Shown: positions 1 to 64,000 of the stretch, piece by piece
Layout: each line of letters begins with the position of its first letter
Numbering within the stretch: the first letter of the stretch is position 1
From: Aestuariivivens marinum
GTDB taxonomy: Bacteria > Bacteroidota > Bacteroidia > Flavobacteriales > Flavobacteriaceae
DNA length: 64,000 bases
Direction of reading: 5' to 3'
Assembly (NCBI RefSeq): GCF_022662175.1
Contig: NZ_JAKMCR010000001.1
Span: 806,001 to 870,000, forward strand
The notes under the pieces: generated by a model
What the model saw: the letters and a program-made list of their open reading frames with translations, nothing else
Told to the model about the DNA's origin: nothing
The model's database searches: none
Translations under genes and position numbers: made by a program

Positions 1-1
1 A

Positions 2-349
2 TATAGCTTAAAAGACGGTTCGTACAGCTCATTCATTCACGATAGGAAATATGCCTTACAACCTAAAAGACAGCAGGAACTTATCGATATTTTCTATATA
101 TTAAATCCATCGCATTTTAAAATAGAATCACAACAAATCTCTCAGTCAGCGTTATCAAGACATTTACAAATAGATTATTTACAATATCAGGAAGTGCAAA
201 AACAATCATTTCCAGAGCGTATAAAGGTTATTGCTGTTGAAGCAATTGAGGAGTTAACGGTTGAACTGGAATTTAAAAGTATGTCATTAAATCAAGACTT
301 AAGGTTTCCTTTTAAAATTCCTTCTGGATATGATGAAATAGAATTGTAA
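2..349 (+). CDS. DUF4292-family lipoprotein, C-terminal part (cut by window edge)
   Basis: An open frame runs in from the left edge and ends at TAA 347-349, giving 115 residues of a C-terminus rich in short beta-strand-like stretches and ending PSGYDEIEL. This ending and the position directly before an EnvC-like gene fit the DUF4292 envelope proteins of Flavobacteriaceae (usually lipoproteins of about 250 residues, role unknown). The stop codon shares one base with the ATG of the next gene, so the two are translationally coupled and in one operon. The N-terminus, with any lipobox, lies outside the window. Family assignment is from memory of the C-terminal pattern. Confidence 0.7.
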   Translation, partial: YSLKDGSYSSFIHDRKYALQPKRQQELIDIFYILNPSHFKIESQQISQSALSRHLQIDYLQYQEVQKQSFPERIKVIAVEAIEELTVELEFKSMSLNQDLRFPFKIPSGYDEIEL

Positions 350-1572
350 TGACTAAAAATAAGCACATATTTAGAGTTATATTAACCATGTTATTGTGTT
401 TCACAACACTAGCTTTTTCACAAAACAGAAAGCTAGAACTTGAAACTCGTAGACTGGAATTACGTAGGGAAATCCAAAAAATGAATGCCTTACAAGCTGA
501 AAACAAGTCAAAGGCCAAATCGGAATTATCACTTATAGAGGATTTCAATTATAAAATTAGTGTGCTTAATAATTTAATAAAAATCACTAACCAGCAAGCT
601 AACTATTTATCTAGGGAAATCAATGCCAATCAAAAAAAAATATCTGCTTTACGTGATGAATTAAAAGCCTTAAAGGAAGATTATGCGGCCATGATAGTGA
701 AGTCCTATAAGAGTAAAAACAAACAAAGTAGGGTTATGTTTTTATTGTCTTCAAACGATTTTAAGCAAGCTTACAAGCGCTTACAATACATTAAACAATA
801 CACCAATCACCAGAGGCAACAAGGCGAAACCATTAAGGCAAAAACTCAAGAACTGCAACAGACAAATCAGGATTTATTGAAACAACGGGCAGAAAAGGAA
901 AAGCTGATTGCAGACAATAGAACAACTCAAAAAACACTTGAATCTACAAGGCAGCAACATGAAGTGTTGATGCGTTCCATTAAAAAGAATATTAATAAAT
1001 ATACGGCACAAATAAGAGCGAAACAGCAAGAGGCAGCCCGTATAGATAGAGAGATTGAAAAAATAATTAAGGCAGCCATAGTACTTTCAAATAAGCGGGC
1101 GGGTAAATCTACATCATCAACTAATTTTGCCCTAACACCCGAAGAAAAAATATTGGCCTCAAACTTTTTGGCCAACAAAGGGAAACTACCTTGGCCAGTA
1201 GAAAGTGGCATTGTAAAAGTACGTTATGGTACCCAACCCCATCCTATTAACAGGTCACTTACCATAAAAAGCAATGGTGTACGCATCGTAACTGAAAAGG
1301 GGGAACAGGTTCGCGCGGTATTTAATGGTGAAGTCATAGGCGTCATTACACTTAAAAATGTGAATCCATTGGTTATGGTACGCCATGGCAATTATATTAC
1401 TACCTATAAAAACCTTTCCAAAGTTTATGTAAAGGAAGGAGATAAGGTGACTACTAAACAACTGATAGGTGAAGTGGCTACCAATAAGGCTTCAGGGGAA
1501 ACTATACTTAGTTTTGTGGTCTCTAAAGAAAGTACTACTCAAGATCCATCAACTTGGATTTATAAGATGTAA
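349..1572 (+). CDS. EnvC-like murein hydrolase activator (degenerate M23/LytM domain)
   Basis: 407 residues: a signal peptide (about 1-24, ending AFSQ), a long coiled coil rich in Lys, Gln and Glu (about 25-250), and a C-terminal LytM/M23 fold (about 280-400). The fold keeps the WPVESGIV entry and VMVRHGNYITTY strand, but the metal ligands of active LytM peptidases are gone: the first His/Asp region reads NGVRIVTEKG and the final HxH position reads LSFVVSK. That is the architecture of EnvC, which does not cut peptidoglycan itself but activates amidases at division sites in the periplasm. The start is ATG, overlapping the upstream stop by one base. Activator rather than enzyme is inferred from the missing ligands. 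Confidence 0.85.
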   Translation: MTKNKHIFRVILTMLLCFTTLAFSQNRKLELETRRLELRREIQKMNALQAENKSKAKSELSLIEDFNYKISVLNNLIKITNQQANYLSREINANQKKISALRDELKALKEDYAAMIVKSYKSKNKQSRVMFLLSSNDFKQAYKRLQYIKQYTNHQRQQGETIKAKTQELQQTNQDLLKQRAEKEKLIADNRTTQKTLESTRQQHEVLMRSIKKNINKYTAQIRAKQQEAARIDREIEKIIKAAIVLSNKRAGKSTSSTNFALTPEEKILASNFLANKGKLPWPVESGIVKVRYGTQPHPINRSLTIKSNGVRIVTEKGEQVRAVFNGEVIGVITLKNVNPLVMVRHGNYITTYKNLSKVYVKEGDKVTTKQLIGEVATNKASGETILSFVVSKESTTQDPSTWIYKM

Positions 1573-1662
1573 AAAAAACTGCGATTCAACCTTAGAACAG
1601 TCAAAGGAAAGGCAGAAATTTTATTTATTTGACCAAAATTAAATGAATATTTGAAAACACTA

Positions 1663-2172
1663 TTATTTGAACAAAGCTTTTAATTCACTAGCATCAGAAG
1701 GTTTTATTTTACCAGCTAACAAAAGGCTTAATTGTTTGCGGCGAAGAGCGGCATCAAAACGTTCTTTTTCCAAAGTAGTTTCAGGTTTAATCTGAGGAAC
1801 AGCAACGGGATGACCAATATCATCAACAGCAACAAAGGTGTAAATGGCTTCATTAGCTTTAGTTTTTTCGCCTGATTCACGATCTTCAATCCATACATCA
1901 ATGAACACTTCCATAGAGGTTTTAAAGGCCCGAGATACTTTAGCCTCAACAGTTACTACACTACCCAAAGGCACTGCTTTTGTGAAGGCCACGTGATTAA
2001 CCGAAGCGGTCACTGTAATCCGTCTGCTATGGCGTCGGGCAGCAATGCTGGCAGCACGATCCATACGGGCCAATAACTCGCCACCAAATAAATTGTTTAA
2101 GGGGTTAGTCTCACCTGGCAAAACCATATCGGTAAGTACAGTTTTGGACTGTTCGGGTGTTTTTACTTGCAT
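1663..2172 (-). CDS. acyl-CoA thioesterase, hot-dog fold (YciA/BACH type)
   Basis: 169 residues with one hot-dog domain. NPLNNLFGGELLARMDRAAS (about 23-42) carries the Asn, GG and MD of the YciA/acyl-CoA hydrolase family, followed by VNHVAFTKAVPLGSVV and VEAKVSRAFKTSMEV, the usual hydrogen-bonding strands. It should hydrolyse acyl-CoA to free acid and CoA in the cytoplasm; chain-length preference cannot be read. It lies downstream of the HU/SPOR gene on the same strand with a 114-bp gap that contains its own TAnnTTTG promoter, so it can be transcribed alone. Confidence 0.88.
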   Translation of the reverse strand: MQVKTPEQSKTVLTDMVLPGETNPLNNLFGGELLARMDRAASIAARRHSRRITVTASVNHVAFTKAVPLGSVVTVEAKVSRAFKTSMEVFIDVWIEDRESGEKTKANEAIYTFVAVDDIGHPVAVPQIKPETTLEKERFDAALRRKQLSLLLAGKIKPSDASELKALFK

Positions 2173-2194
2173 TATTCCTATTGTTTTAATGCTA

Positions 2195-2202
2195 CAAAGG
2201 TA
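2195..2202 (-). promoter_or_regulatory. Bacteroidota -7 element TACCTTTG for the thioesterase gene
   Basis: Minus-strand TACCTTTG is a perfect match to the Bacteroidota housekeeping -7 consensus TAnnTTTG and ends 22 bases before the thioesterase ATG. No clear TTG -33 element at about 19-20 bases upstream. Confidence 0.55.
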
Positions 2203-2286
2203 ATATGCTTTTAAGTTTTAAGATATAAAAACAAACTTAAATTTTTATTGTCTCCAGTCTAAACAAAAGGTAAATGAAAAATCTTG

Positions 2287-3627
2287 TTATTTCTCCACCT
2301 TTACAATAAACATTCTGTCATGGGATGGGCTATTAGCTTTCAATTGCAGTGCCTTGGTAGCTAATTTTAAATCGTTAAAAGATTCATTGTAAATAAAGTA
2401 ATAATTACTTTTGGAATCAAAGAAAAAGCGAATGTTTGGATATCCATAAGATCCTAAACTTTTTATAAAATCATCTCTTTTAGAAGCTTCTTTAAAAGCA
2501 TCTAAAACTAGATAAAATCCGCTATTAATATTATCTATACTTTTTGCAATGTGAATAATGTTGGGGCTTTTTCTAAAGTCAAAATCATCTCCCGTATTCG
2601 TATGTGCTAATTCAGAGGAAATTTCATCTATATCATTTTTTTCTGGTTGGTGAGTATCAACAGGACTAAAGTTATTGTAAAAAGATTTTTCATTAGATAT
2701 TCTGTCCACATCAATCCAGGCATCTTTATTATGGGTTTTTCGTATCTCCCTAACAGCTTTTAGGGCATCCGGTCCAGTTTCGTAGCTGGCATAAACAACT
2801 TCGTGTAATCCATATTTATTAACACCTTTATATCTTGCGGGATAGCCTAAGCTTTTAAGTTGATGGACCATCTTCACGGCGTTTTCCTCAATTCTAAAAG
2901 CACCAGCAACAATATGATAGTTTCCTGCTTGTTTAATGGCATTAAGTGTAATGGCAGGAAGCGTATTTAAACTAAAAGTGGCCTCTTGGATCTTAGTTTC
3001 AAGTTGGTGATTAGCTTCTTCTTGGGCAACTTGGTTATGGGTTTCAATTTTATTTACATAATAATTTGAAGCTACATATCCACCTAAGGTCAAAGCAATT
3101 ATAGCTACAGCAGCATATCTTAAATAAGACTTGTTTTTGCGCTTTTCTGGAGTAACTCCAATAGGGATAACACGCTCAATAGCCTCAGCAGTTTCTTTAT
3201 AGACTTCTCGAGTTACAGCTGGCGATTCAAACTTGGATAGGCCAAAAGCATCGGTTAGATAGTTTAGTTGGTAGGTTGGCTCAAATAAAATTTTACCTTC
3301 CGTATTAAAAACTATTTCACCTATGTTTTTAAAAGTAAGTGTCTCACCTTGAGTTAAGTAAGACTTTAAAAGTTTTACGCGTTTATCTATTTTTTTATTG
3401 GCAACTTCAAAAGGGATTTTCTCTACTTCAGCAATATAATGGGCCAATAACCCATCATTTTTTTGGATTTGTTCATTAAAGGATAACACTTTTTTAGGAG
3501 GAAAAAAAGCATGTGTAGATTCTTCTATGCTAGCAGATACTCGGTGTGTTAAAAACGCACCAAATCCTGGGATGGTAACACATTCGTATCTGTAAAGTAA
3601 ATCACTAATGTAGGTTTCAAGTTGCAT
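2287..3627 (-). CDS. HU-CCDC81 and SPOR domain membrane protein
   Basis: 446 residues. The N-terminus (1-130) shows the paired HU-like CCDC81 domains of Bacteroidota (LLYRYECVTIPGFGAFLTH, then the TLTFKNIGEIVF strand). A single transmembrane helix is at about 169-187 (YAAVAIIALTLGGYVASNYY). The periplasmic part has a SPOR domain at about 233-310 (YHIVAGAFRIEENAVKM) and a second, weaker SPOR-like repeat at about 372-440 (GFYLVLDAFKEASKRDDFI). SPOR domains bind denuded septal glycan, so a role at the division site is likely, with the HU-like part on the cytoplasmic side. Divergent from dprA. Its perfect -7 octamer ends only five bases from the ATG, so the mRNA may be leaderless. Confidence 0.85.
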   Translation of the reverse strand: MQLETYISDLLYRYECVTIPGFGAFLTHRVSASIEESTHAFFPPKKVLSFNEQIQKNDGLLAHYIAEVEKIPFEVANKKIDKRVKLLKSYLTQGETLTFKNIGEIVFNTEGKILFEPTYQLNYLTDAFGLSKFESPAVTREVYKETAEAIERVIPIGVTPEKRKNKSYLRYAAVAIIALTLGGYVASNYYVNKIETHNQVAQEEANHQLETKIQEATFSLNTLPAITLNAIKQAGNYHIVAGAFRIEENAVKMVHQLKSLGYPARYKGVNKYGLHEVVYASYETGPDALKAVREIRKTHNKDAWIDVDRISNEKSFYNNFSPVDTHQPEKNDIDEISSELAHTNTGDDFDFRKSPNIIHIAKSIDNINSGFYLVLDAFKEASKRDDFIKSLGSYGYPNIRFFFDSKSNYYFIYNESFNDLKLATKALQLKANSPSHDRMFIVKVEK

Positions 3628-3632
3628 GAAAA

Positions 3633-3640
3633 CAAAGTTA
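3633..3640 (-). promoter_or_regulatory. -7 element TAACTTTG directly before the SPOR gene
   Basis: Minus-strand TAACTTTG matches TAnnTTTG perfectly and ends five bases before the ATG at 3627. If used, transcription would begin at or within one or two bases of the start codon. Confidence 0.5.
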
Positions 3641-3734
3641 AAAAATTATGCATATTTAAGAAATTTAGAATATAGTATTTATTAACAGTTTAGAAAATTT
3701 CTTTACTTGCAGGTTGTAAAACAATGAATTTTGT

Positions 3735-4838
3735 ATGGCAGAAGATAACTTGATTTATGCATTAGCTTTACAGCATGTACCCAATATTGGTGATATTTTG
3801 GCCAAACGGCTTATTGCCAATTGCGGTTCTGCTGAAGCGGTATTTAAAGAGAAAAAGCAAAAACTGCTTAAGATTAATGGTATAGGACAAGTTACACTTT
3901 ACGATTTTTTCAAAACAGATCATTTAAAAGCAGCTGAAGCAGAGTTAAGGTTTATAAAAGATAATGATATTAAGGTGTCCTATTTTGAAGATGGTTTCTA
4001 CCCAACAAAGTTAAAGCATTGTATTGATGCCCCTATTTTGCTGTTTGAAAAAGGTAATATTAATTTTGATAACTATCCTGTTATCAGCATTGTTGGTACA
4101 CGTAAGATTACAAATAATGGTATGGCATTTTGTGAAAAACTTATAGAAACCTTAAACCCGTATAACCCTATTATTATTTCGGGATTTGCTTATGGCACCG
4201 ATATTACTGCACATAAAGCCGCCATTAAAAATGGTCTGCAAACCATTGCTTGTTTGGCACATGGGATGAATCAAATTTACCCTAAAACCCATAAACGCTA
4301 TGTTGCTGATGTAGAGAAGCATGGTGGCTTCTATACCGATTTTTGGAGTAATGCCCCGTTCGATAGAAATAACTTTTTAAAGCGTAACCGCATTATAGCT
4401 GGATTAAGTGAAGCAACTATTGTAATAGAATCTGCTGAAAAGGGGGGAAGTTTAGTTACTGCCGATATTGCCAATTCCTATAACCGAGAGGTCTTTGCGG
4501 TACCGGGTAGAACCATCGATAGCCAAAGTGCAGGATGTAATAATTTAATTAAATACCAAAAAGCACACATGCTTACCACACCTTTGGATGTGCCTTATAT
4601 ATTGAATTGGAAATTGGAAGAAGAAATTAAACCTGTTATCCAAAAGCAGTTGTTTGTTGAGTTGAGCAAAGAAGAGAAAATCATATACAACTATCTAAAG
4701 GCAAACGAGAAGCAATTATTGGATACAATTGCTTTAGATTGTAATATGCCCATATTTAAGGTAAGCAGTACATTATTGAATATGGAACTAAAAGGCGTTA
4801 TTCGTCCTTTGCCAGGGAAATTATTTGAGGTTATATAA
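3735..4838 (+). CDS. dprA: DNA processing protein DprA
   Basis: 367 residues, full length. N-terminal helix-hairpin-helix/SAM-like part (1-60, KINGIGQVTLYDFF), Rossmann-type DprA core (about 70-285) with SIVGTRKITNNGMAF, IISGFAYGTDITAHKAA and EKGGSLVTADIANSYNREVF, and a C-terminal winged helix (about 300-367). DprA binds incoming single-stranded DNA and loads RecA during natural transformation; recA itself is 5 kb away. Start is ATG in MAEDNLIYALAL. Convergent with trpS across a hairpin. Confidence 0.96.
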   Translation: MAEDNLIYALALQHVPNIGDILAKRLIANCGSAEAVFKEKKQKLLKINGIGQVTLYDFFKTDHLKAAEAELRFIKDNDIKVSYFEDGFYPTKLKHCIDAPILLFEKGNINFDNYPVISIVGTRKITNNGMAFCEKLIETLNPYNPIIISGFAYGTDITAHKAAIKNGLQTIACLAHGMNQIYPKTHKRYVADVEKHGGFYTDFWSNAPFDRNNFLKRNRIIAGLSEATIVIESAEKGGSLVTADIANSYNREVFAVPGRTIDSQSAGCNNLIKYQKAHMLTTPLDVPYILNWKLEEEIKPVIQKQLFVELSKEEKIIYNYLKANEKQLLDTIALDCNMPIFKVSSTLLNMELKGVIRPLPGKLFEVI

Positions 4839-4872
4839 TAGGCCTATAAGTTTCAAAAACTTGACAGGTCTA
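4839..4872. terminator. imperfect hairpin between convergent dprA and trpS
   Basis: An imperfect inverted repeat (AAGTTT/AAACTT inner stem, TAGGCCT/AGGTCTA outer stem) starts just after the dprA stop and ends five bases before the trpS stop. It can serve as a shared terminator, though it lacks a long T run on either side. Similar AGGCCTATAAG hairpins are common between flavobacterial genes. Confidence 0.5.
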
Positions 4873-4876
4873 ATTG

Positions 4877-5848
4877 TTAATACCCAACTTTCTCACGAAC
4901 CCTATGCAATACCTCATTGGCAATTCGTTTAGCTTTTTCGGCACCAACAGCTAATGCCTTATCTATTTCGTTGAGGTTGTTCATATAGTAATTATATTTT
5001 TCACGAGGCTCTGCAAAATGTGTGATGAGGAGTTCAAACAAGGCTTGCTTGGCATGTCCATAACCGTAACCACCCTTTTCGTAATTAGTTTTCATATAAG
5101 CAGTTTCTTCTTCAGAAGCCAATAATTGGTACAATGCAAAACAATTACAAGTTGTCCAATCTTTTGGGTCTTCAAGTGGTGTACTATCTGTTTTTATGGA
5201 CATGATTTGCTTGCGCAATTTTTTGTCGTCCAAAAAGATATTGATGGTATTGTCCCTGCTCTTGCTCATCTTTTCACCATCGGTACCGGGAATGAGCATT
5301 GTGTTTTCTTGAATTTTGGCATCAGGCAACACAAAGGTTTCACCACCCATTTTGGCATGAAAACGGGATGCTACATCGCGAGTCATTTCTATATGCTGTA
5401 ATTGATCTTTGCCAACTGGAATAATATCAGAATCGTACAACAATATGTCGGCAGCCATAAGCATAGGGTAGTTAAACAAACCCGAATTCACGTCTTCCAA
5501 GCGGTCCGCTTTATCTTTAAAGCTATGCGCTAAAGTAAGGCGTTGATACGGAAAAAAACAACTAAGGTACCATGACAATTCAGTGACTTGTGGGATGTCA
5601 CTTTGTCTATAAAATACTGTTTTTTCAACATCCAAACCAAAAGCCAACCAAACTGCAGCTGTCGAATAAGTGTTCATTCTAAGGGTTTCAGCATCTTTTA
5701 TTTGTGTTAGGGTGTGCAAATTGGCAATAAACAAATACGAATCGTTTTTGGGGTCTTCAGCCATTTTAATTGCTGGTATAATTGCGCCTAAAATATTGCC
5801 TAAGTGCGGAGTGCCAGTACTTTGTATACCTGTAAGTATCCTTGCCAT
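4877..5848 (-). CDS. trpS: tryptophan--tRNA ligase
   Basis: 323 residues, usual length for TrpRS. Class I signature TPHLGNILGA near residue 13 (HIGH motif) and EKMSKSRDN near residue 193 (KMSKS motif), with GKDQLQHIEMTRDVASRF between them. Charges tRNA-Trp with tryptophan in the cytoplasm. Start MARILTG is placed by family alignment; a TTG-N20-TACCTTTG promoter lies 50 bases upstream. Confidence 0.97.
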   Translation of the reverse strand: MARILTGIQSTGTPHLGNILGAIIPAIKMAEDPKNDSYLFIANLHTLTQIKDAETLRMNTYSTAAVWLAFGLDVEKTVFYRQSDIPQVTELSWYLSCFFPYQRLTLAHSFKDKADRLEDVNSGLFNYPMLMAADILLYDSDIIPVGKDQLQHIEMTRDVASRFHAKMGGETFVLPDAKIQENTMLIPGTDGEKMSKSRDNTINIFLDDKKLRKQIMSIKTDSTPLEDPKDWTTCNCFALYQLLASEEETAYMKTNYEKGGYGYGHAKQALFELLITHFAEPREKYNYYMNNLNEIDKALAVGAEKAKRIANEVLHRVREKVGY

Positions 5849-5897
5849 ATTATGACCTGCAAAAGCAGATATCTTTTTAAGGGTTAAACGAAAGAAG

Positions 5898-5928
5898 CAA
5901 AGGTAATTTTTTTAATAGAAATGCTCAA
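5898..5928 (-). promoter_or_regulatory. trpS promoter, TTG-N20-TACCTTTG
   Basis: On the minus strand TTG (5928-5926) is followed after 20 bases by TACCTTTG (5905-5898), the best full match in this window to the Bacteroidota -33/-7 promoter. It lies 49 bases upstream of the trpS ATG. Confidence 0.7.
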
Positions 5929-5938
5929 TACAATTATG

Positions 5939-5946
5939 TATTTTTG
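5939..5946 (+). promoter_or_regulatory. -7 element TATTTTTG directly before the acyltransferase gene
   Basis: Perfect TAnnTTTG match ending six bases before ATG 5953. No TTG at the expected -33 distance. It overlaps the TTG codon at 5944, which argues against that codon as the start and suggests a very short or absent leader. Confidence 0.45.
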
Positions 5947-5952
5947 GTATCT

Positions 5953-6687
5953 ATGACTTTATTGAAATATCTGTTTTGGGTGCTTTACCGCATATGGTTT
6001 TATGTATTGGTGGCATTGCCCATAATCATTTTGTTCCCCGTTTTGTTGATTTCTATTTCCAAGGACTCTTGGTATCCTTTCTTTTTTAAGTTGGCCCGTA
6101 TTTGGGCCCGTATTATTTTAATCGGTATGGGCTTTGAGATTAAAATTGAGCGAGAACAAAATCCAGAACAGGGCAAAAGCTATATGTTTATTGCAAATCA
6201 TACGTCTATGGCCGATATTATGTTGATGCTAGTTTCGGTTAAAAATCCATTTGTGTTTGTAGGGAAGAAGGAATTGGCTAAAATACCCTTATTTGGTTTT
6301 TTTTATAAGCGTACCTGTATCATGGTAGATAGAAGTTCAGAAAGAAGTAGGAAAGCGGTTTTTTTAAGAGCCCAACGCCGTTTGGAACAAGGCTTGAGTA
6401 TTTGTATATTTCCAGAAGGAGGTGTACCGCAAGAACATATTGATTTAGATGATTTTAAAGACGGTGCATTTAGATTGGCGATTAACCATAAAATACCAGT
6501 AGTGCCATTAACATTCTTTGATAATAAAAAAAGGTTTTCCTATACCTTTTTTAGTGGTGGCCCAGGCGCTATGCGTGTTAAAATCCATGAGTTTTTGCAA
6601 ACCAACAATTTAACTATTGAAGACACTAAAACTTTAAATAAACAGGCAAGAGCCGTTATTTTGAGTCAACTTAAAAATGATGCATAA
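5953..6687 (+). CDS. plsC: 1-acyl-sn-glycerol-3-phosphate acyltransferase (PlsC family)
   Basis: 244 residues from ATG 5953; a TTG three codons earlier lies inside the promoter octamer and was rejected. N-terminal hydrophobic helices (about 5-35), then the acyltransferase motifs NHTSMAD (HX4D, about 83-89), KRTCIMVDR, and FPEGG (about 156-160). The enzyme adds the second acyl chain to lysophosphatidic acid at the inner membrane. A second PlsC-family gene is at 42.8-43.6 kb; this copy has the more classical order of motifs. A strong terminator follows at once. Confidence 0.88.
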   Translation: MTLLKYLFWVLYRIWFYVLVALPIIILFPVLLISISKDSWYPFFFKLARIWARIILIGMGFEIKIEREQNPEQGKSYMFIANHTSMADIMLMLVSVKNPFVFVGKKELAKIPLFGFFYKRTCIMVDRSSERSRKAVFLRAQRRLEQGLSICIFPEGGVPQEHIDLDDFKDGAFRLAINHKIPVVPLTFFDNKKRFSYTFFSGGPGAMRVKIHEFLQTNNLTIEDTKTLNKQARAVILSQLKNDA

Positions 6688-6689
6688 AA

Positions 6690-6714
6690 AAACTGCCCTT
6701 ATAATGGGCAGTTT
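6690..6714 (+). terminator. intrinsic terminator after plsC
   Basis: Perfect 9-bp inverted repeat AAACTGCCC / GGGCAGTTT with a 7-base loop, three bases after the plsC stop, A-rich on the left and T-rich on the right. Could also stop minus-strand transcription from the anti-sigma gene. Confidence 0.85.
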
Positions 6715-6771
6715 AATTTGATATTGGCATTTAAAGTCTTAAAAAACCAATATCCAGATCTAACCAAAAAC

Positions 6772-8325
6772 CTAAAATTTAATAGCAAATCCAGTATAAA
6801 CCCCTATAAAATAAGGTTTAAAATTACCAGAGGTATTGCTAAATGTGTTTATTTGATATTTAAATAGGGGCTCTAAATTTAAGTCCAATTGTTTTGTTAT
6901 TTTGTAATTAAGACCAAGACCTAAATTGGCACTATAACTTACTTTGTTAATATTATTGGCTTCACCAATAAGTGTTCGGGAGCTACTGGTTTCAGAGTAG
7001 ATTTTGTTTTCATTCAAGAAAAACGAACTAAAGCCACCGATAACATTAACGCCAAATTTTTTATCTAACAGGGTATATTGAATTTCAAGAGGAACTTCAA
7101 TAAAACCAAACTCTTGATTAAGAGACGTATTGGTTGCGGAAGAAAGTAGCCCGCTACTAACCTTAGGATTGAAGTTATCTGCACTAGCAAATGACATATT
7201 ATCTGAAGTGTTTACGGAATTTAAAGTGTAGTTACTGGATTCCGATTTTATATTAGGCAATGCAGCACTTATCGTGTTTTCAGGAGCTCCAATAGACTGA
7301 AAAACAACTACATCGTTCGTGTTATATCCTAAACGAACTTTGTTGACACCCGAACGGATGCGCAATCTTTTATTGACAGCATAACTGGCTTTAATACCAT
7401 AACTCATATTTAGTTCGCTCGTTTTAGCGTTACTGTTAAACTGTGGATCTATGGAAGAACCTTCACCCAAACTGTTAAAATAAACAGGCGCAGCGTTTGG
7501 GGCAACACTCCACCTGCTAAATTTCTCTTCTTCAATAAGCTCTTTAATGTCCTTGTCTATTAAATCTTCAATAGAAGGTTCTGTTTTGTCATCTGTATTA
7601 GTTTGTGCTAAAGCAGAAGTGTCAGTATTTTGTACATTAAAACCAAGATCAGTTTCTCTAAACTTGAAAGGAGAAACTTTATCATTAACAGTATTTTTTC
7701 GCGGATTGTTTAAGGCTGAATTGTTATCGGCAATTTTGGTGTCCTGGTTTTGTAATACATTATCCTTTACAACGTTGGGTGTATTGGTTTCTGCATCTTT
7801 ACTATTATTGTTGCGTTTTGAAAGCTTATTATGACCTTGTTCTTCAACATGTTCTGAAGCAATTGCACTTTGATTTTGTGATACTACAGGCTTGATTAAC
7901 TTAGCAGGATTATTATTTAAAAAGGAATTATCATTAAAGTCATCATTGCGTTCCTCAATCTGATTTTCTTTAGAATTAGCTATAACAGCTTCAGAATCTG
8001 AAGGAGCTAGATTGTTTTCGTTATTTTCATTCTTGGAAGAATCTTCAGTTGCCTTTTCTATTGCGTTGGGCGATTCAGTTTCAACAACTTGATTGGTTGG
8101 AAGCTCTATTTTATTCCCAGAATTAAAATATAAACTACCTAAGGCAAGTAACAACACTAATAGAGCAGCTACACCAGCATAACGCCACCAAATAGGAATA
8201 ACGCGACGCTTTTTCTTCTTTTCGAGCTGTGCTTCAATATTAGTCCAAACAGCATTGCTCGGTGTTGCCTCAAAGTCCTTGAACTTTTCTTGAAATAATC
8301 TATCTATATGTTTTTTTTCACTCAT
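6772..8325 (-). CDS. anti-sigma factor with C-terminal outer-membrane beta-barrel (dual-membrane type)
   Basis: 517 residues. The cytoplasmic N-terminus (1-45, LFQEKFKDFEATPSNAVWTN) resembles the short sigma-binding segment found next to Bacteroidota ECF factors. One transmembrane helix at about 46-67 (AGVAALLVLLLALGSLYF). A low-complexity Asn/Ser/Lys/Glu linker (about 70-270) could cross the periplasm. The C-terminal part (about 270-517) is built of alternating strands and ends in a typical outer-membrane-protein tail, VYTGFAIKF. This is the layout of the dual membrane-spanning anti-sigma (Dma) proteins described in Bacteroides thetaiotaomicron, which hold an ECF factor and sense the outer membrane. 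It overlaps the sigma gene by one base. Function inferred from architecture and context. Confidence 0.78.
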   Translation of the reverse strand: MSEKKHIDRLFQEKFKDFEATPSNAVWTNIEAQLEKKKKRRVIPIWWRYAGVAALLVLLLALGSLYFNSGNKIELPTNQVVETESPNAIEKATEDSSKNENNENNLAPSDSEAVIANSKENQIEERNDDFNDNSFLNNNPAKLIKPVVSQNQSAIASEHVEEQGHNKLSKRNNNSKDAETNTPNVVKDNVLQNQDTKIADNNSALNNPRKNTVNDKVSPFKFRETDLGFNVQNTDTSALAQTNTDDKTEPSIEDLIDKDIKELIEEEKFSRWSVAPNAAPVYFNSLGEGSSIDPQFNSNAKTSELNMSYGIKASYAVNKRLRIRSGVNKVRLGYNTNDVVVFQSIGAPENTISAALPNIKSESSNYTLNSVNTSDNMSFASADNFNPKVSSGLLSSATNTSLNQEFGFIEVPLEIQYTLLDKKFGVNVIGGFSSFFLNENKIYSETSSSRTLIGEANNINKVSYSANLGLGLNYKITKQLDLNLEPLFKYQINTFSNTSGNFKPYFIGVYTGFAIKF

Positions 8326-8867
8326 TATAATGACTGAATATGTTCGCTTAGGCTATGATTTTCAATAGTCTGCTTCAAAATTTGCCTAGCCCGTGACAGG
8401 TTGGACTTTGAAGTGCCGACACTTATCTTCAGCATGTTGGCTATATCTTTATGTGAATAGCCATCCAATACATAGAGGTTAAAAACCAAACGATACCTAT
8501 CGGGCAAATTTTGAATGGCTTTTAAAAGATAGTCCAAAGAAATGGAATCCTCGTTAACCTCTATTTCAAAATCTTCGACTTCATTTTCATTAACAATGTT
8601 AAACACCTTCTCGGCCCGATACCGTTGTAAAGCGGTATTTATAGTAATGCGTTTTAGCCAACCCTCGAAAGAGCCTTTGCCTTTGTACTGTTCAATTTTA
8701 TTGAAAATAGATAAAAAGGCATCTTGCAAGTTATCTTCGGCTTGCGCATAATTAGCTGAATACTTTAAGCAAATTGAGAACAACTTGCTCGAAAAGAGCT
8801 TATATAATTCTTCTTGTGCTTTAGTATCATGGTTTTTACAATGTGCTATGAGTTGCTCTAAACTCAA
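8325..8867 (-). CDS. ECF-type RNA polymerase sigma factor
   Basis: 180 residues. Region 2 shows YAQAEDNLQDAFLSIFNKIEQY and GSFEGWLKRITINTALQRYR; region 4 shows LPDRYRLVFNLYVLDGYSHK and the recognition helix LKISVGTSKSNLSRARQ. No region 3, so a group IV (ECF) factor. The only in-frame start after the upstream stop is TTG 8867 (MSLEQLIAHC). It is 29 bases downstream of a lipoprotein gene on the same strand and overlaps the anti-sigma gene by one base, so the three are probably one operon driven by the ECF-like promoter at 9348-9375. That promoter motif recurs twice more in the window. Confidence 0.93.
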   Translation of the reverse strand: MSLEQLIAHCKNHDTKAQEELYKLFSSKLFSICLKYSANYAQAEDNLQDAFLSIFNKIEQYKGKGSFEGWLKRITINTALQRYRAEKVFNIVNENEVEDFEIEVNEDSISLDYLLKAIQNLPDRYRLVFNLYVLDGYSHKDIANMLKISVGTSKSNLSRARQILKQTIENHSLSEHIQSL

Positions 8868-8896
8868 ATTAAAAACGCATTAACAGTTATTTTTTA

Positions 8897-9319
8897 TTAA
8901 TCTATAACGGGTACCTCTATGGTTAAATATTGGTCTTCACCCGTATTATCTTCACCTTGCCAAAATTTAAAGATGTAAGACCCATTACTAGTTACAATAA
9001 AATTAAAAGTGGCTTCAACCAATTCGTCCTGAAGGCCAGTACAGCTATTGTTTTCCATTTCATGGTCAAACACATAGTTAATTGGTGCTACGGTACGCAT
9101 ATTATTTTCCTTGACATAATAAAAATTCCTAAATGCATAACAGGTAGTTGGCCTGTAATATTTTACGGTTATTGGATACGTTTTTCCCAATTCAAATTCA
9201 TTAGGGATATCAACACTTTCCACAGGCATTATTTCTAAAGTATAACTTGTGGAATCATGATCTGTACTACAAGACAGAAAAAAAATAAACAAACAACTAA
9301 GGGCAAAAATTTTTTTCAT
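8897..9319 (-). CDS. small lipoprotein, first gene of the ECF sigma operon
   Basis: 140 residues. Lipoprotein signal peptide MKKIFALSCLFIFFLSCSTD with the lipid-bearing Cys at residue 17. The mature part is all-beta in look (YPITVKYYRPTTCYAFRNFY; ATFNFIVTSNGSYIFKFWQG) with a possible Cys pair (C59 region and NNSCTG). I do not recognise a named family. It is preceded by the ECF-type promoter and followed after 29 bases by the sigma gene, so it is probably a target and co-transcribed partner of the sigma/anti-sigma pair; it could act as an envelope stress sensor or be a simple regulon member. Confidence 0.8.
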   Translation of the reverse strand: MKKIFALSCLFIFFLSCSTDHDSTSYTLEIMPVESVDIPNEFELGKTYPITVKYYRPTTCYAFRNFYYVKENNMRTVAPINYVFDHEMENNSCTGLQDELVEATFNFIVTSNGSYIFKFWQGEDNTGEDQYLTIEVPVID

Positions 9320-9347
9320 AGTATAATTTTCAACAATCTTTTTCCTT

Positions 9348-9375
9348 TAGATGCTATTGTAAATAAAAGGTTGCG
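9348..9375 (-). promoter_or_regulatory. ECF-type promoter, copy B (lipoprotein-sigma-anti-sigma operon)
   Basis: On the minus strand CGCAACCTTTT (9375-9365), 11 bases, then CATCTA (9353-9348), 29 bases before the lipoprotein ATG. The same 17 fixed bases with the same spacing occur at 10484-10511 and 44013-44040. An AAC-containing -35 is the mark of ECF promoters. Its place before the sigma operon implies autoregulation. Confidence 0.8.
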
Positions 9376-9383
9376 CCAAAATC

Positions 9384-9414
9384 AAAAAAATCTCGAAATA
9401 TTTCGAGATTTTTT
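9384..9414. terminator. bidirectional intrinsic terminator after recA
   Basis: Near-perfect 15-bp palindrome centred at 9399/9400 (AAATCTCGAAAT / ATTTCGAGATTT, flanked by A and T runs), four bases past the recA stop. It also insulates recA from the ECF promoter that begins nine bases further on. Confidence 0.88.
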
Positions 9415-9418
9415 AATG

Positions 9419-10417
9419 CTATTCTTTTTTAAGGAGTTCCTTTATTTTGTCTTCCAACTCATCTAAAAGTTCTGGATTGTCTTTTATTATAGCTTTTACA
9501 GCATCCCTGCCTTGGCCAAGTTTAGTTTCACCATAGCTAAACCACGATCCACTTTTCTTAATGATTTCATGTTCTACCGCAACATCCAATACTTCACCTA
9601 CCTTAGAGATGCCTTCACCATACATGATGTCGAATTCAGCAGCTTTAAAAGGTGGTGCAACCTTGTTTTTAACCACTTTTACACGCGTTTTGTTCCCCAA
9701 TACATCTCCGTTACTATCTTTAATTTGGGTAGATCTTCTAATATCCAATCGAACCGAAGCATAGAATTTTAGTGCATTCCCTCCAGTAGTGGTCTCAGGG
9801 TTACCAAACATAACACCAATTTTTTCACGTAATTGATTAATGAAAATCACGGTACAATTGGTTTTACTAATAGATGCAGTAAGCTTTCTTAAAGCTTGAG
9901 ACATTAAACGCGCATGAAGTCCCATTTTAGAGTCGCCCATTTCACCTTCAATTTCACTTTTGGGAGTTAATGCAGCAACAGAATCAACGATAACAATATC
10001 TATGGCTCCAGAACGTATAAGGTTATCGGCAATCTCGAGTGCCTGTTCACCATTATCGGGTTGGGAAATGATTAAATTATCGATATCCACTCCTAACTTT
10101 TCAGCATAAAATCTATCAAAGGCATGTTCGGCATCAATAAAAGCGGCAATACCACCATTTTTTTGAGCCTCAGCTATAGCATGCAATGTTAAGGTGGTTT
10201 TACCTGAGGATTCCGGGCCATAAATTTCTATAACTCGGCCTCTTGGGTAGCCACCCACACCTAATGCAATATCCAATCCTAAAGAACCTGATGAAATGGC
10301 CTCTACATCTACAACTGCAGCATCGCTCATTTTCATAACAGTTCCTTTCCCATAAGCTTTATCCAACTTATCCAAGGTAAGCTTTAGGGCTTTTAATTTT
10401 GCTTCTTTTTCACTCAT
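9419..10417 (-). CDS. recA: recombinase RecA
   Basis: 332 residues. Walker [10 protein letters not shown] (about 68-76), Walker B region [10 protein letters not shown], the L1 and L2 loop neighbourhoods [14 protein letters not shown] and [15 protein letters not shown], and the C-terminal DNA-binding lobe ending acidic/basic [11 protein letters not shown]. Drives strand exchange in recombinational repair and SOS control. The start [20 protein letters not shown] is the usual flavobacterial one. Upstream, TACTTTAG is a one-mismatch -7 octamer at about 10446-10453. Confidence 0.98.
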
Positions 10418-10483
10418 TTATTTGTTGTTCTCTAGTTATACATGCTAAAGTAATATAACTTTTTTCAGAATACAATTTTATCA

Positions 10484-10511
10484 CGCAACCTTTTTACACA
10501 ATTTACATCTA
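10484..10511 (+). promoter_or_regulatory. ECF-type promoter, copy A (small transcript)
   Basis: CGCAACCTTTT (10484-10494), 11 bases, CATCTA (10506-10511). Identical fixed bases and spacing to the copies at 9348-9375 and 44013-44040. No annotated gene follows within 200 bases; instead a short transcript ending in an intrinsic terminator at about 10650 is predicted. Confidence 0.78.
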
Positions 10512-10516
10512 CTAAC

Positions 10517-10650
10517 TAAAAAAGGGAAAAATTTGCTATGAACATATTTGGTGTTTCAGGAGCTATCTGGTTAATGGCAACTGTAAAACCGCAGTGACTA
10601 ACTAAAAATAGTTAAAGAAAAGCACTTTAAGGTACTAAGGTGCTTTTTTT
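10517..10650 (+). ncRNA. candidate ECF-controlled small RNA (or tiny-ORF mRNA)
   Basis: Between the ECF-type promoter and the terminator lies about 130 nt without a normal gene. It contains a perfect stem TAACTA-AAAA-TAGTTA (10599-10614) immediately before the terminator stem, and several possible short helices (GGTT/AACC, ACTG/CAGT) in 10560-10597. A 19-codon frame, 10538-10597 (MNIFGVSGAIWLMATVKPQ), also fits, with hydrophobic middle. By analogy with sigma-E-driven RNAs in enterobacteria it may be a regulatory RNA, but no family is recognised and the 5' end is an estimate. Confidence 0.5.
10618..10650 (+). terminator. intrinsic terminator of the small transcript
   Basis: AAAAGCACTTTA (10618-10629) pairs with TAAGGTGCTTTT (10636-10647) with one G-U pair, followed by T residues. 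It ends 90 bases before trhO, which has its own -7 octamer. Confidence 0.82.
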
Positions 10651-10670
10651 ATGGGTTCCATTTAAAATTG

Positions 10671-10678
10671 TACTTTTG
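10671..10678 (+). promoter_or_regulatory. -7 element TACTTTTG for the trhO operon
   Basis: Perfect TAnnTTTG octamer downstream of the small-RNA terminator and 63 bases before the trhO ATG, so trhO is transcribed independently of the ECF promoter. Confidence 0.6.
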
Positions 10679-10741
10679 CGATTTAATACCAAATAAGGAT
10701 TGGTATATATAATTTCTTTAATCTTAAAATATTAGTATAGC

Positions 10742-11815
10742 ATGCAACTGTACAATACATTAAGTGCAAAAGAAAGGGCAACATTAATCGATAATGCGGG
10801 GCAGCATCGGTTAACACTTTCTTTTTATAAATATGCCAAAATTGGCAATCCCCAAGTTTTTAGGGATCATCTATTTATTACATGGCAGGCATTGGATGTT
10901 TTAGGTAGGATTTATGTAGCTTACGAAGGCGTTAATGCCCAATTATCGCTTCCTGCAGATCGGTTTAATGAGTTTAAAAATCATTTAGATTCTATAGGTT
11001 TTTTAAAAGATGTTCGGTTAAACATTGCTGTTGAACAGAATAATAAATCATTTTTAAAGCTTAAGGTAAAGGTCAGGAAAAAAATTGTTGCTGATGGTTT
11101 AAATGATGACACATTTGATGTAACCAACAAGGGTATTCATTTGGGAGCAAAAGCCTTTAATGAACTTATTGAAGATGAAAGCACTGTGTTGGTAGATATG
11201 CGTAACCATTACGAAAGTGAGATAGGTCATTTTAAAAATGCCCTAACACCCGATGTGGACACCTTTAGGGAATCGTTAGACATTATTGAAGCAGATTTAA
11301 AGGAGCATAAAGAATCCAAAAAATTGGTGATGTACTGTACGGGAGGGATTCGCTGTGAAAAAGCCAGTGCTTACTTCAAGCATAAGGGTTTTAAAAATGT
11401 ATATCAATTACAAGGAGGTATTATTGAATATACTAGGCAAGTAAAAGAGCAAGGACTTGAAAATAAGTTTTTGGGACAGAATTTTGTGTTCGACGACCGT
11501 CGTGCTGAACGTATTAGTAATGATGTCATTGCCAATTGCCATCAATGCGGGGAGCCTTTCGATGTGCACACCAATTGTGCCAACGATGCGTGCCACTTGC
11601 TCTTTATTCAATGTGATCAATGCAAGAAGGAAATGAACAATTGTTGTTCTACTACTTGTAAGGAGATAAACGCCTTGCCTTACGAAGAACAAAAGGCATT
11701 ACGCAAAGGGCAGGGCAATAGTAATGATATTTTCAAAAAAGGACGTGCTGGGCATTTGTTATATAAAAAAGATTTAAGGAACATTTTTGAAGTTTTAAAA
11801 ACCAATAAGAAATAG
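10742..11815 (+). CDS. trhO: oxygen-dependent tRNA uridine(34) hydroxylase TrhO (rhodanese family)
   Basis: 357 residues. N-terminal acylphosphatase-like part (FITWQALDVLGRIYVAYEGV), a rhodanese domain (about 130-235) with the active loop MYCTGGIRCEKA (Cys199 and Cys205), and a C-terminal Cys-rich zinc-like tail (CHQCGEPFD, CANDACHLLF, CDQCKKEMNNCC). Known members form 5-hydroxyuridine at tRNA position 34 using oxygen. Four bases separate it from a U32-family gene, followed by an overlapping ferredoxin gene, so all three are one operon likely serving wobble-uridine hydroxylation. Confidence 0.93.
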   Translation: MQLYNTLSAKERATLIDNAGQHRLTLSFYKYAKIGNPQVFRDHLFITWQALDVLGRIYVAYEGVNAQLSLPADRFNEFKNHLDSIGFLKDVRLNIAVEQNNKSFLKLKVKVRKKIVADGLNDDTFDVTNKGIHLGAKAFNELIEDESTVLVDMRNHYESEIGHFKNALTPDVDTFRESLDIIEADLKEHKESKKLVMYCTGGIRCEKASAYFKHKGFKNVYQLQGGIIEYTRQVKEQGLENKFLGQNFVFDDRRAERISNDVIANCHQCGEPFDVHTNCANDACHLLFIQCDQCKKEMNNCCSTTCKEINALPYEEQKALRKGQGNSNDIFKKGRAGHLLYKKDLRNIFEVLKTNKK

Positions 11816-11819
11816 AATT

Positions 11820-13064
11820 ATGCAGCAGATAGAATTAATGGCTCCGGCAGGCAATTTTGAATCCCTGCAAGCCGCCTTGGATAATGGAGCAAATTCAGTG
11901 TACTTTGGAGTAGAACAACTAAACATGCGTGCCAGAGCCTCCATCAACTTTACTTTAGATGACCTTCAGGAGATTTCAGACCGATGTAAAGAAAAAAACG
12001 TAAGGACATATTTAACCTTAAACACAATTATATACGATCACGATCTATCCATTATAAAAACCTTGATTGCAAAAGCGAAAGAGGCTGATATTACTGCTGT
12101 TATTGCTATGGATCAAGCAGTGATTATGGCAGCTCGTGAAGCAGGCATGGAGGTGCATATTTCAACACAAATCAATATTACCAATATAGAAACAGTAAAG
12201 TTTTATGCGCTATTTGCCGATACCATGGTATTGAGTCGGGAGTTAAGTTTACGCCAAGTAAAAAAGATTACCGAACAGATTGAAAAAGACCAAATAAAAG
12301 GCCCGTCTGGGAAATTGGTTGAGATTGAAATTTTTGGACATGGCGCATTATGCATGGCGGTATCTGGCAAATGTTACATGAGTTTACACTCTCAAAATTC
12401 ATCTGCCAACCGAGGCGCATGTAAACAAAATTGTCGAAAAAAATATACAGTCATCGATCAGGAAACGGGATTTGAAATGGAGTTGGATAATGAATATATT
12501 ATGTCTCCAAAGGATTTGTGTACAATTGATTTTTTAAATGAAGTTATAGAAGCAGGTATTAAGGTCTTAAAAATTGAAGGCCGTGGTAGGGCACCAGAAT
12601 ATGTAGCTAAAGTGATAAAGTGTTATCGAGAGGCGATTGACAGTTTATATGATGGTACATACGACAAAGCTAAGGTCATAGCTTGGATGCAGAATTTGGA
12701 AAAAGTGTATAACCGAGGATTTTGGAGCGGGTATTATCTAGGGCAGAAACTAGGTGAATGGAGTAAGGGTTCTGGTTCTCATGCCACACAGAAGAAAGTG
12801 TATTTGGGTAAAGGAGTGCACTATTTTCCAAAATCGGAAATAGGCGAATTTAAGATTGAAGCTTACGATATTGCCCTTGGTGATACCATTTTAATAACTG
12901 GGCCAACAACAGGAGCCAAAGAAGTTGAGCTAAAGGAAATGTTTGTAAATGACCAACGCTTGGAGAAAGCCACTAAAGGTGATTCGGTGACCATAAAACT
13001 GCCGTTTAGAATTCGCCCTTCTGATAAGTTGTATAAAGTGGTTGAAAATAAAGTAGAATTTTAA
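11820..13064 (+). CDS. U32 family protein, probable TrhP-like tRNA hydroxylation factor
   Basis: 414 residues. N-terminal TIM-barrel-like U32 region (ELMAPAGNFESLQAALDNGA; HISTQINITN) and the four cysteines C178, C185, C201 and C205 (GALCMAVSGKC, RGACKQNC) that hold a [4Fe-4S] cluster in TrhP, RlhA and UbiU/UbiV. Annotated as 'peptidase' in many genomes, but these relatives are hydroxylation factors. Lying four bases after trhO and overlapping a ferredoxin gene by one base favours TrhP (prephenate-dependent 5-hydroxyuridine in tRNA) over RlhA (23S rRNA C2501); sequence alone does not settle this. Confidence 0.85.
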   Translation: MQQIELMAPAGNFESLQAALDNGANSVYFGVEQLNMRARASINFTLDDLQEISDRCKEKNVRTYLTLNTIIYDHDLSIIKTLIAKAKEADITAVIAMDQAVIMAAREAGMEVHISTQINITNIETVKFYALFADTMVLSRELSLRQVKKITEQIEKDQIKGPSGKLVEIEIFGHGALCMAVSGKCYMSLHSQNSSANRGACKQNCRKKYTVIDQETGFEMELDNEYIMSPKDLCTIDFLNEVIEAGIKVLKIEGRGRAPEYVAKVIKCYREAIDSLYDGTYDKAKVIAWMQNLEKVYNRGFWSGYYLGQKLGEWSKGSGSHATQKKVYLGKGVHYFPKSEIGEFKIEAYDIALGDTILITGPTTGAKEVELKEMFVNDQRLEKATKGDSVTIKLPFRIRPSDKLYKVVENKVEF

Positions 13065-13294
13065 TGGTCGTTATTACGCTCCAAAGGCAAAAGTGTATTG
13101 GCTGTAACTATTGTGTGGAATTGGCACCACAGCAGTTTCAAATGTCCAAGAAAGATGGAAAATCAGTGTTATTACATTCAGCCGAAAAAAAAGGCTTTTT
13201 TACTTTAAAATCGAATGATGAAACCATATTGGATTCTTGTGAGAATGCATCAAAAGCTTGTCCAGTAAAAATCATTTCGGTAAAACATGTTTAA
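13064..13294 (+). CDS. 4Fe-4S ferredoxin
   Basis: 76 residues. CIGCNYC (first three cysteines) and a distant CENASKACPVKI give one [4Fe-4S] site with a possible extra Cys, typical of single-cluster ferredoxins. Its ATG uses the last base of the U32 stop (TAATG), showing translational coupling. Probable electron donor for the U32 iron-sulfur protein. Confidence 0.88.
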   Translation: MVVITLQRQKCIGCNYCVELAPQQFQMSKKDGKSVLLHSAEKKGFFTLKSNDETILDSCENASKACPVKIISVKHV

Positions 13295-13412
13295 GTATAT
13301 GGTTTGTTCTTTTTTAAGTACTGAGAATAATCATATATTTACAAAGGAAAATAAATTATGAACCTTCAGTTCGATATAAGTTAATTATTATCGAATTCAA
13401 CATATAAACTAT

Positions 13413-14600
13413 ATGGCTTGTAACAGTTGTTCAACTGGAAAAGACGGTCAACCCAAAGGATGTAAAAACAATGGCACTTGTGGCACGGATAGTTGTAATA
13501 AACTAACGGTATTCGATTGGCTGTCTAATATGTCGCTGCCTAATGGTGAAAAACCATTTGATTGGGTAGAGGTACGTTACAAAAACGGTAGAAAGGAATA
13601 CTACAAAAATACAGAGAATTTATCCCTTTGTATTGGTGATATTGTGGCTACTCAGGCTCAATCAGGACATGATGTGGGAATGGTTACCCTTACGGGAGAA
13701 CTGGTGCGTATTCAAATGAAACGCAAGAACATAAGTGTTAGTAATGACGGTGCCTTAAAGATTTACCGAAAGGCCTCTCAAAAGGATATTGATATTTGGT
13801 CAGCCGCCCGCGATAAGGAAGAATCCATGAAGGTTAAGGCTAGACAGTTTGCAATAGATTTAAAATTGCAAATGAAGATTTCCGATATCGAATTTCAAGG
13901 CGATGCCAGTAAAGCTACATTTTACTACACTGCAGAAGAGCGCGTCGATTTTCGTGAGCTTATCAAGGTGTTTGCCCGTGAGTTTAGAATCCGTATTGAA
14001 ATGAAACAGGTAGGATTTCGCCAGGAAGCATCAAGATTGGGTGGGATTGGATCCTGTGGTCGTGAATTATGCTGTTCTACTTGGTTAACCGATTTCCGTT
14101 CGGTAAGCACATCGGCAGCAAGATATCAGCAGTTGTCGTTAAATCCACTTAAATTGGCTGGACAATGCGGTAAATTAAAATGTTGCTTAAATTATGAGTT
14201 GGATACCTATTTGGATGCCCTGAAGGAATTTCCTAAAACCGATATTAAGTTACAGACTGAAAAAGGTATAGCTATTTGTCAAAAGATTGACATTTTTAAG
14301 GGCTATATGTGGTATGCTTATGAAGGCGAATGGATGAACTGGCATAGAATTACTGTAGAACAGGCTAATGAGATAATAGGATTCAATAAAAAGGGCAAAA
14401 CCGTTACTAGTCTGGAAGAATATGTTTCAGATGTTATTGAAGATACTAAAACCGAATTTGAAAACGTTGTAGGTCAAGATAGTTTAACGCGTTTTGATAA
14501 TCCAAAACGGAATAGAAAACGTAAAAATAGTAGGAACAGAAACAATAGAAATAAAAATAGAAGAAAGAAACCCCTAAACAGTAAAGATGCGTCTAAGTAG
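13413..14600 (+). CDS. PSP1-domain protein, RicT/YaaT homologue
   Basis: 395 residues. Cys-rich N-terminus (CNSCSTGKDGQPKGCKNNG), then the PSP1 domain (about 150-300) with the conserved cysteine set GSCGRELCCSTWL and LAGQCGKLKCCLNYE. In Bacillus RicT is part of an iron-sulfur complex that affects RNA maturation. The C-terminus (about 370-395) is a basic Arg/Asn/Lys tail (RNRKRKNSRNRNNRNKNRRK), consistent with nucleic-acid contact. Its 3' end overlaps gldH by 14 bases, an order conserved in gliding Flavobacteriaceae. Confidence 0.88.
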   Translation: MACNSCSTGKDGQPKGCKNNGTCGTDSCNKLTVFDWLSNMSLPNGEKPFDWVEVRYKNGRKEYYKNTENLSLCIGDIVATQAQSGHDVGMVTLTGELVRIQMKRKNISVSNDGALKIYRKASQKDIDIWSAARDKEESMKVKARQFAIDLKLQMKISDIEFQGDASKATFYYTAEERVDFRELIKVFAREFRIRIEMKQVGFRQEASRLGGIGSCGRELCCSTWLTDFRSVSTSAARYQQLSLNPLKLAGQCGKLKCCLNYELDTYLDALKEFPKTDIKLQTEKGIAICQKIDIFKGYMWYAYEGEWMNWHRITVEQANEIIGFNKKGKTVTSLEEYVSDVIEDTKTEFENVVGQDSLTRFDNPKRNRKRKNSRNRNNRNKNRRKKPLNSKDASK

Positions 14601-15072
14601 AGTATACCTTATTTTGTTTTCTTTTGCTTTAATGATGGTTTCTTGCGATTCCAATCGTGTTTTTGATGAGTATAAATCAGTACCCAACGTCTGGCATAAG
14701 GATTCTATAGCCAGTTTTAAAATAAACCCGCCAGATTCAATAAACCCATATAATCTGTTTGTTAATTTAAGAAATACCAATGTCTATAAATACAATAATT
14801 TGTTCTTAATTGTTGAGATGGTATTCCCACACGGTAAGACCATAGCAGATACGTTGGAATACAAAATGGCAGACCCAAGCGGTAAATTATTGGGAACAGG
14901 ATTAACCGATATTAAAGAAAATAAATTGTGGTATAAGGAAGGGGTGGTGTTTAAAGAAGTTGGTGAGTATACCGTTAACATACAGCACGCCATGCGCGAA
15001 AATGGAAAAGTAAATGGTGTTGTAGAACTGGAAGGTGTTACAGATGTAGGTTTTAGAATAGAAAAGCCATAA
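14587..15072 (+). CDS. gldH: gliding motility lipoprotein GldH
   Basis: 161 residues with lipoprotein signal peptide ending MMVSCDSN (lipid Cys at 20). The mature part (VFDEYKSVPNVWHKDSIASF; NPYNLFVNLRNTNVYKYNNL; MADPSGKLLGTGLTDIKENK) matches GldH, which is needed for gliding and stability of the type IX secretion/gliding machinery. Starts inside ricT (14-base overlap) and is followed by pbp1A after 55 bases. Its presence suggests a gliding or T9SS-bearing relative, though GldH alone does not prove movement. Confidence 0.93.
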   Translation: MRLSRVYLILFSFALMMVSCDSNRVFDEYKSVPNVWHKDSIASFKINPPDSINPYNLFVNLRNTNVYKYNNLFLIVEMVFPHGKTIADTLEYKMADPSGKLLGTGLTDIKENKLWYKEGVVFKEVGEYTVNIQHAMRENGKVNGVVELEGVTDVGFRIEKP

Positions 15073-15127
15073 AACACCAATTAACTTTAAAATACTTAAG
15101 GCACTTATAATTTTAGGCACTTTAGTT

Positions 15128-17473
15128 ATGGCGAAAATAAAAAAACAAACCTCAAAGAACCAGGACTTTTCAAAATACATTCGTTGGTTTTGGATGTTGT
15201 TTTTAGCTGGAATAGTTTCAATAGTAGTATTATTCTTGGTTGCTTCATGGGGATGGTTAGGGGAACTGCCAGACCATACTGTTTTAGAAAACCCTAAAAC
15301 TAATTTGGCGACAGAAATTATTTCTTCAGATGGAGAAACACTTGGAAAATTTTATTATGATGATAATAGAACACCTGTAGGTTTTGATGAGTTGCCCAAA
15401 CATTTAGTTGAAGCCTTAATAGCTACCGAAGACGCTCGGTTTCATGACCATTCTGGAATAGATGCTCGAGGTACCTTACGTGCGGCTGTTATGTTGGGCA
15501 GTGGTGGTGGAGCTAGTACTATATCTCAACAATTGGCAAAACAGTTATTTACCAAACAAGTTTCAAAAAGTAAACTGGAGCGTGCTTTTCAAAAAGTAAG
15601 GGAATGGGTTATCGCTACCCGTTTGGAACGTCAATACACCAAAGAGGAAATCATCGCTCAATACTTTAATATTTACGATTTTCTTAATAATGCAGATGGT
15701 ATTCGCAGTGCAGCCCGTATCTATTTTGGCAAGGAACCTTGGGATTTGGAGTTAAAAGAATCTGCTATGTTGGTAGGGATGTTTAAAAACTCGGCACTTT
15801 ATAATCCTCGTGTTAGACCTGAAATTACAAAGGATAGACGCAATGTGGTATTGGCCCAAATGGAAAAGTATGGGTACATTACTGTACAGGTAAAAGATTC
15901 TTTACAGAAAACGGAGTTGGATTTAAACTATACACCAGAATCACATAGAGAAGGTATAGCGACTTATTTTAGGGAGTACTTAAAAACCTTTATGAAAGAT
16001 TGGATTGAAAAAAATCCTAAGCCCGATGGAACTAAATGGAGTTTGTACAATGATGGATTAAAAATATATACTACTATCGATTCACGTATGCAGCAACATG
16101 CCGAAGATGCAGTTCAACAACACATGCCAAGGTTACAGGCCGAATTTTTCCACCAAAACACACCAAAGCGTAACCCCACAGCACCATTTTTAGAGTTGAC
16201 GACAGGAGCTATAGATACTTTATTGTTGCGTGCTATGCGACAAACCAAGCGTTGGAATAGGATGAAATACGATTTAAAAAAGAGCAATGAAGAAATAGAA
16301 CAATCTTTTTTTAAGCCTGTACAGATGACGGTTTTTGAATGGAAGGATGGAAAAGCTTCAGAAAAAGACACCATTATGAAACCCATTGACTCCATGCGTT
16401 ATTATAAATCGTTTTTAAGAACAGGTATGATGTCCATGGATCCGCAAACAGGCCATGTAAAAGCTTGGGTTGGAGGCATTAATTACAGACACTTTCAATA
16501 CGATATGGTCAAGCAAGGGAAACGCCAAATAGGATCAACTTTTAAACCGTTTGTATATACAGCGGCGATAGATCAATTGCATTTGTCACCTTGCGATGAA
16601 ATACCTGATACGCCGTTTTGTATAGAAAAGAACAAGTATGGAAACCCAGAAGAATGGTGTCCTAAAAATTCTGATGACGATTATGGTGGGGTACGCACTT
16701 TAAAAAATGCTTTGGCGAATTCTGTAAATACGGTTACTGCTCGATTGATAGATAAAGTAGGTCCATTGCCAGTAAAAGAATTAGCAGAAAAGTTGGGTGT
16801 CGAATCTAATATTCCACCTGTGCCATCCATTGCGCTAGGAACTCCAGATTTAAGTGTTTACGAAATGGTAGGGGCTTATGCTGCTTTTGCCAATAAAGGT
16901 GTGTACACCAAACCTGTTATGGTCATGCAGATTGAAGATAAAAACGGAACCATTTTGTATCAATTTAAACCCAATACCCGTGACGTGTTAAGTGAGGAAA
17001 CAGCCTATGTAACCGTAAAGCTGTTAGAGGGGGTTACACAATATGGATCAGGGGTTCGTTTAAGAACCAAAGGAGCAGATGCTTATAGGCCAGATTATAA
17101 GGAAATTGCAACCGGATATCCTTATGAATTTACCAATCCTATAGCTGGAAAGACGGGAACCACACAAAACCAAAGTGATGGTTGGTTTATGGGTATGGTA
17201 CCTAATTTAGTAACTGGTGTATGGGTAGGAGGAGAAGATCGAGCTGTTCATTTTTCATCTATTACTTATGGTCAAGGAGCAGCTATGGCCTTACCAATAT
17301 GGGGTTTGTATATGAAAAGTTGTTATGCCGATGAGGAGCTAAACATCTCTAAGGATGAATTTGAACCACCTGCAGCCCTTTCTATAATTGTAGATTGTTC
17401 AGAGGAAGGGAAGAGCACTATTATTGATGATATCCAAGAAGAGGCTGTTCCCGAGGGATTGGATTTTAATTAA
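15128..17473 (+). CDS. class A penicillin-binding protein (PBP1A type)
   Basis: 781 residues. Cytoplasmic basic N-terminus, one transmembrane helix (about 22-42), GT51 glycosyltransferase (about 70-245) with ATEDARFHDHSGID and STISQQLAKQLF, a linker, and a transpeptidase domain with SxxK at Ser470 (GSTFKPF), SVN in ANSVNTVTARL, and KTGT at Lys675 (GKTGTTQNQSDGW). Polymerises and crosslinks peptidoglycan. Same operon as ricT and gldH. The long insert at about 340-430 between domains is common in Bacteroidota PBPs. Confidence 0.95.
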   Translation: MAKIKKQTSKNQDFSKYIRWFWMLFLAGIVSIVVLFLVASWGWLGELPDHTVLENPKTNLATEIISSDGETLGKFYYDDNRTPVGFDELPKHLVEALIATEDARFHDHSGIDARGTLRAAVMLGSGGGASTISQQLAKQLFTKQVSKSKLERAFQKVREWVIATRLERQYTKEEIIAQYFNIYDFLNNADGIRSAARIYFGKEPWDLELKESAMLVGMFKNSALYNPRVRPEITKDRRNVVLAQMEKYGYITVQVKDSLQKTELDLNYTPESHREGIATYFREYLKTFMKDWIEKNPKPDGTKWSLYNDGLKIYTTIDSRMQQHAEDAVQQHMPRLQAEFFHQNTPKRNPTAPFLELTTGAIDTLLLRAMRQTKRWNRMKYDLKKSNEEIEQSFFKPVQMTVFEWKDGKASEKDTIMKPIDSMRYYKSFLRTGMMSMDPQTGHVKAWVGGINYRHFQYDMVKQGKRQIGSTFKPFVYTAAIDQLHLSPCDEIPDTPFCIEKNKYGNPEEWCPKNSDDDYGGVRTLKNALANSVNTVTARLIDKVGPLPVKELAEKLGVESNIPPVPSIALGTPDLSVYEMVGAYAAFANKGVYTKPVMVMQIEDKNGTILYQFKPNTRDVLSEETAYVTVKLLEGVTQYGSGVRLRTKGADAYRPDYKEIATGYPYEFTNPIAGKTGTTQNQSDGWFMGMVPNLVTGVWVGGEDRAVHFSSITYGQGAAMALPIWGLYMKSCYADEELNISKDEFEPPAALSIIVDCSEEGKSTIIDDIQEEAVPEGLDFN

Positions 17474-17490
17474 GTCTTCCGTCCTACAGT

Positions 17491-17511
17491 CCTTTCCCAT
17501 TTCAGGGAAGG
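17491..17511. terminator. hairpin after pbp1A
   Basis: CCTTTCCC / GGGAAGG with a one-base bulge and six-base loop, 18 bases after the pbp1A stop. A weak terminator or a remnant of a dispersed palindrome; no strong T run follows. Confidence 0.35.
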
Positions 17512-17562
17512 AATTAGGTTTGTATTTTATTTTAAATCTTTCTCTTGTTAAGGCGAGGAAGT

Positions 17563-19530
17563 CTATATGGTTTTAGCAAAGGCTATAAAAAAACCTATCG
17601 ATTCTGGGTTTTTCATAGAATCTATATTAATGGATTTTTCCAAAGGCATTTTTAACAAGATTTTTTTGACCGGAGCTTCCATTTTTTTGCCACTTATAGT
17701 ATAGGGAATGTCTAGGACTTCAATAATAGTGTCAGGAACGTGCCTTGGCGAGTATTCTTTTTTAAGCTGTTCATTTATTTGGGTTTTTGTATCGTCTGTT
17801 AAATCAAAACCAGATTTCATTTTTACAAACAATGGCATAAAATGTTTACCACCATTTAATTCTAAATTCACAATGAGGGCATCTTCTATAGTTTCTATTT
17901 TATTAATACTTCTGTAAATTTCACTTGTGCCAATACGAATGCCATGTCGGTTTAAGGTAGCATCCGATCGTCCATAAATAACGAGTCCGTGGGTTTGGGA
18001 ATTTATCTTTATAAAATCACCGTGTCGCCATTTCCCTGGATAATGTTCAAAATAACTGGCTTTGTAGTTTGCTTTATTAGGATCGTTCCAAAAATATATG
18101 GGCATGGAAGGCATAGGTTGGTCTATTGTCATTTCACCTAGTTCATCTTCTATGGGATGCCCATTATCATCATAAGCATATAGAGAGACACCTAGGGCAC
18201 GACATTGAATTTCACCAGCATGAACGGCATAAAAGGGTGTACCACCCACAAAGGCTGTACATACATCGGTGCCTCCAGCCATTGAACATAGCCAAACGTT
18301 TTGTTTAATGTTTTCGTAGACATATTCAAAAGCTTCATAGGGCAATGGTGCCCCTGTAGAACTAATGGAACGGATTGATGCTAAACTGTATTTTTCTTTT
18401 AGAGAAATATTTCTTTTCATACTTGCCACTAAAAATGGTGCGCTTGTGCCAAAGTGGTTAATTTTAACGTCTTCCGAAAACTCCCATAGCTTGTAGAAAT
18501 CTGGGGAAGTTGGGGACCCATCATATAATACAATAGTTGCACCCAGTAATAAAGGAGATTGAAGGAAGTTCCACATCATCCAGCCCGTAGTGGTAAACCA
18601 AAAATAGCGCTCACCCTCATGTACGTCATTTTGAAATGCTAAATATTTTAAGTGTTCCAATAAAATGCCGCCATGAGAATGTACTATGGCTTTAGGTAAG
18701 CCAGTTGTTCCTGAAGAATACAATACCCAGATAGGGTGATTAAAATCTACAGGTTCGAACGTCAATGGTTCACCTTGTTTTTTAAATATGTCGTTAATGT
18801 CTATAAAATCCTTTGGGAAATTTTCAATAGCATTTTTGTTGAGGTATGGCAATACAACAACCTTTTCTAAAGAAGGTAGAGCATTGGCGATGGCTATAGA
18901 AGCCCCAGTTTTATCATAAGGTTTTCCATTATAGTAATATCCATCAACCGTTATAAAAACCTTAGGTTTAATTTGTGCAAATCGGTCTATAACACTTTCG
19001 CTACCAAAGTCTGGTGATGTACTGGACCAAATAGCTCCTATGGAATTAGCTGCTAAAAATGAAATTGTCGCTTCGGGGACATTGGGTAGAAAGGCAACCA
19101 CTCTATCACCTTTGGTAAGGCCGATAGATTTTAAATAAGTAACCATAGATGCGACCTTTTCCCGTAATTCATTCCAAGATATCTCAAGGTAAACGCCTTG
19201 TTCATTGTTAAATATTATGGCCGTTTCTTCACTTAAATGGGAATGTCTAAAAATATGTTCGGAATAGTTTAATGTTGCACCTAAAAACCATTCAACATCG
19301 GGCATAGTTCCTTTTGTTAAAACAGAGTAGTAGGGTTGATGTGAAATAACACCAAAATAATCCCAAATGCTTATCCAGAAATCTTCAATATGGTTTACAG
19401 ACCATTGCCATAGCTCGTTATAGGTATTAAGTTGTAACTTCTTGTTATTGGCTAACCATGTTTTATATTTATATAAATGACTGTTTTCTTTGAAGGTAAT
19501 TGAACCTTCCCATAATTTTTTATGATGCAT
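17563..19530 (-). CDS. acetoacetate--CoA ligase
   Basis: 655 residues, full length for the family. AMP-forming motif YSSGTTGLPKAIVHSHGG (about 271-288), YGRSDATLNRHGIRIGTSEI near the C-terminal hinge, and a late catalytic Lys in SGKKMEAPVKK. The N-terminal KLWEGSITFKENSHLYKY segment and ATLNRHGIRIG pattern favour acetoacetyl-CoA synthetase over acetyl-CoA synthetase. Activates acetoacetate for lipid or ketone use. Stands alone on the minus strand. Confidence 0.9.
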   Translation of the reverse strand: MHHKKLWEGSITFKENSHLYKYKTWLANNKKLQLNTYNELWQWSVNHIEDFWISIWDYFGVISHQPYYSVLTKGTMPDVEWFLGATLNYSEHIFRHSHLSEETAIIFNNEQGVYLEISWNELREKVASMVTYLKSIGLTKGDRVVAFLPNVPEATISFLAANSIGAIWSSTSPDFGSESVIDRFAQIKPKVFITVDGYYYNGKPYDKTGASIAIANALPSLEKVVVLPYLNKNAIENFPKDFIDINDIFKKQGEPLTFEPVDFNHPIWVLYSSGTTGLPKAIVHSHGGILLEHLKYLAFQNDVHEGERYFWFTTTGWMMWNFLQSPLLLGATIVLYDGSPTSPDFYKLWEFSEDVKINHFGTSAPFLVASMKRNISLKEKYSLASIRSISSTGAPLPYEAFEYVYENIKQNVWLCSMAGGTDVCTAFVGGTPFYAVHAGEIQCRALGVSLYAYDDNGHPIEDELGEMTIDQPMPSMPIYFWNDPNKANYKASYFEHYPGKWRHGDFIKINSQTHGLVIYGRSDATLNRHGIRIGTSEIYRSINKIETIEDALIVNLELNGGKHFMPLFVKMKSGFDLTDDTKTQINEQLKKEYSPRHVPDTIIEVLDIPYTISGKKMEAPVKKILLKMPLEKSINIDSMKNPESIGFFIAFAKTI

Positions 19531-19765
19531 TTATCCTTTTTTAAGAGGTTTAAAGATAATGATAATTCAAAGAAAAAAACAGGTTAAGATACCGCAGAAA
19601 TTAAAGCTGTTATAGCTAAAGTGTTAAAAATTTATGCATTTCAACGATTTATTATGTTTTTAATCTATTTTTATTAAAAAAAGTTTCATATTTACAGTCC
19701 CCAAATAAACCTAATCAATTTTTAGATTTGTCTCAAGTCTACCATAAATTTTAACCTACTTATCG

Positions 19766-19888
19766 ATGGAACCAAATCTACCTGAGCAAATAGAAATTAA
19801 AGACAGTAAATTGAAGGAAACACTTCAAGAACATTTACAATTTTTAAAAGGTTTACTGTATATTACAAAAAAAGTATTCATGCTATAA
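19766..19888 (+). CDS. possible 40-residue small protein
   Basis: An ATG at 19766 opens 40 codons to TAA 19888 (starts MEPNLPEQIEIKD, ends KKVFML). It is acidic then amphipathic, and its last six bases overlap the 3' end of the ABC gene on the other strand. It is the only content of the 352-base gap between the acetoacetyl-CoA ligase and the ABC gene. No promoter octamer or homologue recognised, so it may be chance. Confidence 0.25.
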   Translation: MEPNLPEQIEIKDSKLKETLQEHLQFLKGLLYITKKVFML

Positions 19889-21565
19889 TCCTTTTGGTAT
19901 AGCATGAATTAACTTTTTTGTGTACTCCGTTTTAGGGTTGTTGTAAATTACATCGGCATCATCCAACTCTTCGATTTTACCTTTATTCATCACTAACAGT
20001 TGGTCGCTCATATACTTTACTACGGCTAAATCGTGTGAAATAAAAATATAGGTAAAGCCAAAATCTTCTTTTAGTTCATTCAACAGATTTAGTACTTGTG
20101 CTTGTACTGATATGTCTAATGCCGAAACCGATTCGTCACATACGATTAATTTGGGTTGTAATGCAATGGTTCTGGCAATACCTATACGTTGGCGTTGTCC
20201 TCCCGAAAATTCATGCGGATAACGGTTAAAATAACCTTCTAACAAACCAACCCGATTTAAAATATCCAATACTTTTGCTTTACGCTCTGCATCGGTAGTG
20301 CCTATACCATGTACTTTCATAGGCTCCATTATCGCTTCGCCTACTGGAATTCTGGGATTTAAGGATGAAAAAGGGTCTTGAAAGATGATTTGGATTTCCT
20401 TTCTCAGGGTTCGAATGTTGGCTCTTGATAGTTTGGTAATGTCTGTTCCCTTATACAAAATAGTACCTGCCGTTGCCTTATCGAGTTGTAAAATGGCATT
20501 ACCCAAAGTTGATTTTCCACATCCCGATTCACCTACCAAGCCTAAAGTTTCTCCTTTGTAGAGTTTGAAGCTCACTTGATTTACGGCCTTGAATGCCGAT
20601 GGTTTGGTAAACCACCCCGATTTTGAGATATATTCCTTTTCAACATTAACAACTTCCAATAATGGCGGTTTGCTGTACAACTTTTTGTGAAAGGCTTTAC
20701 GCTGTTGAGGCGTTATAATATCTTTTGAAAAGGTATTATTTAGATAATCCTGTATGGTAGGTAGTGTTTTAAACCGAGCATCTAATGAAGGCCTTGAGTT
20801 TATTAGGGCTTTGGTGTAATTGTGCTGCGGATTTTTAAATATGGATGTTACGTCACCCTGTTCAACAATATCGCCTTTGTACATCACTAACACCCGATTC
20901 GCGATTTCGGAAATTAAAGCCAAATCGTGGGTAATGAAAATGATGCTCATTTTAGTATCTTCTTGTAAGGCTTTTAAAAGATTTATAATTTCCTTTTGTA
21001 CTGTTACATCTAGTGCTGTAGTAGGTTCGTCTGCTATTAAAATATCGGGTTTACATGCAATGGACATGGCTATCATGACCCGTTGTTTTTGTCCGCCAGA
21101 AATTTCATGTGGATAAGCATCAAAAATACGGGAAGGCGTTGGCAACTTTACTTTTTCGAATAGTGCAATGGTTTTTTCCTTTGAAGCTGATTTTGATAAG
21201 TTGGTATGTTGTAACAATATCTCCTGAACTTGTTTTCCACAGGACATGGACTGATTTAAGGAACTCATGGGTTCCTGAAAGATCATAGCTATCTTTTTAC
21301 CCCTAATATGTTGAAAATCTTTGTTTGAAAGTTGCGTTAAATCTTTATTGTTATAAATAATAGAACCTGAAGTTATATTTGAAATACGCTTGGGAAGCAA
21401 GCCTAAAATAGCCAAGGACGACACTGACTTCCCCGAACCCGATTCACCAACAATACCAAGTATTTCATTACCGTATAATTGATATGAGATATTATGGATG
21501 ACCTTATTCTCTCCAAAGGTGATGGAAAGGTTTTCTATTTGTAATAAAGGTTTTTTTGTTGCCAC
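19883..21565 (-). CDS. peptide ABC transporter ATP-binding protein, two fused NBDs (YejF/DppDF type)
   Basis: 560 residues with two complete nucleotide-binding domains: first Walker A GESGSGKSVSS (about 37-47), signature SGGQKQRV, Walker B LIADEPTTALDVT; second Walker A GESGCGKSTLG (about 346), signature SGGQRQRIG, Walker B IVCDESVSALDIS. Each half has the oligopeptide-family tail. It energises import of di/oligopeptides by permeases and a binding protein not present nearby. Confidence 0.94.
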   Translation of the reverse strand: MATKKPLLQIENLSITFGENKVIHNISYQLYGNEILGIVGESGSGKSVSSLAILGLLPKRISNITSGSIIYNNKDLTQLSNKDFQHIRGKKIAMIFQEPMSSLNQSMSCGKQVQEILLQHTNLSKSASKEKTIALFEKVKLPTPSRIFDAYPHEISGGQKQRVMIAMSIACKPDILIADEPTTALDVTVQKEIINLLKALQEDTKMSIIFITHDLALISEIANRVLVMYKGDIVEQGDVTSIFKNPQHNYTKALINSRPSLDARFKTLPTIQDYLNNTFSKDIITPQQRKAFHKKLYSKPPLLEVVNVEKEYISKSGWFTKPSAFKAVNQVSFKLYKGETLGLVGESGCGKSTLGNAILQLDKATAGTILYKGTDITKLSRANIRTLRKEIQIIFQDPFSSLNPRIPVGEAIMEPMKVHGIGTTDAERKAKVLDILNRVGLLEGYFNRYPHEFSGGQRQRIGIARTIALQPKLIVCDESVSALDISVQAQVLNLLNELKEDFGFTYIFISHDLAVVKYMSDQLLVMNKGKIEELDDADVIYNNPKTEYTKKLIHAIPKGL

Positions 21566-21731
21566 GAATTCACGAATTTTTAAAATTCAATTTTATTTAA
21601 ATGTCATCTTAAGTATCTAGTAAAGCTTTATAAAGGTTTAAGTCGAGAGGTTTGCTTTTGAGGTTATTCGGTAAGGCTTCAACTGTGCTCGACATGCAAG
21701 TAGTTACATTTTCTATTTTATAACAACTTGA

Positions 21732-22472
21732 TTATGAATTTATTAGGCTTCCATATTTTATGTTTTTTAAAATTTTCCTCAAATCTTTTTTATCATAGGG
21801 TTTAATTAAGTTCTCAGGTATCCATAGTTTTACTAGTTTTTCCAGATGTAGTATTGGATTAATATCTTTACTTTTTAAAGTAATTCCTAAACATAAGACT
21901 TTAAGGCCGGTTAATCCTTTTAAAAACTCCAAATCATTAATTTTAATTCTTGGACCATCAATGGATGTTGAGATGACTAAACTTTGAAGATTTATTAGGC
22001 TAGATAATTTATTAAAATCACCTACCTTTTGAAAGTTCTCTAATTCTAAAGTTTCTAATTTTATCAATTTAGATATTCCTTCAATAGACTGTAATCTCGG
22101 ATTGCTTCCAAAATAAAGGTGTTTAAGGTTAGTTAATTGAGAAATACTGTCTAAAGATTCAACCTTCCCCCATTTCACATATAATCCTTCAAGGTTTTGC
22201 ATACAGCAAATTGATTCAAAGAAAGACTGGTCAATTTGGTGAGTTGTCATAAGATATTTCACGTTATCCAATTTTGGAAGGGTTTCAGACCAAACTCTTC
22301 TAAGTTCTTTTCTTTTTGAAGCTGAAAGATTTCTGACATCTTGATTTAAAGTTGATAAAGCAACAATCAATCGGTCTGTTTCGAAAATACCTGTATCTTC
22401 AACTGGCAAACTTTGTGGCCAAAAGCCATCATTAAATCTCCAAAAACCAATTTCAATATCTTTAGTGGTCAT
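21732..22472 (-). CDS. leucine-rich-repeat protein
   Basis: 246 residues, no signal peptide. From about residue 85 to 225 there are six or so 22-24 residue repeats of the LRR kind (LTNLKHLYFGSNPRLQSIEG; LIKLETLELENFQKVGDFNK; LTGLKVLCLGITLKSKDINP). The N-terminal 80 residues are charged and unassigned. LRR proteins bind other proteins; partner unknown. Ends 25 bases after the exonuclease gene's stop on the same strand, so perhaps in the same transcript. Codon use is slightly more AT-rich than the neighbours, possibly acquired. Confidence 0.75.
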   Translation of the reverse strand: MTTKDIEIGFWRFNDGFWPQSLPVEDTGIFETDRLIVALSTLNQDVRNLSASKRKELRRVWSETLPKLDNVKYLMTTHQIDQSFFESICCMQNLEGLYVKWGKVESLDSISQLTNLKHLYFGSNPRLQSIEGISKLIKLETLELENFQKVGDFNKLSSLINLQSLVISTSIDGPRIKINDLEFLKGLTGLKVLCLGITLKSKDINPILHLEKLVKLWIPENLIKPYDKKDLRKILKNIKYGSLINS

Positions 22473-22497
22473 TATAAATTATTGTAATTGCGTCTTT

Positions 22498-23211
22498 TTA
22501 AACATGTATAACTTCATCATCACTTAAAAGGTCCTCTCCTCGTAACCTTAAAAAGATTTGGGCTACGGCTATGGTATCTTTTTCGCAATAGGTAATAATA
22601 CGATCTATATTCTTGTCTTCATAATAAACACGGTACACTTCACTACCATCAATGTCATCTTTTGGCGATGGGATACCTAAAACATTGGTTAACAGTTTAA
22701 GGGAGGTGTAGGTTTTATAATCCCCAAATTTCCAAAGCTCTAAGGTGTCCAAGTGTGGTACTTCCCAAGGCTTTTTGCCAAATAGATTTAATTTATAAGG
22801 CAACTCTATGTTATGAATAATCATACGGCGTGCAATATAGGGAAAGTCGAATTCCTTGCCATTGTGGGCGCACAATAAATGTTTTGCTTGACTGAAATGT
22901 GAAATGAGTAGGGTTTTAAAATCTTTTAATATAATGACTTCATCACCATAAAATGAGGTAACACGAAATCGTCTATGTTCACTTTGGAACGTAAAATATC
23001 CCACCGAAATACAAACTATTTTCCCAAACTCTGCCCAAATACCGGCACGTTCGTAAAACTCTTCGGCGGTAAAGTCGTCTTTACGTTGGTATTGTGATTT
23101 TGCTTCCCAAAGTACCTTTTTTGTATCATCCAACTCTGAAAAGTCTTGGGTTTCGGGAACAGTTTCTATATCTAGAAACAGAATGTTTTCGAGGTTGAGT
23201 TTATTGATCAT
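22498..23211 (-). CDS. DnaQ/PolB-like 3'-5' exonuclease
   Basis: 237 residues. ExoI motif NILFLDIETVPE (about 9-20, DxE), a middle AHNGKEFDFPYIARRM (ExoII, N and D), and a C-terminal YCEKDTIAVAQIF (ExoIII, D). This is the predicted PolB-like exonuclease family; it should hydrolyse single-stranded DNA or RNA 3' ends. Start overlaps the end of the serine hydrolase gene by 11 bases. Confidence 0.86.
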   Translation of the reverse strand: MINKLNLENILFLDIETVPETQDFSELDDTKKVLWEAKSQYQRKDDFTAEEFYERAGIWAEFGKIVCISVGYFTFQSEHRRFRVTSFYGDEVIILKDFKTLLISHFSQAKHLLCAHNGKEFDFPYIARRMIIHNIELPYKLNLFGKKPWEVPHLDTLELWKFGDYKTYTSLKLLTNVLGIPSPKDDIDGSEVYRVYYEDKNIDRIITYCEKDTIAVAQIFLRLRGEDLLSDDEVIHV

Positions 23212-24361
23212 GGGCTAACATATTATAAGCTTCTTCAATATATACATCTACATCTTCGGCAAATTCACCAATAAATGTTTGAGGCGTGCGTTTATGTCCC
23301 AGTCTAACGACAATGATGTTGTTGAGCCTATCTACAATAACCATTTGACCTAAATGACCTCGCATAATAAAAAATGATTTGCTGTCTTTTTCATAAAGCC
23401 ACCAACCATAACCGTACTGTGGACTTTCAGCAAAGCGAGGTGTAATCGCTTTGGAAACAAACGTAGAATCCAAAATTTGCTTACCATTCCATTTGCCATA
23501 GTCTTTGTAAAGTTTGCCAAATCTGGCAAAATCCTTGGCATTGCTGGCAATACAACAATAGGCTTTTACCATATCGTTAGCTTTGCTATCTACCTGCCAT
23601 AAGGTTTCATTTTCACAACCCAACGGTTTCCAGAAACTATCCTCTAAATACTCATATAATTTTTTGCCAGTCGCCTTTTCTATAACCATGCCCAGCATTT
23701 GCGTATCACCACTAGCGTATTTAAAGTATTGTCCAGGCTGTTCAACAACTTTTACTTTATCCAATATCATGGTGTTTAAATCGTCATCAAAATATGCTCT
23801 TGTGGTAATGGAAAATGGAGAATAATAAGCTTCATCCCAATTAGAACCGGAGGCCATACTCGATAAATCCCCTACCGTTAATGTTGCAGCCAAACCATCA
23901 CAGTATTCTGGTAAAAAATCACAAACGGGTTGGTTTAAACTTTTAATGTAACCATCCATAATGGCCTTGCCTAAAAGACCAGTTACATAACTCTTGGCCA
24001 TGGAAAAGGAATTGGATTTGGAGTTTTCATTAAAACCATCATAATACTTTTCAAACCAAATGCTGTCATTTTTTATAATAACAAAAGCAATAGTGCTATA
24101 AGTGTTATTGGCATGAGTAAGGATATCTGTTTCTTTAACTTTATTATAGTTTTTGTGATTAGGCCAAGGTTGGGGTGTTCCGTTTTTAATAACTTGATTA
24201 TCGAAATTTTTGTAGTCTTCCAAAAATGCAGTGGTATGGCCATTTAAATAAATGTTCTTAACGGCTTTTATAAGGTAATCGGTATCGGTTACATAGAGAG
24301 CAATTACAAGCAATACTAATAGAACAGCCAACCATTTTAGAGCTTTTTTTATTGGTTTCAT
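23201..24361 (-). CDS. serine hydrolase of the class C beta-lactamase/DD-peptidase fold
   Basis: 386 residues. N-terminal membrane anchor (about 8-24, LKWLAVLLVLLVIALYV). Catalytic SxxK in FSMAKSYVTG (about 141), YxS in FKYASGDTQM (Tyr general base), and a late RGHLGQ in place of the KTG triad. Envelope serine hydrolase; could be an esterase or a peptidoglycan-modifying enzyme, and resistance is not implied. Linked to the exonuclease gene by an 11-base overlap. Confidence 0.87.
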   Translation of the reverse strand: MKPIKKALKWLAVLLVLLVIALYVTDTDYLIKAVKNIYLNGHTTAFLEDYKNFDNQVIKNGTPQPWPNHKNYNKVKETDILTHANNTYSTIAFVIIKNDSIWFEKYYDGFNENSKSNSFSMAKSYVTGLLGKAIMDGYIKSLNQPVCDFLPEYCDGLAATLTVGDLSSMASGSNWDEAYYSPFSITTRAYFDDDLNTMILDKVKVVEQPGQYFKYASGDTQMLGMVIEKATGKKLYEYLEDSFWKPLGCENETLWQVDSKANDMVKAYCCIASNAKDFARFGKLYKDYGKWNGKQILDSTFVSKAITPRFAESPQYGYGWWLYEKDSKSFFIMRGHLGQMVIVDRLNNIIVVRLGHKRTPQTFIGEFAEDVDVYIEEAYNMLAHDQ

Positions 24362-24428
24362 ATGAGGTTTTATATTGTAATAAATATAGAAAAATTAATT
24401 TACCCTATACGTGTACAACATTCTTAAA

Positions 24429-24902
24429 TTAAAACAAGCTTTGCTGTTTATAGGGGCTTTCATGCTCTAGCAGCCACTGTTTTCTATGAAGTCCTCCAGC
24501 ATACCCTGTTAAACTGCCATCGCTCCCAATTACCCGATGGCAGGGAACGACAATCCAAAGTCGGTTTTTAGCATTGGCATTGGCCACAGCACGAATGGCC
24601 TTTATATCACCCAGTTGTTTGGACAGCTCAAAATAAGATGTGGTTTTACCATAGGGAATACACTCCAATTGTTTCCAGACCTGTTTTTGGAAATCGGAGC
24701 CTTGTGGATTTAGTTTTAGGTTAAATTCATGTCTTGTACCCTCAAAATATTCGTTAAGTTGCATAACACAATCTTCTAATGTCTCTGGAATAACATCAGT
24801 TACTTCTTCTACTGAATTAAGCACTGTTATTTCAGTAATACCATCTTCGCTGCCAATAATTTTGGTAAATCCCAAAGGCGATGTTATAATGCAGCTTTCC
24901 AT
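24429..24902 (-). CDS. ogt: methylated-DNA--protein-cysteine methyltransferase
   Basis: 157 residues with active-site VVPCHRVIGSDGSLTGYAGG (acceptor Cys) and the wing FQKQVWKQLECIPYGKTTSY. Repairs O6-alkylguanine by suicide transfer. ATG shares one base with the stop of the CNNM gene, so the two are coupled. Confidence 0.94.
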   Translation of the reverse strand: MESCIITSPLGFTKIIGSEDGITEITVLNSVEEVTDVIPETLEDCVMQLNEYFEGTRHEFNLKLNPQGSDFQKQVWKQLECIPYGKTTSYFELSKQLGDIKAIRAVANANAKNRLWIVVPCHRVIGSDGSLTGYAGGLHRKQWLLEHESPYKQQSLF

Positions 24903-25987
24903 TAGTTTTCTGAAGTATTATCTATATAGATACCCAATTTTTTGGCTCGGGTTTCCCAGCTTTTTCGAGCTAAAAGCTGCAAATCGGACACATTGTCGCT
25001 TTCGTCCATAATCTCAAGACCCAATAGAGTTTCAATAACATCTTCCATGGTTACCAAGCCGCTAACACTACCATATTCATCGACTACTAAAGCCATATGG
25101 TTTCTGCTTTCCACCAACTTTTCAAAAAGAGTAGGAATAGGCAAATTTCTGTTTACTACAATAATATCCCGTTTGATATCAGATAGTTTTTTGGAGCTAT
25201 TATCCAGAGCCATTTCCTTGAACACGTCGTCTTTTAAAACAAGTCCGGTAATGTTATCCGAATTGTCCCTGTAAACAGGAATTCTAGAGAATCTCAGGTT
25301 TAGATTTTTATTAAAAAATACTTCAACAGTTGAGGTTTCGTCTTCCGTTTTCATTACTGTTCTAGGAGTCATCACATCCTTAGCAAAAACTTGTTTAAAG
25401 TTGAGCAGGTTTTTAATAATAAGGCTTTCGTTTTCCTGAAATACCCCTTCTTTATGTGCCATATCGGTCATTGCCATAAAACTTTCCCTGCTCAGTACAC
25501 TACCATGGTGTCCCTTTCCTCCAATTAGTTTTGTAGTGAGTTGAAGCAACCAAAGTAATCCGGTCCATTTTAAAGGGAAGATTAAAACGGTAAGGGTTTT
25601 TGAGGTAAAATTAGCTAGGCCTTTCCAGTAAGTGGCACCAATGGTTTTCGGAATAATTTCGGAAGCCACTAAAATTAAAAAGGTCATAATAGCCGAAACA
25701 ATGCCTACAGTGTTAATTCCTAAAAATTCAATATTATGTAGGCTTTCGGCTTGAATACCCACCATCATGGCACCCAATGTATGAGCAATGGTGTTTAGGG
25801 TAAGAATGGCAATTAAAGGTTTGTCGACATCTTTTTTTAAGGTTTCCAACATTAAAGCATAATCTTTGCCTTCCTGTTTTTTAATGTTTATAAAGGTAGG
25901 AGTTACACTAAGTAAAACGGCTTCGAGAATGGAACATAAAAACGAAAAGAAAATGGAAATAGTTGCCCAAAAAATTAATGCGCTCAT
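24902..25987 (-). CDS. CNNM/CorC-family membrane protein (DUF21 and CBS pair)
   Basis: 361 residues. Four hydrophobic helices of the DUF21 domain (about 3-165: FWATISIFFSFLCSILEAVL; IIPKTIGATYWKG), then two CBS motifs (about 205-325: VMTPRTVMKTEDE; LVVDEYGSVSGLVTMEDVIE). Members export or sense Mg2+ and related ions; the 'hemolysin' label of this family is historical. The C-terminal CorC_HlyC domain is missing or very short, so this is the short form. Confidence 0.88.
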   Translation of the reverse strand: MSALIFWATISIFFSFLCSILEAVLLSVTPTFINIKKQEGKDYALMLETLKKDVDKPLIAILTLNTIAHTLGAMMVGIQAESLHNIEFLGINTVGIVSAIMTFLILVASEIIPKTIGATYWKGLANFTSKTLTVLIFPLKWTGLLWLLQLTTKLIGGKGHHGSVLSRESFMAMTDMAHKEGVFQENESLIIKNLLNFKQVFAKDVMTPRTVMKTEDETSTVEVFFNKNLNLRFSRIPVYRDNSDNITGLVLKDDVFKEMALDNSSKKLSDIKRDIIVVNRNLPIPTLFEKLVESRNHMALVVDEYGSVSGLVTMEDVIETLLGLEIMDESDNVSDLQLLARKSWETRAKKLGIYIDNTSEN

Positions 25988-26167
25988 AGCTTGTTTTAAA
26001 GGACTAAAATACTAATTATTTTTAATTGTATTGGCTGTTTAGAACACTTGTTGTAAAGTTGGGTAAACCAGAAGCTGATTAAAAAAGTAGAACAATAAAT
26101 CACATAAATTAACAAATAAGGTTTTGAAGCTACAAAAGTATTTTGTTTTGATTGTATTAATCAATGT

Positions 26168-27241
26168 CTAAAACAACTTTAGTTGCCCATGTTTGTAACT
26201 GTTATGAAGTGTAGTGTTGAGCTTGGGCATCCCTTTATCATTAAAATATTTCTGCCTAGCCAATTTCACCAGATTGTTTATCTGTTCTGCTATTTGACCT
26301 TCACCACGCATTCGTTTACCGTAACGACTGTCATTTAACGAGCCACCGTGGCAACTTTTAATTTGGTTCAGTATTTTTTCAGATCGATCGGGCATGGTCT
26401 TTTTTACCCAATCTGTAAAAATCTCGCCAATACCACCATTCAATCGTACTATAGTATGAGCAATAGATGATGCGCCGTGTTCTGAAGCAGCTTTAGCCAA
26501 GGGTAAAACCTCATGGCTGTTAATGGAGGGGATTAGTGGTGCTAGCATGACATTTACAGGAATGCCATGGTCGCTTAATGTTTTAACCGTTTCCAAACGT
26601 TTATTAATGGTTGCCGTTCTAGGTTCAAGAACACGCCTTGTGTCCTCGGAAAGAGAGGTAATGGATACATTAACCGCTATCAACAGGTCTTCATTAAGGG
26701 CTTTTAAAACATCCAAATCCCTTAATATCAATGCGTTTTTTGTAATAATGGCTACAGGGTGTCTGTACTTTAAAAATACTTCCAAACATTGTCTGGTGAT
26801 TTCAAATTTCTGTTCAGCAGGCTGATAACAATCGGTGTTGCCCGATAAAACAATAGGATGGACTTTCCAGCTTTTCTTTTTAAGTAAAGTTTCTAATAAT
26901 TTTGGAGCTTCTTTTTTAACTAAAATACGTCGCTCAAAATCCAATCCGGCACTATAACCCCAATATTCATGACTGTTTCTGGCGTAGCAATAAATACAGC
27001 CATGTTCGCAGCCTTGGTAAGGATTCATACTGTACATTAAACCCAAATCTGGACTTTTAACCTTGTTCACTATAGTCTTTGGGAAAACTGGCAGATAAAG
27101 TGTTTTGTTTTTATCGGTCGGTTCGCTTTCCTTTCTACAAAATTCCAAAAAGTCGCTACGTATTTCATGGTTCAGTTCGAAGAAACGATTAGGGACGTTA
27201 AGTTGTGCACCACGTCCTTTTATGGCATTTTTTTGGTTCAT
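26168..27241 (-). CDS. PA0069-family radical SAM protein
   Basis: 357 residues from ATG 27241 (MNQKNAIKGRGAQ); an ATG 13 codons earlier lacks family support. The SAM cluster is CEHGCIYCYARNSHEYWG (CxxxCxxC, about 78-85), the form seen in spore-photoproduct-lyase-like proteins, followed by VLSGNTDCYQPAEQKFEITR. Reaction unknown; the family is often found near DNA-repair genes, and ogt lies 1.3 kb away. Codons and GC match the neighbourhood. Confidence 0.88.
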   Translation of the reverse strand: MNQKNAIKGRGAQLNVPNRFFELNHEIRSDFLEFCRKESEPTDKNKTLYLPVFPKTIVNKVKSPDLGLMYSMNPYQGCEHGCIYCYARNSHEYWGYSAGLDFERRILVKKEAPKLLETLLKKKSWKVHPIVLSGNTDCYQPAEQKFEITRQCLEVFLKYRHPVAIITKNALILRDLDVLKALNEDLLIAVNVSITSLSEDTRRVLEPRTATINKRLETVKTLSDHGIPVNVMLAPLIPSINSHEVLPLAKAASEHGASSIAHTIVRLNGGIGEIFTDWVKKTMPDRSEKILNQIKSCHGGSLNDSRYGKRMRGEGQIAEQINNLVKLARQKYFNDKGMPKLNTTLHNSYKHGQLKLF

Positions 27242-27427
27242 TGTAGTAAAATTATGGGTTGAATACTTAATGGCGAACACTTTAAAATTAGATATAATTT
27301 GAATGGTAAACTGTTAAAACAAAAACGGGTTATCAACAAATGTGGTTTTGTGTTGCCGTAAAAAATGTCGAACTTAGTCTGCACCAGATATGTAGTGTAT
27401 TTTACAAATTTTGAAATAGTTTCTGTT

Positions 27428-28783
27428 ATGAATAAACCATCCATTTTTTTAATACTTTTTGCTTTTGTTTTTTTATCCTGTAATAAAACGAAGTCAGAGG
27501 AAAGCCCCAAAGAAGTAAAACGGCCAAATATTATTTTGGTGTACATGGACGATATGGGTTATGGCGATTTGGAATGCTATGGAAATCCACTTATAAAGAC
27601 CCCTAACATCAACAAAATGGCTCAGGAAGGCCTAAAGTTTACCTCGTTTTATGCGCCTAGTTCGGTGTGTACACCCTCCCGTGCAGGGTTGCTTACTGGG
27701 AGATATCCTATTAGGAATGCACCCAACAATTTTGGTCCAGAATCTACCACGGGTTTGCCTCTAACCGAGGTCACTATTGCCAATGTTTTAAAAGAAGCGG
27801 GATATGTAACGGGAGCGATTGGCAAATGGCACTTGGGACACTTGCCACAATACCTTCCCACTGCTCGCGGGTTCGATTATTTTTATGGTCTGCCCTATAG
27901 TAACGACATGATTTTACCTTGGTGCCCTTGGCTAACCGAAGATGACAGGTTGTATATGTATGAAAATGATAAACCGATTAAGGAAATTGGAAAGCAGCAG
28001 GATCGTTTGATGCTCGATTATTCCGAAAAGGCAATAAACTTTATTAAAGAACACAAAAACGAACCTTTTTTCCTGTATTTGGCCCATGCCATGCCCCATT
28101 TGCCCATTAGTGCACCGGAAGAATTTAAAAGTACTTCGCAAGCAGGCTTGTACGGCGATGTTATTGAAACTATAGATTGGACTATTGGCGAGCTTCTTAA
28201 AACCTTAAAGGAAAATAATTTAGAAGAAAATACCCTTGTTGTATTTACTAGCGATAATGGCCCTTGGCATAACTTGCCCGACCGTATGTTGGCCGATGGC
28301 GTGGAACGCTGGCATACAGGATCAGCAGGGTTTTTTAGGGGCGCCAAAATGACAACTTATGAAGGTGGCTCCAGAGTACCTGCCATTATGTATTGGCCCA
28401 ATACCATTAAAGAAAATCAAGTGAATAGAGATATCGTATCGGGGTTGGATTTGTTCCCAACATTTGTAGCCTTGGCGGAAGGCGAAATACCCAATCAATA
28501 TCCTATAGATGGGGAAAATCTATTGGGGTTGATTAAGGAACAACAGCATTCACCGCGTACGGCATTGATGTATTGCTCGGGCAAGACCATTGAAGCCATT
28601 CGTGAGCAGGAATGGAAACTACGAATCACCGAAACCGATAGTGTACAACTCTTTAACTTAAATGAAGACCCAAGTGAACAATACAATCGTGCTGCTTCAT
28701 TTCCAGATAAAGTGCTAAAGTTAAAATCAAAAATGAAGGTTTTTGCGAAAGAAACGGGATCGGAGGTTATTTTTGGGTTATAA
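27428..28783 (+). CDS. sulfatase lipoprotein (arylsulfatase family)
   Basis: 451 residues from ATG 27428, chosen because it gives a lipoprotein signal (FAFVFLSCNK, lipid Cys18). Metal-binding start NIILVYMDDMGYGDLE, nucleophile Cys81 in SSVCTPSRAGLLTGR (the CxPxR site converted to formylglycine), and TSDNGP for the second metal pair. Probably removes sulfate from a sulfated glycan or aryl ester at the cell surface. Needs a maturase not seen here. No glycan-utilisation genes surround it, which is unusual for marine Bacteroidota sulfatases. Confidence 0.93.
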   Translation: MNKPSIFLILFAFVFLSCNKTKSEESPKEVKRPNIILVYMDDMGYGDLECYGNPLIKTPNINKMAQEGLKFTSFYAPSSVCTPSRAGLLTGRYPIRNAPNNFGPESTTGLPLTEVTIANVLKEAGYVTGAIGKWHLGHLPQYLPTARGFDYFYGLPYSNDMILPWCPWLTEDDRLYMYENDKPIKEIGKQQDRLMLDYSEKAINFIKEHKNEPFFLYLAHAMPHLPISAPEEFKSTSQAGLYGDVIETIDWTIGELLKTLKENNLEENTLVVFTSDNGPWHNLPDRMLADGVERWHTGSAGFFRGAKMTTYEGGSRVPAIMYWPNTIKENQVNRDIVSGLDLFPTFVALAEGEIPNQYPIDGENLLGLIKEQQHSPRTALMYCSGKTIEAIREQEWKLRITETDSVQLFNLNEDPSEQYNRAASFPDKVLKLKSKMKVFAKETGSEVIFGL

Positions 28784-28935
28784 CTGTAGATATTTGTTAA
28801 TGTTGATGAATCGTTCACTCGGAGATGGATTATACATCTCTTAAGAAAGGGTTTCATATTAATGGCCTAATTATCTAACATTGGTTATTTAATTTTTAGA
28901 TTTTTGATTTTTATAACTGGAACAGGAGTTAAGTA

Positions 28936-29718
28936 TTATTCACCACTAAAATCAGCCTTTCGTTTTTCTAAAAAAGCAGAGGTACCTTCCTTAAAATCTT
29001 TAGTACCAAATGCATTTCCAAAGGCATTGATTTCGACATTGTAGCCATCAACACCATCTTTATAATTGGCATTAATGGATTTAATGGCTGCTGCAATAGC
29101 AACTGGTGAGTTTCGGGAAATTTTAATAGCGAGTTTTTCGCATAGAGGTAAAAGATCTTCTTGAGATGCAACATGGTTTACCAAGCCATAACTTAGCGCT
29201 TGGTTGGCATCAATCATTCCAGCAGTCATTATAAGTTCCATAGCACGACCTTTGCCAATGAGTTGTGGTAAGCGCTGTGTACCACCATAACCTGGGATAA
29301 CCCCTAAAGACACCTCAGGTAAGCCCATTTTAGCATTATCGCTAGCTACCCTAAAATGACAGGCCATTGCCAATTCAAGTCCACCACCTAATGCAAATCC
29401 ATTAATTGCTGCAATAACAGGGGTGCTTAAATTTTCAACAAAATCGAATAAAAGTTGTTGCCCATTAGCAGCTAATAGCTTACCTTCTTCAGCATTAAAA
29501 TGGGCAAATTCACTAATATCAGCACCAGCAACAAAAGCCTTGTCGCCACCGCCAGTAACAATTATGACCTTGATATTTTTATCCTTATTGGCTGTATCAA
29601 ACGCATCATGTAGTTCTTGTATCGTATCCTTGTTTAAAGCGTTTAATTTATTGGGACGGTTAACGGTGATAATAGAGGTGCTGTTATGGTTTTTGGAAAT
29701 AATATTTTGGTAGTTCAT
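28936..29718 (-). CDS. enoyl-CoA hydratase/isomerase family protein
   Basis: 260 residues. Crotonase fold with oxyanion-hole segments KAFVAGADISEFAHF and NGFALGGGLELAMACHFRVA, and catalytic Glu in PEVSLGVIPGYGGTQRLPQL. Both glutamates of true hydratases seem present, so hydration of trans-2-enoyl-CoA (perhaps crotonyl-CoA) is likely. Lies four bases after the histidine kinase gene on the minus strand. Confidence 0.9.
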   Translation of the reverse strand: MNYQNIISKNHNSTSIITVNRPNKLNALNKDTIQELHDAFDTANKDKNIKVIIVTGGGDKAFVAGADISEFAHFNAEEGKLLAANGQQLLFDFVENLSTPVIAAINGFALGGGLELAMACHFRVASDNAKMGLPEVSLGVIPGYGGTQRLPQLIGKGRAMELIMTAGMIDANQALSYGLVNHVASQEDLLPLCEKLAIKISRNSPVAIAAAIKSINANYKDGVDGYNVEINAFGNAFGTKDFKEGTSAFLEKRKADFSGE

Positions 29719-29722
29719 GATG

Positions 29723-31174
29723 TTAAGCTTTTGGGAATACTACTTTAAACATAGTGCCTTTGTCTTTCTGAGATTCAAAAGAAATGGAACCGTTATAGGT
29801 TTCAACAATGTTTTTAACCATTGCCAAGCCAAGCCCCATACCGCTTGATTTTGTAGTAAACTTAGGTTCAAATACCTTGTCCTTGTTTTCTTCTGGAACA
29901 CCAGAACCATTATCGGTAACAGTTATAATCACATTGTTGTCCAGTTCGCTTACGTGGACTATAATTTGTGGAGTGTCAATTTTTGAAATGGCTTGTATTG
30001 CATTTTTAACCAAATTAGTAACCACTCGGATGAGCTGAGTTCTGTCGAACTTAGCAATAATTTCTTCGGCATCCCTAGTAAATATAATATATTCTTCGTT
30101 AAATATATCTAATGCTAATTTAACAATATTAACCACGTTTAAGGTTTCGTTTTGCTGTGCGGGCATTTTGGCAAAAGTAGAGAATGCCGATGCAATGGAG
30201 CTCATTGTATCGATTTGTTGGATTAAGGTTTTGCTGTATTCATCTACTTTAGAGATGATAGTTGAGTCTTTTGGATCAAATTTTCGTTGAAAGTTTTGAA
30301 CGGTCAAGCGCATGGGAGTTAACGGATTTTTAATCTCGTGTGCCACCTGTTTGGCCATTTCTCGCCAGGCCTGTTCACGCTCACTGGTCGCCAACTTAAC
30401 AGCGCTCTCCTCCAACTCGTCAATCATACTATTATAGGAGTTTACCAAAGTGGATATTTCTTCGCTGGTATCGTCTATAACAATCTTTTCATTCCTTTTT
30501 TCCAGTCGGGTAGCATTTATTTTGTCACTAATGGCCTTTAAGGATTTTGTAATGTATCTAGACAACCAAAAGGAAATTACTATGGCCATAATTAATACAA
30601 ACAAATAGACAAAGCTTAAACGTGTTAGAAATTCGTTAAGTTCTCTTGCTAAAAAGTCGTCTCGCTCTAAATAAGGAAGATTTAAAATAGCTAAGGGTTT
30701 AAATTTTCTATCGGTGATATAGGTGTAGGACGACAGATAAGCTTCTCCATTTTCTTCATGTTTATCTACAAACCTATGGTCAGCAGTATTGGAAACAGCA
30801 TTTAAAATTTCGGCTCTTAAGCAATGGTGCAATGTGTCCTGTGCTAATATGGCCTTTGAGGATTTCAAAAGTGTGCCTTCTAAATCGTAAAGATTAATCT
30901 GTAAGGAGTGGATGTCGGCTATTTTATTAAGTTCATCTTTAAAGATAAGAGGTATTTTTTCTGTTAAAACTGGATATGAAGTTTCCTTGATAACATTTCC
31001 TAAATGCCTTTGTATGGCTCTTTCCTTACGCTGTAAACGTTGTTTGTGGTAGTCTTTGGTCTCTTCGTTATATTGATAAATAGCCACAAGCGCTATAATT
31101 ATTGATGCCACAAGCACTAATAAAATCATAGCAATAAAAATGCGGGTACGTAAAGACAGGCTTTTAAGTTTCAT
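29723..31174 (-). CDS. sensor histidine kinase
   Basis: 483 residues from ATG 31174 (MKLKSLSLRTRIF); two nearby upstream starts are possible. Two transmembrane helices (about 12-33 and 185-208) flank a periplasmic sensor region, then HAMP (about 210-262), the phospho-His in AKQVAHEIKNPLTPMRLT and a GHKL ATPase with NLVKNAIQAI (N box), DNGSGVPEE (G1) and GMGLGLAMVKNI (G2). NtrY-like order. No response regulator gene is adjacent, so the partner is unknown. Confidence 0.9.
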   Translation of the reverse strand: MKLKSLSLRTRIFIAMILLVLVASIIIALVAIYQYNEETKDYHKQRLQRKERAIQRHLGNVIKETSYPVLTEKIPLIFKDELNKIADIHSLQINLYDLEGTLLKSSKAILAQDTLHHCLRAEILNAVSNTADHRFVDKHEENGEAYLSSYTYITDRKFKPLAILNLPYLERDDFLARELNEFLTRLSFVYLFVLIMAIVISFWLSRYITKSLKAISDKINATRLEKRNEKIVIDDTSEEISTLVNSYNSMIDELEESAVKLATSEREQAWREMAKQVAHEIKNPLTPMRLTVQNFQRKFDPKDSTIISKVDEYSKTLIQQIDTMSSIASAFSTFAKMPAQQNETLNVVNIVKLALDIFNEEYIIFTRDAEEIIAKFDRTQLIRVVTNLVKNAIQAISKIDTPQIIVHVSELDNNVIITVTDNGSGVPEENKDKVFEPKFTTKSSGMGLGLAMVKNIVETYNGSISFESQKDKGTMFKVVFPKA

Positions 31175-31283
31175 TGGCATAAATATAACAATAATCACAC
31201 CAACTCTTTTCCAAGAAATTCTAAAAAGATAAAACCAAAAACCAACAATTTATTTGTTTAGGATATGGAATTTAAAATTCCCC

Positions 31284-31844
31284 CTAGGCTTCAGGGTTTC
31301 GTTCCCTGATATTTTTATAAACTTTAAAACCTAACATAATAAGAACGCCTAAAACCATAAGGCCAATAATGCCCCAAATCCAATTTATTGTACTTTTTAA
31401 AATCGCCAAAAACACTACGGCAAATAAGATAAAGGTGGCACCTTCATTCCAAATACGCATAAAGCTAGATGATTTATTTATTACATCTTGCTGTAGTTGC
31501 TTAAAATACTGATGCGTTTTTAAGTGATAAATAAAGAGCATTACCACAAAGACTAGCTTAACTTTCATCCAACCACTGTATAATAGTGGATGATTTAAAA
31601 TGAGCAATATAACTGCAAAAAAAGTAGCCAAAATAGCTGAAGGCCAAGTGATAATATACCATAAACGTTTGGCCATGAGTTTCAATTGTTTTCCAAGGAT
31701 TTCCTTTTCTGGTAAAGGTTTGTAATAGGCTTCAATTTGATACACAAACAATCTTGGAATATAAAATAAACCTGCAAACCAAGTAATAACAAAAATGAGA
31801 TGAAAGGCTTTGATGTATTGGTAATATTCTAAAAATTCATCCAT
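31284..31844 (-). CDS. hemJ: protoporphyrinogen IX oxidase HemJ (CopD family)
   Basis: 186 residues with four to five membrane helices (YIKAFHLIFVITWFAGLFYI; WPSAILATFFAVILLI; MKVKLVFVVMLFIYHLK; ILFAVVFLAIL). The early His in the first helix and the Lys of GWMKVKLVFV are conserved in HemJ. It should oxidise protoporphyrinogen to protoporphyrin in the inner membrane. Twelve bases after hemH, which uses its product, so the last two steps of heme synthesis are coupled. Confidence 0.87.
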   Translation of the reverse strand: MDEFLEYYQYIKAFHLIFVITWFAGLFYIPRLFVYQIEAYYKPLPEKEILGKQLKLMAKRLWYIITWPSAILATFFAVILLILNHPLLYSGWMKVKLVFVVMLFIYHLKTHQYFKQLQQDVINKSSSFMRIWNEGATFILFAVVFLAILKSTINWIWGIIGLMVLGVLIMLGFKVYKNIRERNPEA

Positions 31845-31856
31845 AAATCATATAGT

Positions 31857-32882
31857 TTAAACATTGATATTGGACCATTTGTTTATCCAATTAGCCAATA
31901 AATCAACAAACTCTTGGTCGTCATTTAGACAAGGGATTGTGGTATATGTATTGCCTCCCATTTCATGAAAAATCTCCTGACCTTCCATAGCAATTTCTTC
32001 TAGAGTTTCTAAACAATCACTAACAAAAGCAGGAGTAACAATGGCCATGTTTTTAACACCTTGTTTTGCCAAGCGCTCAATGGTGCGATCTGTATAAGGT
32101 TGCAACCACGGATCGAAGCCTAATCGCGATTGAAATGAGGTTGAGTAAGAACCTTCTTTTAAATCAAGCTTTTTTGCGACCAATCTGGTAACTTCCAAAC
32201 ATTGGTGTCTATAACAAAACTCATGGGCATTACTTGGAGTAACACAGCATTTGCCATCAATTCTGCAATGTGATTTGGTGATATCACTTTTTCGAATATG
32301 GCGTTCTGGAACACCATGGTAAGAAAAGAGTAAATGCTCGTATGGTTTATTTTCTAAATGTGTCTTAATGGAGTTTGAGAGTACTTTAATGTAATCGGGA
32401 TTGTTGTAAAATGCAGGAACAGTTTCTATTTTTAACTGCGGGAAATGAGTTTGCCTTATTTTTTCAGCTAAAACTAGGATGGTTTCGGTAGTCGCCATTG
32501 CAAATTGCGGATAAAGAGGAAACAACAACACTTCATCTACCCCTTTATCGACCAACTCCCGGAACCCTTTTTCAATGGTCATACTGCCATAACGCATCGC
32601 CAAAGCTACTGGTACATCAACTTCTTTTTGTACTTTCTTTTTAAGTCTTTCAGAGATGACTATAAGCGGACTCCCTTCTTCCCACCATATTTTTTTATAG
32701 GCTGCAGCAGAGGCTTTAGGTCTTGTTTTTAAAATAATGCCCCTTACCAGTAAAGCTCTGGCAGTGTAGGGGATATCTATAACCCGTTCGTCCATTAAAA
32801 ATTCGCCCAAATATTTTTTTACATCCTTTGGTTCAGGGCTATCGGGTGAACCTAGGTTTACGAGTAAAATTCCTTTCTTCAT
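31857..32882 (-). CDS. hemH: ferrochelatase
   Basis: 341 residues from ATG 32882 (MKKGILLVNLGSPDSPEP); an ATG five codons earlier lacks family support. Ferrochelatase patterns LLFSYHGVPERHIRKSD (metal-binding His) and YSTSFQSRLGFDPWLQPYTD, with late CLETLEEIAMEGQ (Glu). Inserts Fe2+ into protoporphyrin IX. Paired with hemJ. Confidence 0.95.
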   Translation of the reverse strand: MKKGILLVNLGSPDSPEPKDVKKYLGEFLMDERVIDIPYTARALLVRGIILKTRPKASAAAYKKIWWEEGSPLIVISERLKKKVQKEVDVPVALAMRYGSMTIEKGFRELVDKGVDEVLLFPLYPQFAMATTETILVLAEKIRQTHFPQLKIETVPAFYNNPDYIKVLSNSIKTHLENKPYEHLLFSYHGVPERHIRKSDITKSHCRIDGKCCVTPSNAHEFCYRHQCLEVTRLVAKKLDLKEGSYSTSFQSRLGFDPWLQPYTDRTIERLAKQGVKNMAIVTPAFVSDCLETLEEIAMEGQEIFHEMGGNTYTTIPCLNDDQEFVDLLANWINKWSNINV

Positions 32883-32998
32883 AGTGTAAAAATACAATAG
32901 TAATTATAATAACAATACTTTGCTATTATAGTATTTTATTATTAAGAATTAAATCAAATTGATATCTCATATTTTAAAAACACTACAACTATTCCGCT

Positions 32999-33145
32999 TC
33001 ATATTTTTTTGCGATGATACAACTTTGGTCGCTCTTCATTGTAATCGCAATCTTGAAAGATTCCGAATGATACCGAAGGGCGCACTAACGATTTAGTAAT
33101 CACTCTTTTAGTAAGGGCTTCTATTTTAGGTGTTAAATATTTCAT
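32999..33145 (-). CDS. possible 48-residue small basic protein
   Basis: ATG 33145 to TGA 32999 on the minus strand, 48 residues (starts MKYLTPKIEALTKR, ends YHRKKI), basic, no membrane segment or signal. It fills most of the 296-base gap between hemH and the ThuA gene. Codon use looks like the neighbours. No family recognised; 34 bases after the ThuA gene's stop, so it could belong to the AraC-ThuA transcript. Confidence 0.35.
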   Translation of the reverse strand: MKYLTPKIEALTKRVITKSLVRPSVSFGIFQDCDYNEERPKLYHRKKI

Positions 33146-33178
33146 TTTCAGAATTTTGATTAAACTAAAACACTAAAA

Positions 33179-33889
33179 CTACCGCTTTAAACAATATAAA
33201 ATACCCCCTAATAAATGATTTTGAAATTCTGGCTCACTATACGATTCTACCGTATGCCCCATAGCGGTGTAAAACGATTTTCCACCGTCGAATTCATGAT
33301 ACCAGGCGATAGGATGAAACGCCCCATTTTTTCCGCCTTCATATGTTGTTTCATCTAGCATTAAAAGCACATTTACCTTTTTATTTATCGACTTAAAATT
33401 ATACCATTCATCAAAATGAACCCATTTATCGGGCAAATGTTTTGTAGACTCATGCGACCTAATAATTCGGTTTACTGTTGCTTGAGCGGGTTTTGGGTGA
33501 TTTAAAAAATAAGCTCCAACCAATTTATTGTACCAAGGCCAATCAAACTCGGTATCGGTTGCTGCATGTATACCCATAAAACTTCCGCCTTTATTAATGT
33601 ACTTTTTAAAGGCCTGCTCTTGTTCGGTGTTTAAAATATCTCCGGTTGTATTTAAAAAAATCACCAAATCGTAATGCTTTAACTTTTTATAGGTAAAGTT
33701 GTCGGTATCTTCGGTTTGTGTGATTTTAAAATGATTTTTACTTCCTAATTCTTTTAATGTCTGAACACCCGTTTCTATAGATTTATGTCTGAAACCTGCT
33801 GTTTTTGTGAACACTAAAACCTGTGTGTCTTTTGGAACTTCTGTAAAACTCGTTAAAACAACAAGTAAGCTCAACATTAGTATTCTCAT
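33179..33889 (-). CDS. secreted ThuA-domain protein
   Basis: 236 residues with an N-terminal signal (MRILMLSLLVVLTSF). The ThuA-like glutamine-amidotransferase fold is seen in VLVFTKTAGFRHKSIE, HYDLVIFLNTTGDIL, GGSFMGIHAATDTEFDWPWY and the late GAFHPIAWYHEFDGGKSFY. ThuA-type proteins are linked to sugar metabolism (trehalose use) but their reaction is uncertain. Three bases after the AraC gene, so one operon; a regulatory tie between the two is plausible. Confidence 0.87.
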   Translation of the reverse strand: MRILMLSLLVVLTSFTEVPKDTQVLVFTKTAGFRHKSIETGVQTLKELGSKNHFKITQTEDTDNFTYKKLKHYDLVIFLNTTGDILNTEQEQAFKKYINKGGSFMGIHAATDTEFDWPWYNKLVGAYFLNHPKPAQATVNRIIRSHESTKHLPDKWVHFDEWYNFKSINKKVNVLLMLDETTYEGGKNGAFHPIAWYHEFDGGKSFYTAMGHTVESYSEPEFQNHLLGGILYCLKR

Positions 33890-33892
33890 AGA

Positions 33893-34789
33893 TTAACTTA
33901 TAGATTGCAAATATTTTTTTGGTGTTGTACCATATTTCTTTTTAAAAGCAGCTATAAAATGGCTCGCTGTACTATAGCCCACTTTATGTCCTACTTCATT
34001 AACGTTGTGCTCACCAGACTCCAGTAACTTACGGGCAACTTCCATTTTATAATCAAACAAAAAACTAAATACTGAATCCCCATAAATCTGTTTGAATCCT
34101 TCTTTTAATTTTTTAATGTTTAAACCAATTTCATCAGCCAAATCCTGTAATGTAGGAGGTTCGGCCATTCGCGCTACAATTATATCCTTGGCTTTCCTTA
34201 TTTTAATAACATTAGTCTCATCGACCAAAAACGGACACTGCTCCACATCAGCCTCTTCGCTTCTGTTAAAATACAGACTTAGTAATTCGTATGCTTTTCC
34301 TTTAAAATATAGGCTTTTAATTGATGAATTAAGGCTGTAGTTAATCATTTGGTTTAATACTATGGACATTGATGGTGAAATAATACCGTCCTTATAATAT
34401 TTTTTGTCCTTATTATCAGCATTTAAAAATGAAATATAATCGGCTTCTTCTGAGAACAAACTATGAAATTTTTTAATGGTAATTAGGATGGAAACAATCC
34501 ATGAATTGGGATCCAATTGTAGGTCAATGGGTAAATTTCGTTGCGGATTGTATAATAATAAGGAGTTTTCTTCAGGAATATCCAAAACATAACTTCCTTG
34601 GTTAAAAACAAACTTGGTTGTGCCTTTTATACAAAAGTGAAACTGAATAAAATCGCTATCTATTTCTTTTGTAAGATTTTGAGCGACATTTTTTTCGTTT
34701 TTATGAGTTAAAATTAAAAAGCCAACATCTACTTTAGTCTCTTCAAAAGAACTTTCAGCGATATTTTCTAAGTTAATTTTTTTATCCAT
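33893..34789 (-). CDS. AraC-family transcriptional regulator
   Basis: 298 residues. N-terminal cupin-like ligand region (FIQFHFCIKGTTKFVFNQGS) and a C-terminal double helix-turn-helix (about 200-298: LQDLADEIGLNIKKLKEGFK; VNEVGHKVGYSTASHFIAAFKKKYGTTP). Divergent from hemA with 193 bases between starts; an AraC gene divergent from hemA is, from memory, a recurring arrangement in Flavobacteriaceae, so it may act on heme synthesis. Signal unknown. Confidence 0.92.
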   Translation of the reverse strand: MDKKINLENIAESSFEETKVDVGFLILTHKNEKNVAQNLTKEIDSDFIQFHFCIKGTTKFVFNQGSYVLDIPEENSLLLYNPQRNLPIDLQLDPNSWIVSILITIKKFHSLFSEEADYISFLNADNKDKKYYKDGIISPSMSIVLNQMINYSLNSSIKSLYFKGKAYELLSLYFNRSEEADVEQCPFLVDETNVIKIRKAKDIIVARMAEPPTLQDLADEIGLNIKKLKEGFKQIYGDSVFSFLFDYKMEVARKLLESGEHNVNEVGHKVGYSTASHFIAAFKKKYGTTPKKYLQSIS

Positions 34790-34950
34790 TTTCGAAATTT
34801 ATTTAGATTGATTCTAAATATAAGACTTCAAAACCATTGAATTCACTACAAAAGTATGACATTTATCATATTATTTTAAAAAAAATGTTTAAAAAACAAC
34901 AAGCGACATTAAAAGTTCTTTCATCGTTATTTTTTTTTAAACTATCATTC

Positions 34951-34958
34951 TACATTTG
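34951..34958 (+). promoter_or_regulatory. hemA -7 element TACATTTG
   Basis: Perfect TAnnTTTG, 24 bases before ATG 34983. It overlaps the TTG at 34956, which therefore cannot be the translation start; the octamer fixes the hemA start. Confidence 0.65.
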
Positions 34959-34982
34959 TTTTTGATTATCAGGTATTATATC

Positions 34983-36248
34983 ATGGATAAGTACAATATT
35001 TCACGTAGTAATTACTTTTATGCCATTGGATTAAGTTACAAAAAGGCCGATGCACATATAAGAGGTCGTTTTAGTTTAAACGAAGATGGCAAAGAAAAAT
35101 TACTTCACCAAGCTAATGAGAATGGTATCGAAAGTCTTATAGTAACTTCCACATGTAACCGTACTGAAATTTACGGATTTGCGCAACACCCCTATCAACT
35201 TATAAAATTGCTTTGCGATAACACAGAAGGAACTGTAGAGGAATTTCAAAGGGTTGCCTACATCCATAAAAACCAAGAAGCTATTGCTCATATGTTTCGT
35301 GTAGGTTCAGGTTTAGATAGCCAAATATTGGGTGATTTCGAAATTATAAGTCAGTTAAAGACAAGTGCCCGTATATCAAAAAAATTTAGTTTATTAAACC
35401 ATTTTACTGAGCGTTTGGTGAATGCAGTGATACAAGCCAGTAAACGCATTAAAACAGAAACTGATATTTCTTCTGGAGCTACATCGGTGTCTTTTGCTTC
35501 GGTACAATACATCTTTAATACCATGGAAGATGTTACCAATAAAAATATACTTTTGTTTGGTACTGGTAAAATTGGAAGAAACACCTGTGAAAATTTGGTA
35601 AAGCACACCAAAAATGAACACATTACCCTTATTAACCGTACTAAGGATAAAGCCGAAAAAATTGCTGGTAAATTCAACTTATTGGTTAAGGATTATGCTA
35701 ATTTACAGGAGGAAATAAGTTATGCTGATATTTTAATTGTGGCTACTGGAGCTCAACGCCCTACCATTGACAAACATCTCCTTCAATTAAAAAAGCCTTT
35801 GTTGATTTTAGATTTATCAATACCAAAAAACGTTAATGAAAATGTAAAGGAACTAGAACATGTTTCACTAGTTCATCTCGATCATTTATCACAAATTACA
35901 GATGAAACCTTGGAAAAGCGTCGTGAACATATTCCTTTAGCAGAGTCTATCATAGAAGAGGTTAAAGCAGAATTTAACTGTTGGTTGGAAACACGAAAAT
36001 TTGTACCTACCATTAAAGCATTAAAGCATAAGTTAAGCGATTTTGCTGCTGCAGAGTTGGAGATACAGCGTAAAAAACTTAATGATTTTAATGAGACTCA
36101 AGCTGAATTGATCAGTAACAATATTATTCAAAAAATAACCAATCACTTTGCCCATCATTTAAAGGAAGATGGTGTTTCTACAGACGAAAGTCTCGAACTT
36201 ATTAAAAAAGTGTTTCAGTTAGAAGAACTTTCAAAAACCAATGTCTAA
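34983..36248 (+). CDS. hemA: glutamyl-tRNA reductase
   Basis: 421 residues from ATG 34983. Catalytic Cys58 in VTSTCNRTEIYG, an NADPH-binding Rossmann segment LLFGTGKIGRNTCENL, and a C-terminal dimerisation helix. Makes glutamate-1-semialdehyde, the first committed step of tetrapyrrole synthesis. Overlaps hemCD by eight bases. hemL, the next step, is not in this window. Confidence 0.96.
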   Translation: MDKYNISRSNYFYAIGLSYKKADAHIRGRFSLNEDGKEKLLHQANENGIESLIVTSTCNRTEIYGFAQHPYQLIKLLCDNTEGTVEEFQRVAYIHKNQEAIAHMFRVGSGLDSQILGDFEIISQLKTSARISKKFSLLNHFTERLVNAVIQASKRIKTETDISSGATSVSFASVQYIFNTMEDVTNKNILLFGTGKIGRNTCENLVKHTKNEHITLINRTKDKAEKIAGKFNLLVKDYANLQEEISYADILIVATGAQRPTIDKHLLQLKKPLLILDLSIPKNVNENVKELEHVSLVHLDHLSQITDETLEKRREHIPLAESIIEEVKAEFNCWLETRKFVPTIKALKHKLSDFAAAELEIQRKKLNDFNETQAELISNNIIQKITNHFAHHLKEDGVSTDESLELIKKVFQLEELSKTNV

Positions 36249-37818
36249 AATTATAAGAATCGGCACACGCGATAGTGAATTGGCATTATGGCAAGCCAAA
36301 ACTGTACAGCAACAACTCGAGCATTTAGGATATAAAACTAAATTAGTTCCTGTAAAGTCTACCGGAGATATTGTTTTGGATAAGCCTCTTTACGACTTAG
36401 GTATTACAGGTATTTTTACACGTACTTTAGATATCGCAATGCTCAACCACGATATTGATATTGCAGTACATTCCCTTAAAGATGTTCCTACTGTTTTACC
36501 AAAGGGTATTGCTCAGGTGGCTGTTTTGAAACGAGGAAATGTTAACGACACTTTGGTTTTTAAAACCAATGAAGAATTTTTAGGTGCCAAACATGCGGTT
36601 ATTGCTACAGGAAGTTTACGTCGTAGAGCCCAATGGCTTAACCGATACCCTACACATACTGTTGAAGACTTAAGGGGGAATGTAAACTCCAGATTGCAAA
36701 AACTAAAGAAAAATACCCACTGGGACGCTGCTATTTTTGCTGCAGCGGGTATTGGTAGAATAGGTATTCGTCCAGAGCAATCTATTAACCTTAACTGGAT
36801 GGTACCAGCACCTGCACAAGGCGCTATTATGATAACGGCTTTGGCAGAAGATGAATTTGTAAGATCTGCTTGTGCGGAATTAAATCATGAGGAAACCGAA
36901 ATTTGTACCACTATTGAACGTGAGTTTTTAAACAAATTGGAAGGTGGTTGTACAGCACCCATTGGAGCCTTGGCACAAATAAAAAATGATGAAGTGTCCT
37001 TTAAAGGCGTTCTACTAAGTATCGATGGTTCTAAGAAAATAGAAGTCTCACGAGTTGAAAAATTGGGTAAACATAAAGATTTGGCCTCCTTTTGTGCCAA
37101 TTATATTATAGAACGTGGGGGCAAGCGTTTAATGGATTCAATAAAGCAATCCAATAAAACCGTAAATTTATATTCTACAAAATCGCTTAGTGAAGAACAA
37201 AGGGTGTTACTGCATGAAAAAGTGGTGGTCGAAAGTAGTGATTTCATAAAAATAAGCTTAAACCGCATTCATCCACAGGTAATAAAAAATGAAATACAAA
37301 ATGTTATCATTACGAGTAAAAATGCTGTAGAAGCACTATTGAACAATTTTTCTGTTACCGAATTGCAGTTCAAAAATATTTATTGTGTGGGTCGTAGGAC
37401 GAAAAGATTAGTTGAAAATAGAATAGGCGCAGTAAAACATGCAGAAAAAAATGCCAAAAAGCTAGCCGAATATTTGGTTGAGTTTATAGATGGTACCGAA
37501 GTAACCTATTTCTGTAGTGATTTAAGGTTGGATGATTTGCCCAATATTCTGGAACAAAACCATATTAAGGTTAACGAAGTTGAAGCCTACCAGACCAAAT
37601 ATGATGGTGCTAAAGTAGATGATACTGTTGAAGGCGTTATGTTTTATAGCCCATCTACAGTTGAAAGTTATGTGAAAAAAAACCCTAAAGAGATTATTGC
37701 GTTTTGCATAGGGGAAACAACCGCCAAAGAAGCACAAAAACATTTCAGTGATGTAAGGATTGCTAAAGTTCCTACTGTAGAAAGTGTGATTGAGTTAGTG
37801 AACGAACATTATATATAA
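36241..37818 (+). CDS. hemC: hydroxymethylbilane synthase fused to uroporphyrinogen-III synthase (HemC-HemD)
   Basis: 525 residues, against about 310 for HemC alone. The HemC part (1-300) has IRIGTRDSELALWQA, ATGSLRRRAQWLNR and the cofactor-bearing Cys237 in NKLEGGCTAPIGA. The tail (about 310-525) has the loose two-lobe HemD pattern: VIITSKNAVEALLNNF, NIYCVGRRTKRLVENRI, YFCSDLRLDDLP, VMFYSPSTVESYV, FCIGETTAKEAQ. No separate hemD occurs in this otherwise rather complete cluster, which supports the fusion. It should turn porphobilinogen into uroporphyrinogen III in one protein. Confidence 0.92.
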   Translation: MSKIIRIGTRDSELALWQAKTVQQQLEHLGYKTKLVPVKSTGDIVLDKPLYDLGITGIFTRTLDIAMLNHDIDIAVHSLKDVPTVLPKGIAQVAVLKRGNVNDTLVFKTNEEFLGAKHAVIATGSLRRRAQWLNRYPTHTVEDLRGNVNSRLQKLKKNTHWDAAIFAAAGIGRIGIRPEQSINLNWMVPAPAQGAIMITALAEDEFVRSACAELNHEETEICTTIEREFLNKLEGGCTAPIGALAQIKNDEVSFKGVLLSIDGSKKIEVSRVEKLGKHKDLASFCANYIIERGGKRLMDSIKQSNKTVNLYSTKSLSEEQRVLLHEKVVVESSDFIKISLNRIHPQVIKNEIQNVIITSKNAVEALLNNFSVTELQFKNIYCVGRRTKRLVENRIGAVKHAEKNAKKLAEYLVEFIDGTEVTYFCSDLRLDDLPNILEQNHIKVNEVEAYQTKYDGAKVDDTVEGVMFYSPSTVESYVKKNPKEIIAFCIGETTAKEAQKHFSDVRIAKVPTVESVIELVNEHYI

Positions 37819-37821
37819 TTA

Positions 37822-37901
37822 TCATTACTAGTAACATAGCGACAAGCTAAACTATACAAATAAACCGATTGCCAAAGCAAATTTTTTTTGCTTTGCAATG
37901 A
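37822..37901. repeat. decayed copy of the metG/mfd palindromic element
   Basis: In the hemCD-hemE gap, TCATTAC (37822), GCGAC (37839), GATTGC (37867) and GCAATGA (37895) appear in the same order as in the metG element, with the first two spacings identical (17 and 28 bases). Near the right end an inverted repeat around TTTGC/GCAAA can fold. Confidence 0.65.
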
Positions 37902-37915
37902 CTTTAAAATAAAAT

Positions 37916-38941
37916 ATGATAAAAAACGATTTATTTTTAAGAGCATTAAAAGGAGAAACTGTCAATCGCCCTCCTGTTTGGATGATGCGTCAAGCAGGAC
38001 GATATTTACCTGAATTTATGGCTATTCGTGAAAAATACGACTTTTTTACTAGATGTCGAACACCAGAATTAGCTAGTGAAATTACGGTACAACCTATTCG
38101 TCGTTATGGTATGGATGCTGCCATATTGTTTAGTGATATTTTGGTCATTCCCCAAGCGATGAATATTGAGGTACAAATGAAACCTAACTTTGGTCCTTAT
38201 TTACCAAATCCTATACGTACTTCTAAAGATGTAAATGAGGTTATTGTTCCAGACGTAACCGAAGAATTGGATTATGTTTACCAAGCTATAAAAGCAACCA
38301 AGGAATTATTAAAAGATGAAATTCCATTGATTGGTTTTGCTGGTTCACCGTGGACCATCCTATGCTATTGTGTGCAAGGACAGGGTAGTAAGACCTTCGA
38401 TAAAGCTAAGGAGTTTTGTTTTACTAATCCCATAGCTGCCCATCAATTGCTTCAAAAAATAACTGACACCACCATCGCTTATTTAAAGGAGAAAGTAAAA
38501 GCTGGCTGTAATGCCGTTCAGGTTTTCGATTCATGGGGAGGTATGCTAAGCCCTGCAGATTATCAAGAGTTTTCTTGGCAATACATTAATCAAATTATTG
38601 AAGCCTTAAAAGATGAGGCACCCGTAATTGCCTTTGGTAAAGGGTGTTGGTTTGCTTTGAACGATATGGCTAAATCCAACGCTTCGGCATTGGGCATTGA
38701 TTGGACATGCTCTGCACGTAATGCACGTTATTTAACAGGAGGAAAGATTACGTTACAAGGTAATTTTGATCCAGCTCGGTTATTGTCCCCGCCTTCTGAA
38801 ATAAAGCGTATGGTACATCAAATGATAAATGAGTTTGGAAAGGATAAATACATTGTGAATTTAGGTCACGGGATTTTACCCAATGTACCATTGGAAAACG
38901 CCAAAGCCTTTATTGATGCTGTAAAAGAATACCATGCTTAA
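37916..38941 (+). CDS. hemE: uroporphyrinogen decarboxylase
   Basis: 341 residues. Signatures [18 protein letters not shown] near the start, [19 protein letters not shown], and [20 protein letters not shown]. Decarboxylates uroporphyrinogen III to coproporphyrinogen III. Overlaps the EI24 gene by eight bases. Confidence 0.96.
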
Positions 38942-39695
38942 AAACATAGTTATAGGAATTAAAGCCTATTTTGGTGTCTTTGGGTTGATTTCGAAACTCA
39001 AGCTCTGGAAATATTTTGCAGTTCCTATGCTAATAAGTTTTGTAACGGCAGTAGCTATTTTTGGAGTGGCCTATGGACTATCCGATAATATGGGCATTTT
39101 AATTTCAAAAATTTGGATATGGGAATGGGGAAAAAACACTTTTATAACCATTAGTAATATTCTTGGGGCATTGATCATAATTGTTATTGGCTTAATCCTC
39201 TTTAAACACATTATTATGGCATTATCAGCACCATTTATGAGCCCGGTATCTGAAAAAATAGAAGCTTATTTAACAGGAAGCACATCACTTTCACACAGAA
39301 ATACGACGTTTTTGCAACAGTTATGGCGAGGTATTCGTATTAACGGCAGGAATTTGTTCATGGAGTTGCTGTTAACCATTCCTATTTTATTATTGAAGTT
39401 TATTCCTGTGGTTAATATTTTTTCAACGGTTCTCTTGTTTTTGGTGCAGTCCTATTATGCTGGTTTTGGTAATATGGATTACACTTTAGAACGTCATTTT
39501 AGGTATGGAGAAAGTTTGAAATTTGTTCGACAGCATAGAGGTCTAGCCATAGGCAATGGCATTGTATTTATATCACTATTAATAATACCTTTAATTGGGG
39601 TTATTTTGGTATTGCCCCTTTCGGTTACAGCAGCTTCGTTAAAAACAGTTGAGGCATTAGAACTAAAACACAATCCCAATGCTACTTCGTTTTGA
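38934..39695 (+). CDS. EI24-domain integral membrane protein (CysZ-like)
   Basis: 253 residues, four to five membrane helices ([78 protein letters not shown]). Matches the EI24/CysZ fold, whose CysZ branch moves sulfate. Located between hemE and a GNAT gene with overlaps at both ends (8 and 17 bases), so cotranscribed with the heme genes; any role in heme synthesis is unproven. Confidence 0.8.
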
Positions 39696-40224
39696 AAACT
39701 ACTATATAGTACCTATTCAAATTAAGGATGCATATCCCATTTATGATTTTGTTATAGATAATGAAGACCGACTAAAAAGGTATTTCCCTTTAACATTAAA
39801 GAAAAATTTAACACCTGAACTATCAAAGATTTTTGTTAAAAAAAAAGTAAGGAAGTTTCAGAAAAACAAGGAGTTTTTATTTACCATAAATGAAAATAAC
39901 ATCAAAGAATTGTTAGGGCTAATTTATTTAAAAGCACTAGATTGGAAGAATAAACATGGTGAACTGGCCTACTGTATTGGTCATCAATTTGAAGGTAAAG
40001 GTATTACAACAAAAGCAATAACGGTTTTAACTAATTATATATTTTCAAAATTCGATTTAAGAACCCTTAAGATTATAGTCCATAAAACAAATTTACCGAG
40101 TATACTAGTTGCTAAAAACTGTCATTTTACTTGGATTAAAACATTAAAAAATGAGCATACACCGCCAGGAGAAAAACCTCTCGATATGGAATTATATGAG
40201 CTTTATAAAACCATTCAACATTAA
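39679..40224 (+). CDS. GNAT-family N-acetyltransferase (RimJ/RimL type)
   Basis: 181 residues. Acetyl-CoA-binding strand ELAYCIGHQFEGKGITTKAI and later LRTLKIIVHKTNLPSILVAK, as in ribosomal-protein and spermidine acetyltransferases. Substrate unknown. Overlaps EI24 by 17 bases and is two bases before hemF. Confidence 0.86.
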   Translation: MLLRFENYYIVPIQIKDAYPIYDFVIDNEDRLKRYFPLTLKKNLTPELSKIFVKKKVRKFQKNKEFLFTINENNIKELLGLIYLKALDWKNKHGELAYCIGHQFEGKGITTKAITVLTNYIFSKFDLRTLKIIVHKTNLPSILVAKNCHFTWIKTLKNEHTPPGEKPLDMELYELYKTIQH

Positions 40225-40226
40225 AA

Positions 40227-41129
40227 ATGAAAACTAAATTCTACCAATACATACAGGATTTACAAGAAAGCATAACCTCAAAGTTGGAAGCAGTTGATGG
40301 TAAAGCAAAATTCATAGAGGATATCTGGGAGAGAAAAGAAGGTGGTGGTGGACGAACCCGTGTGATTGAAAATGGAGAGCTGTTTGAAAAAGGCGGGGTT
40401 AACATATCGGCCGTACATGGTAAATTACCTAAATCTATGCAGGCCTATTTTAAAGTGGGCGATGTCGATTTTTTTGCATGTGGGCTAAGTTTGGTTATCC
40501 ATCCTAAAAGCCCTATGGTGCCTACAGTGCATGCGAACTGGCGTTATTTTGAGATGTACGATGAAGATGGAAATATTGTTGATCAATGGTTTGGTGGCGG
40601 ACAGGATTTAACGCCTTATTATTTATTTGAAGCTGATGCCAAGCATTTTCATAAAGTTTGTAAAATGGCTTGTGATAAGCATAATCCAGAATTTTATCCT
40701 AATTATAAAGCACGTTGTGATGAGTACTTTTTTAATAATCACCGTGATGAGGCCCGTGGCATAGGAGGTTTGTTTTTCGATTACTGTAAGGCTTCGGAAA
40801 CCATGTCAATGAGTCATTGGTATGATTTTGTAACCGAAGTAGGCAACAGTTTTTTGGCGGCTTATGTGCCTATTGTAGAAAGACGTAAGGAGTTACCTTA
40901 TACAAAAGCCAATCGGGATTGGCAGGAAATTCGTAGAGGGCGTTACGTAGAATTTAATTTGGTCCATGATAAAGGGACCTTGTTCGGGCTAAAAACTAAC
41001 GGACGCATAGAAAGCATTTTAATGAGCTTACCGCCACATGTGCAATGGGTTTATAACCATCACCCAAAAGCTGGTAGTGAAGAGGAAAAACTAATTAACG
41101 TTTTAAAAACACCTATAGACTGGGTGTAA
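40227..41129 (+). CDS. hemF: oxygen-dependent coproporphyrinogen III oxidase
   Basis: 300 residues with the diagnostic DQWFGGGQDLTPYYLFEAD and VHANWRYFEMYDEDG, and VEFNLVHDKGTLFGLKTNGR. Oxidises coproporphyrinogen to protoporphyrinogen using oxygen, so the organism makes heme aerobically. Two bases after the GNAT gene. Confidence 0.96.
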   Translation: MKTKFYQYIQDLQESITSKLEAVDGKAKFIEDIWERKEGGGGRTRVIENGELFEKGGVNISAVHGKLPKSMQAYFKVGDVDFFACGLSLVIHPKSPMVPTVHANWRYFEMYDEDGNIVDQWFGGGQDLTPYYLFEADAKHFHKVCKMACDKHNPEFYPNYKARCDEYFFNNHRDEARGIGGLFFDYCKASETMSMSHWYDFVTEVGNSFLAAYVPIVERRKELPYTKANRDWQEIRRGRYVEFNLVHDKGTLFGLKTNGRIESILMSLPPHVQWVYNHHPKAGSEEEKLINVLKTPIDWV

Positions 41130-41134
41130 ACTTT

Positions 41135-41142
41135 TAACTTTG
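41135..41142 (+). promoter_or_regulatory. hemB -7 element TAACTTTG
   Basis: Perfect TAnnTTTG, 24 bases before the hemB ATG, just past the hemF stop. hemB can therefore be made independently of the upstream heme genes. Confidence 0.55.
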
Positions 41143-41166
41143 TACTTATAACTTTAACTTAATAGG

Positions 41167-42159
41167 ATGTATCCACTTAGAAGAAATCGCAGATTAAGAA
41201 CCAACCAAGCCATTCGTTCTTTAGTTCGAGAAACAATTATAACTCCAAACGACTTTTTAGTACCATTATTTGTTGTCGAGGGTAAAGGTGTAAAAGACGA
41301 AATTCCATCGATGCCTAATTATTTTCGTTATAGTTTAGATTTGCTTGAAAACGAAGTAAAAGAACTATGGAAATTAGGGTTAAAATCGGTATTACTATTC
41401 GTAAAAGTTCCTGACAATTTAAAAGACAATGCTGGTAAAGAAGCCTTAAATCCAAACGGATTGATGCAACGCGCCATTAAAACAGTAAAAAACGCTTGCC
41501 CTGATATGTTGGTGATGACTGATGTCGCTCTAGACCCCTATTCTGCTTACGGTCATGATGGCATTATTGAAAACGGACAAGTACTAAATGACGAAACTAC
41601 TGAAGTGTTAGCAGAAATGAGCATATCACATGCGCAAGCCGGAGCCAATTTTGTAGCTCCAAGTGATATGATGGACGGACGTATTTTAACCATCCGTGAG
41701 GCGTTAGATGACGAAGGCTTTATCAATACTGGTATTATGAGCTATTCTGCCAAATATGCTTCAGCTTTTTATGGGCCATTTCGTGATGCTTTGGACTCCG
41801 CGCCTGTAGATTTAGTTGATGTTCCAAAGGACAAAAAAACATACCAGATGGATCCTGCCAATCGGTTTGAGGCCATTCGGGAAACTGAAATGGATATTGA
41901 CGAAGGCGCCGATATTGTTATGGTAAAACCCGGGCTGTGTTATTTGGATATTGTTAGAGAAATTAGAAACGAAGTGGATGTGCCGGTAGCTGTTTATCAG
42001 GTGTCTGGTGAGTATGCCATGCTTAAAGCTGCTGCCGAAAGAGGTTGGTTAGATCACGATGCTGTTATGTTGGAGCAGGTTACTGCCATTAAACGTGCGG
42101 GAGCCGACATTATCGCTTCGTATTTTGCTAAGGATGTTGTGAAGCTATTTAACAGGTAA
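41167..42159 (+). CDS. hemB: porphobilinogen synthase (delta-aminolevulinate dehydratase)
   Basis: 330 residues. Schiff-base lysines in MSYSAKYASAFYGPFRDA and DIVMVKPGLCYLDIV. The metal site reads DVALDPYSAYGHDGI, i.e. Asp/Ala in place of the three zinc cysteines, so this is a magnesium-type enzyme. Condenses two aminolevulinates to porphobilinogen. Confidence 0.97.
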   Translation: MYPLRRNRRLRTNQAIRSLVRETIITPNDFLVPLFVVEGKGVKDEIPSMPNYFRYSLDLLENEVKELWKLGLKSVLLFVKVPDNLKDNAGKEALNPNGLMQRAIKTVKNACPDMLVMTDVALDPYSAYGHDGIIENGQVLNDETTEVLAEMSISHAQAGANFVAPSDMMDGRILTIREALDDEGFINTGIMSYSAKYASAFYGPFRDALDSAPVDLVDVPKDKKTYQMDPANRFEAIRETEMDIDEGADIVMVKPGLCYLDIVREIRNEVDVPVAVYQVSGEYAMLKAAAERGWLDHDAVMLEQVTAIKRAGADIIASYFAKDVVKLFNR

Positions 42160-42173
42160 GCTTTTAGAAAAAC

Positions 42174-42845
42174 CTACTTTATACCACCCCATTCATCGTA
42201 AAACTGCTCTAAAAACTGTTCCATATAAGCATGCCGTTTTTTAGCAATTTGCTTGCCCGTTTTGGTGTTCATTTTGTCCTTAAGAAGTAACAATTTTTCA
42301 TAAAAATGATTAATGGTGGGCGCTGTTGAGGTTTTGTATTCAGCTTCGCTCATATTAAGATTGGGCTTGGTCTCTGGGTTAAAAAGTGGCCTGTTTTTAA
42401 ACCCACCATAATTAAAGGCGCGAGCAATACCAATCGCACCAATCGCATCAAGCCTGTCTGCATCTTGAACTACTTTTAGTTCTTCGGAAACAAATAACAT
42501 GTCGTTACCGAGAGATTTATTGAATGATATATTTTCGATAATCTTTACCACATGTTCAATGGTTTGGGAATCCACATTCAATTGAAATAAAAATTCTCGT
42601 GCCATTTTAGGGCCGATGGTATCATCACCTTCGTGAAATTTACTATCGGCAATATCATGTAATAAGGCAGCCAATTCAACAACGAAAATATCCACTGTTT
42701 CTGTTTTTGAAATGAGCAAGGCATTATGGTACACCCGCAACGTATGAAACCAATCGTGTCCACCTTCGGCATTGGCCAGAGTTTGTTTTACAAAGGTTTT
42801 AGTTTTGCTAATAAGGGTTTTATGGTGTTCTTTATTAGTGCTCAA
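42174..42845 (-). CDS. HD-domain phosphohydrolase
   Basis: 223 residues. HDWFHTLRVYHNALL (His-Asp) and LAALLHDIADSKFHEGDD (second HD) make the metal site, then VQDADRLDAIGAIGIARAF. Predicted nucleotide or phosphate-ester hydrolase of the YedJ-like group; substrate unknown. Overlaps the acyltransferase gene by 11 bases. Confidence 0.87.
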   Translation of the reverse strand: MSTNKEHHKTLISKTKTFVKQTLANAEGGHDWFHTLRVYHNALLISKTETVDIFVVELAALLHDIADSKFHEGDDTIGPKMAREFLFQLNVDSQTIEHVVKIIENISFNKSLGNDMLFVSEELKVVQDADRLDAIGAIGIARAFNYGGFKNRPLFNPETKPNLNMSEAEYKTSTAPTINHFYEKLLLLKDKMNTKTGKQIAKKRHAYMEQFLEQFYDEWGGIK

Positions 42846-43578
42846 TGTAGATATGGTCTTTGATGGTGGTTTCTATTTGGGAAATTAAATCTAATTTATT
42901 TTCAAAATCCGATACCTTTAATGGTTTGTGTGCCGTATGCTTGATGTGTGTTCCCAATCCCATAGGAAACCATCCGTAACGTTGCATTTTCCAAGAGTTA
43001 TTAATTGAAATAGGCACAACCAAGGCCGATGGTACTTTTTTAAACAACATTTCCAGTCCTTTAGTTTGAAAGGGTTTGGGAATACCATTTTTACTTCGGG
43101 TACCTTCGGGAAAAATAACGGCTGCACGTTTGGTGGTTTCAATATATTCGGCAAATTTCATTATAGCAGGAAGGGATTGTCTTGGGTTTTGTCTATCGAT
43201 CAACACCGACCCCCCGTGACGCAAGTTGTAGGATACACTGGGGATGCCTTTACCTAATTCCTCTTTGCTTATAAATTTGGTATGGTGCTTTCGCATATAC
43301 CACATAATTGGTGATATATCGTATAAACTTTGGTGGTTGGCCACAATAATAAGTGGTTGCCCTGTGCTAATCTTATGAGGATTATTAAACGTAAACCGTG
43401 TACCTAATATATGAGTGCATTTTAAGAGACAAAATTGTAAAATATCGACACTAACTTTGTGGGCTTTGTAACCAAAAATGTTAAAACAAAACCATTGAAT
43501 AGGATGAAAAAAAACAAGGGTCAACCCAAATAATAGATAATAAATACTGGTTAAGGGATATGATAAAAGTTTTAACAT
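42835..43578 (-). CDS. lysophospholipid acyltransferase family protein
   Basis: 247 residues. Acyltransferase motifs NHQSLYDISPIMW (HX4D, about 82-88), SVLIDRQNPRQSL and FPEGTRSKNGIP (about 156-167), with an N-terminal membrane helix. A second PlsC-like enzyme beside the one at 6 kb; the two may prefer different acyl donors or substrates. Confidence 0.88.
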   Translation of the reverse strand: MLKLLSYPLTSIYYLLFGLTLVFFHPIQWFCFNIFGYKAHKVSVDILQFCLLKCTHILGTRFTFNNPHKISTGQPLIIVANHQSLYDISPIMWYMRKHHTKFISKEELGKGIPSVSYNLRHGGSVLIDRQNPRQSLPAIMKFAEYIETTKRAAVIFPEGTRSKNGIPKPFQTKGLEMLFKKVPSALVVPISINNSWKMQRYGWFPMGLGTHIKHTAHKPLKVSDFENKLDLISQIETTIKDHIYIEH

Positions 43579-43599
43579 GTCCCAAAAGTAAACTAAATA

Positions 43600-43995
43600 T
43601 TAGTACACAGCAACACAGGTGTTGTTTTCGCAAGTTATACTAGAAGGTTGTTGAACTAAAGCACAGTCTGAAGCAACGTTCCATCTTTGATTATAGGCTT
43701 GTTCCTTAGCATTATAATCTTGCACCATAGCTTCTAGAGCACTCACATCAATTGATGTTGAATAAATAAGATAGGACCAAGGTCCACCACAAGGTTTACT
43801 TCCAAAGGCAATAAATTTACATTCTGTAGTTTCATTACAAATCGATAAGTTGACCATAGCTTCAATCTCAGATTTAAAATCTTGTAATTGGGCAAGTTCT
43901 TGTTCTTGGGTTAACGGAGCATCATCATCGCATTGAAAAGCAGTAAAACTTAAACAAAGAAGAAGCAAAATAGCAGCAAAAAAAGAATTTTTCAT
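43600..43995 (-). CDS. small lipoprotein under the ECF-type promoter
   Basis: 131 residues. Signal MKNSFFAAILLLLCLSFTAF followed by QCDDD (lipid Cys22). The mature part has a pattern of cysteines (LSICNETTECKFIAF, KPCGG, SDCALVQQ, ITCENNTCVAVY) suggesting disulfides. The family is widespread in Bacteroidota but unnamed to me. Copy C of the ECF-type promoter lies 18 bases before the ATG, tying it to the sigma operon at 8-9 kb. A role in the outer membrane stress response is inferred only from that. Confidence 0.82.
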   Translation of the reverse strand: MKNSFFAAILLLLCLSFTAFQCDDDAPLTQEQELAQLQDFKSEIEAMVNLSICNETTECKFIAFGSKPCGGPWSYLIYSTSIDVSALEAMVQDYNAKEQAYNQRWNVASDCALVQQPSSITCENNTCVAVY

Positions 43996-44012
43996 AGCAA
44001 TTTTTTACCTAA

Positions 44013-44040
44013 TAGATGTTCATATAAAGAAAAGGTTGCG
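44013..44040 (-). promoter_or_regulatory. ECF-type promoter, copy C (lipoprotein at 43.6-44.0 kb)
   Basis: Minus-strand CGCAACCTTTT (44040-44030), 11 bases, CATCTA (44018-44013), 17 bases before the ATG. Same fixed bases and spacing as copies A and B. Confidence 0.8.
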
Positions 44041-44053
44041 TAAGGATATAAAA

Positions 44054-44097
44054 AAACCACATTGTCCTTCGACTACGCTCGTGAACCAATGTGGTTT
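44054..44097 (-). terminator. intrinsic terminator after the bacilliredoxin gene
   Basis: AAACCACATTG and CAATGTGGTTT form an 11-bp perfect stem (44097-44087 with 44064-44054) followed on the minus strand by a U run. The 22-base loop holds CGAGCGTAGTCG. It stops transcription only 13 bases before the ECF promoter copy C. Confidence 0.8.
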
Positions 44098-44156
44098 AAC
44101 TTTTTCAATTGAGTATTCCCTTTGTCTTTTGGAGAGAGGGATAGGGAGAGAGGCTT

Positions 44157-44567
44157 CTAACAATGTTCGTTATAAGCATCCATTAAATTTTCGGCAATCA
44201 ATTCTGCAGGACGTCCTTCAATATGATGACGCTCCAACATGTGCACCAACTCACCATCTTTAAACAAGGCCATACTAGGTGAGCTAGGTGGAAACGGGAT
44301 CATATATTCTCGTGCTTTTTCCACGGCTTCCTTATCAACACCGGCAAAAACGGTAACAATATGGTCTGGACGTTTGGCGTTTTGTAGGCTCATTCTAGCT
44401 CCAGGGCGCGCATTGGCAGCGGCACAACCGCATACTGAGTTTACAACCACAAGCGTGGTACCTTCTTTTGCCAAAGCCACATCAACTTGATCGGCGGTTT
44501 GTAATTCTTCAAATCCAACACGTGTTAAGTCTTCACGCATTGGTTTTACTAATTCTGCTGGGTACAT
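44157..44567 (-). CDS. bacilliredoxin (BrxA/BrxB, YphP/YqiW family)
   Basis: 136 residues. CGCAAANARPGAR (about residues 56-68) holds the CGC active site; FPPSSPSMALFKDGELVHML is the cis-Pro side. In Bacillus these proteins remove bacillithiol from proteins; whether this organism makes bacillithiol is not shown in the window. Confidence 0.92.
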   Translation of the reverse strand: MYPAELVKPMREDLTRVGFEELQTADQVDVALAKEGTTLVVVNSVCGCAAANARPGARMSLQNAKRPDHIVTVFAGVDKEAVEKAREYMIPFPPSSPSMALFKDGELVHMLERHHIEGRPAELIAENLMDAYNEHC

Positions 44568-44746
44568 ATTTTTAAATTTTAATAAAAAACGTTTTAGGTG
44601 TGCAAAGATACCAATTGTGTAACAAAAACAGGAGGTAATCTACTAACTAATATTATATTTACTCAGACATTTAACATTTTGTCAATATAGGTCTGAGTGA
44701 ACCTACCAAATTGATTGATTTACTTTTTGGATTGTTAATTTATATG

Positions 44747-44754
44747 TAGGTTTG
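44747..44754 (+). promoter_or_regulatory. -7 element TAGGTTTG before the TerB-DnaJ gene
   Basis: Perfect TAnnTTTG with a TTG at 44727-44729 (17 bases upstream). It overlaps the TTG codon at 44752, so ATG 44779 is the real start. Confidence 0.6.
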
Positions 44755-44778
44755 ACGATAAATAAAATTGATAATTAC

Positions 44779-45522
44779 ATGAGTTTTTCAAAATGGATTG
44801 GTGCCGCTTTGGGGTGGTCATTTGGAGGCCCTATAGGTGCTATTATTGGATTGGCTGTAGGCGGTATGGTAGACTCCCTGGGGAAGGAAATGGGTTTTGA
44901 GCAACAACCAAAACGCATTTACAGACAGCAACCAGTAACACAACCAGGGGACTTTGAAGTGAGTTTACTTATTTTAGCCTCTATAATTATTAAGGCCGAT
45001 GGTAAGCAAGACCAACGCGAATTGGATTTTGTGCGTCAGCAGTTTGTAAGTATGTATGGAAAGGAACGAGCAAACCATGCGTTTCGATTATTTAAGGAAA
45101 TTAATAGACAACAAAATATTTCTACGCGACAGGTATGCATGCAAATTCGTCAAATGATGCAACATCCATCGCGATTGCAATTGGTCCATTTTTTATTTGG
45201 TATAGCCAAAGCCGATGGGGTGGTTACCCAAGGCGAAGAGCAACAAATCCACGTCATGTCTGGGTATTTGGGGATTAGCCCTGCAGATTATGAAAGTATT
45301 AAAGCGATGTTCTATAACAGTAGTGACAATGCCTATAAGATTTTGGAAATCGATAAAACCGCCACGAACGAAGATATTAAAAAAGCGTATCGTAAGATGG
45401 CTAAAAAGTACCATCCAGATAGGATAATCCACCTTGGAGAAGAACACCGCAAAGGTGCCGAAGAAAAATTTAGGCAAGTCCAAGACGCCTACGAGCAGTT
45501 GCAGAAGGAGCGGGAATTTTAG
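44779..45522 (+). CDS. TerB and DnaJ domain protein (DjlA-like)
   Basis: 247 residues from ATG 44779. N-terminal hydrophobic, Gly-rich segment ([20 protein letters not shown]), a TerB-like domain (about 50-165) and a C-terminal J domain (about 185-247) with [20 protein letters not shown] and the HPD motif in [14 protein letters not shown] membrane-anchored co-chaperone that should stimulate DnaK. Confidence 0.9.
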
Positions 45523-45527
45523 TTTTT

Positions 45528-45552
45528 GTCATTCCCGCGAAGGTGGGAATCC
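45528..45552. repeat. REP-like hairpin (ATTCCC/GGGAAT)
   Basis: GTCATTCCCGCGAAGGTGGGAATCC, a type dispersed in many bacterial genomes; stem ATTCCC (45531-45536) with GGGAAT (45545-45550). A related hairpin occurs at 63439-63458. May also act as terminator for the gene before it. Confidence 0.6.
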
Positions 45553-45703
45553 ATTTTTTAGGAATAAGAACAGACTTATTATTATCTTAAAATTTTATCA
45601 GGCATAAATTTTGTTGCTTAGTATGGAGAACCTATTAAGGTTTTGATCATTAAGAAATAAACCCGTTTTAGGAACATTACAAAAAATCCTGAAACTTTTA
45701 ATC

Positions 45704-45927
45704 ATGAGTGACGATAAATCAGCAAGCTTTATAATCTTTTTTCCAAAATAGAAACTCTTATCCTGTCTCAAGGAGGAAGTAAACAAGATGCTTCCAATAT
45801 GTGTCATGAAGCCCAGATTATACTCAACCGAAATCTAGAAAAATCAGATTTTAAGTTAACAGCTTCATTTTTACACCTATCTGTATCCGGTTCCTTGAAA
45901 TACTTTAGTAATTACCTGCTTTTATAA
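45704..45927 (+). pseudogene. decayed ECF sigma-70 fragment
   Basis: Reading in the +2 frame relative to ATG 45704 from about 45727 to TAA 45927 gives LYNLFSKIETLILSQGGSKQ and LKSTASF-type text (SDFKLTASFLHLSVSGSLKY) that resembles region 2 of Bacteroidota ECF sigma factors, where a QDA motif is replaced by CHEAQ. The ATG frame (MSDDKSAS) joins it only across a frameshift near 45727, and nothing of region 4 remains. It fills most of the 389-base gap and overlaps the end of the next gene. Assignment is by eye. Confidence 0.45.
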
Positions 45928-46151
45928 ATTTTAGTTTCTTCTCCTTTGTCAAAAATCATAACGATTTCATGGTTTGCATTAAGGTAAACAGATTTTAATT
46001 CCCAACCTTCAGCTTTTGAGGCTTCTACTAAACATTTACGAACATCTGGATTAAAAAGGTTTAAGTTGGTATTTAAAGTCATGTCATCTGCTTTTACGTT
46101 AAATGACAATAAAAGCAAAATAGCTGCGAATAAAGATTGTAATGTTTTCAT
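45912..46151 (-). CDS. small secreted protein
   Basis: 79 residues with a cleavable signal peptide (MKTLQSLFAAILLLLSFNVKA, cut before DDMTL). Mature part has one Cys (DVRKCLVEASKAEGWELKSV) and strand-like NHEIVMIFDKGEETKIYKSR. Family not recognised. Stands alone; no octamer promoter seen. Confidence 0.6.
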   Translation of the reverse strand: MKTLQSLFAAILLLLSFNVKADDMTLNTNLNLFNPDVRKCLVEASKAEGWELKSVYLNANHEIVMIFDKGEETKIYKSR

Positions 46152-46331
46152 GATAATTTGGGGTTTTATAAAATTATTACACTACAAGATTATGGCATAA
46201 CGATTTAAGTCCTAAAAAAAATAGTTGATTTTCAGTATTTTACCGTTCAATCAACGATTATTCTACGAAGTGTAACTTTTAAAGGACGAAAAACGCTGTA
46301 AATTAAGGGGTTGTATCTGGCGAGAGCAATT

Positions 46332-47345
46332 TTATTCTTCAAAAGTCACAGTAGCCTGTTGATCACTTACTGTTAACTTAACTGTTCTTCCTAAAATTAG
46401 TGCTCTGTTATCTTTTTCATGTCCAGCAGGCATGTTAAAAGCTATTGGGAAGTTAAAACTGGACAAAGTATCTAAAATAAGCTGTTGGATGGAAGTTCCC
46501 CAAAGGGTGGTGTTTCTTCGAAGCTTAGTCATATCACCTACAATAAGTCCGTTGCAATTATCAAAATATCCCGCACGCTTTAAACTTTGTAGCATGCGGT
46601 CGATATGGTATTTATATTCCCCTAGTTCTTCAATAAACAGAACTTTTCCTGATGTATCAATACTGGTTTTAGAACCTAACATAGTATGTAACAAGGTTAG
46701 GTTGCCACCAACTAATTGTCCAGAACTAGAGCCTGATTTATTGTATTTCGAACCTTCTAAGGTATAGCTTAATGGTTTTCCAAAAACAGCCTCCTTGAAG
46801 GTTGAAATAGATTGTTCAATTTCCGTTAAATCATCTTGTAAACTGGCACACATTATAGCGTGAATACTTTCGATACCCTCATTATGGATTTGGTTGTGCA
46901 GTACTGTAATATCGGAATATCCAATAACCCATTTTGGGGTTTCTTTAAATTTGGTCCAGTTGAGCTTATCTAAAATCCTAACAGTACCATAACCTCCGCG
47001 AGCACACCAAATGGCTTTGGTTTTTGGATCATCCATGGCCTTTTGTAGATCATCACAACGTTCATCATCAGTACCTGCAAAGTGATTAGCTTGGTTAAAC
47101 AAATGTTTTCCTACAACCACATTCAACCCCCAGCTTTTAAGCAGTTGTTTAGCTTGTTCAATTTCATTATTTCGATTTTTTAAAATCCCAGAAGGAGCTA
47201 CAATAGCAACTGTATCTCCTATTTTAAGATATGGTGGTCGTTTCAAGGTTGTTGTTTTATTTAGCAGTTCTTGTGCTACAACAGATTCTTTTTTGAATAA
47301 AAAGAACGTGCAACACAGCAGGATTGTTAATGAGATTTTAGACAT
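46332..47345 (-). CDS. LD-carboxypeptidase (S66 family)
   Basis: 337 residues from ATG 47345; an ATG five codons earlier is possible. Signal peptide ([17 protein letters not shown], cut after AQ). Nucleophile Ser in [16 protein letters not shown], the [11 protein letters not shown] segment and the late His of HEKDNRALI form the S66 triad. Trims peptidoglycan tetrapeptides in the periplasm (LdcA type). Divergent from metG. Confidence 0.92.
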
Positions 47346-47417
47346 ATTGTAAATGTACATTTTTTTTCTAAATGGCTCTTAAAATGTGTACTTTTACGGC
47401 TTGAAAATTTAGTATTG

Positions 47418-49553
47418 ATGAGTCAACCAAAACGATATACCATTACCACCGCATTGCCTTATACCAATGGCCCCATTCATATAGGACATTTGGCAGGAGT
47501 ATATGTACCTGCTGATATTTATGCACGCTATTTGCGTTTAACAGGCCATGATGTAGCTTTTATTGGAGGTAGTGATGAACATGGTGTCCCTATTACCATT
47601 AAGGCCAAAAATGAAGGCGTATCACCACAGGATATTGTCGATAAATATCATGCCATTATTAAAAAATCGTTCGAGGATTTTGGCATTACATACGACAATT
47701 ATTCCCGTACATCTGCACCGATTCATCATAAAACAGCATCAGATTTTTTTAAGACATTATATGATAAAGGTGAATTTATCGAGGAAACTACCGAACAGTT
47801 ATACGATGAACAGGCCAATCAGTTTTTGGCAGATCGATTTGTTATTGGTACCTGTCCAAAATGCGGAAACGAAGAAAGTTATGGCGACCAATGTGAGAAC
47901 TGTGGTACCAGCCATAATGCTACCGATTTAATTAATCCGAAATCGACATTAACAGGTAATACACCAACTTTAAAACAAACCAAACACTGGTTTTTACCTT
48001 TAGATAAGCATGAAGATTTTTTAAAAGAGTGGATTTTAGAGGGCCATAAAAAAGATTGGAAACCTAATGTATATGGACAAGTAAAATCGTGGATTGATGA
48101 CGGTTTGCGCCCTCGTGCTGTGACACGTGACCTTGATTGGGGCATTCCAGTCCCCGTAAAAGGAGGTGAGGGTAAGGTGTTGTATGTGTGGTTCGATGCA
48201 CCAATAGGCTATATCTCGTCAACCATAGAATGGGCAGAACGAGAAGGTAAGGATTGGGAACCGTATTGGAAAGACAAAAACACCAAACTAGTACATTTTA
48301 TAGGAAAGGATAACATTGTATTTCATTGCATTATTTTTCCAGCGATGTTAAAAGCTGAAGGTAGTTACATATTACCAGATAATGTTCCAGCGAATGAATT
48401 TTTAAACTTAGAAGGCAATAAGTTATCAACCTCTAAAAATTGGGCGGTTTGGTTACCAGAATATTTGGAAGAATTTCCTGGACAACAAGATGTATTACGT
48501 TATGCCTTAAATGCAAATGCACCAGAAACTAAGGATAACGATTTTACTTGGAAAGATTTTCAAGCAAGGAACAATAACGAATTGGTAGCTATATTTGGAA
48601 ACTTTATAAATCGTGTGGTGGTATTGACCAATAAATATTATAATGGTGTGGTGCCAGAACCAGCTGCGTTTTCTCAGATTGATGAAGAAACCTTGGCAGC
48701 CGTAAGGGCGTATCCCGATGTAATAGAAAGTTCCATTGAGCGTTACCGTTTTAGGGAAGCAGGGCAGGAATTGATGAACTTGGCGCGTTTGGGGAACAAA
48801 TATTTAGCCGACGAAGAGCCTTGGAAAAAGATTAAAGAAGATGAGGTGCGTACCAAGACTATTATGTATGTTGCCCTTCAAATTGCTTCGGCCTTGGCAA
48901 CCTTAAGCGAACCATTTTTACCGTTCACTTCCGAAAAATTAAAAGCAATATTAAGAATGCATCATAATGAGGAGCAAAGCGACGTAGTTATCTCATCAAG
49001 TAAAGAGATTGCTTCAACTCATAAAAATGAGTTTCGCAATGACGGTTTAACTTGGAACGATATTTCAACCAAAGAAGTACTATTATCTGCAGGACACCAA
49101 ATAGGCAAAGCAGAATTATTGTTCTCTAAAATTGAAGACGAAACCATCCAAAAGCAGCTCGATAAATTAGAAGCTAGTAAAAAAGCTAACGAGGCTGCTA
49201 ATAAAACGGTAGAGCCTCAAAAAGACACCATTACTTTTGAGGACTTTACCAAGTTGGATATTCGAGTAGGGACCATTTTGGAAGCCGAAAAAATGCCGAA
49301 AACCAAAAAGTTACTCAAACTTAAAGTCGATACAGGTATTGATGTCCGTACCATAGTGTCTGGAATAGCAGAAAGCTTTACTGCCGAAGAAGTTATTGGA
49401 AAAAGGGTGACGGTTTTAGTTAACCTTGCCCCAAGAGCGTTACGAGGTGTGGAAAGCCAAGGGATGATTTTAATGACCGAAACACCAGAAGGAAAACTCA
49501 TTTTTGTTAATCCTGATGATACTACTGCATCTAATGGATTGAAAATAAGCTGA
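47418..49553 (+). CDS. metG: methionine--tRNA ligase, with an in-frame palindromic insert
   Basis: 711 residues from ATG 47418 (a TTG just before was rejected). HIGH motif [18 protein letters not shown], zinc knuckle [23 protein letters not shown] form [11 protein letters not shown], and a C-terminal tRNA-binding domain (about 610-711; [20 protein letters not shown]). Residues 515-542 ([20 protein letters not shown] and following) are encoded by an ~83-bp palindromic repeat (48962-49044) and are not part of the usual protein, which runs from KLKAIL directly to WNDIS. The frame is kept, so the enzyme is probably active. Charges tRNA-Met. Confidence 0.96.
48962..49044 (+). repeat. protein-coding palindromic element inside metG
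   Basis: Arms: GAGGAGC (48969), GCGACGTAGTTATC (48979-48992), GATTGCTTCA (49007-49016), TCGCAATGACG (49034-49044). The same blocks occur, reversed, in mfd (56857-56928) and decayed at 37822-37901. Adds 28 residues to MetG without breaking frame. Confidence 0.85.
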
Positions 49554-49595
49554 TTTTCAATTAATTATTTTACCTTTAAAAGTAAAATAATATTG

Positions 49596-50480
49596 ATGAA
49601 GGTTTTATTATTTCTATTATTACCTATCGCAGCATGCTCTCAAAACTATGCTGATTTAGTCAAGCTAAGCTATGCTTATTCTTTTGATTCTAAGTTTGAA
49701 AATACTTCAGAAAGTACTACTGTAAATACGTTGGAAGCAGGATTAATATTTCCAAAAGTGATTAATCAAAAATACACATTCATTAGTGGTTTAAATTTTG
49801 ATTTCAACAATTTAATGCTTTATTCTGATACTGTTAGAACGAATCTTTACAGTACGACTTTAAGGGTAGGAATTGTTAGCAATTTTTCTGAAAAATGGAG
49901 TTGTACCATAGTTTTGTTGCCAAAAGTAGCTTCAGATTATTCCTCCATAACCTCTGATGACTTTTACATTGGAGGATTTGCAATTCTTAAAAAGAAAAAA
50001 AGCAATAATCTATTTTACCGATATGGACTTTATACTTCCAGTGAAGCATTTGGGATGACTTTTACGCCCATATTGGGATTTTATTTTGTTTCGCCTAATG
50101 ACAAATTTGAAGCAGATATATCCTTGCCAGTGGCAGCCAATTTAAATTATAATTATGGCAAGGTTTCTTTGGGTTTTGACTACTTTGGGATTGAAAGAAG
50201 TTACAATTTGGAACCTGAAAACAGTTTAAATACCTATGTAGAACAAAACCGCTGGGAGTTTGCTGGTTATCTTCAATTCAATAAATTATATAAAAATGTT
50301 TTACTTAGACTTAAACTGGGATATGCACACAACGAACATAAAGTCTTTGAAAATGGAGATAAAGTTAATTTTAAATTTATAGCTTTTGCCTTTGGAGATG
50401 ATAGGACACGATTGAATCCAAAAATGAATGGCACTTTATTTGCTAAAGTTGAATTTATCTACCGAATTTATTTTGATTAA
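49596..50480 (+). CDS. outer membrane beta-barrel protein (DUF6268-like)
   Basis: 294 residues from ATG 49596. Signal peptide (MKVLLFLLLPIAACSQ; lipid or ordinary cleavage unclear, a Cys precedes SQN). The rest is strand after strand with alternating polar/hydrophobic residues (TLEAGLIFPKVINQKYTFIS; KVSLGFDYFGIERSY) and a final aromatic KVEFIYRIYFD, as in outer-membrane barrels. DUF6268 likeness is from memory of the pattern. Confidence 0.75.
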   Translation: MKVLLFLLLPIAACSQNYADLVKLSYAYSFDSKFENTSESTTVNTLEAGLIFPKVINQKYTFISGLNFDFNNLMLYSDTVRTNLYSTTLRVGIVSNFSEKWSCTIVLLPKVASDYSSITSDDFYIGGFAILKKKKSNNLFYRYGLYTSSEAFGMTFTPILGFYFVSPNDKFEADISLPVAANLNYNYGKVSLGFDYFGIERSYNLEPENSLNTYVEQNRWEFAGYLQFNKLYKNVLLRLKLGYAHNEHKVFENGDKVNFKFIAFAFGDDRTRLNPKMNGTLFAKVEFIYRIYFD

Positions 50481-50664
50481 GTCTTCTGTAGCTTTAGTAT
50501 AATAGTTTGTATTAAAGTTTTTAATACTTCAATTAATTGATTATGAATATTTTAAAATATTTATAACTTTTTTAACATCTATAGAATTTCTCGTCTTCGT
50601 AAATATGTATGATTAACCATTGTAGAATACCAATAAGGTTATTCTTGATATTAAAATCAACTTT

Positions 50665-51135
50665 ATGAAAAAATTATTGATACTCATAATTTCTGTGGGA
50701 TTGTTTTCTTGCGGAACATCAAAAACGGTACGTGAATCTAAAAAAGTAATAAAAGGTGATTGGGTGCTAAATACTATAAATTATAGTCTTTTAGGAACTT
50801 ATAATGTGACCTTGTTAAATGATGTTTCAAAAGATTGTTTTGAGGGTAGTTCGTGGAGCTTTGTGCCTAATAACAATACAGGTACTTATAATATTGTTAA
50901 TGCTGGCTGCTCAACAGGAATACGCTATTTCAATTTTACAATTCAAGAAATAGATGAGCAAACTGGACTTTACGATTTCTTGTTGAAGCCAACAAATGAA
51001 AAAGGCAAGTCCGAAACCAATCAAGGCTTTCGTTTAAAACTCACCAGTTTGTCCGATGCAAAAATGCAATGGCAGCAAACTGTCTATATAGATGACAAGC
51101 CATTTATGATCAACATGAATTTCACTAAACAATAA
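50665..51135 (+). CDS. lipocalin-like lipoprotein
   Basis: 156 residues. Lipoprotein signal MKKLLILIISVGLFSCGTSK (lipid Cys16). KVIKGDWVLNTINYSLLGTY and SSWSFVPNNNTGTYNI give the GxW and strand pattern of short lipocalin-like proteins of Bacteroidota. Ten bases before the OmpA gene, so probably one operon: small lipoprotein plus peptidoglycan-binding OmpA protein. Confidence 0.82.
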   Translation: MKKLLILIISVGLFSCGTSKTVRESKKVIKGDWVLNTINYSLLGTYNVTLLNDVSKDCFEGSSWSFVPNNNTGTYNIVNAGCSTGIRYFNFTIQEIDEQTGLYDFLLKPTNEKGKSETNQGFRLKLTSLSDAKMQWQQTVYIDDKPFMINMNFTKQ

Positions 51136-51145
51136 GACTTAAAAT

Positions 51146-51850
51146 ATGGGAACAATTATAAAAAAAATAGAAATCTTGATGCTTGCAGTCGTTTTAGCTA
51201 TTAGTTTTACCAATTGTAAGGCAGTACAAAATGCCAATAATAAACAAAAAGGAGCGGTTATTGGTGCTACAGGAGGTGCTGTGATCGGAGCCATTATAGG
51301 AAATAATGTAGGTAAAGGTGGTAATGGCGAATTAGGCGCTGTAATAGGTGGTGTTGTTGGTGGTACGGCTGGTGTGCTCATTGGTGCTAAAATGGATAAA
51401 CAGGCTCAAAAAATTGAAGAAGAAATACCTGGTGCTCAAGTGGAACGTGTCGATGATGGTATAGTCGTGACCTTCGATGAAGGTAGTGGGGTGTATTTTG
51501 ACACCAATAAATATAATATTAATAGTGCCTCACAAACCACATTGAATAAACTAACAGGCGTGTTTAAGGAATTTCCAGATACCAACATATTGGTTGTTGG
51601 ACACACCGATAGTACAGGTGATGCCGATTACAACATGACCTTGTCTAAAAACAGGGCCTATGCCGTAACGAATTATTTCAAAAATAATGGTGTGAGTTCA
51701 GATCGTTTGGTTACCAATTGGTTTGGAGAAACACAACCTATGCACGATAACGCAACCGTTGAAGGAAGGGCAAAAAACAGACGTGTTAATGTGGCCATTT
51801 TGCCAAACGAAAAAATGATTGAAGACGCTAAAAAACAAGCAGGCGAGTAG
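51146..51850 (+). CDS. OmpA-family lipoprotein with glycine zipper
   Basis: 234 residues. Lipoprotein-like signal (AVVLAISFTNCKAVQ), a Gly-rich zipper (about 33-82: GAVIGATGGAVIGAIIGNNV), and a C-terminal OmpA domain (about 110-225) with VVGHTDSTGDADYNMTLSKN and NRRVNVAI (Asp/Arg peptidoglycan contacts). Ties the outer membrane to the cell wall. A good terminator follows. Confidence 0.92.
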   Translation: MGTIIKKIEILMLAVVLAISFTNCKAVQNANNKQKGAVIGATGGAVIGAIIGNNVGKGGNGELGAVIGGVVGGTAGVLIGAKMDKQAQKIEEEIPGAQVERVDDGIVVTFDEGSGVYFDTNKYNINSASQTTLNKLTGVFKEFPDTNILVVGHTDSTGDADYNMTLSKNRAYAVTNYFKNNGVSSDRLVTNWFGETQPMHDNATVEGRAKNRRVNVAILPNEKMIEDAKKQAGE

Positions 51851-51872
51851 ATTGTTTGATTGATGATGAAAG

Positions 51873-51902
51873 AAAGGTTATCTGTTTTTGGATAGCCTTT
51901 TT
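51873..51902 (+). terminator. intrinsic terminator after the OmpA gene
   Basis: AAGGTTATC (51874-51882) pairs with GATAGCCTT (51891-51899) with one G-U pair, 8-base loop, T run after. Confidence 0.8.
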
Positions 51903-51939
51903 GGTTTTTGTTATTTTCGCTCTTTATTAGTTTATACCC

Positions 51940-54066
51940 ATGACAGCCCTTATTTCTTATATCGTTTCCCATAGCCAACTTCCAGAAAAGTCGGTTAAAA
52001 ATACTGTTGACTTACTTGATGAAGCTTGTACCATTCCGTTTATTTCCCGTTACCGAAAAGAACGCACAGGCAATTTAGATGAGGTTCAAATTGGTGAAAT
52101 TGTAAAATTCAAGGAGCAATTTGAAGCTTTAGAAAAGCGCAAGGACACCATATTGAAAGCTTTGACTGAACAAGAGGTATTGACTCCAGAATTGGAGCAA
52201 AAAATTAAAGCGACAACAGATTTAACAGCACTGGAAGATCTCTATCTACCTTATAAAAAAAGCCGCAAGACCAAAGCTGAAAAGGCACGACAAAATGGGT
52301 TAGAACCTTTGGCAAAAATCATTATGGCGCAGAATGCTAACGATTTGGAGTCGGCGGCATATAGATATGTAAAAGGCGAAGTAAGTTCTGCTGGTGATGC
52401 TTTAGAAGGTGCACGCCATATCATTTCCGAATGGATTAACGAGCGTACCGATATAAGGAACAACATCCGTTACCAACTGGAACGTTTTGCAAGCATTTCC
52501 ACCAAGGTTGTTAAAGTTAAGGAGTCTTTGGTGGAGGCTCAAAAGTTTAAGGATTATTTCGATCGGAACGAATCCTTAAGCCGCATCTCTTCACACCGTT
52601 TGTTGGCTATTTTACGAGCCGAAACCGAAGGGTTCATCAAGACCAAAATTGAAATTGATGATGAGCGGGTGTTGGACAACATGGAAAGCCGATTAATACG
52701 CTCGAATAACGCTTGTGCAGAACAGATTCAATTAGCCATTAAAGATGCCTATAAACGCTTGTTATTGCCATCTCTGGGTAATGAAGCCCTCCAAAATTCC
52801 AAAACTAAAGCCGATGATGAAGCCATTGCCGTATTTGCGAAAAACTTAAAACAATTACTGTTGGGTTCCCCTTTAGGAGAAAAGCGGGTATTGGCTATCG
52901 ATCCAGGGTATCGCACGGGCTGTAAAGTGGTGTGTTTAGATGCCCAAGGCGGATTGTTGTATAATGAAACCATTTATCCACATCCACCAAAGAATGATAG
53001 TGTGGGGGCGATGAAAAAAATCAGTTCGCTTAGTGATGCCTATAAAATAGAAGCCATTGCCATTGGTAATGGTACAGCATCACGGGAAACCGAAGCACTC
53101 ATTAGAAAGATTAGATTTAAAAATGATATCCAGGTGTTTGTGGTGAGAGAGGCTGGAGCGAGTATTTATTCTGCTTCAAAAATAGCCCGTGAGGAGTTTC
53201 CCAACTATGATGTTACTGTTCGTGGTTCGGTGTCCATTGGAAGGCGCTTACAAGACCCTTTGGCCGAATTGGTGAAAATAGACCCCAAATCCATTGGGGT
53301 GGGGCAATACCAACACGATGTCGACCAAACCAAGCTGCAAAAATCGCTAGATACCGTCGTAGAGCACTGTGTAAATGCCGTTGGCGTAAACCTTAATACT
53401 GCTAGCAAAAGCTTATTAAGTTATGTTTCGGGAATAGGGCCTAAACTGGCTGAAAATATCGTAAACTATAGAAGCGAACATGGAGCATTTGCATCCCGTG
53501 AAGCAATCAAACAAGTGCCCCGTTTGGGCGATAAAGCCTTTGAACAGGGTGCAGCCTTTTTACGAATTAAGGAGGCCGACAATCCGTTGGATGATTCGGC
53601 GGTACATCCCGAAAGTTATGGTTTAGTTGCGCAAATGGCCAAGGATTTGGGTAAAACAGTAAAGGACTTAATCGGTAACGCAAGCCTCATCAAACAAATC
53701 GATTTAAAAGCCTATTGTGCCAAAACCATTGGTCTACTTACATTGGAAGATATTGCCAAGGAACTTGAAAAACCCGGATTGGACATTCGGGAGCAGGTCA
53801 AGGTGTTTACCTTTAATCAAAACATCAAGACGATTACCGATTTACATGCAGGCCAATTACTGCCCGGTATTGTAAACAACATTACCAATTTTGGTGCTTT
53901 TGTCGATATTGGTATTAAAGAAAGTGGTTTGATCCATGTGTCCAACCTCTCGGATAGCTTTGTAAAAGATGTGAACGACCATGTACATTTACACCAACAA
54001 ATTATTGCAAAAGTATTGGAAATCGATGTGCCACGAAAGAGAATTCAGTTGAAGTTGCATAAATAG
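51940..54066 (+). CDS. tex: Tex family transcription accessory protein
   Basis: 708 residues. N-terminal Tex domain with FISRYRKERTGNLDEVQ, YqgF/RNase H fold (VLAIDPGYRTGCKVVCLDAQ), two helix-hairpin-helix units (LSYVSGIGPKLAENIVNYRS), and C-terminal S1 domain (LPGIVNNITNFGAFVDIGIK). Binds nucleic acid during transcription; needed for fitness under stress in several bacteria. Confidence 0.96.
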   Translation: MTALISYIVSHSQLPEKSVKNTVDLLDEACTIPFISRYRKERTGNLDEVQIGEIVKFKEQFEALEKRKDTILKALTEQEVLTPELEQKIKATTDLTALEDLYLPYKKSRKTKAEKARQNGLEPLAKIIMAQNANDLESAAYRYVKGEVSSAGDALEGARHIISEWINERTDIRNNIRYQLERFASISTKVVKVKESLVEAQKFKDYFDRNESLSRISSHRLLAILRAETEGFIKTKIEIDDERVLDNMESRLIRSNNACAEQIQLAIKDAYKRLLLPSLGNEALQNSKTKADDEAIAVFAKNLKQLLLGSPLGEKRVLAIDPGYRTGCKVVCLDAQGGLLYNETIYPHPPKNDSVGAMKKISSLSDAYKIEAIAIGNGTASRETEALIRKIRFKNDIQVFVVREAGASIYSASKIAREEFPNYDVTVRGSVSIGRRLQDPLAELVKIDPKSIGVGQYQHDVDQTKLQKSLDTVVEHCVNAVGVNLNTASKSLLSYVSGIGPKLAENIVNYRSEHGAFASREAIKQVPRLGDKAFEQGAAFLRIKEADNPLDDSAVHPESYGLVAQMAKDLGKTVKDLIGNASLIKQIDLKAYCAKTIGLLTLEDIAKELEKPGLDIREQVKVFTFNQNIKTITDLHAGQLLPGIVNNITNFGAFVDIGIKESGLIHVSNLSDSFVKDVNDHVHLHQQIIAKVLEIDVPRKRIQLKLHK

Positions 54067-54293
54067 GTTTCAAAACAGTGACACATTCATTGCTGAAATT
54101 GCAGAATTTGAACCTATTCATTATATAATACAACTGTTTTAGCTCAAAAATTAATTCAAAAAGAAATCTTCTCCGCCTTAAGGATACTTCGAGTGTTATG
54201 TCAAAAATCTTTTAATCAATTTTTTACTTTTCAACGGCTCTATCTTTACTTTTTAAAATTGGTTCTCAAAAAACATTCAAATTTTCCCATAAA

Positions 54294-54322
54294 AAAAGCG
54301 TCCAATGGTGTTGGACGCTTTT
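54294..54322. terminator. bidirectional terminator between tex and the TerB gene
   Basis: AAAAGCGTCCAA / TTGGACGCTTTT, perfect 12-bp stem with 5-base loop, between two convergent genes. The rest of the 280-base tex-TerB gap (54067-54293) shows nothing else. Confidence 0.9.
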
Positions 54323-54346
54323 AATTGTATGATAGTTCTACTATTA

Positions 54347-54778
54347 TTATCTATTCATATTTTTTATTTGGTCCATAAAAGTATCTAGGTCTGCACCATT
54401 ATGCACTAATGTTAGTGCCTTATCCACTATGTATTTTGCATTTACTGCATGAAACCCTAGCCCAACTGCAATCTTTCTAAGTAAGGCTTCTTCATGCTCA
54501 TCCCTAATATGGTCAGCATATACCATTCGAGCTAAATCATATAAGCGTTCCAAACGACTGTCGTAAGATACAGGCGGATTGATGGGATGCGATTGATAAT
54601 CCTTTAAGATAGTTTTATATTCTGTATCACTAATATCTAAATTGCGAGCCAAACGATCCAAAAACGCTTTTTCTTCATCGGTAATCACACCATCGTCCAT
54701 AGCTACACGCACAATTGCAGCAAAATGATCCTCATTACGCTTTTTAAATCCACTATCAAATAAATCTGAAATAGACAT
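54347..54778 (-). CDS. TerB-like tellurite-resistance-domain protein
   Basis: 143 residues from ATG 54778 (MSISDLFDSGFKKR); the longer frame upstream would start inside its promoter. One TerB domain (about 15-125) with VAMDDGVITDEEKAFLDRLA and VYADHIRDEHEEALLRKIA, acidic and possibly metal-binding. Role unknown; the name does not show tellurite resistance. Not adjacent to other ter genes. Confidence 0.85.
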   Translation of the reverse strand: MSISDLFDSGFKKRNEDHFAAIVRVAMDDGVITDEEKAFLDRLARNLDISDTEYKTILKDYQSHPINPPVSYDSRLERLYDLARMVYADHIRDEHEEALLRKIAVGLGFHAVNAKYIVDKALTLVHNGADLDTFMDQIKNMNR

Positions 54779-54801
54779 ATTTTTATTCTTTATTAATGCT
54801 G

Positions 54802-54809
54802 CAAACCTA
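54802..54809 (-). promoter_or_regulatory. -7 element TAGGTTTG for the TerB gene
   Basis: Minus-strand perfect TAnnTTTG, 23 bases before ATG 54778; decides that start. Confidence 0.6.
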
Positions 54810-54976
54810 CATATTTTTTTTAACAAACTAAGCTGAATTTTTAATTTTTTGGTCGATACTCCAAGGCTTTTTTCATTGTTTTTTTGAAATTAATAGATTA
54901 AAAAACAACTAGAATTTTAACACATTTTTAGGTAAAGGTAATGACCGAAAGATTTTACATAAGCTAAATATTTCCG

Positions 54977-54984
54977 TAACTTTG
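54977..54984 (+). promoter_or_regulatory. ferritin -7 element TAACTTTG
   Basis: Perfect TAnnTTTG, 14 bases before the ferritin ATG, giving a short leader. No TTG at the expected -33 place. Confidence 0.6.
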
Positions 54985-54998
54985 AAAAAAACAATATC

Positions 54999-55517
54999 AT
55001 GTTATCAAAATCTATAGAAAAGGCACTAAACGATCAAATTCGTATTGAGGCAGAATCTTCGCAAATTTATTTAGCTATGGCATGTTGGGCCGAGGTAAAA
55101 GGTTTGGAAGGCGTTGCAGGATTTATGTACGATCAGTCCAATGAAGAACGTGATCACATGCTTAAATTGGTTAAGTTCGTGAACGAACGTGGTGGACATG
55201 CCCATATTTCGGAATTAAAGGCTCCTAATGTTACGTTCGAATCCTTTAAGGAAATGTTTGAAAAGCTTTTCGAGCATGAAGTTTTTGTTTCCGAAAGTAT
55301 TAACAATTTGGTACATATTACCCTTCAGGAAAAAGATTATGCCACACATAATTTCTTGCAATGGTATGTGTCTGAACAAATTGAAGAAGAAGCCATGGCT
55401 AGAACCATTTTGGATAAAATAAACCTTATTGGAAACGATAAAGGAGGTTTATACTTATTTGACAGGGATATTGTGAATCTAACAGTGAATTCTGCTTCAA
55501 TGGATAATCCAGAATAA
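54999..55517 (+). CDS. ferritin (FtnA type)
   Basis: 172 residues. Ferroxidase residues: Glu in RIEAESSQIYLAMACWAEVK, EERDH in DQSNEERDHMLKLVKFVNE, and QWYVSEQIEEEAMARTILDK. Stores iron as ferric mineral. Next to the Cys-rich small gene and 0.8 kb before mfd; an iron-buffer role fits with the heme cluster but the link is only by theme. Confidence 0.96.
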   Translation: MLSKSIEKALNDQIRIEAESSQIYLAMACWAEVKGLEGVAGFMYDQSNEERDHMLKLVKFVNERGGHAHISELKAPNVTFESFKEMFEKLFEHEVFVSESINNLVHITLQEKDYATHNFLQWYVSEQIEEEAMARTILDKINLIGNDKGGLYLFDRDIVNLTVNSASMDNPE

Positions 55518-55557
55518 ATTTAACACGTAATCTTATTTAGATTTAATAAAAATAACA

Positions 55558-55565
55558 TACTTTTG
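55558..55565 (+). promoter_or_regulatory. -7 element TACTTTTG for the Cys-rich small gene
   Basis: Perfect TAnnTTTG 57 bases before the TTG start of the small Cys-rich frame. Together with the terminator at 55783-55813 it marks an independent ~240-nt transcript. Confidence 0.6.
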
Positions 55566-55622
55566 TAATAAATCTCTAGAAGCTGTTTTGAAATTTGGAC
55601 AGTCTCTTATTACCTATAAGGT

Positions 55623-55784
55623 TTGGGAAAAAAGAAGCAAAAGAAAAAGATTAAAAAACTGCAGCAATTGGGGCTTATTACTTCATGTAATGTAAAAACG
55701 AGTTGCTGTAAAAAATATAAGAAGTGTGACATGAAGCGTTGTAAAAAATGTCCGTGTTTCGATTTGCTAAAAAAAGTAGCATAA
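55623..55784 (+). CDS. small Cys- and Lys-rich protein
   Basis: 53 residues, TTG 55623 (LGKKKQKKKIKKLQQLGLIT at the N-terminus) to TAA 55784, which is already in the terminator stem. Seven cysteines cluster in the second half (TSCNVKTSCCKKYKKCDMKR, CKKCPCFDLL), suggesting metal or disulfide binding; the first half is strongly basic. The TTG start follows an in-frame stop by two codons. Small proteins with a CCKKYKK...C..CP tail occur in other Bacteroidota in my memory. A clean promoter and terminator support expression. Shadow frames on the other strand were rejected. Confidence 0.6.
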   Translation: MGKKKQKKKIKKLQQLGLITSCNVKTSCCKKYKKCDMKRCKKCPCFDLLKKVA

Positions 55785-55813
55785 AAAAGCGAACTCAAAA
55801 GGTTCGCTTTTTT
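55783..55813 (+). terminator. intrinsic terminator of the Cys-rich small gene
   Basis: AAAAAAGCGAAC / GTTCGCTTTTTT, perfect 12-bp stem, 7-base loop, T run. Confidence 0.9.
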
Positions 55814-55876
55814 AATAAATTTTGTTTCTAGGTTGATAGGGTTCTTTTTAAGCATTATATAATCGGTTTGAAATAT

Positions 55877-55884
55877 TATCTTTG
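55877..55884 (+). promoter_or_regulatory. mfd -7 element TATCTTTG
   Basis: Perfect TAnnTTTG, 19 bases before the GTG start of mfd. Confidence 0.6.
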
Positions 55885-55903
55885 CAACCCAAAACAACAT
55901 TAG

Positions 55904-58900
55904 GTGAGTAAAATTACCCTCTCCCAAACTTTTGCACAGGCTTTGCAAACGCAAAATCTGCAGACTGCTATTGTCCATCCCAAACAAAAAACACATGCAA
56001 AAGGCTTAGTTGGTTCGTTATTTTCTTTCGTAATATCAAGTGTTTTTAAGGATGCTCAAAAGCCTTTTCTGCTCATTTTCAACGATAAGGAAGAAGCGGC
56101 CCACTACCTGAATGATCTAGAACAACTGCTTAATGATAAGGATGTGTTGTTTTATCCTGGGAGTTACCGCAGGCCTTACGAAATAGAGGAAACCGATAAT
56201 GCCAATGTGCTATTACGTGCTGAGGTGTTAAACCGCATCAACTCCCAAAAAAAACCAGCTATAATTGTTACCTATCCCGATGCTCTTTTTGAAAAAGTAG
56301 TAACCCGAAGAGAGTTGGAACGTAATACCTTAAATATTTCGGTTGGAGAAAGCTTGTCCATCGATTTTATTAATGAAGTCCTGTTTGAATATCGGTTTAA
56401 GCGTGTGGATTTTGTAACCGAACCTGGCGAGTTTTCCGTTAGGGGAGGTATTGTTGATGTCTTTTCGTTTTCACATGATGAACCCTATCGCATTGAGTTT
56501 TTTGGTGATGAGGTTGATAGTATAAGGACTTTTAATGTGGAAACACAGCTTTCCTTAAACCAGATTAAAAAGATTAATATTATTCCCAATGTGGCCAACA
56601 AATTTTTGGAGGAAAAACGACAAAGTTTTTTAAGCTACATTGCCCAAAAAACGGTAATAGGTCTAAAAAATGCCGATTTACTCTTTTCGAGAATAGACGA
56701 TTTTTATACCAAAGCCGAAAAGGCCTTTAAAAAGTTGACTTCTTATATAAAACATGTAGAACCCCATGAACTGTTTTGCGATTCTCAGGAACTTAAGAAA
56801 CAGTTATTGGGTTTTTCGATTATTGAGTTTGGGGGCACTTCTTTTTTTAGCAGGAGCGTCATTGCGAATGAAATGAAGCAATCTTTGTCAAAAGATGGGA
56901 TTACCACGTCGCAAGCTCCTCGTAATGAGAATATAATAGTATTCAACAGCACCCCCCAACCGTCCTTCAACAAACAGTTTAATTTACTTATTGAGGACTT
57001 AAATGCTAATAACGATAAAGGCTATACCAATTATATTGCTTGTATAAGCGAACAACAAGCCAAGCGATTTCATGATATTTTTGACGATGCTCATTTAGAT
57101 GTCAAGCAATACAAAACCGTTATTTTATCCTTACACCAAGGGTTTATAGACCACGATAATAAAATAGTGTGTTATACCGATCATGAAATCTTTGAGCGTT
57201 ACCATAAGTTTCATATAAAAAACAGTTATGCCAAAAAGCAGGCCATTACATTAAAGGAACTTACCAATTTAGATATAGGCGATTATGTAACCCATATCGA
57301 TCACGGGATTGGCCGTTTTGGAGGGCTTCAAAAAATTGACGTAGAAGGGAAAAAACAAGAAGCTATAAAACTTATTTATGGAGAGCGTGATATTTTGTAT
57401 TTAAGCATCCATTCACTACATAAAATCACGAAGTTTAATGGCAAGGATGGCAAACCTCCCAAAATTTACAAGTTGGGAAGCAATGCTTGGAAAACCCTAA
57501 AAGAAAAGACCAAGACACGAGTCAAACATATTGCATTCAATTTAATTAAGCTGTATGCTAAACGTAAGACCGAAAAAGGATTTCAATACCATCCAGACAG
57601 CTATATGCAACACGAGTTGGAAGCCTCGTTTATTTATGAAGACACGCCCGACCAAAGTACGGCGACAGCCGATATTAAAGCTGATATGGAAAGTGAACGC
57701 CCAATGGATCGGTTGGTATGTGGCGATGTAGGTTTTGGTAAAACAGAAGTGGCCATTCGGGCGGCATTTAAAGCAGTTGATAATGGCAAACAAGTTGCCG
57801 TTTTAGTCCCCACAACTATTTTGGCGTATCAACATTACCGAACCTTTTCACAGCGGTTAAAAGATTTTCCTGTAAATGTAGACTATCTTAATCGATTTAG
57901 AACGGCTAAAGAAAAAAGATTGACTTTAGAGGGCCTTGAAAAAGGCGGTGTAGACATTATTATTGGCACACACCAACTGGTGAATAAAAATGTGAATTTT
58001 AAGGATCTGGGATTATTAATTGTGGACGAAGAGCAAAAGTTTGGTGTCGCTGTAAAAGAGAAGTTAAAAACCTTAAAGGAAAATGTAGATGTATTAACCT
58101 TAACAGCAACGCCTATACCAAGAACACTTCAGTTTAGCTTAATGGCGGCTCGTGATTTATCGGTGATTACTACACCACCACCAAACCGTTATCCCATAGA
58201 AAGCCATGTTGTTCGCTTTAATGAAGAAACCATTAGGGATGCAATAAGTTATGAAATTCAGCGTGGCGGACAGATTTTTTTCATCCATAACCGGATTGAA
58301 AACATAAAGGAGGTCGCTGGGATGATTCAGCGTTTAGTTCCAGATGCCAAAATTGGTATTGGTCATGGACAAATGGAAGGCAAAAAATTGGAACAGTTGA
58401 TGCTGGCGTTTATGGATGGTGTCTTCGATGTGCTGGTAAGCACAACTATAGTGGAAAGTGGACTTGATGTCCCCAACGCTAATACCATTTTTATTAATAA
58501 TGCTAATAATTTTGGGTTGAGTGATCTGCACCAAATGCGAGGTCGGGTTGGGCGAAGCAACAAAAAAGCGTTTTGCTATTTCATCACACCAGAGTATTCG
58601 GCGATGACCGAAGATGCCAGAAAACGTATTACGGCCTTAGAGCAGTTTACAGAATTGGGCAGTGGCTTCAATATAGCCATGAAGGATTTGGAAATACGTG
58701 GGGCAGGGGATTTGTTGGGAGGCGAGCAAAGTGGTTTTATCAATGAAATAGGTTTTGATACTTATCAGAAAATATTAAATGAAGCCATTGAAGAACTTAA
58801 GGAAAATGAATTTAAAGACCTATATCAAGACCAAAAAGAAGATAAAGTTTTTGTAAAGGATGTTACTATCGATTCCGATTTTGAGTTGTTATTTCCAGAT

Positions 58901-59317
58901 AGTTACGTGAATAACATAACTGAACGATTAAATCTGTACACTCAGCTTAATAATATTAAAACCGAAGAAGAATTGCATACTTTTGAAGCGTCTTTGACGG
59001 ATCGATTTGGAGCATTGCCACCACAAGTAACCGATTTATTAAATAGTGTTCAAATAAAGTGGTTGGCTACTAAGATAGGGTTGGAAAAAGTGGTGATGAA
59101 ACAAGGTAAGTTTATTGGATATTTTATTAGTGATCAACAAAGTAGTTTTTATCAGAGTTCTGCATTTACAAAAGTATTACAGTTTGTTCAAACACATTCC
59201 AATGTATGCAGAATGAAAGAAAAGCAAACTAGAAAAGGGTTGCGTTTAATGCTTACTTTTGAAAACATCAAAACGGTTAAACATGCATTGCAGGTTTTAA
59301 AATCTATTGTGGCTTAA
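55904..59317 (+). CDS. mfd: transcription-repair coupling factor, with an in-frame palindromic insert
   Basis: 1137 residues from GTG 55904. N-terminal UvrB-like region, CarD-like RNA polymerase-binding domain (about 460-520, DIGDYVTHIDHGIGRFGG), translocase with Walker A CGDVGFGKTEVA (about 605-616) and DEEQKFG, and C-terminal TRCF domain (DLEIRGAGDLLGGEQSGFIN). Residues about 316-344 (SRSVIANEMKQSLSKDGITT and following) come from a palindromic repeat (56857-56928) related to the one in metG, in the opposite orientation; flanks IIEFGG and IVFNSTPQPSFNKQF are normal for the family. Frees stalled RNA polymerase and recruits UvrA. Confidence 0.96.
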   Translation: MSKITLSQTFAQALQTQNLQTAIVHPKQKTHAKGLVGSLFSFVISSVFKDAQKPFLLIFNDKEEAAHYLNDLEQLLNDKDVLFYPGSYRRPYEIEETDNANVLLRAEVLNRINSQKKPAIIVTYPDALFEKVVTRRELERNTLNISVGESLSIDFINEVLFEYRFKRVDFVTEPGEFSVRGGIVDVFSFSHDEPYRIEFFGDEVDSIRTFNVETQLSLNQIKKINIIPNVANKFLEEKRQSFLSYIAQKTVIGLKNADLLFSRIDDFYTKAEKAFKKLTSYIKHVEPHELFCDSQELKKQLLGFSIIEFGGTSFFSRSVIANEMKQSLSKDGITTSQAPRNENIIVFNSTPQPSFNKQFNLLIEDLNANNDKGYTNYIACISEQQAKRFHDIFDDAHLDVKQYKTVILSLHQGFIDHDNKIVCYTDHEIFERYHKFHIKNSYAKKQAITLKELTNLDIGDYVTHIDHGIGRFGGLQKIDVEGKKQEAIKLIYGERDILYLSIHSLHKITKFNGKDGKPPKIYKLGSNAWKTLKEKTKTRVKHIAFNLIKLYAKRKTEKGFQYHPDSYMQHELEASFIYEDTPDQSTATADIKADMESERPMDRLVCGDVGFGKTEVAIRAAFKAVDNGKQVAVLVPTTILAYQHYRTFSQRLKDFPVNVDYLNRFRTAKEKRLTLEGLEKGGVDIIIGTHQLVNKNVNFKDLGLLIVDEEQKFGVAVKEKLKTLKENVDVLTLTATPIPRTLQFSLMAARDLSVITTPPPNRYPIESHVVRFNEETIRDAISYEIQRGGQIFFIHNRIENIKEVAGMIQRLVPDAKIGIGHGQMEGKKLEQLMLAFMDGVFDVLVSTTIVESGLDVPNANTIFINNANNFGLSDLHQMRGRVGRSNKKAFCYFITPEYSAMTEDARKRITALEQFTELGSGFNIAMKDLEIRGAGDLLGGEQSGFINEIGFDTYQKILNEAIEELKENEFKDLYQDQKEDKVFVKDVTIDSDFELLFPDSYVNNITERLNLYTQLNNIKTEEELHTFEASLTDRFGALPPQVTDLLNSVQIKWLATKIGLEKVVMKQGKFIGYFISDQQSSFYQSSAFTKVLQFVQTHSNVCRMKEKQTRKGLRLMLTFENIKTVKHALQVLKSIVA
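56857..56928 (-). repeat. protein-coding palindromic element inside mfd (opposite orientation)
   Basis: CGTCATTGCG (56857), TGAAGCAATC (56874-56883), GATTACCACGTCGC (56899-56912), GCTCCTC (56915), GTAATGA (56922-56928). Reverse-complemented these are the metG blocks GAGGAGC, GCGACGT.GT.ATC, GATTGCTTCA, CGCAATGACG. About 11 bases shorter in the last spacer than in metG. Confidence 0.85.
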
Positions 59318-59393
59318 TTGTTGATTTTATGAAACGAACCATAGCAAATCTTTATATCTGCAGAGATGATTATTGGCGAATTACATCTGACCG

Positions 59394-60740
59394 ATGAAAA
59401 AAATAAAATTGAAACGTTTAGTATTAACATTCTTTTTGTTGCCGAGTTTGCTTTTGGCCCAACATACCATAAAGGGGGTGTTCTCGCCTGCTGAAGACTA
59501 CAATGTGGTGCTTTTATATAAATCGATGCCAACGGTTTCAAATTATATTGCCAGTTCAGAGATAAAAGAAGATGGTAGTTTTCAATTTCAATTAGACTCC
59601 ACAATGACCAAGGGCATATATAAAATAGTGTATGCCATTCCTCAGGAAGACTATAATTTCGATGTGATCTACAACGCCAAGGAAGATGTTGAGTTAACTT
59701 TTAATGCTGAAACTGGCGTTACATTTCAAAAGTCTTTTGAAAACAGATTATTAGCCTCTTATACCAACAGTATGGCTATGGTAACACAAGCCATAGCAAA
59801 TTATTATAGTCAACAAAATAAAGATACTATAGCTTTAAAAGCTATTTTTAAAACCCAAAAAGAAACTCAAGAAAATTTCGAAAAAACAGCTAAGGGCAGT
59901 ATTGTTTTTCAATTTATTAAAGCGAATAAACCGTATATTCCAAAGAAGTATGTTGATTTTAAAACTTATGTCAAGCAGTTAAAAGACCATTATTTTGATT
60001 ATATCGATTTTAACAATAAAATACTTCAAAGCTCTAGTTTTTTAGAAGAGAAAATGCTTAATTATGTCTTTGGGATGTTTTCAAAAACCAAAGACGAAAT
60101 CAACAATTATAAAGATAATATTGATGTATTTTGTACGGTTTTAAAACCAACACCGCTTGAAGTAAAACGTATTTTATTAGTCGATTTATGGCAACAGATG
60201 GTTGACCTAAACAAAGAAGCAGTAGCTAATTACCTAGCCGAAACCTACTTAATGGATATCGCAGTCGCCCTAAACGATCAACACTTGTTAAATGGGTTAA
60301 TGGTTTATAAGGATACTTCTGTTGGAAATGAAGCTCCGGATTTTTCATTTGAAATGACCAAAGAGGGTAAAAAAACTATTAAAAGATTAAGTGAACTTTC
60401 AGAGTATAAAAACTATGTTGTTGTATTTTGGAGTACTACCTGCTCATACTGTTTGGATGAAATTCCTAGGCTTCAAGCATTTGCAAAAACACTAGAAAAA
60501 GGATTGGTTAAAGTTATTGCTATAGCCATTGAAGATGAAGATATTAAATGGAAAACGTTGAAATTGAACTACCCTGAATTTATACATATTTATGGAAAGG
60601 GTAAATGGGATAATGAGATAGGGAACAGCTATGGTGTAACGGCAACGCCTACTTATTTTATTTTGGACAAGGACAAGAAAATTATTTCCAAACCAGAAGA
60701 TGTTGAAGCTTTGAAAGCCTGGTTTACCAAAGACTTATAG
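59394..60740 (+). CDS. TlpA-like thioredoxin-domain protein
   Basis: 448 residues. Signal peptide (LVLTFFLLPSLLLAQ), an N-terminal beta-rich and helical region (about 20-310) usual in Bacteroidota thiol proteins, and a C-terminal thioredoxin fold (about 315-448) with the active site C350-S-Y-C353 in WSTTCSYCLDEIPRLQ and cis-Pro in GVTATPTYFILD. Periplasmic thiol-disulfide exchange, possibly cytochrome maturation; partner unknown. Confidence 0.87.
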   Translation: MKKIKLKRLVLTFFLLPSLLLAQHTIKGVFSPAEDYNVVLLYKSMPTVSNYIASSEIKEDGSFQFQLDSTMTKGIYKIVYAIPQEDYNFDVIYNAKEDVELTFNAETGVTFQKSFENRLLASYTNSMAMVTQAIANYYSQQNKDTIALKAIFKTQKETQENFEKTAKGSIVFQFIKANKPYIPKKYVDFKTYVKQLKDHYFDYIDFNNKILQSSSFLEEKMLNYVFGMFSKTKDEINNYKDNIDVFCTVLKPTPLEVKRILLVDLWQQMVDLNKEAVANYLAETYLMDIAVALNDQHLLNGLMVYKDTSVGNEAPDFSFEMTKEGKKTIKRLSELSEYKNYVVVFWSTTCSYCLDEIPRLQAFAKTLEKGLVKVIAIAIEDEDIKWKTLKLNYPEFIHIYGKGKWDNEIGNSYGVTATPTYFILDKDKKIISKPEDVEALKAWFTKDL

Positions 60741-60744
60741 AAAT

Positions 60745-61104
60745 TTAAAAATGATAAAACGCATTTTCTAAGTGTTCAACTTCGAAGGATTTACCGTTTT
60801 TAACAATGGCGATAATATCGAACCGAACCTCGACGTCTAAATCGTTAACGGTAACATATTCATCAACAGCTTTCACCAAATTTTTAATTTGTTTGGGTTT
60901 TACAAAATCCTGGGGGTTGCCAAAATCCGCCGAGGAGCGGGTTTTTACTTCTACAATGGCAAGTGTGTCATTGTACTGAGCAATAATATCCACTTCTGCT
61001 TTTTCAAAACGGAAGTTGCGTTCTACAATCTCATAGCCTTTTTTCAGTAGAAAGTCTACAGCCAGTTGTTCACCTTTTTTACCGAGTTGGTTGTGTTGCG
61101 CCAT
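60745..61104 (-). CDS. YraN/UPF0102 family endonuclease-like protein
   Basis: 119 residues. LGKKGEQLAVDFLLKKGYEI, then DIIAQYNDTLAIVEVKTRSS (D...EVK nuclease core), as in the YraN family of restriction-endonuclease-like folds. Function unsettled. Convergent with the TlpA gene (4-base gap). Confidence 0.92.
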   Translation of the reverse strand: MAQHNQLGKKGEQLAVDFLLKKGYEIVERNFRFEKAEVDIIAQYNDTLAIVEVKTRSSADFGNPQDFVKPKQIKNLVKAVDEYVTVNDLDVEVRFDIIAIVKNGKSFEVEHLENAFYHF

Positions 61105-61156
61105 AAGTTTTTTTAGATCTAAATGGTTTCTAAAACGCGGTATCTAAGATATTAAT

Positions 61157-62317
61157 TCATCCTCTAAACAAAAAGAAATCATCTTTCATATGTTCAATTT
61201 GGGTGTCTTCGTTAGTGATAATGTAGTCGATAGCTTGGGCAGTAAAGTCGTTGCCTTTTTCTGTTAATGAAACAATTTTATTGTTAATCGTAATCATATT
61301 GTTTTTCAAGGCTAAATCCAATACTGTTTTACTACGAACCTTTTGCCAATTGATATGCTCATTTAAATGATTGACATGGCGTTCTCCTTCCTCGTTATGG
61401 TTTTTAAGATGAAGCAAAAAGGTTAACAGGAAAACTTCAGTACGTTGTTGTTTCTCACGAAATAAAACGGCAATAATACCTTTACTTGGGGCAAAGAGGT
61501 ATACCACAAAAAATATAAGGCCTAATATGGTGGTAATAGAACCAGCAATTGAAGCATCCAGTATATGGGCCAGCCAATACCCCATTATGGCACTAAAAAC
61601 TCCAAAGCACATGGCATAAACAAGCATGCGCTTTAAATTTGTAGTCAATAGATAAGCGGTGGCTGCTGGCGCAATCATTAAAGCCACGACTAATATGGCA
61701 CCAACAGCATCAAAGGCGCCAACAGTGGTTACAGACGATACAGACATGAGTCCATAATGGATCACTCCTGGTGAAAACCCCAAAGAAGCCGCTAATCCAG
61801 CATCAAAAGTGCTCACTTTTAGTTCCTTAAAAAAAGCAGATAACAAACCAAGGGTTGTTAATAATATACACCCAATAATCCATAGGGATTTTGGGCCAAC
61901 ATCAACTCCATAAATGATTAACCTATCAAAAGGGGCAAAAGCCAGTTCGCCCAATAGTACGGCATCAACATCTAAATGGACGTCGTTGGCATTTTTAGCT
62001 ATTAATATAACACCAATGCTAAAAAGGGCAGGGAAGACCAAGCCTATGGCCGTATCTTCCTTCACCAAACCTGTTTTTTGAATGTATTCCACCAAAACCA
62101 CGGTAATAATTCCAGTAATCGCAGCTAGTAGAATAAGAAGCGGGGAGTTTAAATCTTGGGTAATAAAAAAACCAATAACGATACCGGGCAATATAGAATG
62201 ACTTATGGCGTCACTAATCATGGCCATTTTACGTAACACTAAAAACGTTCCAGGGATGGCACAGGCAATGGCAACCAAACTGGCAATAACTTGTATTTCT
62301 ATTTGGGCACTACTCAT
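61157..62317 (-). CDS. metal ABC transporter permease with winged-helix tail (second permease)
   Basis: 386 residues. ABC-3 family permease with eight or nine helices (about 1-275: MISDAISHSILPGIVIGFFI; GVDVGPKSLWIIGCILL; TVGAFDAVGAILVVALMIAP) and a cytoplasmic tail (about 285-386) that resembles a DtxR/MntR winged helix (KTVLDLALKNNMITINNKIV, SLTEKGNDFTAQAID). Imports Mn, Zn or Fe; overlaps the first permease by eight bases (62310-62317). Confidence 0.87.
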   Translation of the reverse strand: MSSAQIEIQVIASLVAIACAIPGTFLVLRKMAMISDAISHSILPGIVIGFFITQDLNSPLLILLAAITGIITVVLVEYIQKTGLVKEDTAIGLVFPALFSIGVILIAKNANDVHLDVDAVLLGELAFAPFDRLIIYGVDVGPKSLWIIGCILLTTLGLLSAFFKELKVSTFDAGLAASLGFSPGVIHYGLMSVSSVTTVGAFDAVGAILVVALMIAPAATAYLLTTNLKRMLVYAMCFGVFSAIMGYWLAHILDASIAGSITTILGLIFFVVYLFAPSKGIIAVLFREKQQRTEVFLLTFLLHLKNHNEEGERHVNHLNEHINWQKVRSKTVLDLALKNNMITINNKIVSLTEKGNDFTAQAIDYIITNEDTQIEHMKDDFFLFRG

Positions 62318-63437
62318 CGGTTTTAGATTGTTGATTGTACAAATTGGCTGCAGTATTAAAACCTTCCTTAGTTAGACTCCATTGATTGCCCTCCAAATGC
62401 ACGTAATTTTTTCTAACGAGCTTTTGAAGCGTCTCTTTGGTATACCCTTGAAAATTATTTAAGATTTTAATGGCATGCGGATGCGATATATCGTCATGGG
62501 TTTTAACAATGTTGTACATAAACGACAAAGTTTTGTGGAGTTGCAAATCCCGTCTGTTTTTTATAAACCGAATTTGCTTAAACAACAAACCCCTACTGGG
62601 CGAAAAAACAAAAGAAACTAGCACAAAAATTCCAGCAATAATAACAATAACAGGGCCAGTAGATAGATTGTTTTGACTGGCACTTACCGCAGTACCAAAA
62701 ACGCCCGATAAGGATCCAAATAAGGCAGCTATAATAACCATACGACCCAAACTGTTGGTCCATTGTCGAGCAGCGGCGGCGGGAGCTAATAGCATAGCAC
62801 TCATTAAAACTACACCAACGGTCTGTAACCCCAAGACAATGGCCAAAACAATAAATGTAGTGATTAAAACATCAATAAACTTTGTATTAAATCCAAGGGT
62901 TTTGGTATAATCGGCATCGAATAAAAGAATCTTGAATTCTTTCCAGAATAATAGTAGTACAAAAAAACAAATGCCTGTTACCAGGGTCATCATCCATACA
63001 TCACTTTCCACTAAGGTGGCTGCTTGACCAAATAAATACTTGTCCAATCCTGCTTGATTGGCATTGGGTTGTTTTTGAATAAAGGTGAGCAATAACATAC
63101 CGAAACCAAAGAACAAGGATAAAATCAACCCCAAAGCGGTATCTGATTTTAAATGTGTTTTCTTTATAATACCCCGAATCCAAAAAGTACCTATGAGGCC
63201 GCTTACCAAAGCTCCTAGTAATAATATATTACTATCCTTTGCTCCTGTAATTAAAAAGGCAATGGCTATACCAGGAAGAGCAGCATGCGAAATGGCATCG
63301 CCCAACAAACTTTGTTTGCGCAATACAGCAAAACTGCCCAACATACCCGTAACAGCACCTAGTATGGCAGTTCCCAAGGTAATGGTGCGGAGGGTATAGT
63401 CTGTAAAAACTAATTGTATGTATTCTGTTATATCCAT
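62310..63437 (-). CDS. metal ABC transporter permease with winged-helix tail (first permease)
   Basis: 375 residues from ATG 63437 (MDITEYIQLVFTDYTLR). A longer frame begins with TTG 63476, but its extra residues (EEIPVFAGI) are just the translation of a hairpin repeat and were rejected. ABC-3 core (about 1-265: LLGDAISHAALPGIAIAFLI; VGVVLMSAMLLAPAAAARQW) and C-terminal winged-helix-like tail (about 290-375: HPHAIKILNNFQGYTKETLQ, WSLTKEGFNTAANLY). Follows the ATPase gene of the same operon; the hairpin sits just before the start. Confidence 0.87.
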   Translation of the reverse strand: MDITEYIQLVFTDYTLRTITLGTAILGAVTGMLGSFAVLRKQSLLGDAISHAALPGIAIAFLITGAKDSNILLLGALVSGLIGTFWIRGIIKKTHLKSDTALGLILSLFFGFGMLLLTFIQKQPNANQAGLDKYLFGQAATLVESDVWMMTLVTGICFFVLLLFWKEFKILLFDADYTKTLGFNTKFIDVLITTFIVLAIVLGLQTVGVVLMSAMLLAPAAAARQWTNSLGRMVIIAALFGSLSGVFGTAVSASQNNLSTGPVIVIIAGIFVLVSFVFSPSRGLLFKQIRFIKNRRDLQLHKTLSFMYNIVKTHDDISHPHAIKILNNFQGYTKETLQKLVRKNYVHLEGNQWSLTKEGFNTAANLYNQQSKTDE

Positions 63438-63438
63438 A

Positions 63439-63458
63439 ATTCCTGCGAAAACAGGAAT
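63439..63458. repeat. hairpin (ATTCCTG/CAGGAAT) abutting the permease start codon
   Basis: ATTCCTG, 6-base CGAAAA loop, CAGGAAT; one base upstream of the permease ATG (63437). Related to the ATTCCCGCGAA hairpin at 45528-45552. It may affect translation of the permease. Confidence 0.6.
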
Positions 63459-63552
63459 CTCTTCCTTAATTCGCAAATTTTAAATTGTATGTTATATTCA
63501 TTTTTTGCTTGTCCAAAAAACGAATCAAAAAAGAACATCCAAGTCGAGGAAT

Positions 63553-63578
63553 TTTTTAGTTTTGACAAAAACTAAAAA
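63553..63578. repeat. hairpin in the 341-base gap before the ATPase gene
   Basis: TTTTTAGTTTT / AAAACTAAAAA, 11-bp perfect stem. The gap (63438-63778) also has CAATTC/GAATTG palindromes near 63655 and a T/A-rich tract; no coding frame was found. The hairpin might end transcription from the ATPase gene, but then the permeases would need their own promoter, which I do not see. Confidence 0.45.
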
Positions 63579-63778
63579 CCGATTCGAAAAATCCGTGTCG
63601 AACTATCATTCTCCTGTTCTCGGAGCTTTTTTGTATCTATTCTGCGCCTTGGCAATCAATTCTACGAATTGAATTGTGACTTGGTTTTATACTGTCTTTT
63701 TTCCTCTTCAATTATTTTGTTTATTCATTTGAGTGAACTCAGTTTAATGAGACTGCCTACTGCCAACTGAACATTGTA

Positions 63779-64000
63779 TCACTCCTGTATGCTTACTTTA
63801 TAATTGATACCGTAGGTTTTGGTTAAATTATCATCGTTAAAAATATCTTTAACAGGACCCGTAGCTATTTTTTTTACGTTTAAAAAAGTGACCCAATCAA
63901 AATACTCTGGAACAGTTTGAAGGTCGTGATGGACTACAACGACAGTTTTTCCTGCTTTACGAAGCTCTTTTAAGATGTTGATAATAGCTATTTCGGTTGT
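63779..64000 (-). CDS. metal ABC transporter ATP-binding protein, C-terminal part (cut by window edge)
   Basis: 73 residues ending at TGA 63781-63779. [20 protein letters not shown] holds the H-loop His of ABC ATPases; the tail [20 protein letters not shown] is that of zinc/manganese import ATPases (MntB/ZnuC/TroB). The Walker motifs lie beyond the right edge. First gene of the permease operon. Confidence 0.88.

Follow-up and report, generated by a model that had tools for sequence, protein, structure and literature searches.

Bacteroidota have many ECF factors, for most of which, to our knowledge, no promoter rule has been assigned. In E. coli, sigma-E with RseA is an autoregulated envelope ECF factor that drives small RNAs (MicA, RybB) and envelope proteins, and AAC is the rule for ECF -35 elements. 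The Das/Dma system of Bacteroides thetaiotaomicron, in the part of its published account drawn on here, pairs an ECF21 sigma factor with a dual-membrane-spanning anti-sigma factor, Dma, laid out as an N-terminal domain, one transmembrane helix, a disordered tether and a C-terminal barrel (PMC13088901). For F. psychrophilum, six sigma motifs, SM1 to SM6, have been described, of which SM6 was called ECF-like (Guerin et al. 2021, PMC9723704).

Three identical promoter-like sites in the window

The initial annotation of the window (the whole 64-kb stretch of DNA analyzed here) had reported three identical ECF-type promoters with a fixed spacing. A scan for CGCAACCTTTT-N11-CATCTA recovered all three with 0 mismatches, here named P1, P2 and P3, and no further site when up to 3 mismatches were allowed in the window. 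Dinucleotide shuffles of the window gave a mean of 0.20 matches at ≤3 mismatches and at most 2, three being reached in 0 of 100. The sites and the features around them are given below; a tRNA scan of the window found none.

6772-8325, minus strand: putative anti-sigma factor adjoining the sigma gene; Dma-type architecture in an AF2 model
8325-8867, minus strand: ECF sigma factor, 180 aa; TTG start as listed; Pfam Sigma70_r2 and r4_2 above cut-off
8897-9319, minus strand: operon lipoprotein, 140 aa, first gene; predicted all-beta sandwich
9348-9375, minus strand: P1, promoter-like site before the lipoprotein-sigma-anti-sigma operon; exact match
9419-10417, minus strand: recA, conserved neighbour, separating P1 from P2; not proposed as a target
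10484-10511, plus strand: P2, promoter-like site divergent from recA, before the small transcript; exact match
10518-10650, plus strand: predicted small RNA, ~130 nt; putative start ~7 nt downstream of CATCTA, ending with the terminator
10538-10597, plus strand: 19-codon ORF, interpreted by eye as the decayed form of a gene for a ~30-aa peptide
10615-10650, plus strand: intrinsic terminator of the small RNA, a predicted hairpin followed by a T-run
43600-43995, minus strand: Cys-rich lipoprotein, 131 aa, downstream of P3
44013-44040, minus strand: P3, promoter-like site before the Cys-rich lipoprotein; exact match

A search of the 3,214,764-base genome found four exact sites, namely the three of the window and G000:C11:2551-2578 (plus strand), and a single two-mismatch site, inside an AsnC/Lrp-like ORF (by eye); the reversed control pattern had 0 matches in this genome. 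A relaxed 11-base core with ≤1 mismatch matched 17 times, versus 26 times for its reversed control, so that only the four exact sites stand out. All four are intergenic relative to genes judged real. The claim that the sites lie between genes thus holds with respect to such genes, but not with respect to every mechanically called ORF, as opposite-strand ORFs of 69 and 75 aa touch the first and third window sites. The features announced downstream are present: the lipoprotein, sigma and anti-sigma genes, a short unit with a strong terminator hairpin, and the Cys-rich lipoprotein. Transcripts would start at the motif sites.

The sigma operon encodes an anti-sigma factor with a predicted Dma-like architecture

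The product of 8325-8867 is small and has sigma-70 regions 2 and 4 only, as in ECF factors, and by its context it is Das/ECF21-like. The AF2 model of its neighbour, built from 55 sequences, is of moderate overall confidence (mean pLDDT 66, pTM 0.50), with barrel blocks mostly above 90. It shows helices at residues 6-16 and 24-35 (block pLDDT about 62-78) at the predicted N-terminal domain, a single transmembrane helix at 45-67, a disordered tether at 71-247 (pLDDT below 50) and an outer-membrane-type beta-barrel with strands within 272-515. Foldseek matched the barrel to OmpA, OmpW, NspA and Ail, with E-values of 2e-6 to 5e-5. In the model, the anti-sigma factor thus looks like a Dma-type dual-membrane-spanning protein.

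The operon lipoprotein carries a Cys17 that is invariant across 50 sequences. Its AF2 model has a mean pLDDT of 88, and a PDB fold search returned nothing at E≤0.001. A relative was found by tblastn in 87 of 101 sigma loci, and recA lies in the fetched stretch of 97 of the 101.

The motif is distributed with the sigma gene across Flavobacteriaceae

The exact motif was present in 84 of 199 Flavobacteriaceae genomes, and the reversed control in none of them. A sigma relative, defined as a match at E≤1e-30, was found in 169 of the 199; the motif occurred in 84 of these and in 0 of the 30 sigma-lacking genomes (Fisher p 1.1e-8, uncorrected for relatedness, so that 0 of 30 does not amount to 30 independent events). 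The other 85 sigma-bearing genomes are without an exact motif. Sigma-lacking genomes are also often small, a further reason not to count the 30 separately. A check for matches within genes or in sigma-lacking genomes, which the initial annotation had named as counting against its reading, turned up no such pattern.

The sigma/recA locus holds 88 of the 146 exact sites of the family, 33 upstream of the sigma gene and 55 divergent from it, with 58 elsewhere. At the sigma gene, 31 sites lie 453-507 nt away, and 52 of the 55 divergent sites lie 1590-1810 nt from it, beyond recA. At ≤3 mismatches, 96 of 101 sigma loci (~4.5 kb each) carry the motif on the sigma strand; at ≤2 mismatches, 72 of 80 named loci have it upstream of the sigma gene. 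The two sets of loci overlap in part. It was also kept (≤3 mismatches) before sigma in 12 of 14 loci where no operon lipoprotein was found. The 96 operon promoters all share CGCAACC and ATC, and 98% keep the T that follows; the sigma operon is thus preceded by an AAC-bearing -35 box and a -10 box at fixed spacing, the arrangement of ECF promoters.

Beyond the family, GCAAC[CT]-N16-CATCTT was found upstream of the sigma gene in 7 of 19 relatives and was lacking in 12. This form differs by one base in spacing and in the last base. At five of the seven loci, the next anti-sigma-like ORF is only 237-300 aa long, too short for the Dma layout. In a class-wide search for the N16 form, most of the matches listed had no listed sigma gene nearby, and matches to the reversed control were also common. 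As a refinement, the sequences upstream of the seven relatives show that the motif core is not unique to the clade of the window.

Most distal sites precede ORFs with a hydrophobic N-terminus

The Cys-rich lipoprotein downstream of P3 has no Pfam match over cut-off and no NCBIfam match; relatives at E≤1e-10 were found in 47 of 199 family genomes. The P3 motif (≤3 mismatches) is kept at 24 of 30 orthologous loci, its own included and 18 weaker lipoprotein matches left out, and shuffled control sequences for these loci reached ≤2 mismatches in 0 of 3000. Five of the six loci without the motif share the same upstream neighbour (by eye).

Within 120 nt, an ATG ORF follows 53 of the 58 distal sites (control 42%), the other five having none. 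The median distance to the ATG is 24 nt, typically 14-45 nt downstream. An ORF with a hydrophobic N-terminus follows 47 of the 58 sites (control 12%), a lipobox ORF 26 (control 3%), and a SusD-like (PUL-type) gene one (L054, by eye); a few distal targets appear unrelated to the envelope. Elsewhere in the genome, the candidate regulon includes a 28-aa single-helix membrane protein, whose only NCBIfam match was TatA at E 0.18.

Taken together, co-occurrence with the sigma gene, placement at the sigma/recA locus and the footprint at the third target lend comparative-genomic support to the originally proposed ECF-type promoter, autoregulation and shared regulon.

The predicted transcript beside recA

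The predicted small RNA folds at -32.5 kcal/mol (z -2.77), a value equalled in 0 of 200 shuffles, and no Rfam family reached gathering level for window positions 9300-10760. The RNAs of relatives show compensatory changes in the corresponding terminator hairpin and carry TTTGCTATGA and GACTAACT segments, in an alignment that excludes the RNA of the window. A consensus fold of the peptide-less RNAs drew on 47 of the 70 loci, those with a T-run in range, which gave 44 distinct rows. Likewise with the window RNA excluded, this fold supports the terminator hairpin only, with the upstream segments conserved and unpaired; its column-shuffle control is generous.

In many relatives and other genera, the recA-divergent transcript encodes a conserved ~30-aa peptide, for which NCBIfam gave no match. 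The search required [DN][GD]G at the end, so that this end motif holds by construction. Peptides ending in EGG were seen by eye in the Aquimarina-like loci L128, L219 and L254, which are among the 70 counted as lacking the peptide. The description of this unit as a small structured RNA is refined in that the gene encodes a peptide in many relatives and is read as decayed here. A link to DNA damage through recA was set aside, synteny being its sole support. The word recA is absent from the main text of Guerin et al. 2021 (PMC9723704), which deals with flavobacterial small RNAs including Rfp18.

An envelope switch and its alternatives

Sequence comparisons and the structural model make it highly probable that this locus encodes a Das/Dma-like envelope switch, in which the sigma factor would read its own promoter and a few envelope promoters and a barrel anti-sigma factor would restrain it. 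The main alternative is that the sites are ECF-class promoters read by another sigma factor of the genome, or by several with overlapping specificity. Sigma region 4 yields 20 matches over cut-off in this genome, so that assignment to the factor at 8325-8867 is drawn from location and co-distribution, and overlapping ECF regulons are discussed for F. psychrophilum in the part of Guerin et al. 2021 (PMC9723704) drawn on here. However, the sites cluster at sigma genes of the 8325-8867 type and are absent where that gene is absent, no sigma-like ORF was seen by eye among the ORFs printed after the 58 distal sites, and 7 of 19 distant homologues of this sigma gene have a related core upstream, which leaves this alternative unlikely. 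Long invariant boxes would also fit an operator, bound by a regulator from another locus, rather than a promoter, but the motif is non-palindromic, with two boxes in fixed orientation and a start codon typically 14-45 nt downstream. The one-base spacing shift and changed last base of distant relatives also speak against an operator, such variation being expected for sigma promoters, and we give this explanation very little weight. Chance or repeat-borne sequence spread by duplication, of which relative L056, with two copies that stand 222 nt apart and share their downstream segment, might be an example, is scarcely credible, since the spacers differ among the motif sites of the window, control patterns give 0 and the motif is kept at orthologous places.

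For the preferred reading, a Das/Dma-like switch responding to envelope stress, the following mechanism is proposed. The motif sites would be -35/-10 promoter elements read by the ECF factor at 8325-8867. In the resting cell, this factor would be held by the anti-sigma factor (6772-8325), a single protein predicted to extend from its cytosolic end across the inner membrane and, by way of a disordered tether, to a beta-barrel in the outer membrane. A presumed disturbance of the outer membrane would free the sigma factor, and RNA polymerase carrying it would transcribe a very small regulon, comprising the sigma operon with its lipoprotein, the divergent recA-side small RNA, the Cys-rich lipoprotein and the 28-aa single-helix membrane protein. 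The scheme builds on features found in the sequences themselves, namely the motif and its co-occurrence with the sigma gene, its conserved placement, the predicted barrel architecture and the coding signatures of the tiny proteins. Beyond these, it assumes that the sites are active promoters dependent on this sigma factor, that sigma binding takes place, that an outer-membrane disturbance is the signal and that the RNA and proteins have some action.

A wider picture is put forward tentatively, with the balance somewhat against it: a family-wide stress system in which the dual-membrane-spanning anti-sigma factor would control the 28-aa membrane protein and a dual-function recA-side gene, combining a small RNA with a ~30-aa [DE]GG-ending membrane-active or signalling peptide, the peptide being kept in many genera and the gene having become a pure regulatory RNA in the lineage of the window.

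If this wider picture holds, Bacteroidota would have their own counterpart of sigma-E and its small RNAs, and the promoter rule could be read from sequence throughout the family. The present comparisons already link one sigma factor, its likely sensor and its promoter across the family, which makes regulons predictable genome by genome. The analysis also points to two tiny-protein families for which no NCBIfam model was found, and puts forward a candidate switch for outer-membrane sensing, open to test, in a phylum where little is known of such responses.

Comparison with described systems

The proposed system resembles E. coli sigma-E in combining an autoregulated envelope ECF factor with small RNAs and envelope proteins, and differs from it in anti-sigma architecture and promoter; homology is not claimed. 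An open-access literature search by motif letters found no such promoter among the matches listed, and an earlier ECF21 promoter prediction is possible. New here are the small candidate regulon, the 28-aa membrane protein and the recA-divergent transcript with a ~30-aa peptide in relatives. Like SM1 to SM6, the motif is a promoter class, here a proposed one, within the same family; as those are described in the text, rather than in the logos, of the account drawn on, CGCAACC...CATCTA is unlike the TAnnTTTG of SM1-3, the sigma-54 type of SM4, the TAnnTTGY of SM5 and the CGT box of SM6. With Das/Dma, judged from the same part of its account as above, the system shares an ECF sigma factor adjoining a putative anti-sigma factor of the same predicted domain order, and, as predicted here, its own operon as a main target. 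In Das/Dma, deletion of the anti-sigma factor frees the sigma factor and raises vesiculation. By contrast to Das/Dma, the system of the window is recA-linked and found across Flavobacteriaceae, with a promoter sequence proposed, and its candidate regulon consists of a small RNA, tiny membrane proteins and lipoproteins, with a SusD-like (PUL-type) target at one of 58 distal sites.

The motif and its association with the sigma gene

The initial annotation had placed exact copies of CGCAACCTTTT-N11-CATCTA (N denoting spacer length), a candidate ECF promoter, at three positions in the window. All three were borne out, and the window contains no further site at up to three mismatches. The features concerned are:

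6772-8325 (-), anti-sigma gene
8325-8867 (-), ECF sigma gene
8897-9319 (-), lipoprotein gene of the sigma operon
9348-9375 (-), motif
9419-10417 (-), recA
10484-10511 (+), motif
10518-10650 (+), candidate small RNA
43600-43995 (-), Cys-rich lipoprotein gene
44013-44040 (-), motif

The whole genome (3.2 Mb) holds four exact sites, and the reversed motif, used as a control, had no match in it. The fourth site lies on another contig, before a GTG-started ORF of 28 codons; repeated segments of the GTCACTGCGAG... type stand immediately 3' of this site and its ORF (locus L004:1650-2450, on contig G000:C11 of the same genome).

Among 199 genomes of the family, an exact pattern search found the motif in 84 and its reversed form in none, and a protein search (E<=1e-30) found sigma relatives in 169. 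The expectation that the motif would be confined to genomes carrying the sigma factor held: all 84 motif-bearing genomes were within the 169, and none of the other 30 had an exact site (Fisher p 1.1e-8, ignoring kinship of genomes). The two lists were matched by hand, with 10 of the 30 sigma-lacking genomes assigned by subtraction, and many of these 30 are small. In an order-level sample, exact sites were counted, from the rows, in 12 of 30 Flavobacteriaceae versus 1 of 166 other genomes. Of the named relatives of the window sigma protein among the returned loci, the nearest came from Aestuariivivens insulae (93% identity), which makes it probable that the window derives from this genus or its vicinity.

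Placement at the sigma/recA locus

Each of the 146 exact sites was located relative to the top sigma match listed for its genome; such a sigma place was listed for 149 genomes, including 82 of the 84 motif-bearing ones. Thirty-three sites were on the sigma strand and upstream of the sigma gene (31 at 453-507 nt, the other two at 151 and 804 nt); 55 were divergent from it, with 52 falling at 1590-1810 nt, a distance beyond recA in the usual gene order; and 58, hereafter distal, were neither. This usual order, recA - motif - lipoprotein - sigma - anti-sigma, was derived from 101 sigma loci (100 fetched plus the window), of which 97 contained recA, 87 a lipoprotein relative and all 101 an anti-sigma gene. 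A sigma-strand motif at up to three mismatches was present in 96, with CGCAACC and ATC invariant and the following T conserved in 98%; of the 14 loci having recA and no detected lipoprotein, 12 show such a motif before sigma. At up to two mismatches, 80 named loci, partly overlapping the 101, showed the operon site in 72 cases and the divergent site in 65.

Genes behind distal sites

The 58 distal sites, two from the window's own genome, mostly precede ORFs with a hydrophobic N-terminal stretch (47/58, versus 12% at random positions). At 53 sites an ATG-started ORF of 25 codons or more began within 120 nt (42% at random positions in the same loci), and a simple lipobox occurred behind 26 (3% at random positions).

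Recurrent distal targets, grouped by eye
28-aa single-helix protein: 11 members plus four longer look-alikes
Cys-rich lipoprotein: seven, window included
ca. 146-aa lipoprotein: four
ca. 408-aa lipoprotein: five
Lipoprotein of at least 591 aa (ending beyond the stretch read): two
Signal-peptide proteins: four

The 11 ORFs for the 28-aa protein differed pairwise by 0.288 at first, 0.066 at second and 0.516 at third codon positions, compared with 0.65-0.69 downstream, a pattern that shows the signature expected of coding sequence. A SusD-like gene, recognized by eye, followed one site. A minority of sites look unrelated, for instance two that precede a MiaE-like gene and five with no ATG ORF nearby. 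The MiaE-like genes (by eye; relatives' loci L071 and L081) lie at longer distances from the motif, 114 and 153 nt. In another relative (L056, G138:C71) the motif occurs twice, 222 nt apart; downstream of both copies comes one and the same segment, with a terminator hairpin for each, which looks as though a small RNA driven by the motif promoter had duplicated.

The third window site precedes the Cys-rich lipoprotein gene; at E<=1e-10, relatives of this lipoprotein turned up in 47 of the 199 genomes of the family. The 30 best loci were taken, leaving 18 weaker matches aside, and 24 of them, own locus included, carried the motif upstream at up to three mismatches (seven with none, seven with one, nine with two and one with three). 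In 3000 shuffled 500-nt windows, two or fewer mismatches never occurred and three occurred twice. Of the six motif-less loci, five keep, by eye, the same upstream neighbour. Just upstream of the window site is a bacilliredoxin-like gene (44157-44567, -; by eye), which recurs by eye in several relatives' loci (L329, L332-L335).

The divergent transcript beside recA

Two overlapping locus sets were pooled into 145 loci with a divergent site, some genomes being counted twice. In 75 (69 distinct sequences) the site was followed by an ORF, 28-33 codons long and of the type MKFFKKTIVNNALGVSVAIHINSNCKADGG, that terminates in [DN][GD]G, an ending required by the search itself; the other 70 had no such ORF by this test, some being EGG versions or remnants. 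Among 53 distinct 30-codon ORFs, pairwise differences were 0.288, 0.245 and 0.428 at codon positions 1-3 and evenly 0.58 downstream, and position 26 was K in 50 and R in three. The codon-position pattern is that of coding sequence, even if codon differences are more often non-synonymous than synonymous (18731 versus 7455 pairs).

Genomes of the lineage around the window have a disrupted ORF or none at all, while in relatives the promoter, the TTTGCTATGAAATTT and GACTAACTC segments and a terminator showing compensatory changes persist. Even the start codon is lost from the conserved segment in 8 of 44 aligned rows, an observation that favours an RNA function. The consensus fold of the relatives' RNAs scored -11.2 (column shuffles: 0.0), an energy that came entirely from the terminator; the window RNA, predicted at ca. 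130 nt, had a fold z of -2.77, largely due to the terminator.

A wider promoter class

The 19 best sigma relatives from outside the family and one Flavobacterium-like genome were fetched. GCAACC or GCAACT, 16 nt and CATCTT occurred shortly upstream of the sigma match in seven of the 19; the Flavobacterium-like genome (L307) had CGCAACC-N14-CATCTA. In five of the seven N16 loci (L298, L303-L306) the anti-sigma-like ORF that follows is only 237-300 aa, so this class of promoter does not depend on the layout of Dma (dual-membrane-spanning anti-sigma) proteins. A class-wide scan covered 247 genomes; comparison by hand of the matches listed gave at least seven N16 matches that lay no more than 100 nt upstream of a sigma match in the list and on the same strand (genomes G397, G447, G455, G520, G549, G550 and G592), four being loci already counted. 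Most of the other N16 matches listed lay away from any listed sigma gene, and the reversed control was common as well, so the scan is no more than supportive. One distant relative (L292; G550:C282:2427 - and 2554 +) has two divergent N16 sites ca. 130 nt apart adjoining the sigma gene, resembling the site pair flanking recA in family loci.

Predicted anti-sigma architecture and comparison with known systems

The anti-sigma protein was modelled with AF2 from 55 sequences (mean pLDDT 66, pTM 0.50). The model begins with a pair of short helices, followed by one transmembrane helix (45-67), disorder over residues 71-247 and, inside 272-515, a beta-barrel predicted for the most part with confidence; its Foldseek matches were small outer-membrane barrels of the OmpA/OmpW/NspA/Ail kind (E 2e-6 to 5e-5). 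The best reading is that sigma is probably an autoregulated envelope stress factor: the predicted two-membrane anti-sigma would act as a sensor that lets go of sigma under envelope stress, and the freed sigma would turn on its own operon.

In the searchable literature, whose coverage is incomplete, three elements appear to be new: the assignment of the promoter, the small regulon that runs through the family, and the gene beside recA for a small protein or RNA. The Das/Dma kind of system is itself already known. Bacteroides Dma proteins adjoin ECF21 sigma factors, and their reported domain order is that of the anti-sigma protein predicted here (PMC13088901).
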